Of a DNA stretch of 64,000 nt, positions 1 through 64,000 are shown piece by piece. Each line of letters starts with the position of its first letter. The first letter of the stretch is position 1. The translations under genes and the position numbers were made by a program. A model generated the notes under the pieces. It was not told where the DNA came from and searched no databases. It saw only the letters and a program-made list of their open reading frames with translations. The stretch is taken from positions 3,632,530-3,696,529 of the forward strand of contig JAVTLE010000023.1 of assembly GCA_033439295.1 (NCBI GenBank), in the 5' to 3' direction. This DNA comes from Deuterostichococcus epilithicus (taxonomy: Eukaryota > Chlorophyta > Trebouxiophyceae > Prasiolales > Stichococcaceae).

Positions 1-3000
1 CATGCCGCGCCTGCAGCGCCGCCCGGCAGCGGCGGCGGCGCTGGCGGCGACAGCAGTGTCGGGCGACAGCAGCAGGCTCAGAGGCCGGCCGCCAAGCCAG
101 CAGACCGGAGCGCGTCTGTCGCGGCGGCAGACCCGCTGCGCGGCGCAGCAACCGGCGGCATCAACAGCCCGCGAGGCGGCGATGATGCCGCGCAGCAAGC
201 GGGGCCCCCCAGGCGCGCGGGCGGCAGCCTCAACGGCGCAACTCGACCGCAGCCGCAGCACCGTCCGCACTCCGCAGGTCTGTCAAACATGCGCCCTGAG
301 CGGCGTGGTCAAGCCCCATTCGCTGCATCGCAGTGTGTCTGCCGTCCCCTTCAACTTGTGAGTATTTGTGCAAGACGACTGCTGGAAGTTCGGTGCCGTG
401 TTGGGAAGCTTCGCGTGCGATCAGCCACTTTTAGTGTGATGGCAGGCCCGGCACGTGGCAACTGGGAAGCGATGTGGGGCGCCGTGGGGCGGGACCACCA
501 CCACGCTGGCCTCATCTGGAACGAGACCACGCGGGCCGAGCTGCGACTGGCGCTGCAGGTGCCTCCCAAATGTGCACTGCTTTTCCAAGCATTGCCACTA
601 CTTCTCAGCCCCGTCTGAGCCCGTCTCGCTGGCGGCCAGGTCGTCGGAAGCTCACTCGTCTGCTGCCTCCTGTGCTTCGTCTTCCGAGTCCGAGCCCGGT
701 GTTGGGAGCCTGCTCAGAGCATGTGCATCTGAGGAAGCTGCACAGCCGCATTCTGGCAAACAGTTAACAACACTACGGCTGCCGCAGAACGAGGAGGCGG
801 CGCTGCGGGCGGCGCGCACGCGCGGAGACGACGGTGCCGGCGGGGCCCCGGCCTGGAACCACGCCGAGTTCGCGGTGCCCTACCCCAGCCTGACCAAGCA
901 CCTGGCAGTTGGTGGGGTGTACCTGTCCCTGCTGCTCGACGGCGCCGATGCGGTGAGATGCGGTGCTGGGCAGAACTGACAGTCGGCCAGAGGTCCGCAT
1001 GAGCCGTGGTCGTTGCAGGATCCTCTCATACGAAAGCAGGGTCAATGCAAAGCTGCCTGTATCACTGCCCCATCCGGATCCTCGTTGTCCGGATCCTCGT
1101 TGATCTGGGCACTCCGCCGCTGCTTGCCGGTTGCCTCGTCTTCAGACATGCTCTCAACCTCTAACTGCATCGTCCTTGGCGGCACACAGGGAGCGGTGGA
1201 GAAGTTGGCGGCGCCGGCAGAGGTCGTTGCGGCGCTGCATCGCGCCTTTCTGTGTCTGGCAGACCCGGCGGTCGGCGGCGGCGGCGCCACCGCGGCGGCG
1301 GCAGCGGCGCTGGGCCGCAGCGCGGAGGGCGACCGGCTGACGATCGCGCGCGCCATGGCTGCTGTGTACAGCGCTCACGCAGGCGCCATTGGTGCGACTT
1401 ATCTCTGTGCACCACTTTTCCAAATCTGCATCCTGTGCGCAATGTGGCGCTGAAGCGCAGCACACCGGCATTGCTGTGCCTCACGTTGGCAGCTCACGGC
1501 ATGCGACCTGGCCCCACCTTTTGCAGCTTTGCAAGCCCTTGTGCACCATTGCCGCCATACTTCGTGGCAGCACAAGCTTCATACCCTGCGAAGTGTTGTT
1601 CCTGCCGCAGGTCCATTCACCGGCCTGGAGCACATGGTGATGCTCGCGGACCGGACGCCCTCACGGCCGCTGCGCCACACGCTGCTGCGCGTGCTGCAGG
1701 CCGCGCTGCTGCCCACCGCGGCCNNGCCGCCGCAGGTGGCTGCCGGCGCCACGTCGTCAGGTACTGCGGCGGCCGGTGGTGACGGCAGAGACGCGGCTGC
1801 GGCGGCCACCGCCAACTGCGCCGCGTTCCTGGCGGCCGGCGGCGTACAATTCGCAGTCGACCTGCTCGCCAGTGCGCTTCCTCCCGCGAACCTTCCTGTG
1901 TCGAGCCTTCATCGGCATGCTGACCGGCACATCCCCTCGCGCATCAAGAGCGCAACCTGCCACTGCATGCCTGATTGGAAGACGTACAGCGAGGGCCAAC
2001 ACTACTGTGTCCAACTGCTGCAGGCGCGCACGAGTCGAAGGAGCGCATGCGCGCGCCGCTGGCCACCAACCTCATTTCGCATGCGTACGCGGTGGAGGAC
2101 TCCCGGGAGTGGTGCTACTTCCTGCCGCCCGGGGTTGCGCCGCCCCTGGGCGCCGCTGCTGAGGACACCCAGTGGGGCGCGCAGGTCGGGCAAAATGCTT
2201 TTGATTGAAGAATCTCGCTCTCGAAACTGCTTTGCAGCTTCAGGATGGACCCTCGCTGAAGCGTGTTCGCTGGCCAGCACAACAGTTTCAAATTTCGGGC
2301 CTTGGCACATCATGGGTGGCAGCGACGCCGAGCAGTAGAAGGCGCAGGGGATGCAGCAGGGGGCCCTGCGTCACAGCAACGTACACAATTGCAGGCAGAC
2401 ATGCGGGGCACGGGCACTCAAGCAGATGGCTGCCCGTACCCACATCGCGTCGTCCTGCAATTGTGTGTTGCTCCATCTCAGGGTGCTTAAATGTGTTGGT
2501 CGGGGTTGTCGCCCTTCACTGCCTCCCAAACAGCCACCGTCTAGCAGGTACCACGAAAATTCTATCTCGAGTGCTGAGGGGGCGAACACTTGGAGGTGAC
2601 GCATGCATGCTTTTGGCGCAGCTTGGCGACACTCATGATCGTCATCACCTGATGGAACCGCTGCCAATGCCTGACCCTGAACCTCAAACTGTGATTTGCC
2701 GACGGCGCAGGTGGGGCCGGTGTCGAAGGACGAGATCCGGAGCCTGCACGCCAAGGGGCGTGTCGGCGACGGCACGCTGTTCCGCGCCGGCGACATGGCG
2801 GAGCCGGCGCCGCTGTCCACGCTGCGCGAGCTGCGCTGGTGGGTGGCCACCGGCCCAGGTGAGCGGCAAACTCAGCTGGCCCGGCGCGTCCGCCACCCTG
2901 TGACAAGAGAGCAGCTGCGTGGAGTTCTGCAGTGAAAGTATGACACATCTATGCTGAAATTGACTACGAATTGCTCAAACCCATCATACTCCAGGGTGCT

Positions 3001-6000
3001 GAGCGGAGTCGCTCAACCGGAGTCGCTCAAGGCAGCGGTCGGGGCTTGTGGCCTGCTGCAGAGTAGAGCATTGAACCACATCGCACCAGCAGCCGCTTGG
3101 ACATTGGCTGACATTGACGCCGCCGCCCCTTGACTGCGCAGCCAAGATGGAGCCCTTCGAGCAGGCCGGCGCCGCGCTCGCCCTGCTGCGGGCTGCCGCA
3201 GAGGCGCACCCCGCTGTGGACGTCAGCGGCGCGGTGCTGGCGCCGCTGCCGGGCGCGCACCGTGCCCTCGCCTCCCCCACCTGCCTGCCCCACCTGGTTC
3301 AGGTAGGGTGTAGGGTATAGGCCAGGCCACCAGACAGCGTGCTGCGTCCTTGACCCTAAACATGCCATCGCGAGCCGAGCCTGCTGGGTCCTTCTGTTTG
3401 CTGCGTGGGGCTGGCGGAGCTGCCGGGCAGCACCAGTCGAGGCGGGCTCGCAGCGGCCGGCGTGACGGCAGTGTCCGCCGCTGCATTGGTTGCGGAACAT
3501 GGCTCTACTGAGACGAGTCACGATGTGGCGAAGCCGCACAGCTGGCTTGAGTTGCCTGTGCGAGCTTGGGCTGCTGCTGAGGGCATTCTCTGATGCCCTG
3601 ATCAGCACGTCCATCCGAACTGCCGACTCATGCCATGGGACAGCATGTCGCTGTGCTCAAGAAAGCAGCAACACTACATCAGCTTTTGAAAAGCATGCCT
3701 CTCTCAGCCCCCTGCCCTGGACGCCGTCAGGTGGTCACGTAGCCGAGGCACTGGCCATGCAGCAGCACGGCAGCTCCGTTTGTGTGTCCACAGTCATGTT
3801 TCTCACGGCACTTCACCGTACAAGTCTTCCTACCAGATGGTGCCTTGCCAGCTGATGGCAAGGTGAAGCCAGCGGTGCTGCCAGTGTCAGGCGCCGTGGC
3901 AATGCAGCCTCTCTGCCCCTCCCATGTCCAGATTCATGACGATTGCATCGGCCCTCTTCCAATGCCGCAGCTCATGGCGACGGGGGAGCCGGCGCTGGTG
4001 GCGGGCGCAGCGGCGCTGCTGGAGGGCGTGCTGCGGCACAATGGGGAGGCGCTGCCGCGGCTGTACCGCACTGGCGCCTTCTTCCTGGTGCTGGCCTACT
4101 GCGGCTCCAACCTGCTGGAACTGGCCCGCCTGCTGCGGGTGCGGCCGCAGTCACGAAACCTTCCAGTTGTCAAAACCTTGAACCCTTCTTGACTCGATAA
4201 CCAGCCCTCCTGGCGCTCGCCTCTGGCAGTGCCAACCTCCCGGAGCTGGCCCGCCTTCTGTGCATGCAAACTTGGACCCTTTGCGAGTGGTCCAGCTTTC
4301 TATCCAGACATCCTAGCGAGCAGCAGTCAATTTTCCGGCCATGCTGGAGTTGTCCTGCCTGCTGCGGGTGCGGCGGCAAGCATGACACTTCCAGTCATGG
4401 GCTTTCTCTGATGCAGAGCATTCTGCGGCTTCATCTCGCTGAACCTGGCCCGCCTGCTGCGGATGCGTCTGCGGCCTTGGTAAGGAGGGATCTGGCAGCG
4501 TTAGAAGTTGTGGCAGCTGTGTTGCAGCCACATGATCCTCTGTCGGCAAGACGATCTTAAGACGTGCTGAATTGGTCGCACCAGCATGGCGGGTGCGGTC
4601 CACACAGAAGCTGCGCGCCATGGACCACACACCACACAGATGCCAGTCGGTGACATACTCCCTGAGCCTGTAGCTGCAGGGCTTCTTGTTGTCGAAGTAC
4701 TTCGCCCGCTCACGGACCATGCCAGTGACTGTCATCTGTGTGTGCTTGCTCCGTCAGGCTCCGCAACACGACGGGCGGCTCCTGCCGGACCTGTCATACT
4801 CTGCTGGCTGCGCGCTGCTGCCATGTGCCCCTGCAAGCCTGAACATCCAGGCACAAAGGCGACAGCCATAGTCGGCTGACTGTCTCAGCATCAGCCCCTA
4901 GCCCATCAAGGGCAGGCCGGCTAGGGGGCACCGTCCTTCTCTCGCGCTACTCATGTTCAGGCCTTGGGTTCCCACTCCAGGGTGGCGCACGCGCAGCAGA
5001 CAGCGATGCGGTGGCAGTCGGAGGCGGAGGTCCAGCCTCCGGGCTGACGCTGCCCGACCTGGCGCCTGAACCCGCCGTTTCTGATGACAGCAGTGCAGCT
5101 TTCGTCAATCCTTCTCGAACTCCAACACGCATCCGCAGGTGGCGCCCCTGGAGCAGGCAAAGGTGCTGCCGCGGGGCGCGGCAGGGCTGGCACCTCCTGA
5201 CCAACCCGGCCATACTGACCTTCTGTCTGGCACCTCCGGTCCAGCATAGAGCTTCCAGCAAAACTGTACCCACCCTGTCACCCAACCCTGCAGGTAGCGC
5301 ACCTGGAGCAGGCGGAGGTGCGGCCGGCGGGCGTGGCCGGGCTGGCGGGGCGCTCCTTCCTGGGCGGCCTGCTGCCGGAGTCGCTGCTGTACGTGCTGCA
5401 GAGCGGCGGCCCGGGCGCCTTTGCGGCCGCGCTGGCGGGCGACGCCGACACCCCGGAGCTCATTTGGACGCACCGCATGCGCGGCCAGCGCCTCGTGCCG
5501 CAGGTGCGAAACAAAAACTAAGCAGGTTTTGCACCTGTAGTTCCAAAAATCACTGCAATCTGCCGGCGGCCTCGCAGACAGCCTTACGGAGGTGGCCTTG
5601 TTGACGGCCTCAGCCCGACAGCGCTCCTGCAAAGCATGTCCTGCAGCATTTGACTGCGGCAAGATGCTGGACGGTTGCAGCATGGGGTCTGCAGCCTCCC
5701 TCTTTCTGCCTCCGCTCCTGACACCGCTGCATGACCGCTCCGCCCCGCAGATGCTGACGCACCTGGGCGACTTCCCGGCACGCCTGGCGGAGCATGGGCA
5801 CGCTGTGTACGAGTACACGCCCTGCCCGCCGGTGGGCTACCCAGAGCTGGCAGAGGAGCTGTGGTGCCACCGCTACTACCTGCGCAACCTGTGCGACACC
5901 GCCCGCTTCCCCGACTGGCCGCTCGTCGACCACGTGCCCTTCCTTCAGGTTTGCAACTGGTTGTGCTGCATCCTGTGCAGGGCATGCAAGCTTCACCTTG

Positions 6001-9000
6001 TTGACCGCCGTCACAGAGTCAGAGGTTGGCCTTGGTAGCACTCAGTAACCAGCAGGCTCGCTGTTGAGCGCGCCAGCCGCTTGGGAATGGCCGTATCACC
6101 GTGCCAGTAGTCCTGCAAACACCTGTTTCACCGGTGAAACTGTACTGAAACAGCTGCTGCTGAGGAACGGCCGTCTCGCCGCGCCAGTAGTCCTGCAGCA
6201 CCTGTTTCAGCAACTTTCTGAACGGTGAATTAGGGTGAAGTGGAATGGCCGTCTCACCCTGCCAGTAGTCCTGCTGCATCTGTTTCACAGGTGCAACAGT
6301 GTTTTAAGTGGAACGGCCGTCTCACAGTACTAGGAGTCCTGCCTACCAGTAGTCCTGCTGGAACACCGGTGAAACAACATCAGCTAGTGTAGAACTACTG
6401 GCATGTCGGCAGAGACGCTGTCATTGTCCAAGCCAGAAGTCGTACGGCTGCGTACTGTTCGCTGCTATTCCACCGCCATGGCACTGCGATGTGTCGCTGG
6501 TGGATGGTGGAGGCGCAGGACCAGTGCTATGCTGCCTGCAGTGGGTAGTGGGGCCATTCGTGACGATCCATACCCTGCCGCCGGCTGGACCCGCCTTGCA
6601 ATTCGGGGTCCCCTCCCTCGTCGATGCAGCCTCCAGGTCGCCAGCGACATTCAGAAGTCCTGCGCATGCTTGCTGCCAAGATGCTCAAGAGGAAAGGACC
6701 CCAAAACAGACCATGAAGCCGTCGCCTGCTCGCAAATAAAACTCGCAGGCGCTGCTGGACACCTGGCGGGCGGAGCTGGCGCGGCGGCCGCTGGACATGT
6801 CGGAGTCGGACGCGGCGGCGTTCCTGGGGCTGCCGCCACCGGGCGCCGACGGCGCCGCCGCCTTCTCGGAGGACGACCTCAAGGCGGCGTACCGGGCCGC
6901 GGCGCGCAAGTACCACCCCGACAAGAACCCCGCAGGTGTTAGGGTTAACAGTCGCCTTGCCTTCCTGCCCGGATAGGTCTGCTTTGGCGCGCAAGTACCA
7001 CCCCGACAAGCACCCCGCAGGTGCGAGACCGCCTTGGGAGATGCTTTCCTGCCTGAAGGGGTCGAGCGGGCCAGAGCATCATGCTGCCGCCTGCTACTGC
7101 CTGTTGATATGTGTACAAGTCCGATTCGCATATCCTGTTCCTCAATGAAACGTGATGAGGTGGCAGGTTTCTGGCCCTGTGGACGTGCAGCTGCTCACAG
7201 CTGGCCATTCGGACTGTCGCATGCCAGGCCGGTGAGCAGGAAGCTTGCGGTCGGAGGCCCTCGCCGCTCTTTGATTCTGTGTGGCGCCGAGTGGCAGGAC
7301 GCGACCGATTCGTGGCGGTGGGCGCCGCGTACGAGCGCCTGCGCGCAGGCGCCGCCGGCCGCGTCGGCACCCGCCCATCTGTCGTGCTGCTGCTCCTGCA
7401 GGCGCGCTTGAGAGCCACTTGCATACTTGCACCATTCTAAGGTGGGTTTGCATCTGTGCTATCGCTGGACTGGCCGCGATGCCCGGAGGCTGCTCGCCTC
7501 AAGTACCATCTCCTGCAGCATGCGTCCAGATAGACTCTGTACATGGTGGCATTCCGAAGCCTGAGCTCGACTTTAAACAATACGTGTTTGACTGCTGCAG
7601 GCGCAGTGCATCCTGTTTGCGCGGTGCCCGGAGGTGCTGGCGCCCTTCAAGTACGCGGGCTACCCAATGCTGCTGGACGCGGCGACGCTGCCGGAAGGCG
7701 AGGAAGACGGCGCGGGCGGCGGCGGCGGCGGCGCCCACTTCCTGGGCCCGCAGCGCGCCCCGCAGCTGCAGGTGCGCTGATGCCATACTTCCTGAGCTTG
7801 AGTGTGTGAGGGTTGGTAGACAGCCGACCCGCAGCAGCGGTGGCGGCGGCAGACATGCCGTGGATCCGGCTGCGGCTGGAAGTGCAGGCGAACTGTCTGA
7901 GCACCTGCGGAGCTGCGCAGCCTGGTGGGCGTATGTGAGGCCAGGCGTGCTCCTTGAGGCAGCGAACGACGATGGCTTGCACTCAGCTCTGCTTTCTGTT
8001 TGGAGGCCTGCCTGTGAGGCGCCCACATGGACATTGCCTGTATTCGCCCGCCACCGGGGTCAGCCCAGCATCCGAAATGTCTGTGCCGGATGAGTGGCAA
8101 TGCGACAGGCTGCCTCCAGGCCTGGCAAGGCCTCATGATGGCCTGACTGATCTGGGTTGCATGTACCTCCGGTGCACAGCATATGCAGCATTTGCACAAG
8201 CAATATGCAAAATCTCAAGGCGCAGGGAAGCAGTGTCGGCTGGTGCTGGGATCCAATGAGCTCAGTTTACAGCGGAGAGTCTGTGCATCTCAGCAACGAG
8301 CAGCCTTTGGTGCAAGCAACTTGCGTCGTGATCTCCATTGTCCCAATCGTACAGGCGGCAATCGAGGTCATACGGGTGCATTGCAGACCAGTCCTCCACG
8401 GCCAAGGCCTCCTGCTGCTACTGCGCATAATCTCAATTTTCGATTGCGTTGCATCTTTTTTGAGTCGCTATTACAACTTTACAAGGCAGGCAGCATGCTG
8501 GCTGACATATGTCAACAGGGCACCCGATAAGGAGGAGGGCGGACGTGCTGCAGTCACATGTCTCCTCAAACGTCGTTGCAGTCCATCTGATCTTGCCGCA
8601 ACCCAGGCCGCAGTGGAGCTGTGCTGGCTCACCTGCGTCTCCAGCGCACTCAACGGGAGGCGTCAAAGCTTTCATGTCACGTGTAACTCGCAGTTCATAT
8701 TGTGATGTTGCATCGCAGGCCGCAGTGGAGCTATGCTGGCTGACCTGCGTCTCCAGCGCGCTCAACGGGGAGGAGCTGACCCGCTGCGGCGGCGTCGCCA
8801 CCCTGGGGGCGCTGCTCATGCGCACGGTGGGGGTGCTGCCGGCGGACGCGCTGCCGACCGCGCCCGGCGCCGTGATCGCGACGCACTGCCTGCGCACGTT
8901 TGCCGGCATGGCGGCGTTCGGCTCCGCACGCCAAGAGCTCGCCGAGCGGTGCGCTTCCACTGGTCGGGGTTGCTACACGGGGTCGCCGCCGGCGCATCGG

Positions 9001-12000
9001 GTCTTGGAAGCGAGCATGCAACGTCAGTGCTTCATTTGACAGCTGCTCGACTGCTAGGGGCTGAGCTTGCGGCGCAAGGCGTGCACGTTGTGTGGGGTGG
9101 CCAGTCGTCGGTGTGCCTGCACCCTGCAATGCCGAATCCGCCCTGGCGTTCACATTGTTGGTTGCTGCCCACCGGACTGCTGGCTACTGGGCCTGCGCAC
9201 CTTGCATGCCTTTGCAGCGCACCAGGACGCAGTACCTAATTGTCTCAGGCCGCCTGCTGCTTTGCTGGTGATAACGTCAGTTCACCCATGCTTTGTGTGC
9301 CGCGAGCAGAGCGGTGCTGGTGCGCAATCTTGTGCGGCGTGCTTTGCGGCAACGTCGAGGAAAGTGAAGGGGATAGGAAAGGCTGAACTAGCATGCCGCC
9401 TGCGACTCTTCTCAGTGACGAGGCCGTCGTTGAAGTGTATCGTGTGCTCGTTGCAGGGAGGTGCTGGTGGGCGATGTGGTGCGGGCGTGCCGCCTGGAGC
9501 GCGCAGCTGCAGCTGTGGACGCAGCACTGCAGGCCATCTTCCAGCTGGCCGCCGAGCCTGCGCTGCAGGCATGCTCTGTCCTATGATGAAAGCACACACT
9601 CGCCGTGCGGCGATGGTTTGCTTGCGCTAATGTTGAATGCACAGCCGCTCTGGGTCGCAGGACAGCGCCACGGACACTCAGCAGAATAGATGCACGGCTT
9701 GCTGCCGTGTGGCTTGACACCGCATGGCGAGCATGGCTGGCTTGCCGGCAGACGTTCAGACCGTGCCGTACCCAGTCGACCCTGAAACCCCTGGTCCCCC
9801 CAGGAGCTGCTGATGCGGGTGGGCGTCATCCCGCACGTGCTGCCGCTGCTGCTGTCCTACGATGCCACTGCGGAGGGTGACGAGGGCGAGGGCGACGCCG
9901 CCAATGCGCCGGCGGCTGGCGCCGCCGCCGGCGCTGAGTCCCCGACAGAGGAGCGCGGCCCCAAGTTCCTGGGGCTCGGCATCGTGCGCTCCAACATGCA
10001 GGTGGGGCTGAGCACTGCTGCCACCCACACGGGCTTAATGTAGCAGGGTCCTGCACATGTAATTGCATTGAGCAAGCCACACATTGCGCGATGTTCAAGT
10101 CAACCCCAGCCTGCAGCTCCATTCCCCTGATGCAGTCGAAGTCCTGCTGTCTGGCCAAGCACGTGAAGCTCGGCAGGCTGCATGCCTCAGGCTTTGCTGA
10201 AGCCGGATTTCCTGCCGAGCACGTGCAGCAGCTCAGCAGCAGGCTGCACGGCTCAGGGCAATCGCCCAGCACCGCACTGGGGCAGGCAGACGGCCACACG
10301 CCGCGTTACTGAAGACCGCGTCACTGCACGCAGGCGGCGAAGAACTACCATGCGGTGCTGGCGGCGCGGGCGCTGGCGCGGCTGGCCGGCCACCTGGGGG
10401 CGCCGCGGCACGAGGGCGCCGCCGCGGCGCTGGCGGCGCTCATGACGGCGCAGCTGGCGGGCCGCCTGGGCGCCGGCGACCCCCACCCGTTGCTGCGCGA
10501 CCTCAATCGCAGCGTCGCCACGCCCACGGTGCTGCACCCTATTTCATTCGCCAGGCAGACAATGGATTTTGCCAGTCGGTCCACCTTATTACTGATGACA
10601 TCAGGCCATGGCTCGAGGCAAGCTTGCTGGCTGTGCTCATGACGCTCGCACTCCGCATCACAGACAACCGCATCCGGAGGCGGGCTTCACAGATGATCGA
10701 GCTGGGTCCAACGACATCGCATGCAGTATAGCATTAAAAGTACAAACGTACGGTGTTACACGACAGAGTCTCCTTGGTTTGCGAAGGTCATCTGGAGCAG
10801 CCAGATGCGGGAGGAGGTACTGGAGGCCCTCGCCGCGCAGCGCGCCGGCGCGGCGCCGCCCGCGGCCACCGACTCCGCGTCCGGCTTCCGCTTCGCGGCG
10901 CTGGACGGCGAGCTGGCGGTCGCGGGCGTGTACGTGCGCGTCTTCAACGAGCAGCCCAACTTCCCGCTGGCCGACCCCGCCGCCTTCTGCAAGGCGCGAC
11001 CCTGGCGCTGCTCAGCAGCTCAGCATGTACCAGCATGGAAGCTCAGCATGCACCAGCTGTTGCCAGGGTCGTCCCCTTGAGGTGGTTCTCCGATGAACAG
11101 CATTAATATTTGAGTAGCACGCTCTGTGACTTCTCGTGCGAAGCGAAATGCCGCTGAGCGTGGGCAGCTGCCCTGACCAGCAGATGATGTTGAGGCTGGC
11201 CGTCACAGGGGCTGGTCATGTACATCAACACCAGCATGAGGGAGGAGGCGCGCGCCGGCAGGGCCGCCGCCGCCGACGGCGGCACCGGCGCCGCGACGGG
11301 CGCGCGCAGGCGGGAGCACCTGACGGCGGCCCTGGGCGCGCNGCAGCACGCGGTGGAGGGCCACCCGCGGCTGGCGATGCTGATGGCGTCGCGCCCGGCG
11401 CTGGCGCCGCTGCTCGACGTCCTGGAGCGCGCCTGCCAGTGCGGGCTCCGTGTTTCTAATTGAAAGATAAATCTCAGCACAAGTACCATAAATAAAGTCC
11501 ATGTCATGCACCCGGCCCCGGCTTCGATGCCATGTCAAATGGCTCAGAAGTTTCTGTGCACCATCGCTCCCTGGTCTCGGCGCGAGGTGTGGTGCGGAGC
11601 CAGCGACGGAACCAGCAAGGGATGCCGCGCACACACGAGGCAACGGTCTGCACCGTGCGGCCAAGGGTGCGGCGCCACCACTGCTTCCATGGGATTTTGA
11701 CGCGCTGCAAGCCACCGTCTGCACTCCCCGCAGGCGGCTGCACGGGGTGGCGATGCCGTCGGGCGCGCTGGAGCCGCCGCCCGAGGCGGTAGCAGACGCG
11801 CAGGCGGCGCACGATGCTGAGGCCGCGGCGCTGGCCCTGGCGGTGCTCGTCCGCCTGACGGCGCACGCGGGTGCGGCAGCCTTTCCTAGACCCTAAGCCC
11901 TCTTCCTGGCTCGCCTGTTCGATCTGCGTACCTCGCATCCAAGGCAGCGACAGCCCCCATCTCTCAGCGTTCAAACAAGCCGCTCAATTACATAGGCGTC

Positions 12001-15000
12001 AGGCCTGTCGCGCGTCCGGCTCCAGCTGGACCTGTGACTCGTGACCCACAGTTATATCTTTGTAGTTGCCTGAGCATGCAGTCTCTCTCATCGAGACCCG
12101 TCTGCCGACCAGCAGCCCGCGCGCTCCCGCGCAGGCTGCGTGGAGGCGCTGGCGGAGCCGCGAGCGCTGCGCGCCGCGTTCTGGTCGCTGCACCGCCCGC
12201 CCAGCGAGGCCGCTGCGGGGCTGGCGCTGCGGCTGCTGCACGGCCTAGCGGCGACGCCTGCCGCCGCCTGGGCGGCCGCCGGCCAGGGCGGCACACTGTA
12301 TGCCATGTCAGTGCTGCTGCCGACGGCGCCGCCCGATGAGGCCCGTCGGGTGGGTGGCCCTGAGCTTGAAATCTTCAGATCGGTCTCCATACACTTGTGA
12401 CGGCAAGGGGACAACTTGCCCCGCAGTGAGCAGTGCCCTGCGCAGCTTGCCGTCGGTGCACCCCACGCTGCCATGCCCTGGTCCTCAAACAGAATGGCAT
12501 GTCTTAGAAGATATTGCTCTGCTTGCGCAGGACACCCGGCAGACGCTGCAGGCGGCGACGGCGTCGCTGCTGGGGCGGCTGGCGGCGCAGCCGCTGCACG
12601 GCCCGCGCGTCATGCTGCTGCTCAACAGGCTGCTGCCGCCGGGCCTTGCCGCCGCCATCCGTGATGGGCCAGGTCAGCAAACTGCCCGAGTTGCAGAGCG
12701 CTGCGACTGGCGATCTCGGGCCACTCAGCTTGCTCGAGACATCTGCAAGGGCAGCTGCCACCGCAAGACATGTGCATACATGGGATGGTACTTCACGGCC
12801 GTCCAGCCCACAGCGGCTGTGACGGCGCCAGGGCAATCAACAATTCACATGGCAGAGCGAGCTCGGACCTGCAGCCAGGGGCTCGCAAAAGCGATCCCAA
12901 ACCTCGGTGGGCACATGCAGGCGAGGCGGCCGTTGCGGCGCTGCGCACGGCGAGCGAGACGCCGGAACGGCTGTGGTCCGCTGGCATGGCGTCGGCGCTG
13001 GGAGAGGAGCTGGCAGACCTGACAGCCCAGGCCCGCGCTGCCCAGGTAGGGTGTTATGTGCTGGAGCATGTCTGCTGGCTGAGCTCTAAGACGGGTGACT
13101 GGCTGTTCTGCTGGTGGACTGCTCGTCACCTCGTCAGGCTGATGAACTAACGAGGTGTAGAGACGTGACACCAGCCGATCGGCATGGCGTAGCCCTCGTC
13201 TGAGTTGGGCACAGGCCCTGCAGAGACGCCCTACGTGCACGCCGCACTGGCTGCAGTGTGCACCCGGCGGCGAAGCACAGAAACCTGACGACTCAGCAGG
13301 ACGGCAACCGACCAGAAGCGCTCGGCTGAGCTCGGACATACCTGCCGGCCCCGCAGGCGGGCGGCGCGGCGGACTGGGCGCTGCCGGAGGGCTGGCGCCT
13401 GGAGCACCCCGCCCTGGAGGGGGAGGAGCTGGTGGGCGGCGTGTACGTGCGCCTGTTCCTCAAGAACCCTGGCTTCCCGCTGCGCGACCCCCGCGCCTTC
13501 CTCCAGGTGGGCTCCAGAATGTTGAAGCCCTCACAACGGCGGTTCGCAATGCTGACTGCTGCTGCCCAGAAACAAGCCTCGCAAATGCCCGCTCTTGCTT
13601 ACAGGGCATTGTCAGCTTGCGGTCTGAGCCATGCATACCAGAAAGTCGTATTCCGTCATTCATAAATTCATTCACTCACTCTTCTGACCCGCTCTGGCTG
13701 ACTCCTCATGATGGTGGCAAAGCATGACTCCTGGTTCCCTTAATCAACAGGGCCTTCTGGAGGCGTATGTGGCGGAGGTGGGGCGGGCGCCGCGCGACAG
13801 CGCCCGCGCCGCCACGCTGGCGGCCGCTGCCTGCGAGCTGCTGCGGGGGCACGCCTCGCTGGGGGATCACGCCGTGGGGCTGGGCTATGCGGAGCGGCTG
13901 CTGGCGCTGCTGGCCGCCCGCCTGAAGGCCACCGGCGCAGGTGACCCTTAACCTTAAACCTTCAAACCTGGCCTTCTGCTGGTGCTTCTGGGGATGGCTG
14001 TGCCGACATTTGTCGCCCAGCATTTCTCACTTTCTTGCCTCGGGGGGTTTAAAGTAATTGGCCCACGCCGGCAGCAGACTCATCAAGGCCGCAAGCCCTG
14101 CGCCTGTCCCCAACGCCTGTCCGCGCAGCCACCTTGTCAGATCTGCAATATCTATGCCATTGTCAATAAATCAGTATCAACATCAGTATCAACATCAGTA
14201 TCAAGTCTCAATATCAATATCAATATCAAGTCTCAATATCAAGTCTCAGTATCAAGTCTCAATGTCCACTCTCGTCAAGACAGGCACCGCCGGCGGCGCG
14301 CCGGACGAGCTGGCGGGCACGGCGCTGCGGCTGCTGCACCAGCTGGCGGCGGGCGACGCCGGCGGTGAGGCGCTGGCGCGCGCGACGCCGCCGCTGGTGG
14401 CTGTACTGCGGCCGGCGCTGGGCGCCGGCGCGCCACCGCCGGCGGCCGCGCTGGCGCTCGAGACGCTGCAGCGCGCGCTGGCGCCCTCCAACAGGCGCGC
14501 GAGTGCAGGGGAATCGAGTCATGTGTCGATGTGCGAATAGCATGAGCCTATCGTGTGCAGAGGTGGATGTGCATGCTGCCATGGCCGCATGCTCCCAACA
14601 CAAGAGGAGGCAGGTCGCCTCGGCAGGCTGACAGTTCGAGCCCCAGCCTCCATTGAGAAACTCTCACTGGCAGATGCTCTTTGATGCACCTTGTCGATTC
14701 GTCATGCCTTGTTTACCTAGAGACGACCATGTGCTTGACTGGTTTTCACAACATGTGCCCCGCAGGTTCCGAGACCTCCTCGTGGAGGCGGCGCTGGCGA
14801 ACGGCATCATGCCAGTGCTGCTGGCGCGCCTTGACTGGCGCGCCGCGACGGCCGGGCCTGGCGCCTCCGCCACCGGAGCCGCCGGCGCCGGCGGCGGCAC
14901 CAGCGTCACGCAAAAGCAGCAGGGGCCACAGAGCGGCGGCGGCGGGGCGAGCGCCGGCAGCGGCGAGGACCGGGACGAGGCGGTCGCCCGGGTGCTGGCT

Positions 15001-16918
15001 GTGGACGTGCTGCACCTCCTGGCGGCGGAGGGCGCCCACGCTGCGCAGGTGGGCAGCCCCTATTGTGTGACTGCGGCTCGATGCAGACACAAATCTCGTG
15101 GAGTTCTGTCATGCGCAGAGCTGGCCTGCTGGATTACATGTTGTTGAGCATGGCGCCACAGCTGTGATTGCTGTTGGTGCAGCATCGTCCATCGCTGCTG
15201 TCCGTCCAGGCAGCTTGGTGCGACTCCACCATTGCCGCTAGTCAGGATGGCATACACATGGCGCGAGACGGCAATGCGAACAGGGCACCGATGCTCAACA
15301 ATGTCGAAGGCGCTGTGCGCGATTCTGGGGACGCGCCTGCTGCCTGCAGGTGAACCGGCTGCTGGGCAAGAGCGAGGTGTGGGCGGCGTTCAGGGGGCAG
15401 AAGCACGACCTGTTCTTGCCGGCCGGCGGGCCGCCCGACGCCGGCGTCGCCGGCCTGTTGCAGGTGCTTTCCCGCGTGCTGCGACTTTTCCGACTGCCCA
15501 CATCCCACCCCCAAGCGATTGGCAGCTGCATTGCTGTTCGCTCTGCGAAGCCACGCTTCTCGTACCCTCCTGTTCGTCCTGTACAAGCAACAGATCTTTC
15601 GCACTCCCCAGCCCGCCGCCACTGTCCCTGGACAGTCGAGAAGTGCAATGGCCAGCAGTCTCTTAACCAACATGGGTGCTCCACACCCGCAGGGTGGCAC
15701 TGTACATGCACCAAATCTCTCGCATTCCCTGCCCCGCCGCCACCGTCCCTGATTTGTTGCGAAGCGTAATGGCCAACAGTCTCCTGACCAATTGGTGCAC
15801 CCCGCGCGCAGGGTGGTACGTCTGCCCGCTTTGCGCTGCCGCCGCCGGCAAGCGCAGCGGCGCCGCTGCCGCTGGCTCCCTCGGAGGAGCTGCCGGCATT
15901 GGCAGCGTCTGTGATAACCGCAAGGCCTGAGCCGGCGCAGCCCTCGCCCGCCTCCGTGCCACTGCCACTGCCAGCGGCAGGGGCGGCGTCCATGCCGCAG
16001 CACCAGGCGCAGCCCCCGCAGCACATGCCGGCGGCACAGGAGGCGGTCGGCGCGTTGCCGGCGGCAATCGGCGCACATTCAGCCGGCCGGGCGCCGCAGG
16101 TTCCCGTGCCAGCGGACGAGCCGAAGGCAGAGGGCCGGGCGCGCCTGGCGGGGGGAAGCGCAGCGGCGGCTGCAGATTCCGGGCGGCTCAGCGGCGACGC
16201 CGCCCCAACAGCTGCAGAACCCATAGGCAAAGCAGCGGCCGACCCAGAGGTGGCCGGGTTGGCGCAGAGGCGTGACGCGGGCAACACAGGCGCCTCCGAG
16301 GTGGCAAAATCCATTTGCCAGCCTGCTGATGCAGCGGCGCTGCTCGTGGCAGACCAAGCAGCGGCAGCAGCGGATGGCAGCAGCCATGGCAACGAGCCGC
16401 TGACGCTGCAGCCTCCTGCAGAGGCTGCGCCCGCCAATGGCGCGGCGGCGCAGGCTTCGCCAGCAGCCGACAGCATGCGGGCAAACGCAGCTGTCAGCAA
16501 CGAGCAGCTGCAGCCCCCGCAGCCAGCAGCCAGCAGCGGTGCTGTGCCCGTGTCGGCGGCGGCGGCGGTGACGCCCACCGCGCAGCAGCGCAGGCCTTCG
16601 GGTTCGACGCAGCAGCTCGAAGCGAGGAAGCCACCGGCTGCAGATCGGTTGCCGACCACCTTTGAACAGCGGCACTCGCCTGCAGAGTCAGCTGCAGCTG
16701 TGCCGCCGCCGTCGCCAGCCCAGGCGGCAGTCGCGCCGCGCTCGCCGTTCATGGCAAGGCTGGCCACACCTGGTGCCGCGGCAGCACCCCAGCAGAGGCC
16801 GCTGCTCTCGCCGCTGCAGGCGGCGCAGCCACCGGAGGTTAGCAGCAAAGACGGGAGCGGCGGCGATGAGACGGCAGGCGGCGAGCAGGATTACGGCCCG
16901 CTTGGCCCGCTGGGCTGA
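1..16918 (+). CDS. GRV2: GRV2 / RME-8 (DNAJC13-like) endosomal J-domain protein, 5' end outside window
   Basis: Large peripheral endosomal J-domain protein; family members recruit Hsc70 to endosomes for sorting and vacuolar trafficking. I placed 30 exons: 1-277, 446-558, 788-952, 1190-1391, 1611-1871, 2024-2184, 2711-2858, 3142-3302, 3971-4138, 5294-5503, 5751-5948, 6749-6935, 7298-7401, 7601-7771, 8719-8948, 9457-9568, 9804-10001, 10334-10528, 10787-10993, 11209-11438, 11734-11870, 12135-12349, 12531-12672, 12921-13045, 13357-13506, 13751-13940, 14284-14494, 14766-15048, 15350-15463, 15812-16918. They sum to 2124 codons in one open frame, including the stop. Visible: four IWN-type repeats (LIWNETTR, LIWTHRMR, VIWSSQMR, RLWSAGMA); a GYF_2-like segment (EWCYFLPPG..GPVSKDEIRSL); a J domain split over exons 12-13 with KYHPDKNPAG; then the conserved block AQCILF..PFKYAGYPMLLDA. 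The exon 29 motif QKHDLFLP ends the conserved part and an Ala/Pro/Gln-rich tail follows. Four introns need GC donors. The N-terminal few hundred residues lie upstream. Family assignment is very secure; single exon edges are inference. Confidence 0.93.
6085..6375. repeat. Imperfect minisatellite in GRV2 intron, four units of about 70-80 bp
   Basis: Four units each start (G)GAA(T/C)GGCCGT(A/C)TC and carry CCAGTAGTCCTGC about 17 bases on, followed in the first three by a CTGTTTCA segment. They begin near 6085, 6165, 6242 and 6310. The array lies wholly within the intron 5949-6748. Confidence 0.75.
6986..7020 (+). repeat. Second copy of the J-domain exon end (HPD) in the following intron
   Basis: Matches exon bases 6901-6935 with one mismatch over 35 bases and is again followed by GT. 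Reading through the intervening 50 bases meets a TAG, so it is not part of the frame. Confidence 0.9.
14168..14270. repeat. TATCAA / TCTCAA microsatellite next to a GRV2 3' splice site
   Basis: Repeated ATCAGTATCAAC, ATATCA and AAGTCTCA units run up to about 14 bases before the acceptor of the exon starting 14284. AT-rich sequence stands out in this GC-rich gene. Confidence 0.8.
15579..15818 (+). repeat. 121-bp tandem duplication including a 3' splice site, GRV2 last intron
   Basis: Copy 1 (15579-15699) and copy 2 (15700-15818) share CTGTACA..GCA, GCCGCCAC, AATGGCCA(G/A)CAGTCTC and end with CGCAGGGTGG. Copy 2 contains the acceptor used for the final exon (15812); copy 1 has a matching decoy at 15692. 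Confidence 0.8.
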
Positions 16919-16929
16919 TACAGTGGCTT

Positions 16930-16934
16930 TGTAA
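16930..16934 (+). terminator. Putative poly(A) signal TGTAA of GRV2
   Basis: TGTAA lies 11 bases after the GRV2 stop codon. TGTAA (UGUAA) is the usual chlorophyte polyadenylation signal, normally a dozen or so bases before cleavage. The distance from the stop is short but possible; another TGTAA occurs near 17020. Confidence 0.4.
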
Positions 16935-17654
16935 CGGTCTTGCACATGGATTGGATTGGCTTGGGACCCGTTGCGTTCTTGTGGGTAGGTATTGCTGTTA
17001 CATCAGTGTGATTGTTCCTGTAAGCTTTGCTGCAGTAGGGAGCCGATTGGCCTTGAACAATCGGTCTGTGTGCATCGATTGCTTGGCTTGGTAAAGGAGC
17101 AGGCTTGCCGCCAACATACCCAGCGCCGTCCGCTAGTCTTGAATACATCATGAACACATAGACAGAAGTAGCGCAGCACACAGTCTGCGTTTGCAGTCTT
17201 CCGGAGAGCCGGCGCCGCTGCTACCCTCAACGACTACTGATCCAGGGAGAGGGCTCAAATTGACATCGTAACCCCAAGCATTCGCTGCGCCTGCTGTTGC
17301 TGCTCCTCTGCCTCTCGCTCTTGAATGTTTCTGGCAGCCTCCTGCCGCGGCGCCTCAAATCGGCAGACAACAAGCAGTTGACAGCCAATGCTTGAGGGCA
17401 GAGCTCGTGCTTGCACAACACGTTGGGGCTGTTGCATCGGCGGGCATGCAACGTTGCTCTGAAAGCTCCGTGTACCTTCCCCTGACGAAGGGTTTTTGCG
17501 TCAAAAAACAGAAAGCAGAGGCTCAGCCGACATAGGCTATGCCGACAGTCAAGTTGCACTGCATGCACAGGGCCGTGCAGCAGCCATTCTTGTGTCATAT
17601 TGCGGCAGGACCCTGCATTGGGGCATTGGCAGGGAACCAATGTTGCGCAGCACC

Positions 17655-17998
17655 TGCATCTGACTCACCAGCGACAGCATGGGGTACTCCCGTGGCCACC
17701 TGCCGGCGGCCAGGTTTACGCCATCGTCTTGCAACATCTTGACGACGATAGCCATGGCACGTGGGTAGGCCAACTGCGCCAGCACGTGAGTGAGTTGCGC
17801 CGCATTGCCAGTCTCCGCCGCTGCTGCCTCCACCGCTGCCTCCGCCTCCTTCGACGCCGGCAGTCCCGACGGCGCCGATACATCGTTCAGGGGTGGTCTG
17901 CCTGCAAGTTTACGTGCAAATGCGGTTGGCTGACAGCCCGCCATCAAGACCGCAAGGCTAGGGCAGGCATGCAGATGAGAAAAAGCAGATGGCAGCAT
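17655..17998 (-). CDS. Hypothetical exon-like island, function unknown
   Basis: An open minus-strand frame with alternating Ala/Glu-rich and hydrophobic composition (EAEAAVEAAAAETGNAAQLT, then VLAQLAYPRAMAIVVKMLQD and GRWPREYPMLSLVSQMQ) ending at CAG|GTGCTG, a possible donor. Codon use resembles the real genes of the window. No family is recognised, no adjoining exon could be connected, and no start is assured. It could be a fragment of a decayed gene. Confidence 0.25.
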
Positions 17999-18106
17999 AC
18001 GAGGCCTCGATGCCTTCTCTGTAGCTCGTCAGCCAGCACACTGCACTGCTGTAGGAATCTCCACCTATGCCATGAACGAGTGCAGGGCGGCATCGGAACG
18101 ACTGCG

Positions 18107-18540
18107 GCGCGGACACGCTGGCAGACGGCTTCGCCTCGGACGCCGAAGATAGGAAGCACCGCTACGATGACACCTCAGCCATGATTGAATTCCAGCGCCA
18201 CGGTGCAGACCTCACCATAGCGTGACGCTCCGGCTTTGCTAGTCCGTTTTGTCGTCTCGAGGCCACATTCCTCCCGATCATAGGTTTGCCCCCGCTAGCA
18301 GCGGCTGAGGTGGTGGCCGCAGCGCCTCCACAGCGGTGTGGCTGCGGAAGCGGCCCGACCTCCTAAGGCACATGCGGTGGTACTATGAGGAGCGCGGTCT
18401 CGGCGGCGTCCAGACGTGCCAGAGGAGCAGCAGCGGCTGCTGGCCACGCAGCTAGTGGTCATGCTGTATAATACCGTTGACAATGCCGTCAGCGGCGGCG
18501 TTCGCAGTACCACTATGAAGTTCGGCATCGTCAAGGTCGT
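18107..18540 (+). pseudogene. Possible decayed plus-strand gene fragment, unknown family
   Basis: Three coding-like segments on the plus strand lie in different frames. The first ends SAMIEFQRHGADLTIA-stop at about 18225. The second reads RKRPDLLRHMRWYYEERGL, and the third PEEQQRLLATQLVVMLYNTV and then DNAVSGGV. There are no convincing splice junctions between the last two, which overlap with a frame offset near 18410, so a frameshifted relic is the simplest reading. No homologue recognised. Confidence 0.22.
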
Positions 18541-19002
18541 GCCCTGCTCATGCTTCTTGCCAATGCCGGAATGCTGCTCATCACACATGGCTGCTTTGTC
18601 TCAGTGCATGCGCCACTGCGTACGTACTGCGTACGCACTGCGCGCGCACTGCGACGTACATGACATAGTGAGTATGCATGCTGTGATGTCCAAGCCTCTG
18701 TTCAGTGTTGTCCCTCAACTGCTGCACGGTGTCAGCCTCTGGCAAGGCTCGGTCTGGCGGTGAGTATGCGGAGGAGCCTCGGTTATACCAAGCAGAGCAT
18801 TTTCATAACCAGGAGATTTGGCGATAAACGGTGCCCAACGGCTGCAAGCACCTGACCTCACAGATCCACTTATACGTGCAATTTTTTTGCAGCATATTAA
18901 CGTGTTCGACTTGCGGTGCCCGCAAGCCGGCGATGTAGCTGTGAAAGGCTAATGAACAACAGCACAGTCTTAAACCAATCGACAGCAACTACTCCAGGCA
19001 GC

Positions 19003-19200
19003 CAGCCTTCCAGCATGTCTGTTTCCAAACCAACGGTGGATGAAAGTGTCCGCTGTGAAATGCAGATGAAAGAGAAAGCTCAAGCTGAGATCAATTGGCA
19101 GGAACTCTAGGCAGCCTTTCGGCATTTCTCCTTCAAACTAATGGTGGACAAAAGTTTAGGGTCCGCTCGCTCCCGACAGGCGGAGTTGATGAAGGGCTAC
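19003..19200. repeat. Diverged tandem duplication, about 105-110 bp period
   Basis: The segment starting near 19003 (GCAGCCTTCCAGCATGTCTG, later AACGGTGGATGAAAGTGTCC) recurs diverged near 19111 (GCAGCCTTTCGGCATTTCTC, later AATGGTGGACAAAAGTTTAG). Both copies read through as Ser/Lys-rich peptide in one frame, but no gene is evident. Confidence 0.4.
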
Positions 19201-19840
19201 GTACGCGGACCCACCCTTTCAACAAGTCCCATCGCAACAGGGATTTGTCCAAAGGTGCAGAGATTGCATGGGGTGGACGAGATCCCGTCGCATTGCTGCA
19301 TGAGGCATGAATTAGTGACGCTTTTACGCACAGTGCTTGCTGTGCTGTGCGCAAGTGCCAAGTGGCATGGGCGCAGATGTTGCGACCAGTGATCGCTGCG
19401 CCCAAGTATCATGGTAACTGCCGGCTCATGGAACCACGGTACACCCTGAGCTTACCATGGCAGGCCGGGCCTGCCAAGCCCCCGATTTACCAGGATATGA
19501 TGGTAAACGCCGACACCCTATGGTATACCACATGGTGTTTAGCCTTATTTCCTAGAAAAATACTAGAACAATTCTCGCTCTATCCTGGTCCGCCTCGGAG
19601 ACGAGGAATCATTTGACATTGTGTCGCAAAGAGCTGCAAAGAGCTGCCCTGTGTGACGCCTTCGTTTAAGCCACAAATCAAACGTTGAAGCGTACGATAA
19701 GTCGTGTTGTGGCGGAAATTTCGGCGCTGTTCAACTCGATAGTGTCTCACAAATGCCAACGCAAGTCGTTGTGTTCGGGACTTGCGCGTCTCCTGACAGA
19801 TGTTGGAGACGTGTTGGTATCTGCGGCAAAAAGGAATTCA

Positions 19841-19960
19841 CGTTGCCGGCAGGACTCGAACCTGCGACCCTTTCGGGAATAGATCTTCAGAGTCTAGACC
19901 TAATCGGTAGGATTGGGAATCTATTCTAATCTATCGCCTTAACCGCTCGGCCACGGCAAC
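19841..19960 (-). tRNA. tRNA-Ser(AGA) with a 39-nt intron
   Basis: On the minus strand the acceptor GTTGCCG (19960-19954) pairs with CGGCAAC (19848-19842), with discriminator G at 19841, as expected for serine tRNAs. The D arm is GCCGAGCGGTTAAGGC, the anticodon stem ATAGA/TCTAT with loop TTAGAA|A (anticodon AGA), the type II variable arm CCCGAAAGGG, and the T arm GCAGG-TTCGAGT-CCTGC. A 39-nt intron (19923-19885) sits after position 37, the canonical nuclear tRNA site. The mature length without CCA is 81 nt. Confidence 0.93.
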
Positions 19961-20811
19961 CTGACTTTTAAGTATTGTGAGCGAATCTGTATCTTCGAGG
20001 CCGCCGCTGATGTAATGATCTCCGCGAAAGGATGCCTTTCGCGGTGCCAACGGCCGAGCGGCTGGCATGCGAGGGACTTCACATGCACGGCATCTTCACC
20101 CTCGCAGATCTCCTGTGCACCGCCGATCCAATAGCCCCTGCGTCCCTGCTCGCCGCCGCCGGTTTTGACGCATCAAGCGGGCCCGCCTTCTCCGAATTCA
20201 CCGGGGGCACCGAGGACATCCACACCTGTCGTGAGCGGTTGCGAGGTGCCTCCGGCAAGATCTTCTGCCGGTGGGGGCAGCAGTGCACGACGATGCCCGC
20301 AGCCGCCACCGCCTCCTCAGACAGCATCTACACCGATTATTCCAATTCCATGATTGTTCCAAATCCGTGATGCGCAACATGTTGCCTCGTCTCGGAAACG
20401 GAACCGGTCTCCTGTCCAAGCAAACACATTGTCCATACCTACATGGACCACCGTGGCATTCAGTTGATGCTGTCAAGTCTGAAAAGCTGTTTGACTCCTC
20501 GTGTCGTGCTCATCATGTCATTTGCAGAATAGGTAATTCTGCTGTATGTGGATAGCTCTATTGGATGGACCATCCTCCCTTTACTGGAAGTCATTCGCTC
20601 GGGCACGCACGTGGTGACGGCAGCACACTCCAGCGCCATCGCATGCAGCCTGTCTCACGTTTGTCGGGGTCGCTCTGCCGACAACCGACACCCGTCAAGC
20701 CAGCTTGTAACTTGCACGTCCTGTCAGACTCCGACATTCGGGCAGGGCCCGGGCTGCTCAAGATGGTGTCCACGGCTCTGCTCTCGCCCGCGCTGCACTC
20801 CACACCCCGCG
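19961..20811. other. Intergenic; one doubtful 112-codon ORF
   Basis: Between tRNA-Ser(AGA) and the 3' end of the SMP/C2 gene. A plus ORF at 20032-20370 (starting MPFAVPTAERLACEGLHMHG, containing SGPAFSEFTGG) is the only candidate. It has no recognised domain and its codon bias is only moderate. Nothing else is seen. Confidence 0.3.
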
Positions 20812-23800
20812 CTACAGCATGCCGTCCAGGCGCAGGCCCAGGAACACCAGCAGCGCCACGATGACGGTGGCGAGCCCCGACAGCAGGACAAGCCAGGGGC
20901 GCTCGGACTTTGCCACTGCATTCTCCAGCAGCCGCTCCACCTGGTCCTCCTGCGGGTTTGCAGTCGAGTCTTTCGATGGGTTTACGGTCGTTTCCGAGTG
21001 ATGCACCGGCATCACGATGGATGAGCCGCCGCCGCTGAGACATCAGCGCACCACCTGCGCAGTGTGGGAGCCTGCCCCTGGCTGCTCACAGCTGCAGCTC
21101 GGGGTTCCGAGGCCGCTCGACAGCCGAGCGGGGCTCGGCGCACGGGTGACACATTGTCCCTCACCCTCGGGACAGGCAGCTGCACGCGGCGCTGCAGGAG
21201 CACAGACCAGCCGGGCAGGGTCCGCCCCGATGCGGGCGTCCGCGGCGCCCCAGCCCCGCTGAGCGGCAGCCACACCATCGGCGTCAGTGCTCCTGCGCGG
21301 CCTACCTTGAGCTTCCAGCTGTCCTGCATCTCCTTGGCGATGTCCTCCAGCGGCAAGTCCTCCAGCTGCTTTGCGTACACCATCTCCGCCTCCCGCTCCC
21401 GCCGCCGCCGCTCCCGCGTGGCTGCACGTGAGACGAGCGCGCGTTCCTCAGGACTGCTGCAGTGTACACACTATTTAGGGTTTAGGGCACGCCGTTCCTC
21501 CAGCTGCTGTGCGCCTCGCGGTCCAGCGCAGTGCCACGGTCTGCGCGCAGCACCAAGGAGCGGTGACCCTGCCGGTCCGTGTGCGAGTCACACGTGTCAC
21601 CTTGCCGGTCCTCGCCGCCCCGCTGGCCCTCGTCCTCCTCGTCGCTGGACGAGCCCAGGTCGTCGTCCGGGCTCCCCCGCAGTCGGTCGGAGGCCCAGCC
21701 CTTGACGCCGCCCCACAGCCCGGCTGCGCCCTCCGCCACGGCGCCTGGTGCACGGGGAGGGTGCGTTCGATCAGGAACGCGGCGATGGCCTCCACCCACA
21801 GCCCGGCGCCTGACGCGCAAGAAGCCTGTACATGGGGCACCGGAGCTGACGTGCGCTGCGCTGGGGGCCTTGCAGGCCGGACGCCACGCCCCTGACGCTG
21901 CCCCACTGCCGGACCGCGCCCTGCACCGCGGCACCTGGTGCATGGGAGAGGCGCACGGAACGCAGGACGCCACCTCTGTGATGCGGAGGGTTGGCGAGCC
22001 TACCAGTCGGCGCCCGGCCAGCGTGCTCACGACAAGAGTGCCCGAGCGGGGCTGCTCGAGCGTGCAGCTGACGGCAGGAGCGGGTGCCCTCACGCTTGCA
22101 TGCCACGTCACCGCTTCCGAGAGTTCTCACTCCCCAGGCACGGGACGGAGCGTGCGCATGACCAGAGGTGCTCACCCCCTGCTGCCGCTGCGCCGCCAGA
22201 CACCCTGCCCCACAGGCTGTCCCTGCCGCTGCCGTCCCCTTCGCTGCCCTCCTCTGGCGCTCTGCCATCCTCGCCGCCTCGGTCGTCGGACTCTGACACG
22301 TCTCCCCGAGGCGGCCGCCTGGATGGGCAGCAGCCGGTGGTCGCCAGCTCACGTTTGCAGCTTCGTCACGAGGTGTGTGCTCATAGAAATCCCAGTCGAT
22401 TTTGGCCGCCAGACGGGCAGCGGACGCGTGCAGTGCGGGCCACCGCAAGGGTGCCTCACGGACGTTTGCAGGCAACGACGGGAGCTGCTCTCTTGTGCGC
22501 ATTGCCCCGTCAGTGAAACCGTCGCAGTGCGCCCACCCGCTGGCGCCGGCGTCGCCGTCCCGTGTCTCGGTGGCGTAGATTTCCTCTTCCGCCGCCCGGA
22601 TCAGCTCGTCCACATAGTCTGACGAGTAGCCGTCCGTGGCGTCCTCGGAGCCTCCCTGCATAAAAAGGCAGCATGCACAGGGGTTGCTGTCGCGCTTGCT
22701 GCGGACCGTTGCGGCGCTGCAGCACTGGTCACGCAGAACACGCCGTCATGTGCAGCCCACGCAGTGCTAGCGGTTTGTCGATGGTGCATCCGACGGCCGC
22801 CGCATACCAATGCGGGCCCGGCACGGCCCGATCGGCTCTGCACTCGGGTGATCCGCCCGGGCTCTCGTCCTGAAAACCCTTGTGGCGCTTGATGGCGACG
22901 GATCGCAGGCTCGATGTGCCAGATGCGCCACAAGGAGAGTGGCGCTGACTTGCAAGCCGCTGGGCGGGGCAGACCCGAACGCGGCAGGGACCTGGTGTGG
23001 CGGCACACACCTGAGCCGCAGCGCGGGCCGCGGCGTCGTGGCCGCTGCCGCNGCCGCCGGTCTGCACAGCGCNTTCGCCTGTGGCGCGGCCGTGAGGCGT
23101 GCCGCCCTGCCGCGCCCGCCCCAATATCCGCTCCCCACTCTGTCGCCGACACGGTGCCGAAGACGCCGAGTCAGATGAGGGGATCGCCCGCTTCAGGGCG
23201 CATCACAAGCTCAGCCGGCGCCAGGCATGCAGCATGGTCGTGAACCTCGGTTTCAGCAGCCTGCTCGGCAGCATCAACTGGGAAATGGTATTGCAAAAGC
23301 GAGCAGCGGGCGCGCTCCCCGTCGCGTCGCACCTTTCGAGTGGGGTCCACGACGTCGACCTCCAGCGCAGTGGCGTCTCCGTCATCGCTGCCGCTGCCGC
23401 CCGCCGGCATCGCTGGCAGGTTTGAGGTGTGTGGCACCTGCGCGCCATGTGCTTCCTGCATGTTTGCTGCATCTCGGGAGCACACCCGGCCGGACTGCAC
23501 GGCCGTGCACGACTGCCTGCGGCTGAGCACAGCCTGGGTGTATCTGAGAAGAGGCTGTCAGGCTGTCCCGCGCGTCCCCAAGTGCATTCACTCGACTTTT
23601 TCCGCGTCAGCAAGCTCACCCCGCAGGGGCGTCCACCTGATGGTGCAAAGTGCCGGGAAGGAAGGCGCAAAGGGGCCTGGGGGCACCTGGGCTATCTCGG
23701 CCGCGATACCCTCCAGGTTGGCGCGTACGCTGTCCGGCAGAGCTGCCTCTGAAGGTCCGGCACCCGCCTCTGACCGTTCGGCGCCCGCATCTGGCAGGCT

Positions 23801-26800
23801 GGCGCCTGACTCGCTGCCGTCCCTTGTGCAGCCACATGCCGGCGGGGCTCAGAGGCTCAGGCTTGGAGCGCGGCCAATGCGTCGCCAGCTTCACGCGCAG
23901 CGATGCATCGTGCAGGGGCCTCATCGCAAGCATGGCGCCCGGGTGGCACACGTGATGCACACCTGCAGCACTCGACTGGCAGCCGCGACACCAACTTTCG
24001 CTGGAAGGGTCTCAACTTGAACACCTGGGCAGCATGCGGAGCCGCACCTGCTGCTGGCCGGGCTGCCGCCGCGGCTGGCGCGGGCCCGTACCCGCGCCGT
24101 CTGCCTGCCTGCTGCCCGCTCAGCGCTGCTGTCACGCTCGCGCTGGATGAGCGCCGCCGTGGCAGAGTCGTCTGAGCCGGCTTCGGAGTCTGCCGAGTCT
24201 GCCAGTGCCGACGGCGCCGCCTCTGCGTCGCGCGCCACCGACGCTGCCCCGCCACCCGAGTCCGACTCGACGTCGAGCAGTGGGTGCGACGCCGGCCAAG
24301 GGGCCGCCGGCTGCCGCGCTGGGCTGCCCGACTCGTCCTCGCCGCCGGGCGCTGTTGGCACCGTGGGACTGTAGGGGCGGCCAGAGACCGGGTCCCTCGG
24401 CCGCGCGGACATGCTCAGCTTCTTCACGGCGCTGGACAGGCTGCTGGCGTCTGCATTCTCCACTGCATCCTGCACATGACATGCATCAGACATGGCAGCG
24501 GGATGCACCAAACACGGTGGACATCGCAGAACACTCCTCTGCACAGTGCTGGCCGAGCCGCCGGCGTCTGCATTTCCCGCGGCGTCCTGTGACACAGCGA
24601 GTGTTGTCAGATTTGCTCGATGTTTGTGCTGGACGGGCCGCTGGCACCCGCAGTTTCCGTGGCTCCTGCGGTGCAGGATGCAGTAGGTTCAGGACGATTG
24701 TGTGACCATCTGAGAGCTGGTGCATTTCTCATGCTGGCAGGCAGCATGCTGGCGTCCACGTTCTCGATGGCGTCCTGCAGACCGAAGCAGATGATAATGT
24801 GAGGCTCTTGCATGCAGTCGCTTGATGCGAGGGCATTGCGCCTTTCGTAGCAGTTGCCGCGGCTGCTGGAGGGTACCCTCGCAAAAGCGTTTCGTCAATG
24901 CAGCTGCTGGTCAGCAGCACATGCTGCACCACCAAAGCAGACACCGTGCTTTGGGTCAGCTGCAACACGGTCGAGGCTGAAGGCGAGGCCTCAGCCTTGG
25001 CACGCGGACATGCATACCCACACTGTGCCGTCCAGGCGCAGCCGTTGTGAAGCGCCAAAGGGAGGCTTTCCAATCCAGCTGGAGTTCGGGTTCAGACTGA
25101 GCATGCGGTCAGGCACTTGCCTGGACCATGCGGGAGTAGGGGGAGTCCTCATCATAGGCGTCGGTGACGCGCATGGAGACGTCCGGGAAGAGGCGCTCGC
25201 TCCACTCGTCCAGCGAGCGGCCCGCCACCATGGCATCGCCCGACGGCGCCCCGGACCCGCCTGCAGCAGTGGGAGCACGTCTGGCATGCATTGGCGCTGA
25301 GCAGAGGCGAACAGGCATCTGGCGCGAAGGACACCGAGTGCCAAGCCGAGGTCATCATCATCACCACATCATCGCTGCTCCCCCCTGCATCGGCTTTGCC
25401 ACTGCGTGATGTGTCCAGCACGAAGGAGCACTCCGGGCATGGCAGGTGCTCCACTCGTGCAGCGTTCGATCCGATCCACTCCCGCCAGCCAGGATGGGAG
25501 GCAGCGACCAGCATCTCCAGTGGACACTCAACGCCTCGTCGGCTCACCCATGGCGTCCGCGGGAGATACGCCGCCATCGCCGCCCTCGGTGCCGGTCGGC
25601 CGCTGCAGCTTCATGGTGCCGGCGGGCCCGCTGCCGCCGTCGGCTGCCACTGTTCGCGGTGGTGCGCCTTCCTCCAGAACGCCTGTGAGGGTGGCACGCG
25701 CCCGCCTCGCCGCCTTGGCCGCTGCCCGCGCCGCTGCAGCCTGCAGTCATGCACATGGCGGTGCTCCGTATGCGGGACGTCTCAGGGTGCCATGATGAGG
25801 GTGCGCTTCCCGACCACTGGCACACTGCGTGACTGTGGTAGCGAGATGGATTTGGCACCTGTGCCGCCGCCCCGCTGTGTGGGCAGCTGGGTGTTGGTGA
25901 TGAGCTGTGACAATTTCGCTACCTGCCAGCGAATTTGCATAGGTGCATGCGACCAGGCAATGGCGGCGCGAGTGCCGGCAGCCCTGCCGTGCCCAGGAGT
26001 CTGCTGAACAGGGCAGCTCGCGCGACGTTGGCCATGGCAACGCCCGTGAACGGTGGACGAGGCACCTTGGTCACGGCGACGGCGGTGGCGGCAGCAGTGG
26101 CGGCAACGGCGGCGCGGGAGGAGGCCTGTGTGAAGGACTTGACGTCGGTGATGGCCGCCTCCTGCATCGCCAGCGCCAGGACCTCCGCCTCCCGGTGCTC
26201 CGCGTCCGCCTCGTCCTCCTCGAAGCCCTGGAGAAATATAGACGCCCAGATTTAGCATGTTTGATGCATTGCCAGCGCCAGCACCTCCGCCTCCCGGCAC
26301 TTCGCGTCCGCCCCATCCTCCTCAAAGCCCTGGGGCGATGCAAATTACAAGGTTCAGTGTGGCTGCCGTGATGCATCACCAGCGCCAGCGCTGCTGGCTC
26401 GTGCCACTCCGCGCACGCCTCCTCGTCTGCAAAGCCCTCCTTGAAAACACCACCAGAGTGGTGGTTTGTAGGTGTTTCAAAAGTTCAGGGTTTAAGATAG
26501 AGTGCTGCGTCGCCAGCGCCAGCGCTTTCGCGCTCCGCATCCGTCTCGAAGCCCTGCGACAGACCAGCTGCAATGGTCTGACGGGTGCTCGTGTTTGGAG
26601 GACCTTCTCGGTCGGGACCTTGCATGAGGTCAGCTCCAGTCCGTTGCACACATTTCGGGGGATCCAGCACAGCAGTCGCTCTCTGGGAAACCTGTGGCGC
26701 AGAGTGCCTCCAGCTGACGTGGGTGGCAACCACAGTTTCCGGCTCTGCGGGCTGAGCCGGCCAAACTTTGCGGCTCCAGACCGGCATTCGCGGCGGCGGT

Positions 26801-29800
26801 TCCATTCGGACACCCTGTCGTACTCCACACTCGTCCGAACCTACAACCTCGCACCTTGTAGGTGAGCTTGAGGTGGATCTCGCCGACGGGTTTCGCGTTG
26901 ACTGTGATGGGCTGCGCGTCCATGACGGGCAGCCAGGCGTCCAGCACGCCGTCCTGCGGCAGCCGCGCCAGCGGGAAGCTGACATTGCCCAGCAGGGGCC
27001 GCCCCGTCAGGTGCGAGTCCCGCACCTGGATCTCCAGCGACTGGTTGCCCGCATCCTCCACCTGAGCAGGGGACAGGGTTCAGGGGTTGGCATCGAGGGC
27101 AGACTTCACGCCGCGTGCCAGAAAAGCTGGCTCCAAAGCGCTCCTGCCCTGGAGAGGCGTCTGCAACGTGAGCCCTGGTTGGCACGTTGCTGATGTCGTC
27201 GATGCAGAGACAAATGTGTCCGGCCTATCTTGCGCTGTGTGACCCAAGTTCTGAGCTGCGACCTCCCCCAGCCTGCCGCATGGTCAGAGCGTGCAGCCAC
27301 CTTTCGTTTCCGCAGCCATAGCAACAGCGGCGCAATGCCGCAGCTCGACATTTCCCCACTGCGCGCACCAGGAACTGGAACTCCTGGTTCCAGACGGGCG
27401 CGCGATGGCGGCCGGGGTGGCTGGTGTCGTCGTCACGGCGGCTGTTTTCTGCCTGCGCCCCCAGCGTCAGCCGGCACCAGGGGTTGCTGGTCCAGGGGAA
27501 GCCCCACACCGGCAGCGAGCGCGCCTCAACCAGTGTCACCTGCAGCTCCCCCTGCAGCAAATGCACGTCGGCTGGTTTCGGCGGAATCCGTTGCATGCGA
27601 GGTGCTCCAAGAGGGGCGCTGCGGCTGACGTCCTGCTTTTGCTAGATGGCGCAACAGGAGTGGGCGGGACAGTGGCACTTGTGAGATGGTACGACAAGGT
27701 GAGAATTCAGAGCTGTCATCACTGAGCATCGCGACACTGCAGGTGTGCTAGCAAGAGCGTCAGACGATCTTAGATGAGCGAATTAGCACCTTGAAGGAGT
27801 CGGGCAGCGTGACGCCGCCGGCGGGCGACTGCGGACCCAGCGGCAGCGCCGCGATCAGCGCATGCTCCAGCGCGTCGCTCTGCGCCCAGACAGGAGTACC
27901 TTTAAAAAAAACAATTCAGGTGTCCTGCATCAATACGCTGTGGTGCCAATGACCTAGCAGTGATGAGGCGGGCTTCCGGATCAGCATCAGATATTGTGTG
28001 AATGATCCTCAGACCATGCGGCATTGCTCATGCTTCAGTGCTCACATGTCTCTAATGCTCGCGGCCGCGACTGCCCCACCCCCAGCACTGAACAAGCGGC
28101 GCCGTGGCTGCAGCCCACCAGTCACCATCCACCTGCCTACTCGGCCTGTGCAACCGCTAGGCCGCCGGACCCGCAAGTGACGCCGCGCGTGCAACCCACC
28201 AGCCGACATCAACCTGCCCACGATCGATGTTCATGCACGGCTGCCAGGCCTTGCCGGACCTGCAGCACGGCGGAGGCGACGGCGCGCATGACGGCGTCGC
28301 GGCCGACGGCCGCCTCCGCCACCGACGTCAGCCCGGGCGGGATGTTGATCTCCAGCCGCTTGGGCAGCACCATGAGGTCCGGCAGGTCCACCGTCAGCAG
28401 CCGCGTCAGGAAGGCCTGCAGAGGCGCAGGCGGATGGAAGGTGTTTGGTGGTGAACCTCTGTGGGTGCACTGCGCGTCTCGAGTGATGCTCAGTCCCCCC
28501 CAACCCCTCGGCCTGCTCCCCAGACCCCAGGCAGGTGGAGGTGCCAGCCGGGGCAGCGCAACGACAAACCTGCACCGTGAGGATTGCACGCACCAGCGGC
28601 GGCGCCGGTGTACTTGTTCACAAGACACTGGGCGTGGGCCGCGCGGCGCGCCTGCAGGATGGGAATGCGCATGAGGCGGACGCGGTTGTATGGCGCCAGC
28701 TGCACGCGCACGGTGGGCTGTCCCACAAAGGCCAGGCTGATGGTGCCCACGTGCGGCGGCAGCGGCGCCAGCCGCAGCTTGATCCACAGCTCGCACTCCA
28801 GGTCCAGCTCGCTCACCAGCACCGGCACCTGTTTTCGCAGCGTGAGAGCGGTAAGCAGTTCGGATGCAGCCCGATACTTGTGGTTCCCATGCGGCTCGCT
28901 CACCAGCACCGTCCGCTTGCGCGTGTCGCAAAGCAGGCAGCGAGCCAATTTCAACACACCAGTGTCGCCATCAAACCAAGGGCTTCAAGGTGGGGCAGCT
29001 GCCCGCTGCACTGGCACCTCAGCTGTTCAGTAGCCGCTCCATCAGGTGCTGCTGCCCTTGGGGGACTCCTCTCCTGGTCTCCCCCACATCTATGCAGCAG
29101 ACGCAAGACTGAGGGGGACAAACAGATAGCAGTGTGCACACGGACAAGTCGGCCTTTGCAGGTTGTGGAGGGTCACCTTGACGCGCATGCGGCTCTTGCC
29201 CTGCCGACCCAGCTCGATGAGCAGCAGCATGCGGGCGCCGCCCGTGTAGCGCACCGCCACCACGCCGTTCAGGTCCGAGTCCTGCACACCGGAGCCTCCA
29301 TCTGATGTGGGAATACGACACTGCCGCCTGTACGCTGCTGCCTGGCGCCCTGACACTGACAGATGACAGTCTGCAGGATTGCACCGCAGAGCGTGTCTTC
29401 GCACCAAGGTCCTGGTGTGATGCCACCTGCATCGGCACACACCTGCTGCCGCAGGGCCTGCTGCGGCATACACAGTTCAGCATGCAGCCTGCCATGTGCC
29501 CCAACCATGCTCGCCCACTGCGGCACTGGTCTTACAGCGTACACATAGGCTAAGTCGGGCGAACCACACATAGACGCGTCTAGCGGCGTGTCTTGCTGGA
29601 ACAGCCTTCTGCCTGTTCTATGCACAGTGGCTGCGCCCCCCTCCCCCCATCCGAGCAGAGCACTACGCATGAAAATGCACACCCTTTTCGTGCGGCGGCG
29701 CGTCCCAGAGAACGCTGATCCATACGCAGTTTCAGTCGCGACGCAGCGGCAACTCTGGTCAGGTATGAGGAGCTGTACGCACCTTGCGGGACGTGCGGCG

Positions 29801-31485
29801 GCGCATCTTGGAGAAAACTGGCGCCTCATGGTCCAGCGTGAACTCCACGATGCGCAGGCGCTGCACGAAGCGCGGCACCGACCGCGCCGCCACCAGGCCG
29901 TCAAACACCGGCTGCAGCAGGTCCGCCAGCCAGCGCTCCAGGCCCCGCAGGTACACCCGCCATATCTGCATACGCAAGAAGCAACAATACGACTGCTTTT
30001 CCGTGGAACCATGAAGCCAGCACGTGGAGCCTGTGCTCCGAGCCGCACAGGTGGGCTACCGATGACGCCGCCAGCCTTCGGCTCCCCGAGCAGGCAGTCC
30101 CCACGCCGCAGGCCTGGCGCTCGGTGCAGCACTGCCGCTGGGCTGGTGCCGCCGCCGCCCGAGCGACATTTCTCCTGAGCAGCGCGGCAGGCATCACGCC
30201 ACAAGCTTTAAGCGTGTGCCTGCGTTGCGCACCTTGCGCATGGCGGTGTTGAACCACTCCACGCTCTCCGCATCGCCGCTGTACTTCATCAACGCCCGTG
30301 GTTCCCTGTCCATCGCGTCCCCTGCACCCATGCCCGCCAAGCCCTCACTCAGTCTGGGAGTGTGTCTGCTGACACCGAGCGGCCGTGTCAGATGGCACCT
30401 GGCGCCTGGGATGAGGAGAGCCCACTTGCTGAGGACGCATGCTTGGAGAGCCTGCGACCGCTGCACCCCACAATCACACCCCATGGTGGCATGCAGAGCG
30501 CGACTCAGGGCGGCGGTGGCGGCGCCCACCGGAGGAGGAGGCGGTGGCCCAGGGGAAGGAAGGCTTCATCCAGATGAACCGCGAGATCATGCGCCGCGCC
30601 CAAGGCAGCTGCATCGCCCAGTGCAGCGCCGTGTGCAGCACCACCGCCATCGCGGCGCCCGCGGCGAACCAGCGCCAATGGCCCGCAGCGGCGCGCGGCA
30701 GCCCCGGCGGTGGCCCAGCGGGCTGTCCGACGCCGGCTGCCATCCTTCGCTTGCTGGTCTGCGGCTGCGCTGCATCGCTGTGCGATGCACCAGCGCTCCT
30801 GCCATGGCCGCAGCAGCACAGGTATCTGGTATCCATGTCTGTGACGCCGTGATGTTCCTCAGCGAAGATTCGTCCACACAGGCGCGCAAGCAGGCAGTTT
30901 GAGAGAACAAAGCCTCTGAGACGGAAAGCACTACACCTGAATGCGCTCGCTGTGGCTGCGGGCTGATTGAACGCAGCGCCGTGCGGCTGCTGCCATGCAT
31001 GCCGGGGCGCCGCATCGCTGACGGCAGCATTCGCCGTCTCGGCCACAAGCTGCGGTCTTCGGCTGACTCCGGCGTCACTGGCCCCCGCCTCCAGCCACGC
31101 CAGCACGTCCGGGCCGAAGCGCCGGCACAGCTCAGCCTCGCCACCGCTGCTGCCGCTGCTGCTGCTGCTGGCATGGACCGCGTGCGCCGACGGGGCACGT
31201 GGTATCCTGACAGCCTGCAGCGTGTTTCGTTGGGATTGTCTGTACCTGGCACGTTTGGGTTCTGGCTGACACGAGCCTCAGTGGGTGGTTGCCACAGGTT
31301 GCCACAGCGCCTGAGGAACGTGCGCGCCTGCGCTGCGACACAGCAATACAGCACCCAGGGCCCCGTGTCGGCGTGACGCGTGCATACCTCTGCCTGGCAG
31401 CACACATGCCGCCTGGCGTTGCGACGTGCCGGAAGTCGGGGGCCGCTCGGCTGCCGAAGCCGGTCGGCACCTTGAACCGCGGCAT
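20812..31485 (-). CDS. SMP- and C2-domain membrane tether (tricalbin / extended synaptotagmin / NTMC2-like)
   Basis: The family tethers ER to other membranes and carries lipid in its SMP domain. Reading down the minus strand: a possible first exon at 31485-31388 (MPRFKVPTGFGSRAAPDFRH); a hydrophobic segment near 30700 (WFAAGAAMAVVLHTALHW); then the SMP domain in exons near 30320-30233 (SVEWFNTAMRK), 29966-29784 (LLQPVFDGLVAARSVPRFVQ, then LRIVEFTLDHEAPVF), 29281-29170 (GGARMLLLIELG), 28829-28610 (ELDLECELWIKLRLAPLPPH) and 28417-28240 (LPKRLEINIPPGLTSVAEAA). A linker exon is at 27880-27790. A C2 domain is split over 27553-27355 (GELQVTLVEARSLPVWGFPW) and 27064-26860. Many Ala/acidic exons follow (26227-21305) and a last exon ends in WLVLLSGLATVIVALLVFLG just before the stop at 20812-20814. 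The SMP-C2 identity is clear. That all exons form one gene, and the exact junctions and start, are inference. Several introns carry decayed exon copies. Confidence 0.78.
26168..26575 (-). repeat. Four tandem copies of an exon start in the SMP/C2 gene
   Basis: The exon starting 26227 (GFEEDEADAEHREAEVLALA) is preceded, going upstream on the minus strand, by three diverged copies of its first 50-60 bases starting at 26329, 26436 and 26553, each keeping GGCTT(C/T)G and CTGGCGCTGG. Confidence 0.82.
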
Positions 31486-32111
31486 CGCGTTGAACCCCGG
31501 CCGGCACCGCTACCATCGGTTGTCTCGCTCAGCGGACCTTTCCTGGGTCCCGCATCATCGCCGGGAGTCTTGCGCTCGACACTGCACTGCTGTCAGGGTG
31601 CCGACAAGTTGATCCTGCGAAAGTCTCATTCAGCGGGTGAGACGGCAGACTGACACACGACCATCCAGGAGAAAGTATTTCCATGCAACTTCATACGAAG
31701 TGAGGGCGCGCAGCATTGCCGCTCGCTGCATCTGTGTGACTGCCCCCTCGCTCCCTGCATCCCAATTTCTTGCGCCCCTTCAGAATTCTCGGCGGCAAAT
31801 GCGGCGTCTGTCGCACCACTTAGTACGAGGTTCACGTGCATGTCTCCAAAGCGCGAGCGGGTGAAATACACACTTAGGCGGTGTCAGAGGAGGCACCTTA
31901 CCAGAGGGGCTGAGCTGACCGGAAGGGCACCAGGTGCATAAGAGGCGGCGGCTGCAGGAGGACACCATAATCAGCAGGCGAGGGGTGCAGCGAACTGGAG
32001 TCACCAAGGCGATGCCATGCACCTACCGTCCCTTTCAACAAGTATCTTTGTAGGACTGTCAAGGCATACCTCCAAGCAGCGAGGGTGCAGGTATGCACGA
32101 GGCTGCAGGTT
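31486..32111. other. Intergenic, upstream of the SMP/C2 gene
   Basis: Contains the presumed promoter and 5' leader of the minus-strand SMP/C2 gene. No ORF with convincing coding character and no repeat seen. Confidence 0.4.
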
Positions 32112-32511
32112 GCGGCTGGCAGGGTTCGGCCAAACGCGCGTCTGGGCATTTTTGGCTGCCGTCGAACGCGTCTGAAACGGCTGTGCAAACGGCAAGCCTT
32201 AGCCATGCTAGAGGTGCTGAGGTAATCTGCAGTGCTGCAGGCGCTGTTGGAGTACTGAGGCAGGCTATAACGATGCCTGGGAGGCTCAACATAGCTTTCT
32301 AAGCATGCTTGCGTTTGAATCTGCACAAATAGGTGTCTTTCCTAGCAGCAGCTTGTCGCCTGCCTGACTGACTGACTTGTCTGACGACAGTCACGTGTGC
32401 CGTTTGCGAGGCGTTTGGCGTTTGGGTGCGTTGAGACAAAAACGTTCAAACGCGTTCCAACCGCGTTCACGGTCAGACGCGTTAGCCGTTTGGCCGAACC
32501 CTGGCGGCTGG
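32112..32511. mobile_element. hAT-type MITE with 8-bp target-site duplication
   Basis: A 384-bp element at 32120-32503 has perfect 17-bp terminal inverted repeats CAGGGTTCGGCCAAACG (32120-32136, and its complement at 32487-32503). It is flanked by a perfect 8-bp direct repeat GCGGCTGG (32112-32119 and 32504-32511). An 8-bp duplication and termini beginning CAGGG are classic for hAT transposons. The inside is non-coding and rich in AAACG/CGTTT-type subterminal motifs. It is therefore non-autonomous. Confidence 0.88.
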
Positions 32512-33684
32512 CCAAGCGAAGGTTGGAATGCAGCACGAAGGTACGTAGTACAATCGTTGTGGGCTGTCAAAGTTACCTGTATGACGCCAGGCAACCACGG
32601 TCAGGGGCACTCCTAGAGGGCTAGGGGCACCCGACCGTGTCGCTAGACGCCGAACAAGCAGCTGCTGCCACAGGCCTACCATAATCATGTTACGTTTTGC
32701 GCCTACGCCTGGGTAAAGGTAGTTTGTTGCAGGCACCTATACCCATACACCTATAGGGACCTTGATCCACGCAGTCAGAAGATGCTACTACAGCGCATAA
32801 CGCCGACTGCTGCATGGCCGCCGCTGCCCCAGGTGTCGGCACCCGCCACCCGGGCCCTGGTTTGGCGTCATATAGGGGACAAATGACCTGAACCCCCCAA
32901 CGGTCGACTTTCCTTTAAAGTACTACGAATATGGCAATCGATGGCAGTGGCGGCACCATAGCAGGTGGTTGTGACAACTAATGTGGCCCCGGCGGCTGGC
33001 CAGGCTCGCGCTCTTCTATTTGCCGATTAAATCAATGCGGCTGGCCCCAGTCGGCCGCACCTGCGCGTTTGCAGGCGCCCACTGCACGCAAGGCAACTCC
33101 TGACAGCAGTGCTCGCATCCAGGGTTGCGACCACCCCCGCAAACCGAAGTGACAGGGCTCAGACGAGTCGACTGCTGCTGCCAGAGTCACAACTGTCCAT
33201 GATGAGCTGGCCCTTGTAGTGGTGGCACGCATAGGTAGTGTTGGTGCTGCTTAGCTGAGCCACAGCAACGAGCCATTGCCTGACCGGTACAGCTGCCGCT
33301 CTCTTCTGCCCGTTTGCAGTCTCCGCACGTGAGGTCGCCCGACAGCACCCTTTGCGCAGCAGGCATATCTAATCATGGCTGTGCTGTAAGAGTGCAGTGT
33401 GCGTCATCTCTCATCTGGCAACAATCCTCTTTCAATCCCCCGCCAATCAATGCACATCTGCTGGATCAATACTAGAGTCGTCTGATGCAAGACATGTACG
33501 AAAACCCGGTTTCTATTCAACACGTTATAAGGGCGAAAGCTGGTCCAGCCGTGTTATCCTATAACACCACTACGCAATATACATAAACAAGGGTCGGTGG
33601 TTTGTGGTTGTCTCTGATGGCACCGCCAGCCCCTCCCTCCACTCATCGTCCGCTGCGCCACCGTGGACCCACCGTCCATATTCG
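32512..33684. other. Intergenic, nothing recognised
   Basis: Lower-GC sequence between the MITE and the F-box/LRR relic. I see no coding-like frame, RNA gene or repeat. Confidence 0.4.
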
Positions 33685-35697
33685 CTAGTCAGTCAGGCTC
33701 CAAGCGACTAAATAGAACTCCAGGCAACCAAAATCGGCGTCTGTAATGACATCAAAGACGTCAATCCAATGCCTGTTGCGACTACTGCCGTCCTGCTCAA
33801 CGACCACGTAAGGTGCAACCGCCTGCGCTCGCTTGAAAACCTCTGATATTCTTGTATGGAGGATTCCATCTCTGGCCATCCCCTCCACGAGCCGATCAAG
33901 GCACAACGACTTTAGACCCGTGCGCTCCTTGCCACTACCGACCAAGCCCGACATCACGGCTTCGACTGAACCCGCCGCCATGAACGTGCACCCGCTCATA
34001 TCGATATGGCGGCAGCGCTGCAGCCACACCAGCTGGGGTGGGAACTCCCGCAGGATGTTGTCCCTGAGGCTGAACGATGTCAGCTGACTCAAGCACGCCA
34101 GCGTCGGCATCTCCCTCAGCGCACCAAGCACGAAGTGCAGGCTGTTGAGCTGCGGCAGAGCGCCGATCGCATCGACAAGGGCCTCCGGCAGCAGGCTGTT
34201 AAGGGCAGAAGCGCCGGAAATGCCGCAGCGACAAGTGCTGCAGCGCCGGCAAATGGGCGAGCGCCGCCGCCAGGGTGTCGATTCGCTGATGCTGCTCTGT
34301 CTTTGTCAGCCAATGCGATTCCCACAGCCAATGCCCCTGATGTGGCTCGATGCACAACCGCAACAGCGACCGCGGCAGCGCGTTGGCAAATTGCCCGCCG
34401 CTGGTGCGCAGCGCAGTGAGCGCCGTCAGCTGCAACAGCTCCCGGCATGCAGCGTAACCTTTTGGAGCGGAAGTCCGTCACGCTTAGCTCCTTCAGCGCC
34501 GGCAGCGCCGAAGCGCCGGCAAAGCCACAGTCGTGAAGCTGCATCGAGCTCAGGGCCGTGAGCGCCGCCATCTCCTCTGGCAGCCTGCCAACAAAGCAGC
34601 GGTGCGAGCCGAGCACACACAGGCTTCGTAGGCCAGAGCAGCGAGTCAGCGCCGCCAATGTCTGGCAAATGGACCTTCCCGAGTCTGGGTTCCCGCCAAC
34701 TGTGATGTCGTCTGCCTCCTCCGGCAGCTGGGTGGTCCAGCCGAGGCCCAGCGACTGCATCAGGGAACAAAACGACAAGTCGGAGACGAGAGGTGTGCCG
34801 AAAGTGGCATCAAATGTGTTTGCTTCATGACGCGCATCATGTGCTCCACTACGTACCAGCAGATTGAGTCGTCAACATCCTGCCAAGCCCAAAGAGAAGC
34901 CGATCTGCGTATGCAACGCAAGAATCATTTGACAGCTCTCACCTGAAGGTGTGGCAAGCCGGCGACCGCGGCCGCCAGCTCCTCATCATCAGACCCGCAG
35001 AGGTCGGATGAATCGGTGATGTCCCAGAGCGCCAGAACTCGGAGGCTGGTGCACATGTACGCCAGCATGTTGTGTGTAGGCGATCCCGCTGGTCAAGGCC
35101 GCTGGGAAGGGGCCGCCCTCAGCCTCGCCAAGCACGAGGTGGTGGAGGCCCTCCGCCCTCGTGAGTATGTCCATCAGAGACTCCATGAACAGTTCACCCT
35201 CGCCCAGCGGCGCCTGTGACACAAGCATGTTACCGTTGCAAATTGCAGACCTCGTCGTTATGGTACTGTTCGTTGTCTCTTTCACGGTCAGGCGCATGGT
35301 GCAGGCACACAGCGCTTTGTAGCTTTGTAGGCATTGAATCACCTCCGACAGCAGAAAGCGGCCTGGCGACGTCACGCGCCGCAGCGCTGGCAAGCGGCGC
35401 GAGTACCACCTCAGCAACGCCGCTGCTGCGCCTGGCGTGAGTGCCATGCCCTTTCCATTGAGGTGCACAGCCGCCCACAGCGGACCACCTGATGCAGAGG
35501 CCAGAGCGGCGAACCGGCTGGAGATGCTGGCAGCTCGCGCCCTGAGAGGGCCCAGGACCGTCAGTTTCGCTTCAGGAACGCAGTTGCACATGGAAATGAA
35601 ACTGTGGTAAGAATGTAGGAGGTGCGGACCTGTCGAGCGTGTCTAGGCGTTGAAGGATGTTAAGAATAACATCATCCGGGAGCTGCAGCAGAGACAT
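33685..35697 (-). pseudogene. F-box / leucine-rich-repeat gene with frameshifts
   Basis: The first exon 35697-35630 encodes an F-box start, MSLLQLPDDVILNILQRLDT, ending at a GT donor. The next exon begins at 35601 (LTVLGPLRARAASISSRF). Exons near 35215-35080 (LHHLVLGEAEGGPFPAALTS) and 35053-34945 (SLRVLALWDITDSSDLCG) follow. From about 34830 come leucine-rich repeats (LAALTRCSGLRSLCVLGSHR, LPALKELSVTDF), continuing to FPPQLVWLQRCRHIDMSGC and HWIDVFDVITDADFGCLE at the stop. Two single-base insertions break the frame: one near 34450 in a GGG run and one near 34215, giving a TAA after RRFCP. The second is confirmed by comparison with the paralogue at 44041-44862, which keeps frame there. A third disruption near 35060 is possible. 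Either a recent pseudogene or uncorrected sequence errors. Intact relatives would act as SCF ubiquitin-ligase substrate adaptors. Confidence 0.72.
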
Positions 35698-37559
35698 AAC
35701 CGGCTGGCTGGCTCTTTGAGGATTGCGTGCTCGCTGTCTTGGCGGGGAGCCGAGTCATGTTGCAGTCAGCGCGCGTTGGACGGGGGGGCAAGTATCTCGC
35801 GCGGTCCCAGACTGGTCCCAGAGGTGCTTGCGACAGCTTGTGCAGGGCTTCAAGTTCCTTCAACGAAAGGCTGCCTTTGGGTAGAGATGGTGATGAGACG
35901 GGAAGGAATTGGAAACGCCACAGGGGCGTGTGGGACAGGCCGACAGGGCAAAACCCTGACCCCGGCTTAACCCGTCAGCACCCCGCCGATGCGGGCATGG
36001 TTCTCCAGCTCCCAGCAACGATGGAAACGAACTCCAAAGCGCCAGCGGGGTGGCAAGGCTTCCAGCCATTTGCGGAGTCGGGGCCCCTGGTGCGCCCCTC
36101 CTTTTTGACTGGGCATTGCCATTTATACCCGGTATAACTGGGCCAGCAGCGCCACCTTCTGCACCCGCATTCACGGTCCCCCCAAATTGCCACACTAACG
36201 TTGCGCGGAGGACAACGTATGGCGGCGGAGGATGCTACCTACAAGCAGTCAGTTGCCCTCGCAGCCCTTCCCCAACCCCTCTGCCGTCAGCGCAGATCGA
36301 TCGCACTGATATTGCAGCACTCGACGTGCTGCCATCGGCTGCTGTTGGAGCAGCCCTTGTGCTAGAGCGCCTGCTGCCGCAGCAGAGCGCAGCGCGCCAC
36401 CGAAGGAGGGCAATGACCGACGTGGGCATGCCGGCTGGCAGAGCGCCGCCGCCCAAGCATCGTAGCGGGTTCACGTCCTGCCGCCACTGCTGTGGCATCA
36501 CCTGCTGTATATTTGTGTGCTGCTCCATGCAGTCATCGCCAATCCCCAGCAGCCCTGCGTGAGCGCTGCGGCAAGACAGCAGCCGCCAGGAACATCACTG
36601 TTGGCCATGCCACGCTGGCATCAGCCGCGGTCCTGCCGCCGGCGCGGCTGCTGCGCTGGGTTGCACCGCGGCAGCAGGTGCGGCCGGCCCCTGCCACACC
36701 GTGCTGCGGCACTAACACGTGCCACCGTCATGGCTGGCTGGGTATCGCTGCCCGCAGGGAACCCCGCCGACACCTAAGCGCCGCGGCTGACGCCAAACAA
36801 GCATGCGATATGGACTCGTTGATGCAGTGCGGCGACAACTCTCTGCCGCTGACTAGCCATCGTGGTGTGCTATTGCTGCCGCTACTTAGCGCGCCTGGGC
36901 AGGGGGCACTCATCCCAGATGAGGCGTGCATGAGGGAGAGAGGCAAAGTAGCGGACTGAAGGCCGCGTTGCTCTTCCTTTCTACATCATGATATCTTGGG
37001 CTGACTGAAGCGACATGTTCCATCTACCTAGTAGATAGAGTTTGCGAATAACAGCAAAGACGCTATGGCGAGCCACGAAATGCTGCAACTATATATGGCC
37101 GCCCGCTGCACGTACTGAGCCGGCTGCAGACCCACACGCTGCCTGCTGTACATCTAAAATGCGGCATGCCGCCAGCCTGCGCCCATAGTCCATGGTGGAC
37201 AGGGCTGTTAGGCATACCAGGCGCCAGACCCTCCACTCCCCGCTATGTACCTATGAGCCAGACGTCCACCGCTGGAAGCAGTCGCCGCTCTTGCTGCGGC
37301 CACCGTCGCTGTTGCCGCTGCCACTGCTGCGGCTGCTACCGCTGGTGCCGCTGCCGCTAGTGGTATGCCGCCACTGTCGCGACTGTGGATTTTGCGACAG
37401 GCGGCGGCGCTGCTCTATCACTTGCATGGGCCTGCATGCAACTGATGCGGCAGCCCACAGCTCGGCCTTGGTAACTAGCAGAAAAGACCGCGCAGGCAAC
37501 GGTGTACCGGCTACCGGTAGCGATACAAGCAGCCTGGAATTCGGCCACCGCCATTAAAG
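35698..37559. other. Intergenic, nothing recognised
   Basis: Several open frames exist but all look like chance GC-rich readings with many Ser, Arg and Cys and no domain. Short CTG-rich runs occur near 37310-37360. No RNA gene or mobile element seen. Confidence 0.4.
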
Positions 37560-37990
37560 TGTTAAGGCACTACATCCCAAGCTCAGCGAAGCATGAGCCA
37601 CCAGTACGAATAGGGGGTTAGCAATAAAGGTGACAGCGAGGGTGCGATGGCGGCAAGCGCCGGATTGTTGCACGGTGGTAAATTCGAAGGTCGAACCGCT
37701 AGGCCGAGGGCCCAAGCTGGGTCGTTGTGTGCGCAACAAGGGCTGGTATGCGGACCACTGGCCATGAGCAATAGCTATCTTTGGCATCAAGGGTAGTGGT
37801 TCTCGGCGGGGCGGCGCAACATCCACGACAGCGAGTGCCGCCGCTGCCGCGAGGCGTGCGGCGCGCCGGGCTAGCGCTTGGCGTGGCCCGCCTGCGTAGC
37901 GAGGGTGTGTGTGGCCCCTCGAATCTTGATTTAGGGTTGGCGGAGCCCCAGGCCTATACACAAAGGCGGGAGCGAGCCCCTGCAACCGCA
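37560..37990 (-). repeat. Left arm of diverged inverted repeat around tRNA-Ser(GCT)
   Basis: The reverse complement of this arm resembles 38865-39235. Matched pieces: 37986-37959 (GGGGCTCGCTCCCGCCTTTG) with 38870-38897 (GGGGCTCGCACCCCCTTTGT), and 37660-37629 (GGCGCTTGCCGCCATCGCAC) with 39155-39180 (CGCTTGCCGCCGCACCCTCG). A shared TTCGCTGAGC ends both arms. Divergence is considerable, so this is an old pair. Confidence 0.6.
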
Positions 37991-38436
37991 GCAAACTGCG
38001 CAGGTGTGAGTCAGCCGCGATCCCGCTGTAGCGCGCACCACAAGAGCATGCACAAATACTTTGTAGGATCAAATGCCAATCAGAGCAATAATGACAAGAC
38101 CACGATAAAGCACATCGCATGCAATGAATCAAGCCTATGCCAGCTGCTAGGCGCCGCCTGCCAAACGAATGATTGCCCACTGCTGCCGATAGTCACCTTA
38201 TTGACAATTACCAGCCAGGCCCCGTTACTAACACCTAGTCCCCCCGTGTCTGACGCGCCTCGAAACTGACGCGCGTGTCTCGACAGCGCCGAGACGGACG
38301 TCGTCGTTGCACCCGATGTCCGGCACGTGCGCACCAATGCAAGCGCATGGCGGCAGATGTTGACTCAGGTTAGCCAGAATCGATGTGGTGGCAACAAGGG
38401 TGGATCGGTCTGGCAACAGAAGCGGTAACCGCCCTC

Positions 38437-38517
38437 GTAACCGTGCCCGAGTGGTTAAGGGGAGTGGCTGCTAACTGCTTGCCGAAAGGCGCGTGAGTTC
38501 GAATCTCATCGGTTACG
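38437..38517 (+). tRNA. tRNA-Ser(GCT)
   Basis: Acceptor GTAACCG pairs with CGGTTAC (38510-38516), with discriminator G at 38517. D arm GCCCGAGTGGTTAAGGGG; anticodon loop CTGCTAA gives anticodon GCT. Type II variable arm TGCCGAAAGGCG; T loop TTCGAAT. 81 nt, no intron. It lies between the two arms of a diverged inverted repeat. Confidence 0.94.
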
Positions 38518-38864
38518 AAGGATGCCTTTTGACTGGCGAGCTGGCGCGTCGCAAACACTGTTGTTTCGAGGTGCTCACGTGCCCTGACATCGGATGCAAC
38601 GACGGCGTCCTCGGCGCGTTCGAGGCGCGCGCGACACTGCCAAGGGCCACGCGCTTCACATAATCAATGGTGTTACCTAAAGGTCAAAGTCATCCCACAC
38701 CAGGTTCAGCAGCCAGCTGTAGCAACCGTCTAACTGGCAGGTAGCGCCCAGCAGCTGGCGTGAGGATTGTTCCATTTGGCGTGGGGTTGATCCGTGTAGG
38801 TCTTCTGGTGCGCGCTCCAGCAGGCCCGCGGGCGCCTGACACATGCCTGGCCGTGCGGCTCGCT

Positions 38865-39235
38865 GAGATCACAGGGGCTCGCACCCCCTTTGTGTGTGGC
38901 CAAGGGGCCTCCCCACCCTACTGCCACATTCAAAGGCCACACACCCTCGCCGCGCGGGCCGGCTGGCCGCCGAGCCCTGACCCGGCCCGCCGCTCGCCTT
39001 TGCATGCGGCAGCGCGCGGCTGCGCTCGCTTTCGATGGCTGGCCCGCCGCCCGCCGAGCATAGCCCTTCTTGACGCAAATTACAAGCTCTTGCAAACACA
39101 GCGACCTAGCGTAGACTTCGGGCCTACCGGCCTGACTGCACTAGAGCGTTCCTTCGCTTGCCGCCGCACCCTCGCCATTGCAGCTTTTTGCTAGTCCCCT
39201 ACTAGATGCTTGTAATTCGCTGAGCCTATGTTGTA
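38865..39235 (+). repeat. Right arm of diverged inverted repeat around tRNA-Ser(GCT)
   Basis: Partner of 37560-37990 in opposite orientation. Both arms can be read as a related peptide (LLQTQRPSVDFGPTGLTALE here; PLLRTQRPSLGPRPSGSTFE in the other arm), so the repeat may derive from a coding element. No TSD or conserved terminus identified. Confidence 0.6.
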
Positions 39236-40397
39236 ATGCCGTGCAAAGCAAAAGTGTCCTATGTCGGCATGCAACTGCCGCAGCGCACGCTCCATAGCAG
39301 CGCGCTGCTGCGGCGCGTTCCCACCCTGCCGTTCGCGCATGCGGTGCCTCTGAGAGCTTTGATAGACGCAAGCATATCCAGCGCATGGCGCCCAGCCAGT
39401 CGTTGCAGCCGCAGCGTTGCTTGCGATGGCGCCGCAGCATGGCGGCGTCACAGCCACAGCGGCCGTGGTGCAGCAGCAGCAAACCTCTGCACCCGTGCTT
39501 GGGCCTGCTGCGCCTCATGCGCCCCCGGAGGAATGAGGGGGGGGAGATGGGCGCCAGCGCCCGGCCCGCGGCAGCCGCAGCCCTGCCAGCGGCAACGCCG
39601 CAGCACGGTGACGGCGCTGCAGAGGCAGCTGCAGGACTGCCCAGTAGCCGGGATCAGCCGCATTCGCATGCGTCAGCGGCAAGGGCGGTGGGCAGCATCG
39701 TGTGGTCAGCGTCGATGCCGTCGGCAGCCGCCCTCGCTACAGCCCGGTCTAGGCGCGCCCAAGCTTGGTGAGTTGTGTGTTTGCGGCAAAGGACCCCAGG
39801 CCGCGTGCACCCCTACAGCCCTGCTGGTAGTGCCAATTTTCCCGCGCGATGACCTGCGTCATTGACAACGAGCTGCGGACAGCCGCAACAGGTGCTGCCG
39901 CAGGGGCAGCGCCACCAGCTGCCGCGGTTCCCACTATCGTGACGACGGCAGCTGTCGCCGCAGGAGAGGCACCACGACCTGGTGCAATCACCCAAATGGC
40001 GGCAGTGGCGGCAGATCAGCAGCAGCAGTCGGCGGAGCAGCCGCAGTAGCAGCAAGCAGCGGCGGTGGCGCAGCAGGGGCGGCGTCTGCAATTAGCGGTG
40101 GATATCTGGCTCATTCGCAGCCAGCGGGGGTGGAGCGGGGGGTCTGGCGCTTGCAGGTGTGCCTAGCCCTGTTCGTGATGGCCTACAGGCGCAGGGCTGG
40201 CGGGTAGCAGCCCACCGCAACCTGGATGGGCAGCATGCAGCGCGGCCGGGGCCGAAGCAGGCCCTGCAGGTGCAGCGGGCGGCCGTAGGCGCTTCTAGAG
40301 TGACCCAGCGAAGTTTTGTGCAGCAGAAGCGCCCAAGGGGGTGGCGGGGGTCTGCTGCCACCCAGGCGCCCTTTATTAGAATATAACACTGCAGCCA
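39236..40397. other. Intergenic, Ala/Gln-rich low-complexity readings
   Basis: Open frames here (39236-39865, 39385-39771) are low-complexity and mutually overlapping on both strands. I do not see a supportable gene. Confidence 0.35.
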
Positions 40398-43303
40398 CGT
40401 CGGAAAATGCTGAATGGTGAAATCCGTCTGTTGGATTCCACCATACCGCTTTCCAACGCTTTCCACCGCGTCCACTGGTGGAATCCATCGGTGGACGGGA
40501 CAGTAAAATTCCACCAGGCGCAGTGGAATCGCGGTGGAAAGCATTCCACCGTGTTTCCACCAAGCTCCACCATGGCACCACCGTGCCCGGTGGTCACGGT
40601 AATATTCCACCAAAGGATTCCACCAGTGTGTATGATGACATGATCACCGCCTCCAAACCGGTGGAGTCCACCATAAATTGCGGTGGCTTCCACCGCAGCC
40701 TCTCGTAAATGGTCCGTGTGTGTGTGATGCAACAGGTCCCTCTTGCAAAAGGAAGATTCGTTGAGGGGGTGATCCGCGCAGCCGTTCAATACGCCGCTTA
40801 TACGCCGCCTATCGGGAGCGGACACTTGTGTTCACTGTTGGTTCTGGAAGTAGCAATGCTGAAAGGCTTCCTGGAGTTTCTGCCGATCGATCTTAGCATG
40901 TGCTTACCTTTCCATCTGCCTTTCACAGCGGACGTTTTTTCTTAACTTCTGTTTTGAGACGAATTAAATTGCGCGAATCGACGTGACGGTTAAAAGTATC
41001 GTACGGACTCGAGTGTGTCTTTCTGCACCACTGTGGATAACCGTGGCATTTAGGGACCGCCGCATGCTCACCAGTGTGCCGCCGCCGAGGCGTCGGACCG
41101 AGTGTCGGACCTGCGACTGTAACGCGTCAGGGCCGCCGATTCGCCACCGACACGGGCTTCATGCCTCAACTTGCCTTAGGGTTTTATCTTTCAAACAGCT
41201 CGCGCAGTGCAGAGCACGAAAGCACATCCTGCCCTTGTTCGGCTTGTGCATTGCCGGAGGTCTGCATGGCGCAACCCCGCAACACCCGCTCAAGCACCAC
41301 TGTTCTGCGGGCGCTGCCGCTCGGCGCCCGACCGGCAACAGCGACGGCCCCGCAAAGACGACGATGTCGAGCCGCTCGCGGCGCAGCGCAGCAGGGCTGC
41401 CGCAACGGCCGGCTTTGACAGTGACAGCGATGTTGCAGCCTCGAACGGGGCCAGCCCACCGCCAGCCCGGACGTCGAGGCCAGCGGACAATGTGCTGGAG
41501 GCATCACTGCAGGGTGCGCAGTCCAGCTGCAGACGCTCGCGGCCAAATGATCCAGCTGCAGATGCTACCAGTCGCCCCTGCGTCTGGACAACGTTGCATG
41601 TGCGCGCATGGGCCCAAGGCGTTCGGTGCTCAGCAGTATGCGTGCGACCCCACAACACCTTGCGCAGTTTTTCCGCCCTGCACGAGCCATTGACGCGGTT
41701 CTCCTCCCTTCACCTTGCAGGGGCAGTACGCCACCTCGGCAGTGCATCGCGCGTCGGGCTGGCTGCACCCCAGCCGTAGGAGACTGGCCTCCACCATGCA
41801 CGCCACTAGCGCCGGCGATGACTCTATGAACAAGGACCTGCGCAGCCTCCTGGTGTGCTGAGCTTGTGCATACTAGCACATGCTGATCACAGCATGCAAC
41901 TGTGTGCTTTGGAGTGCATGCCCACATCCCGTATACTCTGTGCATATTGCCGCACCACAAACACATGCACAGGCAAACCATGTCAACATTTCCAGCTGAA
42001 TTGATGCTTGCATGACTGATGGGCAAGCTCGCATCGTTCCTGCAGCTCTTGCACTTAGGGATCAAGTTTCTCACTGCACTATGATTTGCACTTGCGTTGC
42101 CCATTGCTCGCAGGTGACCCGTGCGTCAAGCAAGGCGGCTTCCCAATGGGCACGCCTGACGTCCTGCGCGGCATGGCGAAGAGCTTCAACACGGAGTCGC
42201 TGACCGCCAACAACCAGCTGGCAGCAGGCTCAAAGCCGCATGTGCGGCCCAAGCGGTGGTTTTCCTCACAACGATTCGCATCATGTGATGACAGTCGAAT
42301 TTGTGCACATAGGTGAACCCGAGGGCCCCTCGAACATAATGTCGCCCCACAATCGGCATTGCATGCCGCTCATACATCCGTCAGAGGTGGTCTCCTTCCT
42401 ATACAGGTGGAGGCGCGCACGAAGACCCCTAAGACGATGGTGTCGACAGCGATGGCGACTCCGTTCTATGAACATGTGTGACAAGCTGTTGAAGGTGCGA
42501 TGGGCAAGTGCTTTGGTTTTTTTTGGTACAAAACCGCTTCGTGGGTATGGTGAAGTTGCTTGCAGCGTTTCAGGACGCATCGTCATGCCGCCACCATTCA
42601 CCTGACCTGTGTGTTGACAGTGTGGATCTTTGCTGAGTTGACATACGTACACCGGCCGCCTGCAGGAGCTGGAGGACATTAACTTCCGCGCGATGACTGG
42701 CCCGTCGTCAGCATTGTGGAATTGGACTTTAGCGTCGATCTCGCCATTGCAGCGGCGCACGCATTGGAGGCGCCGTAGTTCGAGACGCCAATGGCGAAGG
42801 CTGTCGGAATGCGATAGCAACTGGCAACTCTCGGCCTTGGCACGGTGTATTGGAGTTGGACAGTTGTCAATTCGTGCATGCCACATCCGGGGGGACCGGC
42901 GGACCGCCGTGGGCGCCTATGGACATCATGGACGTCGCTCTTGCTTTGCAGAGGCAACCAGTTGGCAAGTGCTAGGCAGTGGTCTAGTAGACAGCCAAGC
43001 AGTTGAAGATCTGGTGATGGTAGGTTCCACCACAATGTAATTCCACCAGTTTTGGGAACACAAATCCCACCACTGGTTTCCACCAGCATTCCATGGAATT
43101 CACTGCAGCGTGATGGTGGAATCCATCAAGCCGATCACATTTCCACTGCACGTAGCCCATGGTGGATTCCACGAGCGGCGATGGAATTCCACCGTTTCCA
43201 CCGTTGGAGTTACTGATGGAAAATTTCGGGTTCCACCAGGACGTTCTATGGTGGAAGTCTACCGTTTCCATCAATGGATTCCACCATTCAGCATTTTCCG
43301 ACG
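40398..43303. mobile_element. 2.9-kb element with TTCCACC-rich terminal inverted repeats
   Basis: The left end (40398-40419) and the complement of the right end (43303-43282) share 22 identical bases starting CGTCGGAAAATGCTGAATGG. Inside each end, about 290 bp (40420-40700 and 43015-43290) is packed with roughly ten copies of TTCCACC/GGTGGAA in both orientations. The 2.3-kb interior has no recognisable transposase. It does have exon-like stretches near 42112-42260 (GGFPMGTPDVLRGMAKSFNT) and 42665-42775. No clear target-site duplication flanks it. The repeat-packed ends suggest transposase-binding arrays and a non-autonomous DNA transposon; the superfamily is unknown. Confidence 0.65.
42112..42260 (+). 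CDS. Exon-like fragment inside the 2.9-kb element, unknown
   Basis: Directly after a CTCGCAG acceptor-like site comes an open frame beginning DPCVKQGGFPMGTPDVLRGM and continuing AKSFNTESLTANNQLAAGSK. It looks coding by composition. It cannot be joined convincingly to other exons, and may be captured host sequence or transposon cargo. Confidence 0.25.
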
Positions 43304-43421
43304 CATACCGCTGCAACTGCTAGGGTAGTGGCATCCAGTTGCGAGCCTCCCGACCGTCCAGGAACCGGCACTTTTTGGATTCTGAAACGTGACGCCTGGT
43401 TTTATTTGATGATTCCACTAG

Positions 43422-43727
43422 TTGCGTGCAGGCACGTGGTGTCCCTGGCGGGAGATCGTCGATAGGGGAGTACCAGAAACACCAAGCGACACCGGCAATT
43501 CTCTGGCAAACACGAGATACATGTCAGCCGCGATGTCGCACTTCTACACCGAGACCGGTAGTATCAAAGATTACATCCCTAACCCTCACGGAGGAATCGA
43601 GCACCCGCGGTGGGGCAAGCTGCCGGGCTTTAAGCAGGGAGCCAGGCTGGTTCCATCAAATTTCAAGGTTCCTGAGGACGAGTTCGGAAACCCGATGGGC
43701 AGGCTGGAAAGAGGTGATAAGGCTTGA
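43422..43727 (+). CDS. Hypothetical exon or small ORF, unknown
   Basis: Open frame of 101 codons whose last two thirds look like real protein (FYTETGSIKDYIPNPHGGIE, then WGKLPGFKQGARLVPSNFKV and PEDEFGNPMGRLERGDKA before the stop). An acceptor-like TGCGTGCAG lies just inside its start. It is just outside the right end of the 2.9-kb element. No family recognised. It could be the last exon of a gene interrupted by the element. Confidence 0.35.
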   Translation: MRAGTWCPWREIVDRGVPETPSDTGNSLANTRYMSAAMSHFYTETGSIKDYIPNPHGGIEHPRWGKLPGFKQGARLVPSNFKVPEDEFGNPMGRLERGDKA

Positions 43728-44040
43728 ACTTTCGCGCGCGGACCCATCTACTGTCGCTTGTTGCCCTACGCGCCCTGCTTGCACCTCTGCGACGATTGTC
43801 TTAAGGCGCACACGCCAGCACGTGCATGGTAGCGCTCTGTCGCTATTTTTGAAGAGCCATTGATGCGCATGCACGCACGCAGTGCAATCTTGGTTCGGCG
43901 AGGGGTCGAGCGCGCGGCTGAGCGAGCGTGTCGAGGCAGATGTCAGAGAGAGCGGGAGCTTGGCGGCCCTCATCGAAGCATGGTCCCAGCAACGGAGCGA
44001 GGACAACTATGGCAATCCAAAGCGCCAGAGAGCGTCGTGA
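43728..44040. other. Interval between the unknown ORF and the F-box/LRR fragment
   Basis: No supportable coding frame. If the LRR copy downstream has upstream exons they should lie here, but I do not find an F-box exon. Confidence 0.35.
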
Positions 44041-44862
44041 ACGCCGAGGCAGTTTGCTGGCGCGCTGCCGCGGTCGCTGTCGCGGCTCTGCATCGAGCCT
44101 CAGCGGGGCTCAAATGGTGCGCCTGCTTTCGTGCTGTGGCTGCCGCCAGCGGAGCAGCAGCGGCAGCTCGACACCCTGGCGGCGGCGCTTGCCCATTTGC
44201 CGGAGCTGCGGTACTTGTCGTTGCGGCACTACCGGCGCTTCTGCCCCTTTGGGGTGCTGCCGGAGACGCTGGTCGATGCGATTGGCACTCTGCCGCAGCT
44301 GGACGGCCTGCACTTCGTGGACGGCAGTCTAAATGAGCTGCCGGTGCTGGCGCGCTCAAGTCAGCTGACATCGTTCAGCCTGACAGACGACGACCTGTGG
44401 GAGTTCCCGCCTCAGCTGGTGCGCTTGCAGCGCTGCCGCCATATCGACATGAGCGGCTGTCGGTTCCTGGAAGCGGGCCCAGTCGAGGCCGTGATGTCGG
44501 GCCTGGTCGGTAGCGACAAGGAGCGCGCCGTGCTTGAGTCGTTGTGCCTCGATCGGCTCAGCAAGGGACCTGAAAAGCCCATAGTATCAGACTACGGAAC
44601 TCATGCAGGATGGACTTGGGTGAACGAAATAGCTACGCCGGAAGTTGTTGAGCGAGCGCAGGCGGTCGCACCTGGTGTGGTCTTTGATCAGGACAACAAT
44701 TGCAACAATCGCAACAAGCATTGGATTGACGTCTTCGATGTCATGACAGACTCCAATTTTGGTCGCCTAGAGTTGGTTGACTGCCCATGGGGTACCGGTA
44801 GGCCGGACTCTGCGATAGCATTTCAGCCGCCTGTCGCCGCGCACTTGCTCCAAGACTTTTGA
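44041..44862 (+). pseudogene. 5'-truncated F-box/LRR paralogue
   Basis: Paralogue of the minus-strand gene at 33685-35697. It aligns from the LRR middle (QFAGALPRSLSRLCIEPQRG) through LAHLPELRYLSLRHYRRFCP, FPPQLVRLQRCRHIDMSGC and HWIDVFDVMTDSNFGRLE to a stop about 26 residues later than its partner. The reading frame is intact from 44041, but an in-frame TGA precedes it, there is no early ATG, and the F-box and first repeats are absent. It is either a truncated copy or a 3' exon whose upstream exons I cannot identify. Confidence 0.6.
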
Positions 44863-45237
44863 AGCCAGATACCTCATCGGCCTGTGTAACTTACTGACTC
44901 AAACACTGAACGGCACCAAGAAGGCACATCATCTCCTGAAACGCCGCCGGGCACAACCGCGCAGAGTATTGATGCTGCAATGGCCGCCGTGTGTGCTGGG
45001 GTGGCTCTGACTGCCACAGGCCCAACACCCACTGTCGCCCAGTCGGCAGGGTTTCGGTTGCCGGTCGCCAGCCGCGCCAGCTGAGCTAGCGCTTCGACCC
45101 CCGTCCGGAGGCCCGACCGCCCAGCTGCAGCCGCGACTACGGCAGCTGCCCCGCCACCGCCTGTTCTGCTTCTGTGACGGCTCTCCCCGGCTGCTCCCCT
45201 GGGCACCGCTCCCACGGCGGCTCCCCGGGGCTGTCCC
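44863..45237. other. Convergent intergenic interval
   Basis: Lies between the LRR fragment (+) and the 3' end of the PPR-SAP gene (-). Nothing recognised apart from presumed 3' untranslated sequence. Confidence 0.4.
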
Positions 45238-48200
45238 TCAGGCGGGCACCGCCTCACGGTCGCCGGCGCCGGGGCGTGCGACGCTGAGCTGGTAGTCGAG
45301 CGTGTGCAGGATGAGGTCATCCACGTCCCAGCCGGCGGCCTCCATGTGATCCGACAGCTCCTTCGCCTGAGCCGGCTGTTGCGCTGCGGGACATGTAACA
45401 AAGAGAACCAGTCAGCTGCACGTGCATGCTTGGACCCGCCTCACCTATTTTGGTCAGTGTTCTGCAGCAGCACACACGCATGCGAAGGAACTCAGTACTT
45501 AAAGGGAAAGGGCAAACGCCGCACACAGGTCTGGAGCTGCCTGGCGTTGGTGTTGCATTGATGCCAGCCGCCGGCGATACTGAATGTGCACGGGCTGCCG
45601 CGCAGCGGCAGGGAGAGGACGCACTGCTGCTGGAGGCGAGCTCGCCGCTGCGTGGAGTGGCTGTTTCATGCTCGCAGTCAGGAGGCGGGCCTCCCGTGCA
45701 GCAGGGCTGAACTCAGCCCCGACCTCAGCCCCGATGTCAGCCAGGCAAAGTCCGCAAGAGTCACACTGTGACCCTCCCGCGGCCGCACATCGCGCACCGG
45801 TGATGAGCATCGCCAGCAGCATGGAGTGCAGGCCGCCGACAGCGTCCTCGCCCAGGTCCTCCTGGTACCGCTGCACCGCCTCGAACAGCGGCTCCGCCAG
45901 CTGCGTGGCTTGCTCCGCTGCCGCGCCCTGCAGGGGTTCAGGAACAGGGTTCACAAACACCGGGGATCAACAAACCTGCAGATGATCGACTGTTGCACTG
46001 GGAGCGCCGCCTCGAGCAAGGCCCCGTCAGCCGTGAGGAGTTTTGCTCAGCAGCGGCGCCCTGCACAGGGTTGGGGACAACCAATGGCGGCGTGCGCTCG
46101 CGGGTGGGCCGGCACAGGAGCACCTGCTGCGAGTTTGCGCTGCTGTCGACGCTGTTGCGCCGTTTGCAGCGGCGCATCCTGGCGATCCTCGGTGGGAGGG
46201 GATGCAGGACGACGGCCCAAGCCGTGCATGCCAGAAGTGGGAGAGCAGGTGCACTGCACCGCACCTTGACGAGCATGCCGATGTCGGCGGGCGTGGCGCG
46301 CTCGCCAAGCGCCTCCACGCTGCCCAGCATGCGCATCGCCACCGCCGTCCGCGCCTGGTAGTTGCTGTTGTACCACGACAGCACCCGGTCCTGCGCCATG
46401 AGGAGGGTGAAGCCTGGACATCATGACGGATCAGGAGCGAAGTGATAGACGCCTGGTCGGCCAAGCTCCAAGACAAGAACCCGATGAACAGGGAACACAG
46501 CGGTCAGCACTGCCGCTGCCACCGCCGAACCAGCTGCGAGTGCTCTTGTTGGCTCGACGCTTGAATCCTCAACACAGTCCAAACTCAATCAGTTTGGTGC
46601 GATGACAAACCAGGCGGAGCTGCCAGCAGGCGCACCGGCTGTGGGTGCTGCAAGTCCTCTAGGTTTTTCAACACTCAGCCGCCAAAGAGCCTGGAGGAGC
46701 ACCAAGTCTGACCAGAAAGAGGGACACGCCACCGCACCAGCCGCGGGTCGCCCAGGTCCCTCTGGTTGCACGTCATGCGGCTGGATCACAGCCCAGCACC
46801 TCGAAACACTTGAGATGGCACAGGAACAGAAGGAAGCAGCAGGAAGAACAGCTGGTATAGCGACGAGCGCACCAGCTGCGGATTTTCCAGGTCCTCCAGG
46901 TGCATGTCGCGCGGCGTGCGCTCTGCTGCGGACTGGGGGCCGTCATCGTCCGCACCTACCACCGCCTCCTCGTCTTCCTCCTCGTCCTCGTCCAAGTACG
47001 AGAGGTCTTCTGCGTCAGCGTACGGCGCTGCCGCCTTCGCCTCCTGTGTGCGGACGAGCACACAGATCTCATCTCAGGCTGCACTTTTGCTGGTCAGACA
47101 GTACCAGCAACCCAATCCTCGTCCAGACCGAGGTTCTCGCCCTGCTGTCCGGCGCCGGCGCCCGCGCCTCCTGAATGCATGTGCGCGAGCAAAGCCTTGC
47201 GGCTCTCCTGGCTGCCAAGATTCCCAACGGAGGAGAGAAGGCTTCCAACAAGGATGACTCATCGGTAAAGCAGTCATCCGCCTCCGCGGCCAGCGCCAAT
47301 GCCTTCACCTTGTGCGCATGCGTGCACGTGGGTTCCAGGTGGCTGATAGGAGCCTGTAGATTTTTCCTTCCTCTATAGGGGTTCCTCTACTCGTACAGGG
47401 GTTCCTCTACAGCGGTTCCAAACCCGTCCCATACTGACCCCACGACTCAGCGCCATCCTTCCCCTGGGAGACCAACCCGCCAAAGCCCTTCCATGGTCCC
47501 ATGGCGCACCCCGACACGATCGCCCTGCACCCTCGAGCAAGCGAGCGCACGCTGCGACCTTAGGGGGACCCCGCGGATCCAGCAGCGCTGAAGTCTGGGA
47601 CGATGCGGATCCAGCAGCGCACCTCCGCATCATCGTCCTCATCGTCGTCGGCGTCAAACTGGTCCAGCCCGAGCGCCGAGGGGTCCAGCATCAGCTCGCC
47701 GGCGAGCGCGCCCTCGCCAAACACCTGCTGCAGCACGCCGTCCTGCGGGGCAGGGGAAGCGGACCAGAGGCTGAGCGCATTGTGTTGGAGGGTTTGGAAG
47801 GTGTCAGGGGGACGCACTCGGCGGCTGCGGCAGAGCCTGGCCGAGCCGCCCCAGACCATCTGCTGCCACCAAATGATCGGCCAGTCATCGTCGTGCGCCC
47901 GCTGCCGCAGGGCTGCACCCGGACGCGCAGCGTCCGCGGGAGCAGCCAGCATCTGCGGGGTCCGAGGCGGGAGGCAAAAGCCGGGTTTCGCTGCGGGAGA
48001 GCCGCACCTCCCTCCGCGCGGTCTCCTTCTTCTCAGCCTCCCGCTTGGTCTCCTTGACGGAGCGCTCCCGCACGTACTTGGCGAGCGACACCGCCTGCTT
48101 CCGCTTCTGCTGTGCGACCGAAGTCGCGGCTGCGCTGCTGCGCCGGGCGGCCTGCGCATGGGCACGCCAGACCGTAAACGAACGCCAGCTAGGAACAGGC

Positions 48201-51200
48201 TCTGCAGGTCGAGGGTACCTGGCATGCGACACCGCCTGCTTGCGCTTCTGCGCAGACGCCCGGCCGCCAGCGAGAGTCAGCCTTGCAGGCGGAAAGATGC
48301 TGGAGCTTGCCATGCCTATGAGCGGCCAAAGCCAGTCGGCGCCGACAGCCCTCCACCTGGCAGCATGCACATCGTGCTCCAAATCTTGCGAAGCCCAGCA
48401 TGGGCATGACCGGAGGCCGCCACGGCTGGAGGCTGGTGGCAGAGGCGTCCACTGCTCCTGCAGTGCCAGAACTAAACACCTTTTCAACTCTTGTGTTTCC
48501 AAAGACGTGCGCACCTGGACGCGCTTGTAGATCTCGCGGCGGCTGCCCTCGGTCATGAGGCCACGCGCCTGCAGCTCGGCCTGCAGCTCGATCACCCCCA
48601 GCTTGCTGGGCGCCAGGACCTTGCCGTCTACGTCCACAACAGCCCTGCAGCAACAGGGACATGGGTCGCAATGAGGTAAAGGGTGAGGTGAAGGATAAAG
48701 GAGTTGATTGGATGTAGTTCCGCCTGCAGCTGCGCGTCCGCAGTGGCCCTGCACAGTACAAAGAGGAACACTCGAGGCAGGAATTTGGATCGTCGGGAGG
48801 TGGAGGCTTCAAATGAAGGCTGCAGCTCTTCACCGCCGAGCTTGTTAGGCGCCACGACTTTCCCGTCCGCGTCAAACATCAGTTTACGCACAGCAGGCGC
48901 AGTGGCGACATGAAGGGTGTGGATTGTCTCGAAGGTGCAACGACCGAGCGGCGCCCAGTGCGGGGCGGCCCTGCCTCGGCCCCCTTGCTGTCAATCCCCC
49001 TTGCAGTCAGGAGCAGGACCCCCTCAACTCGGCCTCGCCCGATAACATGACGAGTCCACCTGCAGACCCGCAGCACCACCCGCTGCACGATGCCGCCCTG
49101 CCGGCACAGGGAGTGCCCATCGCCGGCCTCTCCGCGCGACTGCGACATGTGCGCCAAATGTGGCTGCACATGCGCAGCCCATGGCATGGCGGCGCACGCA
49201 TTGTCAGGACAAGCGATAGATGACATGTTGATCCTGATTTCGGTGGTTTGCGCACCCTTCCTGGTTGACCACCACATCGAAGTAGGACACCTCGCCCTTG
49301 GCGTTGCGGTCCTCAACCTGCACGACGCGCGTCTGCGGCGCCGCAGCGGCGACCGACTCCGCCTCTGCCTCCTCCTCCTGCCGCGACGCCGAATCTGTGC
49401 AGGGCGAAGGAATGCAAGCGTGTGATGCACTGTTCCTTGTGCCAAACGGGGGAGGGGGTCAGGCCGACAGGGGCCCGCTGGTCTGTTGCGGCCTGACGAG
49501 GGGCGCAAGGCCTTGCAGTTGCTGAGGGTCGCACGGGGGTCGCAGCGGTGAGGGCGACAGGCGCTGCATTTGGGCACGCTGCTGGGCCCTGCGGCAGTGA
49601 CGAGCAGCGCGACGCAGCATCGGGCGACACCCAAACGAGAGGCGCACTCGAGCACTGCCGCAAGTCAAAGCATACGAATCAGAATCGCAGCCGCGCAGAG
49701 GATCCCNACNGNNNNCCCCCCCAGCGACGCACCGCTGTTGAACTCGGGGGTTGGCGTCTCGGGGCGGTACCCCGAGGAACACAGCCGCGCAAATCGCGCG
49801 TGCAGCCAGCCGCTGACCAGGCTCAGCCCGTAGTCGTTGGGCTCCAGCGCGGCTTCGGGCAGCTGGAAGCCAGCGGAGCGCATCGCCAGCAGGGACTGCA
49901 GCAGATCGGCCGGCGCCATGGTTGCCTGCAGGCAGAACAGCCTCGAGGTTAAGAACAGGCGGCCTGGGCAAGGCGGCAGCAAGGAGAAATTCCTTCTCTG
50001 CTCTGAAACACCTGATCGGTCCACATCTGACTAGAAGAGGTTTATGTAGGGGAAGGGAAATCCCCAAGCAGGACGAAACTTTCCTCAGCTCTGCTGCGGA
50101 TCATGCAGTGTCTGCTGATGACATCTGCACCTGCTTGTGGAGGTAGAGGACGAGGATGTGCTCCGGCAGCGGGCAGGTCGCGCTGCGGCCCGACTCCTCG
50201 ACCGACAGCCGTGCCATCTCTGTGAATGCACGTGCCGCCTCCTGCGCCACATCCGAAATGCACAATTGACACTGAAACCCAAGGACCTTGCACACGAGCA
50301 AAAAGTGTGGGGTGCCGCCCGCGAGCCGACTGCCAAAGCCGTGCGGCTACACAGTGAGCTCGAGGACGGTGGCTGAATGCGCTGACGGGGCCGGCAGATG
50401 TTTCTTAGCATGCAGGGCTGGTAGTGCATTTATAAGTAGTGCAATCAGGCCGCCCGGTCAGCACTGCATCCAGCTGCCAGCTTGCTGCCCCTCTGCCTTC
50501 AGCACGAAGCACATGACCACCACAAGGGCGGCGGCTCTGGCAGCTGATGCTGTGCAGCACAGGCACTTCCAGTCTCGAGCTCGCCTTCGTTTTCTTTAAC
50601 TTCCTGCAACCTGTTTCTGCACTAGGTTCAGGCGTGCTAGGGTCAGGCGCCCCGCGACTCACCTGCATGCAGTCCTGGTCGCCGTCGAGGGTGAAGCCCT
50701 CAACCTGGAGCGCGTGGTAGCGCGCGTTGGGCGGCACCTCGTACTTGGCCATCATGCCCTCCACCTCGTACTTGAGCTTGTCCAGGTTGTTATAGCCGAA
50801 GCCTCGATCCCGATTGTCGATGTAGCCCTGTAGTGAAATACAATGCGACGGTGCACAACCACCCGATGGAGTCTCGCAATGACATCTGCGATGATGCTTT
50901 GCACTTCTCGAGTCTGTGTGCTCCTCCCTGGATATCCCGCTGGCTTCGTCCACTTTGACAGCGACAGGTACGACGACTGTCGCGATGATGCTGCGCCAGG
51001 TGGTTGCTGTGGCGTTGCGCTGGTCTGACAAGTCCAAACAGGAGCACTGCAGCGATGCCGGGCCATAAAACACAGTCTGAGCCTGCCGCAGCACAGAGCG
51101 TGTCTGTCGGCGAGCGCATGGCCGCCCGCGACGGCGCAGGCACCGCCCCGCACTCCTGGGCGTGTCATTCGGACGGCATCGGGGCGAGCCCAGGCTGCGA

Positions 51201-54200
51201 GCAGGACAGCAAGCAGTGGCGCACCCGCAGCAGGCAGTTGAAGCACTCGGTGTCGATGGCGATGTCGGCGCTGGTGGCCACGTCCAGCAGCACCTTTTCC
51301 TGCAGGTACTCCAGCGCGCCGCCGGCGGCGTACGTCCGCAGGATGGGGTGCACGTGCCGCGCCGTCGGCGGCACGCCCTCCCGCTGCGGCACCACACAGC
51401 AGCGGCGTGTGAGCGGGGGCAGGCAAGGCTGCCAGACACGCACTCCAGCAGGCAGGCGCGCAGGAGGGCGGGCTGTCGGTGTGCCTCGTCGTCGTGGGCG
51501 TCCCTTTTCCCAACCGCGCTTGACGAGGGCGCAGCCGCAATGACACGCGCGAATCTGCCAGCAAGCGGATGCAGTCGTGGACTGCTGGAGGATGTACTCG
51601 CGACCCGGCGTGCTTGGTTGCAGACTGCAGGCGGATGCAGTCGTGGACTGCTGGAGGGTTTGCCGGCGGCTCGGCGTGCTCTGTTGCAGACTGCAACCGG
51701 CCGCGAGTCAGGTCGCAGGCTCCACACATGTACTCGAAACCCAGCTTCACGCAGCTGACGGTTTCAATGGCCTTGGCCAGGAAGCGTGTTGCCCCTGCAG
51801 CGCACAGCGCAGTGCCCCAGGCGCGCTCAGACCCACCTTCATGCGGTTGACGATTTCCAGGGCCTCGTCCAGAAATCCGGCCTCGCAGGTGGCGGCCACC
51901 ATGGCCTCGTACACCGCTGCGTTGGCGGCCCACCCCTGCTGCTGCCCCCGCGCCAGCTCCTCCGCGGCCTGCACAGCGCAGGGTTTAGGGTTCAGGGCAT
52001 GCACCTGTGCAACAGAGCACCCAGCACTGAGCACGGTCCCAGCCACGGGCTCTGCGTGTCGTTCGTGGGGGGTGGCGTTCCGGACGGATCGTGCGACGCC
52101 GCATGCGCGTGCCGGTGCATCAGGCATGCCGTGACTGCCTGATGTATGCCACCTGACTGCGGCATCCAAGCCCAGCGACTGTTGCAGGTCGACTGCATGT
52201 GCATCAAATCGTCGCAACTCCAGGCTCTGGACGTGCAAGCGCTGAAGCGAGCGGCTGCGGCAGGCTGGCTGTCATGCGACGCTGGCAGGGGCGCGCCTTC
52301 TGGTGGTAGCCGCCCCGCAGCAACGACTGCAGGAGCACCAGCCACCCCGAGCGCGCGGACACGTGCGGCGCCGACTGCATGCTGGCCAGCAGCCCCTGCG
52401 CCGCTTCCACCTTGCCCTCCTGCGCAGGTGGAATTATGGCGGCGGCTCAGCAGTTTGGCGCCTCAGAAGCGCCACGATGTCATCAGTAGCGAACAGATGC
52501 GCCGCCTCCGCCTTGCGCTCCCACACTTCGAGCGACCGACAGCGGGTTCTTGGGCAGCAAGGCACGAGCGTCAAGGTGCAGTCGAACACAGAGCAATGTG
52601 CTTGGAGCTGGACGTGCAATGGAGAAGCTGTGGTCACAGAGTACAGCCAGCGCTGAGTAAGTAGGTGGCACCGGCTGCAGTTAGCCCACCAGTTCCCCCG
52701 CACTGCCCGCTGGCTGCCGGAGCGGATTCAGGCTTTAGGCCATTATGTGACAAGAAGCTCTTCCGTTGGTGGCTGGCATCTGAGCGCTTGTGGGCAGGCG
52801 CCTGCGGTCGCGACGGCACGGACGCGTGCCGCATGGGTGGCAGGCGCGCTGCCGCTTCAATGTCGCGTGACTTGTAGCACCTCGCCGAATGTGGATCGGG
52901 GCGGTGATATGCTGACACGCATAGAATCAAGCTGGCAACTGCAAATCAAATCAAAACATTCGGGAAGGTCAGACACCGCCACCAGAGCAGCAGCGTGTCC
53001 TCCTGCAATCACACAACGCCGCGCGGAGCCCTCTACCAGAGCCAGCGCATGCGCTCAGAGCGGGGCCGCGCCCGGTTGCAGCTTCCCCCGGAAGATGGAA
53101 GGACATGACAGCACGCCGTCAGACCGTGCGGGCCGCGAAACACGTCGCAGGCCGCACCTGCATGTGCCCGTGTATGAGCAGCACGTAGGACTCCGCCATC
53201 AGCAGCGCGCCGGAGGCGTGTCCCCGCCGAGCGGCGGTCCAGGCGCCGGCGGCGTCGCCCGCTTTGGTGTACGCAAACACCAGGCCGTGGAAGGCGCGCT
53301 GCCCCGGCGGCAAGCCGGCCGCCTCCATCTCCGCCAGCACCGCCTCCGCAGCCTCCACGTTGCCGGCCTGCGCCGCCTTGCCCAGCCGCCTGCGCGGGGG
53401 GTGCGGGACCGCAGCCTGAGCTCGGCTGCTGACGTTCGCCACTGGTTGGACGGTTGGTGGCAGATCGGCTGCAGATACAGATTGCGACACGCTGGGCCTT
53501 GCAAGGAGCGGCACAGCGGCAGTTGATTGACCGCTGTGCTGCAACATGTCCAACGCTGGAACAATGTGAATCAAGGGGCCGGGGAGCGCAACCACAATCA
53601 GCTCACTGGTGGTATGGCTTGCGTTCGGGCGCCAGCTCATCGATGGCTGCAGCCGCCAGGTCCCGCTCATCCTGCTGCGGCAGGCCGTTGCCGCCGGCGG
53701 TTGGCGGCGCACTGCTCTGCAGCGCCGCTCCTGGCTGCTGCTGCTGCTGCCGCGCTGCCTCCTCCTCGCCCCGGAGCGCCGCCGCTGCATCCAGGAATGA
53801 GGCTACGGCTCACGGTTCCAGCTCGTGTGGGTACAGCTGTGACCATGGTCGTCTCCGTGTGGACGCATGGAGGGTAGTGGCTGGTGTGTGAGCTGATGCC
53901 GTTTGTATGCGAGTGCAAAGCCGGCCTGCGCCTAGGCGACTTGAACGCACCTTGCTCTGAGACCCAGCCGACGCCCTCGTAAGGCTTGGATAACCTCTCC
54001 GCACCTGCACGCGGTTTGCTCGCGGTTGCATGGTCCGGGCATGTGAGCAAAGCAAGATGGCCGCCGCAAGCTGTGACGCATGGCGCAGGTTCCGCCACGA
54101 GCTTGCGATCGTGTGCAGAGTCGGCCCACTTGCCTTCTACGTCCTCAGTAGCCTGCACGCCCTCGCCGTCGCTTGCCTTCTTTGCGCTAGGGCGGGTGCG

Positions 54201-54328
54201 TGCGTGTCGGAACTGCTGTCTCCGGATGGCACGCCGACTCTGGGAGCTGGCCGCCTTTGGGGCGAGTGCGGGTCTCACTGATGGCTGCGGTGCACTGACC
54301 CTAACGCGAGGATCGCTTAGCACGGACA
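45238..54328 (-). CDS. PTAC3: PPR and SAP domain protein, pTAC3-like (plastid transcription-associated)
   Basis: Minus-strand multi-exon gene. The start is probably ATG 54328 (MSVLSDPRVRVSAPQPSVRP), a basic Ser/Ala/Arg-rich N terminus like a transit peptide. Exons, approximately: 53800-53604 (DLAAAAIDELAPERKPYHQ); 53393-53161, a clear PPR motif (AGNVEAAEAVLAEMEAAGLP); 52427-52280; 51970-51841 (AAVYEAMVAATCEAGFLDEA); 51384-51190 (HVHPILRTYAAGGALEYLQE); 50830-50663 (EGMMAKYEVPPNARYHALQV); 50255-50130; 49926-49710; 49395-49240. Then a SAP domain at 48645-48510 (LGVIELQAELQARGLMTEGS), a basic coiled stretch at 48115-47950 (KETKREAEKKETARREVRLS), acidic exons 47745-47590 and 47060-46850, and further exons to the stop 45240-45238 (GWDVDDLILHTLDYQL). 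PPR plus SAP plus an acidic C-terminal region is the layout of pTAC3, a subunit of the plastid-encoded RNA polymerase complex. The PPR/SAP reading is solid; the pTAC3 name is an inference from architecture. N runs occur at 49707-49715. Confidence 0.62.
51565..51700. repeat. 66-bp tandem duplication in the PPR-SAP gene intron
   Basis: 51565-51630 and 51631-about 51697 both begin GCGGATGCAGTCGTGGACTG, share CGGCGTGCT, and end GTTGCAGACTGCA. Confidence 0.85.
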
Positions 54329-54673
54329 TTGCGCTTGCCGTTCCCCGTTTACGACCCGCTGGCCTGCTGGTTGCTGAACATGCAGCCACGCACAGCCAAT
54401 GCTTGCGGGGCGCCCAGACACATCGTGCTGCGCTCCGAATCCACTGATGCAACACCTGAAATCCTGAATGGTGCAAAGCTGCGAAACTGGCGTCGGCAGC
54501 TTGCTTGTGGCGGCAACGCCCTCGTCACTGGCCATGTTCATGTCATCATCTTGCTCGGTCGCTCCACGAATTCGCTCCGGCGTCCAGAAGACCAGAACTC
54601 TCTGCAGCGCATTTTACATGACATCAGAAGCACGTTGCCAGATTATCGGCCAGCCCGCAAGCCCGATTGGCAC
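54329..54673. promoter_or_regulatory. Shared upstream region of the pTAC3-like and JMJD5 genes
   Basis: The two genes diverge from this interval if the ATGs at 54328 (-) and 54674 (+) are correct. No TATA box or known element is evident. Confidence 0.4.
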
Positions 54674-57600
54674 ATGCTCGCGGTTTCGGAGGTCCTTGAG
54701 GCCCTGCAATCCGACGCCAAGCTCCGAAACCTGCTGCAAGGTGCTTGCATACGTGTTCTGCTACGCATTCAGGTGTGTTGGTTGCTACTGGCCTGAAATA
54801 CTCATCCGTGTCACACCCATATGTCTCGCTTTCATGCGCAGACCTGGACGCTGGTGGCGGCAGAGCGCCTGCGGCACTGCTGCAACGGGCAGTGCAAGGC
54901 GTAAACGCCTCACGCCTTGGCGACATGTCGGCCGAGATGTGCCGAGACGCGTGCTGGGAGAAGCTGCACACCGGCAACTGGGCAGAGGTGGGTTGTTGTG
55001 CATATTTCCGCCTTGCCGTGACAGCTCGGCGCTGGAGTGCAGACCATAAAGCCGACGGCTACATGCTTGATGTGACAGGTTTCAGTCATGTGGCGGAACG
55101 CATACACAGCTGCCAGCCTTCTGTGCGCCTGCGCCGCCGCCGCGCCAGCAGCCGCAGCTCGGCGTGAGGCGCTGGCGGTGCATCAGCCGGCACGAGACCA
55201 CGTTTCTGAGGCAGAGGCGCAGCCTGCATCGGAGGCCTCGCTCGCAACAGAGGCAGCGGACGAGGCTGGCGAGACCGCCGCCGCCGCACCCGCTTCGGCA
55301 GACCTGCCCGCGGCGCCCAGCAGCGCGCAGGACTGCGCACCAGGCGGCGATGCACTCGGCAGTCAACCGGGCGGAGGCGGTGTTGCCACAACCTGCAGGA
55401 AGCTCGGCTCAGCTTCTGCAGCAGCGGAGGAGGAGGCCCTGCGGCAGCTGGACATGGCGGCGCTTCTGGGCGGGCCGCTGTTCCGGCCGGTGCTAGACGC
55501 CTGCATCGCCAGCCTGCAGGAGACCGTGGCCGCAGCAGCAGCGGCGGCGGCGGCGCTGCCGAGGTGCCATCGCCACAGCTCAGGTGCAAGCCCGGGCCGC
55601 GGCTCGCCGTGCTTCAACGCGCGCCTGTATTGAAAATTGCCACCATGGCAAAGCGGCAGCCAGGTGGATTGCGAAGGAGCAGGTTGTGATGCCGCAGGCG
55701 GTGAGCGCAGCGGCAAGCGGCAGAAGCTCAATGGAGCTGCAGACAGCCCTGCTCCGGGTGACTATGCGGGCCATGCTGGCAGCAACAGGGCTGCATTGGC
55801 CACCGCGCAACAAGAGGTGCCGCTGCCGCCCGGAGCGCTGCAGTCTGGCCTCATAGAGCGGCAGCCGCTGCCGTCGCTGGAAGGGTGCGCATTAGCATAC
55901 TTGCCTCCGTTTGCTGCTGTGCATAACGTGTTGCGCTGCATCTGACATTGTGTTCTCCAGTTTGCTTGTCTCCTGATGCTGACTGCGGAGTCCTTGTGTG
56001 TCCAGCTTTTTTGAGCACTTCATGTGCGCGGCCGGCGGTGGCCGCCCTGTGATCATCACGGGTGGGGCACACACCTTTTCAAACACCCGGACGCTATCTA
56101 AGCTGCTCAGTAGTGTTTGTCAAGCGCATGTTGCCTCTGGCAGATGCACAGGAGAAGTCATGGGCATGAAGGCGCCGGCGCCAGTCTGAAAGCTCTGGAT
56201 CCCTGTTCAGGCGGCATTGAGCACTGGCCAGCGCGGCAGCGGTGGGGTGATCTGTCCTACCTGCGGACGGCCGCCGGCGCACGCACCGTGCCGGTCGAGG
56301 TGCTGCCCTGTCTTGATGACCAGACGTACTTCGTGCATCGCAGCGGAGCAAGGAAGTGTCCGCACAGGCTGACTGCTCGTCACTCTGGCAACCCGCAGGC
56401 TGGCCAGCACAGCATAAGCCAACTGCTCATCCAGACACGCCTCCTTACTTCGTCATGCTGGCAATGCACAGGTGGGGCAGCACTACCTGGCGGCAGAGTG
56501 GGGACAGCAGCTCATGACGGTGTCTGATTTCATAGACCGCCACATTCTTGCCCACGGCAGCACCGACAACAGCTGTGGATCAGGTGTGCAGGCGATTTCA
56601 GGCTCTCCCACCTGGAAACTCAATGCGGCCGCCCGGCCCTCAGAAAGCCGCGAGTTTCTCGCCCGTAATTGGGCACGCACAATTGGGCACACGCACTTTG
56701 AGCATGCATTCCAACGCATTCGACATCCCTCCTGTGGCGCGGCGTCAGGAGAGCAGCGGGGCTACCTGGCGCAGCACGAGCTGTTCGAGCAGATACCAGT
56801 GCTGCGCTCCGACATCCACGAGCCGGAGTACTGCGCCCTCGGCGCCGGCGGTCGTACCACCGTAAACGCCTGGTTTGGGCCGCCCGGCACGGTGCATTTC
56901 CTTCTCATTGATGGGGCGCAGTCTCGACCTCATCCGCTGCGGCGTGAACAGTGCCAGCCGTGACAAGTAGCGTACTTGTCAGCATCTGACACGCTCGAGC
57001 TTGAGGCTGCTGTGCCGCATCCTGCGGTTCTGCCATGTGGGAGCTTGCAAGCAGGCTGTCACGCTGGGCAGTCAGGCTCCATCACAGATCACAGCAGTCG
57101 ATCCCGAGCAGACACAGCTGGGTGGCCGCCCCCGCGGGTGACGCCGCTGCACATAACCCTGATTGGTTCACAGAAAAAACCTGAGCAGTCCGCACGACTG
57201 CCGGCCTGCAGGTGACGCCGCCGCACACGGACCCGTACCACAACCTGCTGGCACAGGTGGTGGGCCGCAAGTATGTGCGGCTTTACCGGCCGGATGCAAC
57301 GCCGGGCCTGTACCCCTTCGAAGAGGGCTTCACCACCAATTGCAGCCAGGTGCGGCTGCTGTGCATGTTTGCGCGCTCTCGACATGTCGAGACCCACCTG
57401 CCAATTTTTGCGGTGCCGTATGTGTCGCTGCGCATATATAAATGAATGGAAATCAAGGCAATGTTGACACGTCGCGATCATGAGGAAATTCACGCGGCAT
57501 TTGTTGGCGTGTGCAGGTGGATGTTGATGACCCGGACGTGGAACGGTTTCCGGGCTTTCGCGGCCTCCAGCACTACGACTGCATCCTAGAGCCCGGAGAC

Positions 57601-57699
57601 ATGTTGTACATCCCTCCTAAGTGGTGGCACTACGTCAAGTCGTTGACGGTCAGCTTTTCGGTCAGCTTCTGGTGGAGCTACGCCGGTTCATCGTGGTAA
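54674..57699 (+). CDS. JMJD5: JmjC-domain oxygenase of the JMJD5/KDM8 (plant JMJ30) type
   Basis: Fe(II)/2-oxoglutarate-dependent oxygenase family. JMJ30 in plants affects the circadian clock and chromatin. Exons: 54674-54740, 54842-54987, 55079-55583, 55683-55884, 56006-56061, 56211-56299, 56472-56583, 56749-56891, 57212-57349, 57517-57699, giving 546 residues in one frame. The N-terminal helical part carries the family motif [20 protein letters not shown] and [13 protein letters not shown] long Ala/Pro/Glu insertion sits between them, then [19 protein letters not shown] opens the catalytic part. Iron ligands are visible: HTD in [15 protein letters not shown] and the distal His in [20 protein letters not shown] and YVRLYRPD agree with the family. 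The start ATG 54674 is chosen because its short exon joins in phase; an upstream start is possible. A decayed copy of the HTD exon lies in the preceding intron. Confidence 0.92.
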
Positions 57700-58461
57700 A
57701 GGACCTTCCAATTCGGTAGCCAGGTCCCCATCCAGACGTCTTCGCTGTCACAACAAGGTGCATACAATGTGTTGCCGCCGTCAACACCGGGGTAACATCA
57801 AAGTTTTCCAGTGGAACAGTGCCTTTGCCATCAGCACCCTGCAGAATGCAAGCTTGGATGGGTCCAAATTGAAACTGCGTTGCAGCATCAAAGTTGCGGC
57901 CGCCCCGATGTCATTTGGGGCTCGCAACTCTGCGCTTGCTGACGCATCGCCACGCCGCCGCCGCTGAACGCAGCCCACCTGTCAGCAGTGCGTGGCTGAC
58001 GGAAAGAGTCAAGGAGCGCAGGCGCCACTTCGGCTGGGCATTTTGTTACAGGAGGTATTGCCGCCATGCAGGACGAGGCTACTGGAGCCTGGCTTTAAAT
58101 TCACGGCATCCAGATTACCTATACAGGCGGCGGCTGGAGTGCAGAAGGCCGTGAAGGGTGTAATAGAACAGGGCAGCTATTCCGACGGCCCAAAACAGTG
58201 CGCCATACAGATGATCGAAACACTACTTTCAAAGGGCCGAGCATGATCTGCAAGACCGAATGCTTACAGCTTGCTCTGTGGTGCAGTTGGTATCAAGGTG
58301 GTGCATGAGGACATAACCTTCGCTAGCTAGCACATGACCCTGTCACGTGATATATGCATATGTTTGACACACAGCAACGTTTGCTGCACCAGCCTTCGGA
58401 CTGGTGCTACTCATCGCTCCGCTGCTGCCTTGAGAAGCAGTAACATCCATTCCAACACCCT
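57700..58461. other. Convergent intergenic interval; small doubtful ORF 57992-58246
   Basis: Between the stops of JMJD5 (+) and cytochrome c1 (-). A plus ORF of 84 codons (57992-58246) ends with a plausible sequence (QKAVKGVIEQGSYSDGPKQC, then AIQMIETLLSKGRA). It has no known domain and could simply be 3' untranslated sequence. TGTAA occurs at 58159-58163, a possible distal poly(A) signal for JMJD5. TTACA (TGTAA on the minus strand) near 58262 could serve cytochrome c1. Confidence 0.35.
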
Positions 58462-61310
58462 TCAGTTGACGGCATCCAGAATGATGCGGCGGGACTTGAC
58501 GGGGGCCCACTTCCTGCAGACAGGACACCAGTCCTGGTGATTATTCACTTGAATGACAGCAGCAAAATGACAGCAGCAGGCAACCGGATGCACACAAGTG
58601 CGTTTTCTCCGATGATGAAACAAGCCTTCAGACAACGTGCACTCCCCACGAGAATGATGCCCATGACGTTTGAAAGGCATGAAATGACATAAGCGACGGG
58701 AGGGCCAGGAGGGACAGAAACTCGCCAGCGCTTGTAGAAGACCTGAACGAAAGAGAAGGGGAGAGCTTAGCAACACACTGGAGACGCGCGGCACTGGCAT
58801 TCAAACTCACAAACAAGTAAACCTCCGTCAAAAAGCAGCGCACAGTATAGCCACTTCAAGTCAAGGGTTGCAAAAGCAATGCAACTTCACAGGACAAAAG
58901 AGTCATCCTCACCGCAGTGACCAGCACGAGCGACATCACGAAGATGAACTTGGTGCCTGCATGACATCACAACCCGTCTGGGGCATCCCGCACCAACGGC
59001 ATGGTACCAGACGAGTCGAAGCTGAGAATACGCATACAGCACCGACAATATCGCACAGCAAGCCTGATTATTGGACCGTACCCATCAATTTGCGGTCGTC
59101 GTGCTCCGGCTCTGCACAAGTTGTTGCAGGAATGGAGTAAGATCGGGAAGCAGGAAGCATATGCTCAAATTCATCACGAATGGCGGATGTGTGAGTCTCG
59201 ACTGTGCAGCCACATTACACACGGTCTGAGAAGCAAGACTGAATGCAGATATCCGTCACCTGCCGCCCAGCTCAGGAAGGTCACGATGTCCTGTGCAGCA
59301 TCGGAGTTCCGAGTCAACCCCCGAGACACGCCACACATGCTCATGCTACCGCAAGTTCACAAAGTTCGGAGTGCAGAGACCCCTGCATGCAGCTCCCAGT
59401 CACCCCTGCAATCACCTTGGCCTGCTGCGACTCTGTTGCGGGTGTCCCATCATCGTACTCGACGCCCTCATCGGCAAGCATCTTGGGCATAGCGATGGCG
59501 CCTCCCGGGAAGTACTGGGACATGGAGGACAGGAAACCCCCTCAGATGGTTGAGAAGCAGAGGTTGCAAAGCTGGTCGAGATGCAGGGTGGCTCAGCATG
59601 GTGTAGCACAGACAGCAATGCAGTGCGGCAAATATGACAGGACATGCTAGGTTGGAGCATCAGGGCGAATTTGGCCAACAGTTGAACATGAGCAGATGGG
59701 TCTGAGGCATTGAGAAACTGGACGCACTGGGTTCCAGTGAAGTCCCTCGCGTACCTACAAACAGCACAGCGAGGTTGTAGGATTAGCTGATAGGCGTCAG
59801 GACGCGGTGCCATGTACGCCGGGCATGAGTTGGGCAACTTTGACCGAGGGTGTGCACCCTCGGAAAACCCTAAAACAAACCTCCACAGCGCCATGCTGCC
59901 GATGCACTGATGTAGGCGGTGCTGCAGATACTGTGCGAATGGCAGATGACATAGAACTGCATGCCACAAAAGCCAAAACAGCCAACGACGCACAGCGACG
60001 CCGGCGGGCGGGTCGCGGTAGCCGAGCAGGAGGCTGAAGACGTAGTTCTGGCCGTCGTGCCGGGCCTTGGTGATGAGGGACAGGTCGGGCGGGTAGGCGC
60101 CGCCGTTGGCAGCGCGCGCCGCATTCTCGTTGGCGTAGGGTGCCGGCAGCGGGTCGGCAAGCCGGCCCGGGCGGTCGAACATCTCGCCCTCATCGTCCGG
60201 GCCGTCCGCCACCTATTTCCAGAGGGCAGCAAGACGGTGTCTGGAGGGCAGTCATAGCATGCAGACTGCAGGGGTAGTGCAATAGGCTGCTGGTGAGCCA
60301 CACATGTCGGATCAGGCGGCACCCGGGGGGGAGATGGCTGCCACAGTGCAGGACACCATGACGCATCCATCAGAAGTCGTGTGGCTGATGCAGTTGAAGC
60401 ATGCATTCGATCATTGGAATGGAAGCTGACACCTCGATGTCGGCGGCCATGGCCTTGGCCTCCTCCTCGGTGTAAGCGACGTCCACCAGGTTGCGGAAGT
60501 GCAGCTGCTGCATGCTGTGGCACGCCGCGCACACCTGCGAGTTGAGGGAACTATATTGTTGACGGCACGACGAAACAGAGCAATGTTTGCAAAGGGTAGC
60601 AGAGTAGCTAGCTGCATAGTATTCAGCTGCAATCTTCAAAGCGCGCATCGATGCGCCTGGTCAGGCCAAATTTAGCCTGGCGACCGCAATGTACGAAGAG
60701 ACGTCCTGCCATGGTTGTACGTCTCAGAGCTGAATCGAAACCCCACCTGCTGGTAGACCTGATAGCCACGGCGGATGGCTGTGTGGTCGTATGAGCTGAA
60801 CATGCCCTCGTGCGACCAGGGGTGCAGCGGCGCATGCAGCCCGTGCTCCGCCTCCTCCTCCGCGAGCGCCACGTGCGTGCCGGCACCCAGCGCGGCGGCG
60901 CCCAGCCNNGCCGCGCCCAGACCCAGCCAGCTCCGGCTGCTGCCGCCGCCGGTGGGGGCGCCCAGCGCGGCCTCCGCCGCGGCGCTGTGGCACTGCTGCG
61001 CTGCCGCGATGCCGGCGCCCGGCAGCACCTGGAGTATAACACGGTAGAAGAGGCTGCTTTGGAGGGTGCTGCGAAGCGGGAGCGACTCGGATGACTGCTG
61101 GTGGAAACCTCAAATACGGTTGAGCCGAATTACTGTTGCAGGATGCGATGAGCAGACGTAATAACAGCTCAGGCACGTGCAGCTGACGAGCATGGTCAAA
61201 TCTTCAGCTCAGCCCCGTGCAAGCACCTGTGGCAAGCCCTGCGAGCCCGATCCGCCTGCGACACTCTGGCGCAGCGCGCGCGCGAGCACGCCGCCACCGT
61301 TGCGCAGCAT
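58462..61310 (-). CDS. CYC1: Cytochrome c1, mitochondrial (complex III)
   Basis: Haem subunit of the ubiquinol-cytochrome c reductase; passes electrons from the Rieske protein to cytochrome c. Ten exons (minus): 61310-61227, 61028-60747, 60534-60433, 60212-59990, 59540-59416, 59290-59260, 59111-59082, 58956-58913, 58742-58726, 58513-58462; total 329 residues in one frame. Visible: Arg/Gly-rich presequence [20 protein letters not shown]; Ala/Leu bipartite sorting segment; [20 protein letters not shown]; haem-binding VCAACHSM (CxxCH); [20 protein letters not shown]; axial-Met region [34 protein letters not shown]-terminal anchor [18 protein letters not shown] and tail [14 protein letters not shown]. 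The intron 58725-58514 needs a GC donor to give the conserved WKW. Between GVAVR and YFPGG the usual EGLHYN-type residues are replaced by GFLSSMSQ, so that junction is less certain. Two Ns lie at 60908-60909. Confidence 0.93.
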
Positions 61311-61592
61311 CCTGGCAACCTCCTTTGCACCAGACGGTCTGTGCACGCTCGATCTCAGGCCCTCTGGCGCACTGACGGGATCCGTCACCCTAGCGAGTCT
61401 GCTAAAACCCTGGAGATTCGTGTCGAGCAGTAATGACAACACGTCTGGCAGAATGGGAGTGCAGAATCGTCGCGCAGCACCCTCAGTCGCAACATCACGA
61501 TTTTCAGGGGTGACATAACTCAGCCTCGCAATTGTGAGGACCTCGCCGGCGATTCCAGTGTTTTTAGAGGCCCGGGAGGCCGAGCAGTAGGG
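61311..61592. promoter_or_regulatory. 282-bp putative bidirectional promoter, CYC1 / NDUFV1
   Basis: The only sequence between the ATG of cytochrome c1 (-) and the ATG of NDUFV1 (+), so both 5' leaders and promoters must lie here or in the first exons. No TATA box is obvious. Confidence 0.6.
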
Positions 61593-63823
61593 ATGGCACT
61601 GCTCCGGGCTTCCCGCAGTGGCGCTCTGGGGCAGCTGAATGCCAGGTGGGCGTCTGCACCGAGCCAGGGAACTGCATGCGGGAAGACACGGGGCACTCAC
61701 GCGCAGCTGGCGGGCCCGATGGCTGACCTTAGTGAACAGAGCTTTCGCAACTTCACGAATGCTATTCACGCAAAGCAATGCCAAAACCTTCATGCACTTG
61801 TCAAAAGGCTTGCAGAGCCGCAGTTCCCATACTACTGAGACGGCATCTCGTGCCGCGCAGCTTTGCGCGGGCGTTCAGCGCCGCAGCGCCTGCACCGCAG
61901 CAGCCGGATTCTCCCCCGGAACGCACACACTTTGGCGGCCTCAAGGATGAGGACCGCATCTTCACAAACCTGTACGGCGTGCATGACCCCTTCCTCAAGG
62001 TGCCGGGGCTGCTGCGGTGAAAGGCGGTGTTGAAAGGAGCTTCACCCTTGTCACCGCTGCTGATGTCAGCGGTCACCACCACAAATATTGACATAACGCC
62101 TTTCAGGCCTTCAGCAGCACGAGGTGCACATCTCAGGTTTCAGGCTGATGCTCGTGCACCAGGGCGCGATGGCGCGCGGCGACTGGCACAGGACGAAGGA
62201 CCTGGTGACAAAGGGCACCGACTGGATCATCGACCAGATGAAGAAGTCGGGGCTGCGCGGCCGTGGCGGCGCCGGCTTTCCCTCCGGCCTCAAGTGGTCC
62301 TTCATGCCCAAGGTGGGCACGCCTGGGTGCTGGAGCGCATACCAAAGCCACCGCTGTGAAGTGCAGTCACCAAGCATAGGGCTGAATTGCAGTTTCGGGC
62401 TTGAATTTGCCGGCAGGTCATCGCATGCAGCCTCTCTGGACTTCACAGCAGTCACTGGCGACTGTTCAGTCCATATTCCCGTTGATCGAGTGCTTTTGCC
62501 CGAGGCGCAAAAGCTGTCCAAACCCGCCTCGGCAGGTGTCTGACGGGCGACCGTCGTACCTGGTGGTCAATGCCGACGAGTCGGAGCCGGGCACGTGCAA
62601 GGACCGGGAAATCATGCGCCACGACCCGCACAAGCTGCTGGAGGGCTGCCTCATTGCCGGCGTTGGCATGCGCGCCCGCGCCGGCTACATCTACATCCGG
62701 TGAGCAGGGTTGGTTGCATCATCTAGCGGGCTATTCTTCTGCTGCTGCGGCACGGTGCCAGTCGGGTGAAAGCCGGCAGCCTGCAGGCTCACTGGAGGCG
62801 GCTTGCACAAGGTGTAGCGGCCGCGCGCTTTGCAGGCTCACTGCTGGAGCGTGCCGAGCAGGGGGGACGCTCACAGCAGGGTGTTAGAGCTTTGAGCAGC
62901 CTCATTTGCGCCAGCAGAATGGGGCTCAGCGGGCAGCGGCTTGCTGCTGGCAGCCTCACCAGGACATGGGGCCGCTTGATACCTTGTTAGAAACACCCAA
63001 CAACAGCATCTCTGAAGCATTGCATCATCTGCCGCCGCAGGGGCGAGTACGTGAACGAGCGCAAGGCGCTGGAGCGGGCGCTGGATGAGGCGTACGCAAA
63101 GGGTTTCCTGGGCAAGGACGCATGCGGCAGCGGCTACGACTTCGACCTCAACATCCACTACGGCGCTGGCGCCTACATCTGCGGCGAGGAGACCGCCCTC
63201 ATCGAGTCCCTGGAGGGCAAGCAGGTGGCTGCCCTAAACCCAAGAACCCTGCGCATTTAGCCACCAGCTGAATCTTTCCAAAATGCACATTGATATCTAT
63301 GGGCTTTGCAATGATGAACTTAGACCATGAACCTATCGAACACCGAAGCTAAGGTCTTGGATGACAATTTGCTATGCTCAGTGTTCGTGGTACAGCAGCG
63401 TTTTTTCCGTGCGGCGGATGTGCCGTGTAATTATTGCGGGTTGGCCGAACCACGAGGCAGAGTGCTGCACATGTGCCCAACATGCCTGCGCTGTTCAGGA
63501 GTCCTGCGCAGCGTCAACTCGTGGCTTGGGGCGCCTTGCAGAGCACCACTGGGCGCCCTTTGCCACTGCTTGATAGCATTCATGAACTGCTGACTGAGCG
63601 ACACTCACAAACGCACCCGCAGGGCAAGCCGCGGTTGAAGCCGCCGTTCCCGGCAAACGTGGGCTTGTACGGCTGCCCAACAACGGTCACCAACGTGGAG
63701 ACCGTCGCGGTGTCGCCCACCATCCTGCGGCGTGGGCCGGAGTGGTTCTCCTCCTTTGGCCGCAAGAACAACCACGGCACCAAGCTGTTCAACATCAGCG
63801 GCCACGTCAACACGCCCTGCACG
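61593..63823 (+). CDS. NDUFV1: NADH:ubiquinone oxidoreductase 51-kDa flavoprotein (NDUFV1), 3' end outside window
   Basis: NADH- and FMN-binding subunit of mitochondrial complex I. Exons: 61593-61645, 61861-61999, 62163-62312, 62536-62699, 63041-63224, 63623-63823; 297 codons so far in one frame. The first exon ([17 protein letters not shown]) joins in phase to [13 protein letters not shown], a typical mitochondrial presequence. Conserved blocks follow: [49 protein letters not shown] (FMN site), [71 protein letters not shown]. The C-terminal part with the 4Fe-4S cysteines is beyond the window, and 63824-64000 is intron. The donor is followed by a C-rich run (63829-63860). Confidence 0.96.
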
Positions 63824-64000
63824 GTGCGCCCCCCCACCCCCCACCCCCCACCCACGCCACCTCAGGTTGCTGTCCTTCCTTGCCCCAAACCGCCACACTG
63901 CAAATGACATGGTCATTATGCTGCGGCGCCTCCTGGCGTCGCCTCCTTGCATCCGGCTCAACATTGCCGCCTGGTCCTGGCAGCCACCGTTTGGACATCC

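Follow-up and report, generated by a model that had tools for sequence, protein, structure and literature searches.

Diverged copies of exon edges in the introns of Deuterostichococcus epilithicus and their probable origin by local tandem duplication

Exon-edge copies in predicted introns

A significant copy of the edge of an adjacent exon is present in 35 of 422 predicted introns of Deuterostichococcus epilithicus, and these copies probably record local tandem duplications over splice junctions that, followed by neutral decay, lengthen existing introns. The sample comprises 89 introns from the window (the whole 64,000-nucleotide stretch analysed) and 333 introns from 10-kb stretches taken at 25 other places in the genome, with gene models predicted by a self-trained gene finder; every intron count is restricted to introns of 40-1500 nt whose flanking predicted exons are at least 30 nt long. 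A copy was accepted when the adjacent 60-nt exon edge aligned to the intron with a local score of at least 36, and length-matched foreign introns, reverse-complement sequences and shuffled introns served as controls. Repeats with strong short-period structure were left out when repeats were sorted into classes, which in one count removed 62 of 170 pairs. A loose gapped alignment, which covers about 0.9 of the period and has no control, was used only to list intronic pairs with their lags.

The initial annotation had proposed comparing 60-nt exon edges with shuffled introns, and the excess is clear, since shuffling yields one match in the window and none elsewhere. Length-matched foreign introns predict 0.2 junction matches in the window and 0.5 elsewhere (0.7 in total). 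Reverse-complement matches at score 36 number zero in the window and zero elsewhere across the 422 introns, which argues against inverted copies of the kind left by templated repair in both orientations. Direct repeats in the window are likewise local: at an ungapped score of at least 22 there are 23 pairs at lags of 30-600, as against two at 600-1170, one at 3000-3570 and none at 8000-8570, and one dinucleotide shuffle of the window gives no local pair at this score.

Exon-edge copies are found in 14 of the 89 window introns (15.7%) and in 21 of the 333 introns elsewhere (6.3%; Fisher p=0.008, the window having been chosen for this feature), and 13 of the 26 sources contribute hits. The observation is thus real and narrower than first stated: "many introns" was an overstatement at these frequencies, and of the four genes originally named, GRV2, the SMP/C2 gene and the PPR-SAP gene are borne out, whereas JMJD5 has no exon-edge copy in its seven introns (best score 28, threshold 36).

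Distribution of the copies across genes

On the forward strand, the GRV2 gene model contains copies (local score at least 36) in introns 4139-5293, 6936-7297, 7384-7600, 7772-8718 and 8949-9456. The 3' edge of exon 3971-4138 (4083..4138) is the source of three decayed downstream copies, at 4208..4267 (75% identity), 4342..4388 (81%) and 4418..4472 (80%; 4094-4148 at lag 324), and a copy of the start of exon 5294-5503 lies upstream of that exon at 5135..5191 (84%), part of which (5139-5162) was called exon in the first gene-finder run. The 3' edge of the J-domain exon (6901..6935) recurs at 97% identity at 6986..7020, followed by GTGCG, and the donor of this copy outscores the true donor by the position weight matrix built in this analysis. 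The segment 8578..8657 copies both the intron end and the start of exon 8719-8948 (84% over 80 nt, with the exon part 93% identical), and that exon start is found again, further diverged (72%), at 8495..8537.

On the reverse strand, the SMP/C2 gene model has copies in introns 21745-22175, 24470-25126 and 28829-29176, the last with a match of 18 nt only. The start of exon 21601-21744 is copied at 21875..21946 (79%) and that of exon 24048-24469 three times within 24538..24777. The start of exon 26066-26227 is repeated within 26265..26531 (88%, 70% and a 29-nt piece), an array that falls outside the counted introns because two of these copies were taken for exons in the first gene-finder run. In the PPR-SAP gene, also on the reverse strand, introns 45928..46264 and 47044..47622 each hold a copy of the start of the exon downstream (72% and 73%), and intron 46391..46872 holds one of the end of the exon upstream (73%). 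By the gene models its introns 48645-49255 and 51384-51836 also carry copies: of the start of exon 48515-48644 at 48820..48873 (74%) and of the end of exon 51837-51968 at 51739..51783 (78%). A further hit lies in intron 39688-40188 of an unnamed gene model on the forward strand.

Three of the strongest repeats are, by the gene models, intron-internal and not exon edges: a four-copy array in the GRV2 intron before exon 6749-6935 (6084..6355, forward strand); a tandem duplication of 121-nt period (15564..15791, forward strand, 75%); and a 66-nt tandem duplication in PPR-SAP intron 51384-51836 (51561..51692, reverse strand, 85%). The presence of some multi-copy arrays would fit satellites or dispersed intron-borne elements (introners, transposons), but four stretches that were tested, including 6084..6355, 24538..24777 and 8578..8657, matched only themselves in a fast, non-exhaustive search of the 46.8-Mb genome, and exon edges seldom match foreign introns; such an origin is most improbable. 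An assembly artefact was also considered unlikely, because identity to the exon is 67-97% among the 41 best copies, except for one 18-nt perfect match.

Non-coding decay and splice signals

The copies look non-coding from their pattern of divergence, because mismatches to the exons are spread nearly evenly over the three codon positions (113/652, 117/648 and 136/647, or 0.173, 0.181 and 0.210) and 22 of the 41 copy alignments carry a net frameshift. Codon positions 1 and 2 are not better conserved in the set as a whole, as they would be in alternative exons, although single copies among the 19 that keep net frame may be of that kind. The GC content of the copies (0.692) is close to that of exons (0.700), with introns at 0.597, and gaps occur at 0.023 per column.

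Splice signals had been described as usually present, and the GT or AG is in fact kept in 23 of 41 copies; in score, 18 of 41 sites reach or exceed the 10th percentile of predicted real sites, and 9 of 41 equal or surpass the true site. These sites, together with the 19 alignments that keep net frame, are what one would expect if the copies served as mutually exclusive or otherwise alternative exons, or if they provided alternative splice sites that the cell uses. The frameshifts and the spread of mismatches over codon positions disfavour coding alternative exons, and we regard this reading as very unlikely.

Intron length, spacing and order of copies

Copies are concentrated in longer introns. 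Under the ungapped criterion they occur in 3 of 271 introns below 300 nt, 10 of 89 at 300-450 nt, 17 of 40 at 450-700 nt and 5 of 22 at 700 nt or more, counts that carry no control of their own, the length-matched foreign introns belonging to a separate count. Six introns have copies at both ends, with 3.3 expected by length class. Periods of the exon-edge copies are mostly 85-240 nt (median 125), and those of intronic repeats are 38-158 nt. A spacer shorter than 40 nt between junction and copy is seen in 3 of 41 cases, against a simulated fraction of 0.22-0.27.

The initial annotation had each copy decaying with distance from the true exon, and a trend in this direction is present: at the 13 junctions that have two or more copies, the member of a neighbouring pair closer to the exon scores better 12 times and worse three times. 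The rule is not strict, however, as the farthest of the three donor-side copies in intron 4139-5293 is the best, and across the full set of 41 hits identity shows no significant correlation with distance (rho -0.22, p=0.16).

Probable origin by tandem duplication

The mechanism we favour begins with local tandem duplications arising across the genome. A duplication inside an exon would usually break the gene and be lost, while one inside an intron or over a splice junction could be tolerated, in the latter case because the spliceosome would still use the outer junction and the extra copy would turn intronic. Each event would lengthen the intron by one unit and leave behind a copy of the exon edge, in many cases complete with a splice site, that then decays free of coding constraint; repeated events would give arrays in which the nearest copy tends to be the freshest. 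Exon-edge copies may remain recognizable for the longest time, since selection preserves the exon with which they pair, so junction-spanning duplications would be seen for longer than others. The suggestion of a genome-wide process is thus supported for local duplication that lengthens introns beyond the window, given the 13 of 26 sources, the tie to length and the non-coding decay; a process particular to splice junctions is not supported, since intron-internal repeats also exist (15 of 422 introns, seven of which also carry exon-edge copies).

Tandem duplication across a junction requires that homology extend into the intron side. The exon side is repeated at all 41 junctions by the way they were selected. 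Intron-side homology is found at p<0.05 in 9 of 41 hits against 2.1 by chance (6 of 36 in the first set), fewer than the 32.9 of 41 obtained when decay is simulated with small indels. By an initial simulation that allowed small indels only, simple duplication seemed to fail outright. A later simulation with the gap rate fitted to the copies weakened this apparent failure: with indel-rich decay, about 16-21 of 41 are expected (arithmetic from per-bin rates). Beyond the splice site, ungapped similarity is lost quickly, dropping from about 0.7 almost to background over 8 nt (0.25 on the donor side and 0.34 on the acceptor side at +8 to +12), and some copies of high identity have no intron-side homology (for example L012 8421-9078, 93%, p=0.85). 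Exon-edge repeats stand to intronic ones as 35:15, a ratio two to four times that simulated (0.6-1.2:1), and the four-locus ratio EI:II-only is 35:8 against 1.1-2.1. Since the exon-edge share is under-predicted and intron-side homology over-predicted, more than the simplest duplication model may act.

Exon-to-copy gene conversion or repeated template switching would keep the exon-like part similar while the intron part drifts to saturation. This would account for the several young-looking cases in which the exon part is 88-97% identical with weak or absent intron-side homology, and for the coincidence of the similarity boundary with the splice site; introns 6936-7297 and 7772-8718, which retain intron-side homology with indels, are also compatible with it. 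Against it, the alignments are not patchy (the longest identical run is unusual, at p<0.05, in 0 of 41), efficient exchange over 35-60 nt would be needed, and indel-rich decay by itself removes much of the discrepancy, so that we judge conversion unlikely.

Less likely again is a junction-biased copying process, tied for example to transcription or splicing intermediates, that would place an exon edge and its splice site in the adjacent intron. Its appeal lies in the excess of exon-edge over intronic repeats relative to simulation and in the copies running no more than about 8 nt beyond the splice site, with flanks that match the splice motif of the local intron: 0.67, 0.57 and 0.38 at +0-2, +2-5 and +5-8 (33 hits). 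At the same positions the flanks match the adjacent exon less well (0.45, 0.35, 0.25), and a different exon chosen at random does equally well (0.47, 0.33, 0.32), which argues against a spliced-mRNA template; mRNA-templated copying was rejected on this comparison. The intron-side homology in 9 of 41 hits and the existence of intron-internal duplications also count against junction-biased copying.

Implications for intron evolution

Transposons and small insertions are generally given as the main source of longer introns. Internal gene duplication was reportedly found to be ubiquitous by Gao and Lynch in 2009. The present case likewise draws on frequent small within-gene duplications as raw material for intron evolution, but here partial exon edges remain as non-coding intron sequence.

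In classical AGGT intron gain, as outlined in the review PMC3443670 and in PMC4974935, a duplicated AGGT in an exon gives a new intron. The resemblance lies in tandem-duplicated genic sequence with splice signals, one copy of which becomes intron; here, however, existing introns are lengthened, and the AGGT register is seen in 0 of 422 introns (local score at least 30, 40-nt exon edges, a search that misses decayed old cases). The potato RdRp gene, described in PMC4974935, is closer in that the duplicated segment spans an intron-exon boundary and carries its own splice signals. There a single event produced a new intron, whereas here many decayed events in several genes have apparently enlarged old introns, some of them serially. 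Introner elements, the subject of PMC9860276, also change intron content on a large scale, but they are dispersed repeats, and the four stretches tested here were unique by fast search. Among the matches listed, intron growth by exon-edge duplication is undescribed in the titles and abstract openings of open-licence papers.

If local duplication followed by neutral decay is the source, a fair share of longer introns would be a readable record of junction-spanning duplication, with source, direction and relative age preserved in one genome, and tandem duplication would move from explaining intron birth to being a measurable route of intron growth. A stronger version, in which most intron growth in this lineage comes from exon edges deposited one after another, by a process that is junction-biased or kept visible by exon-to-copy conversion, is doubtful; were it true, about 40% of introns of 450-700 nt would be marked (17 of 40 sampled), and each unit would carry a ready-made splice site, giving intron length and cryptic splice sites one mutational source. 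The copies would also provide, in near-identical exon context, naturally occurring decoy splice sites that range in strength and could serve in tests of splice-site choice.

Exon-edge copies in the window and beyond

The local repetition reported in the initial annotation is real: in the window and in 17 sources, direct repeats are far more numerous at near lags than at larger ones or in shuffled sequence. At a score of at least 22, the 17 sources hold 136 pairs at lags of 30-600, some of them coding minisatellite-like repeats, versus 7 at 600-1170, 2 at 3000-3570 and 0 in shuffles. Intronic matches to the adjacent 60-nt exon edge (local score at least 36) were found in 12/85 window introns and 18/197 others in a first test of 282 introns. 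In the enlarged set of 422 predicted introns, drawn from 26 sources (the window and 25 other 10-kb stretches), such exon-edge copies occur in 14 of 89 window introns and 21 of 333 others; the expectation from foreign introns is 0.2 and 0.5 matches, respectively. At least one copy is present in 13 of the 26 sources. The pattern reaches past the window, yet affects a minority of introns. Copies are more frequent in the window than in the rest of the sampled genome (Fisher p=0.008), as may be expected since the window was chosen for this feature. Four window genes had been proposed to carry them; GRV2, the SMP/C2 gene and the PPR-SAP gene do, whereas JMJD5 has none in its 7 introns (best score 28).

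The strongest new result is the dependence on intron length. By an ungapped criterion, copies are found in 3/271 introns shorter than 300 nt, 10/89 of 300-450 nt, 17/40 of 450-700 nt and 5/22 longer ones, a total of 35 that coincides by chance with the local-score count. With all length classes pooled, introns swapped between genes give 2 and shuffled introns 0. Over the 41 junction hits, introns have a median length of 508 nt, versus 245 nt for those with no hit. The AGGT register of classical intron gain by tandem duplication, in which a new intron is born inside an exon, was found in 0 of the 422 introns, which suggests that existing introns grow, rather than that new ones are born.

Nature of the copies

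Mismatches between the 41 copies and their exons are spread over codon positions 1, 2 and 3 (17.3%, 18.1% and 21.0%), a net frameshift is present in 22 of the 41 alignments, and the GC content of the copies (0.692) is close to that of exons (0.700), that of introns being 0.597. We therefore read the copies as probably non-coding, decaying sequence. The splice dinucleotide is kept in 23 copies, in 9 of which the copied site equals or outscores the true one. Neutral decay, estimated from divergence, would leave about the same number, so these decoy sites show no sign of purging. The best copy lies a median of 72 nt from the junction; spacers below 40 nt are scarce (3/41 versus 22-27% simulated), as would be expected if short ones were not tolerated. 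At 6901-7025, the J-domain exon edge has a copy in the intron whose donor (GTGCG) is stronger than the real one (GTGTT), which makes it a good candidate for alternative splicing.

Gene models and other repeats

The genome sampled comprises 46.8 Mb in 21 contigs, and the window covers positions 3632530-3696529 of contig C19. GC content, the abundance of introns in the genes and structural hits on plant-type proteins suggest that the organism is a green alga. Every exon/intron assignment is a prediction of a small hidden-Markov gene finder, self-trained on 17 stretches (the window plus sixteen more) and then run with stiffer splice penalties on all 26 sources. It reached the splice consensus CAG|GTGCG for donors and GCAG|G for acceptors. 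The absence of stop codons in the models is built into the gene finder; an independent check comes from Pfam, whose families are matched by multi-exon models. The Pfam scan covered six predicted proteins (three whole, one whole except for an X, two partial; 8 first-run models). The GRV2/DNAJC13-like protein has a DnaJ domain and a GYF_2 match slightly under the cut-off. The SMP/C2 model (20815-35447), with SMP_MUG190-like and C2 domains, may be a fusion of more than one gene. The PPR-SAP gene encodes PPR repeats; a SAP domain is absent from its Pfam listing, and the label stems from the initial annotation. The JMJD5/KDM8-like protein matches Cupin_8/JmjC_2. Cytochrome c1 and complex I 51-kDa subunit domains were also found, and the corresponding genes (58410-61310 and 61593-63823) adjoin in divergent orientation.

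A large decayed inverted duplication of 70-74% identity is centred at about 38.4-39.2 kb, with arm pairs 33716-34395/44048-44774, 37094-37380/39999-40287 and 37802-38045/38801-39058. By eye, a leucine-rich-repeat-like stretch is common to the predicted proteins of both arms; the Pfam scan of one arm gave no leucine-rich-repeat domain. Within a GRV2 intron, an array of four copies spaced at 68-80 nt (6084-6355) is not exon-derived according to the gene models but might point to an exon that they overlooked. A minisatellite, TCAATATCAAGTC, with 5.4 copies of a 13-nt unit (14195-14263), lies in an intron predicted between two exons of GRV2. In other stretches of the genome, predicted coding exons contain repeats (L010:6884-9474, L012:1393-1576 and L015:3888-4448) with every listed lag divisible by three; these are protein repeats that seem to grow by in-frame expansion.

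Origin of the copies

If a unit spanning the junction were duplicated, the intron side should be repeated too. Intron-side homology (p<0.05 each) was detected in 9/41 hits versus 2.1 expected by chance (donor 3/18, acceptor 6/23; 6/36 in the first set), including those in introns 6936-7297 and 7772-8718 of the window and, in two other stretches, L004 7738-8129 and L008 3208-3779. A further intron, L015 929-1611, holds what by eye resembles a two-copy array with homologous intron parts (test p=0.126). Ungapped identity is almost down to background by about 8 nt past the splice site: the drop is complete at donors and reaches 0.31-0.34 at acceptors. In simulations of neutral decay with small indels, homology is expected in 32.9 of the 41 hits, and in about 16-21 (arithmetic from the simulation) when the indel load is fitted to the gap rate of the copies. 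Likewise, the ratio of exon-edge to intronic repeats is 35:15, versus 0.6-1.2 from uniform duplication (p=0.009 when tested against 1.1), and 35:8 counting introns with intronic repeats only, versus 1.1-2.1 simulated. Both deviations say that exon-derived parts outlast those derived from introns by more than the twofold margin that a constrained partner gives. Faster structural turnover of introns, a junction bias or exon-to-copy conversion could each lie behind them; the 41 alignments show no patchiness, which speaks against conversion.

The proposed decay of copies with distance holds as a trend between neighbours, the copy nearer the exon scoring better in 12 of 15 pairs (13 multi-copy junctions), which fits a series of duplications proceeding outward from the exon; over all 41 hits, however, identity correlates weakly with distance (rho -0.22, p=0.16). 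With the two deviations as quantitative loose ends, the pattern is best explained by local duplication, which would be tolerated at splice junctions and inside introns, the duplicated units then decaying.

Among the matches listed from titles and abstract starts of the open-licence literature, none describes introns gaining length from repeated duplication of exon edges. The nearest cases found there are intron gain by tandem genomic duplication, described in a review (PMC3443670), and a new intron of a potato gene, created by a duplication that spanned the boundary between an intron and an exon (PMC4974935).
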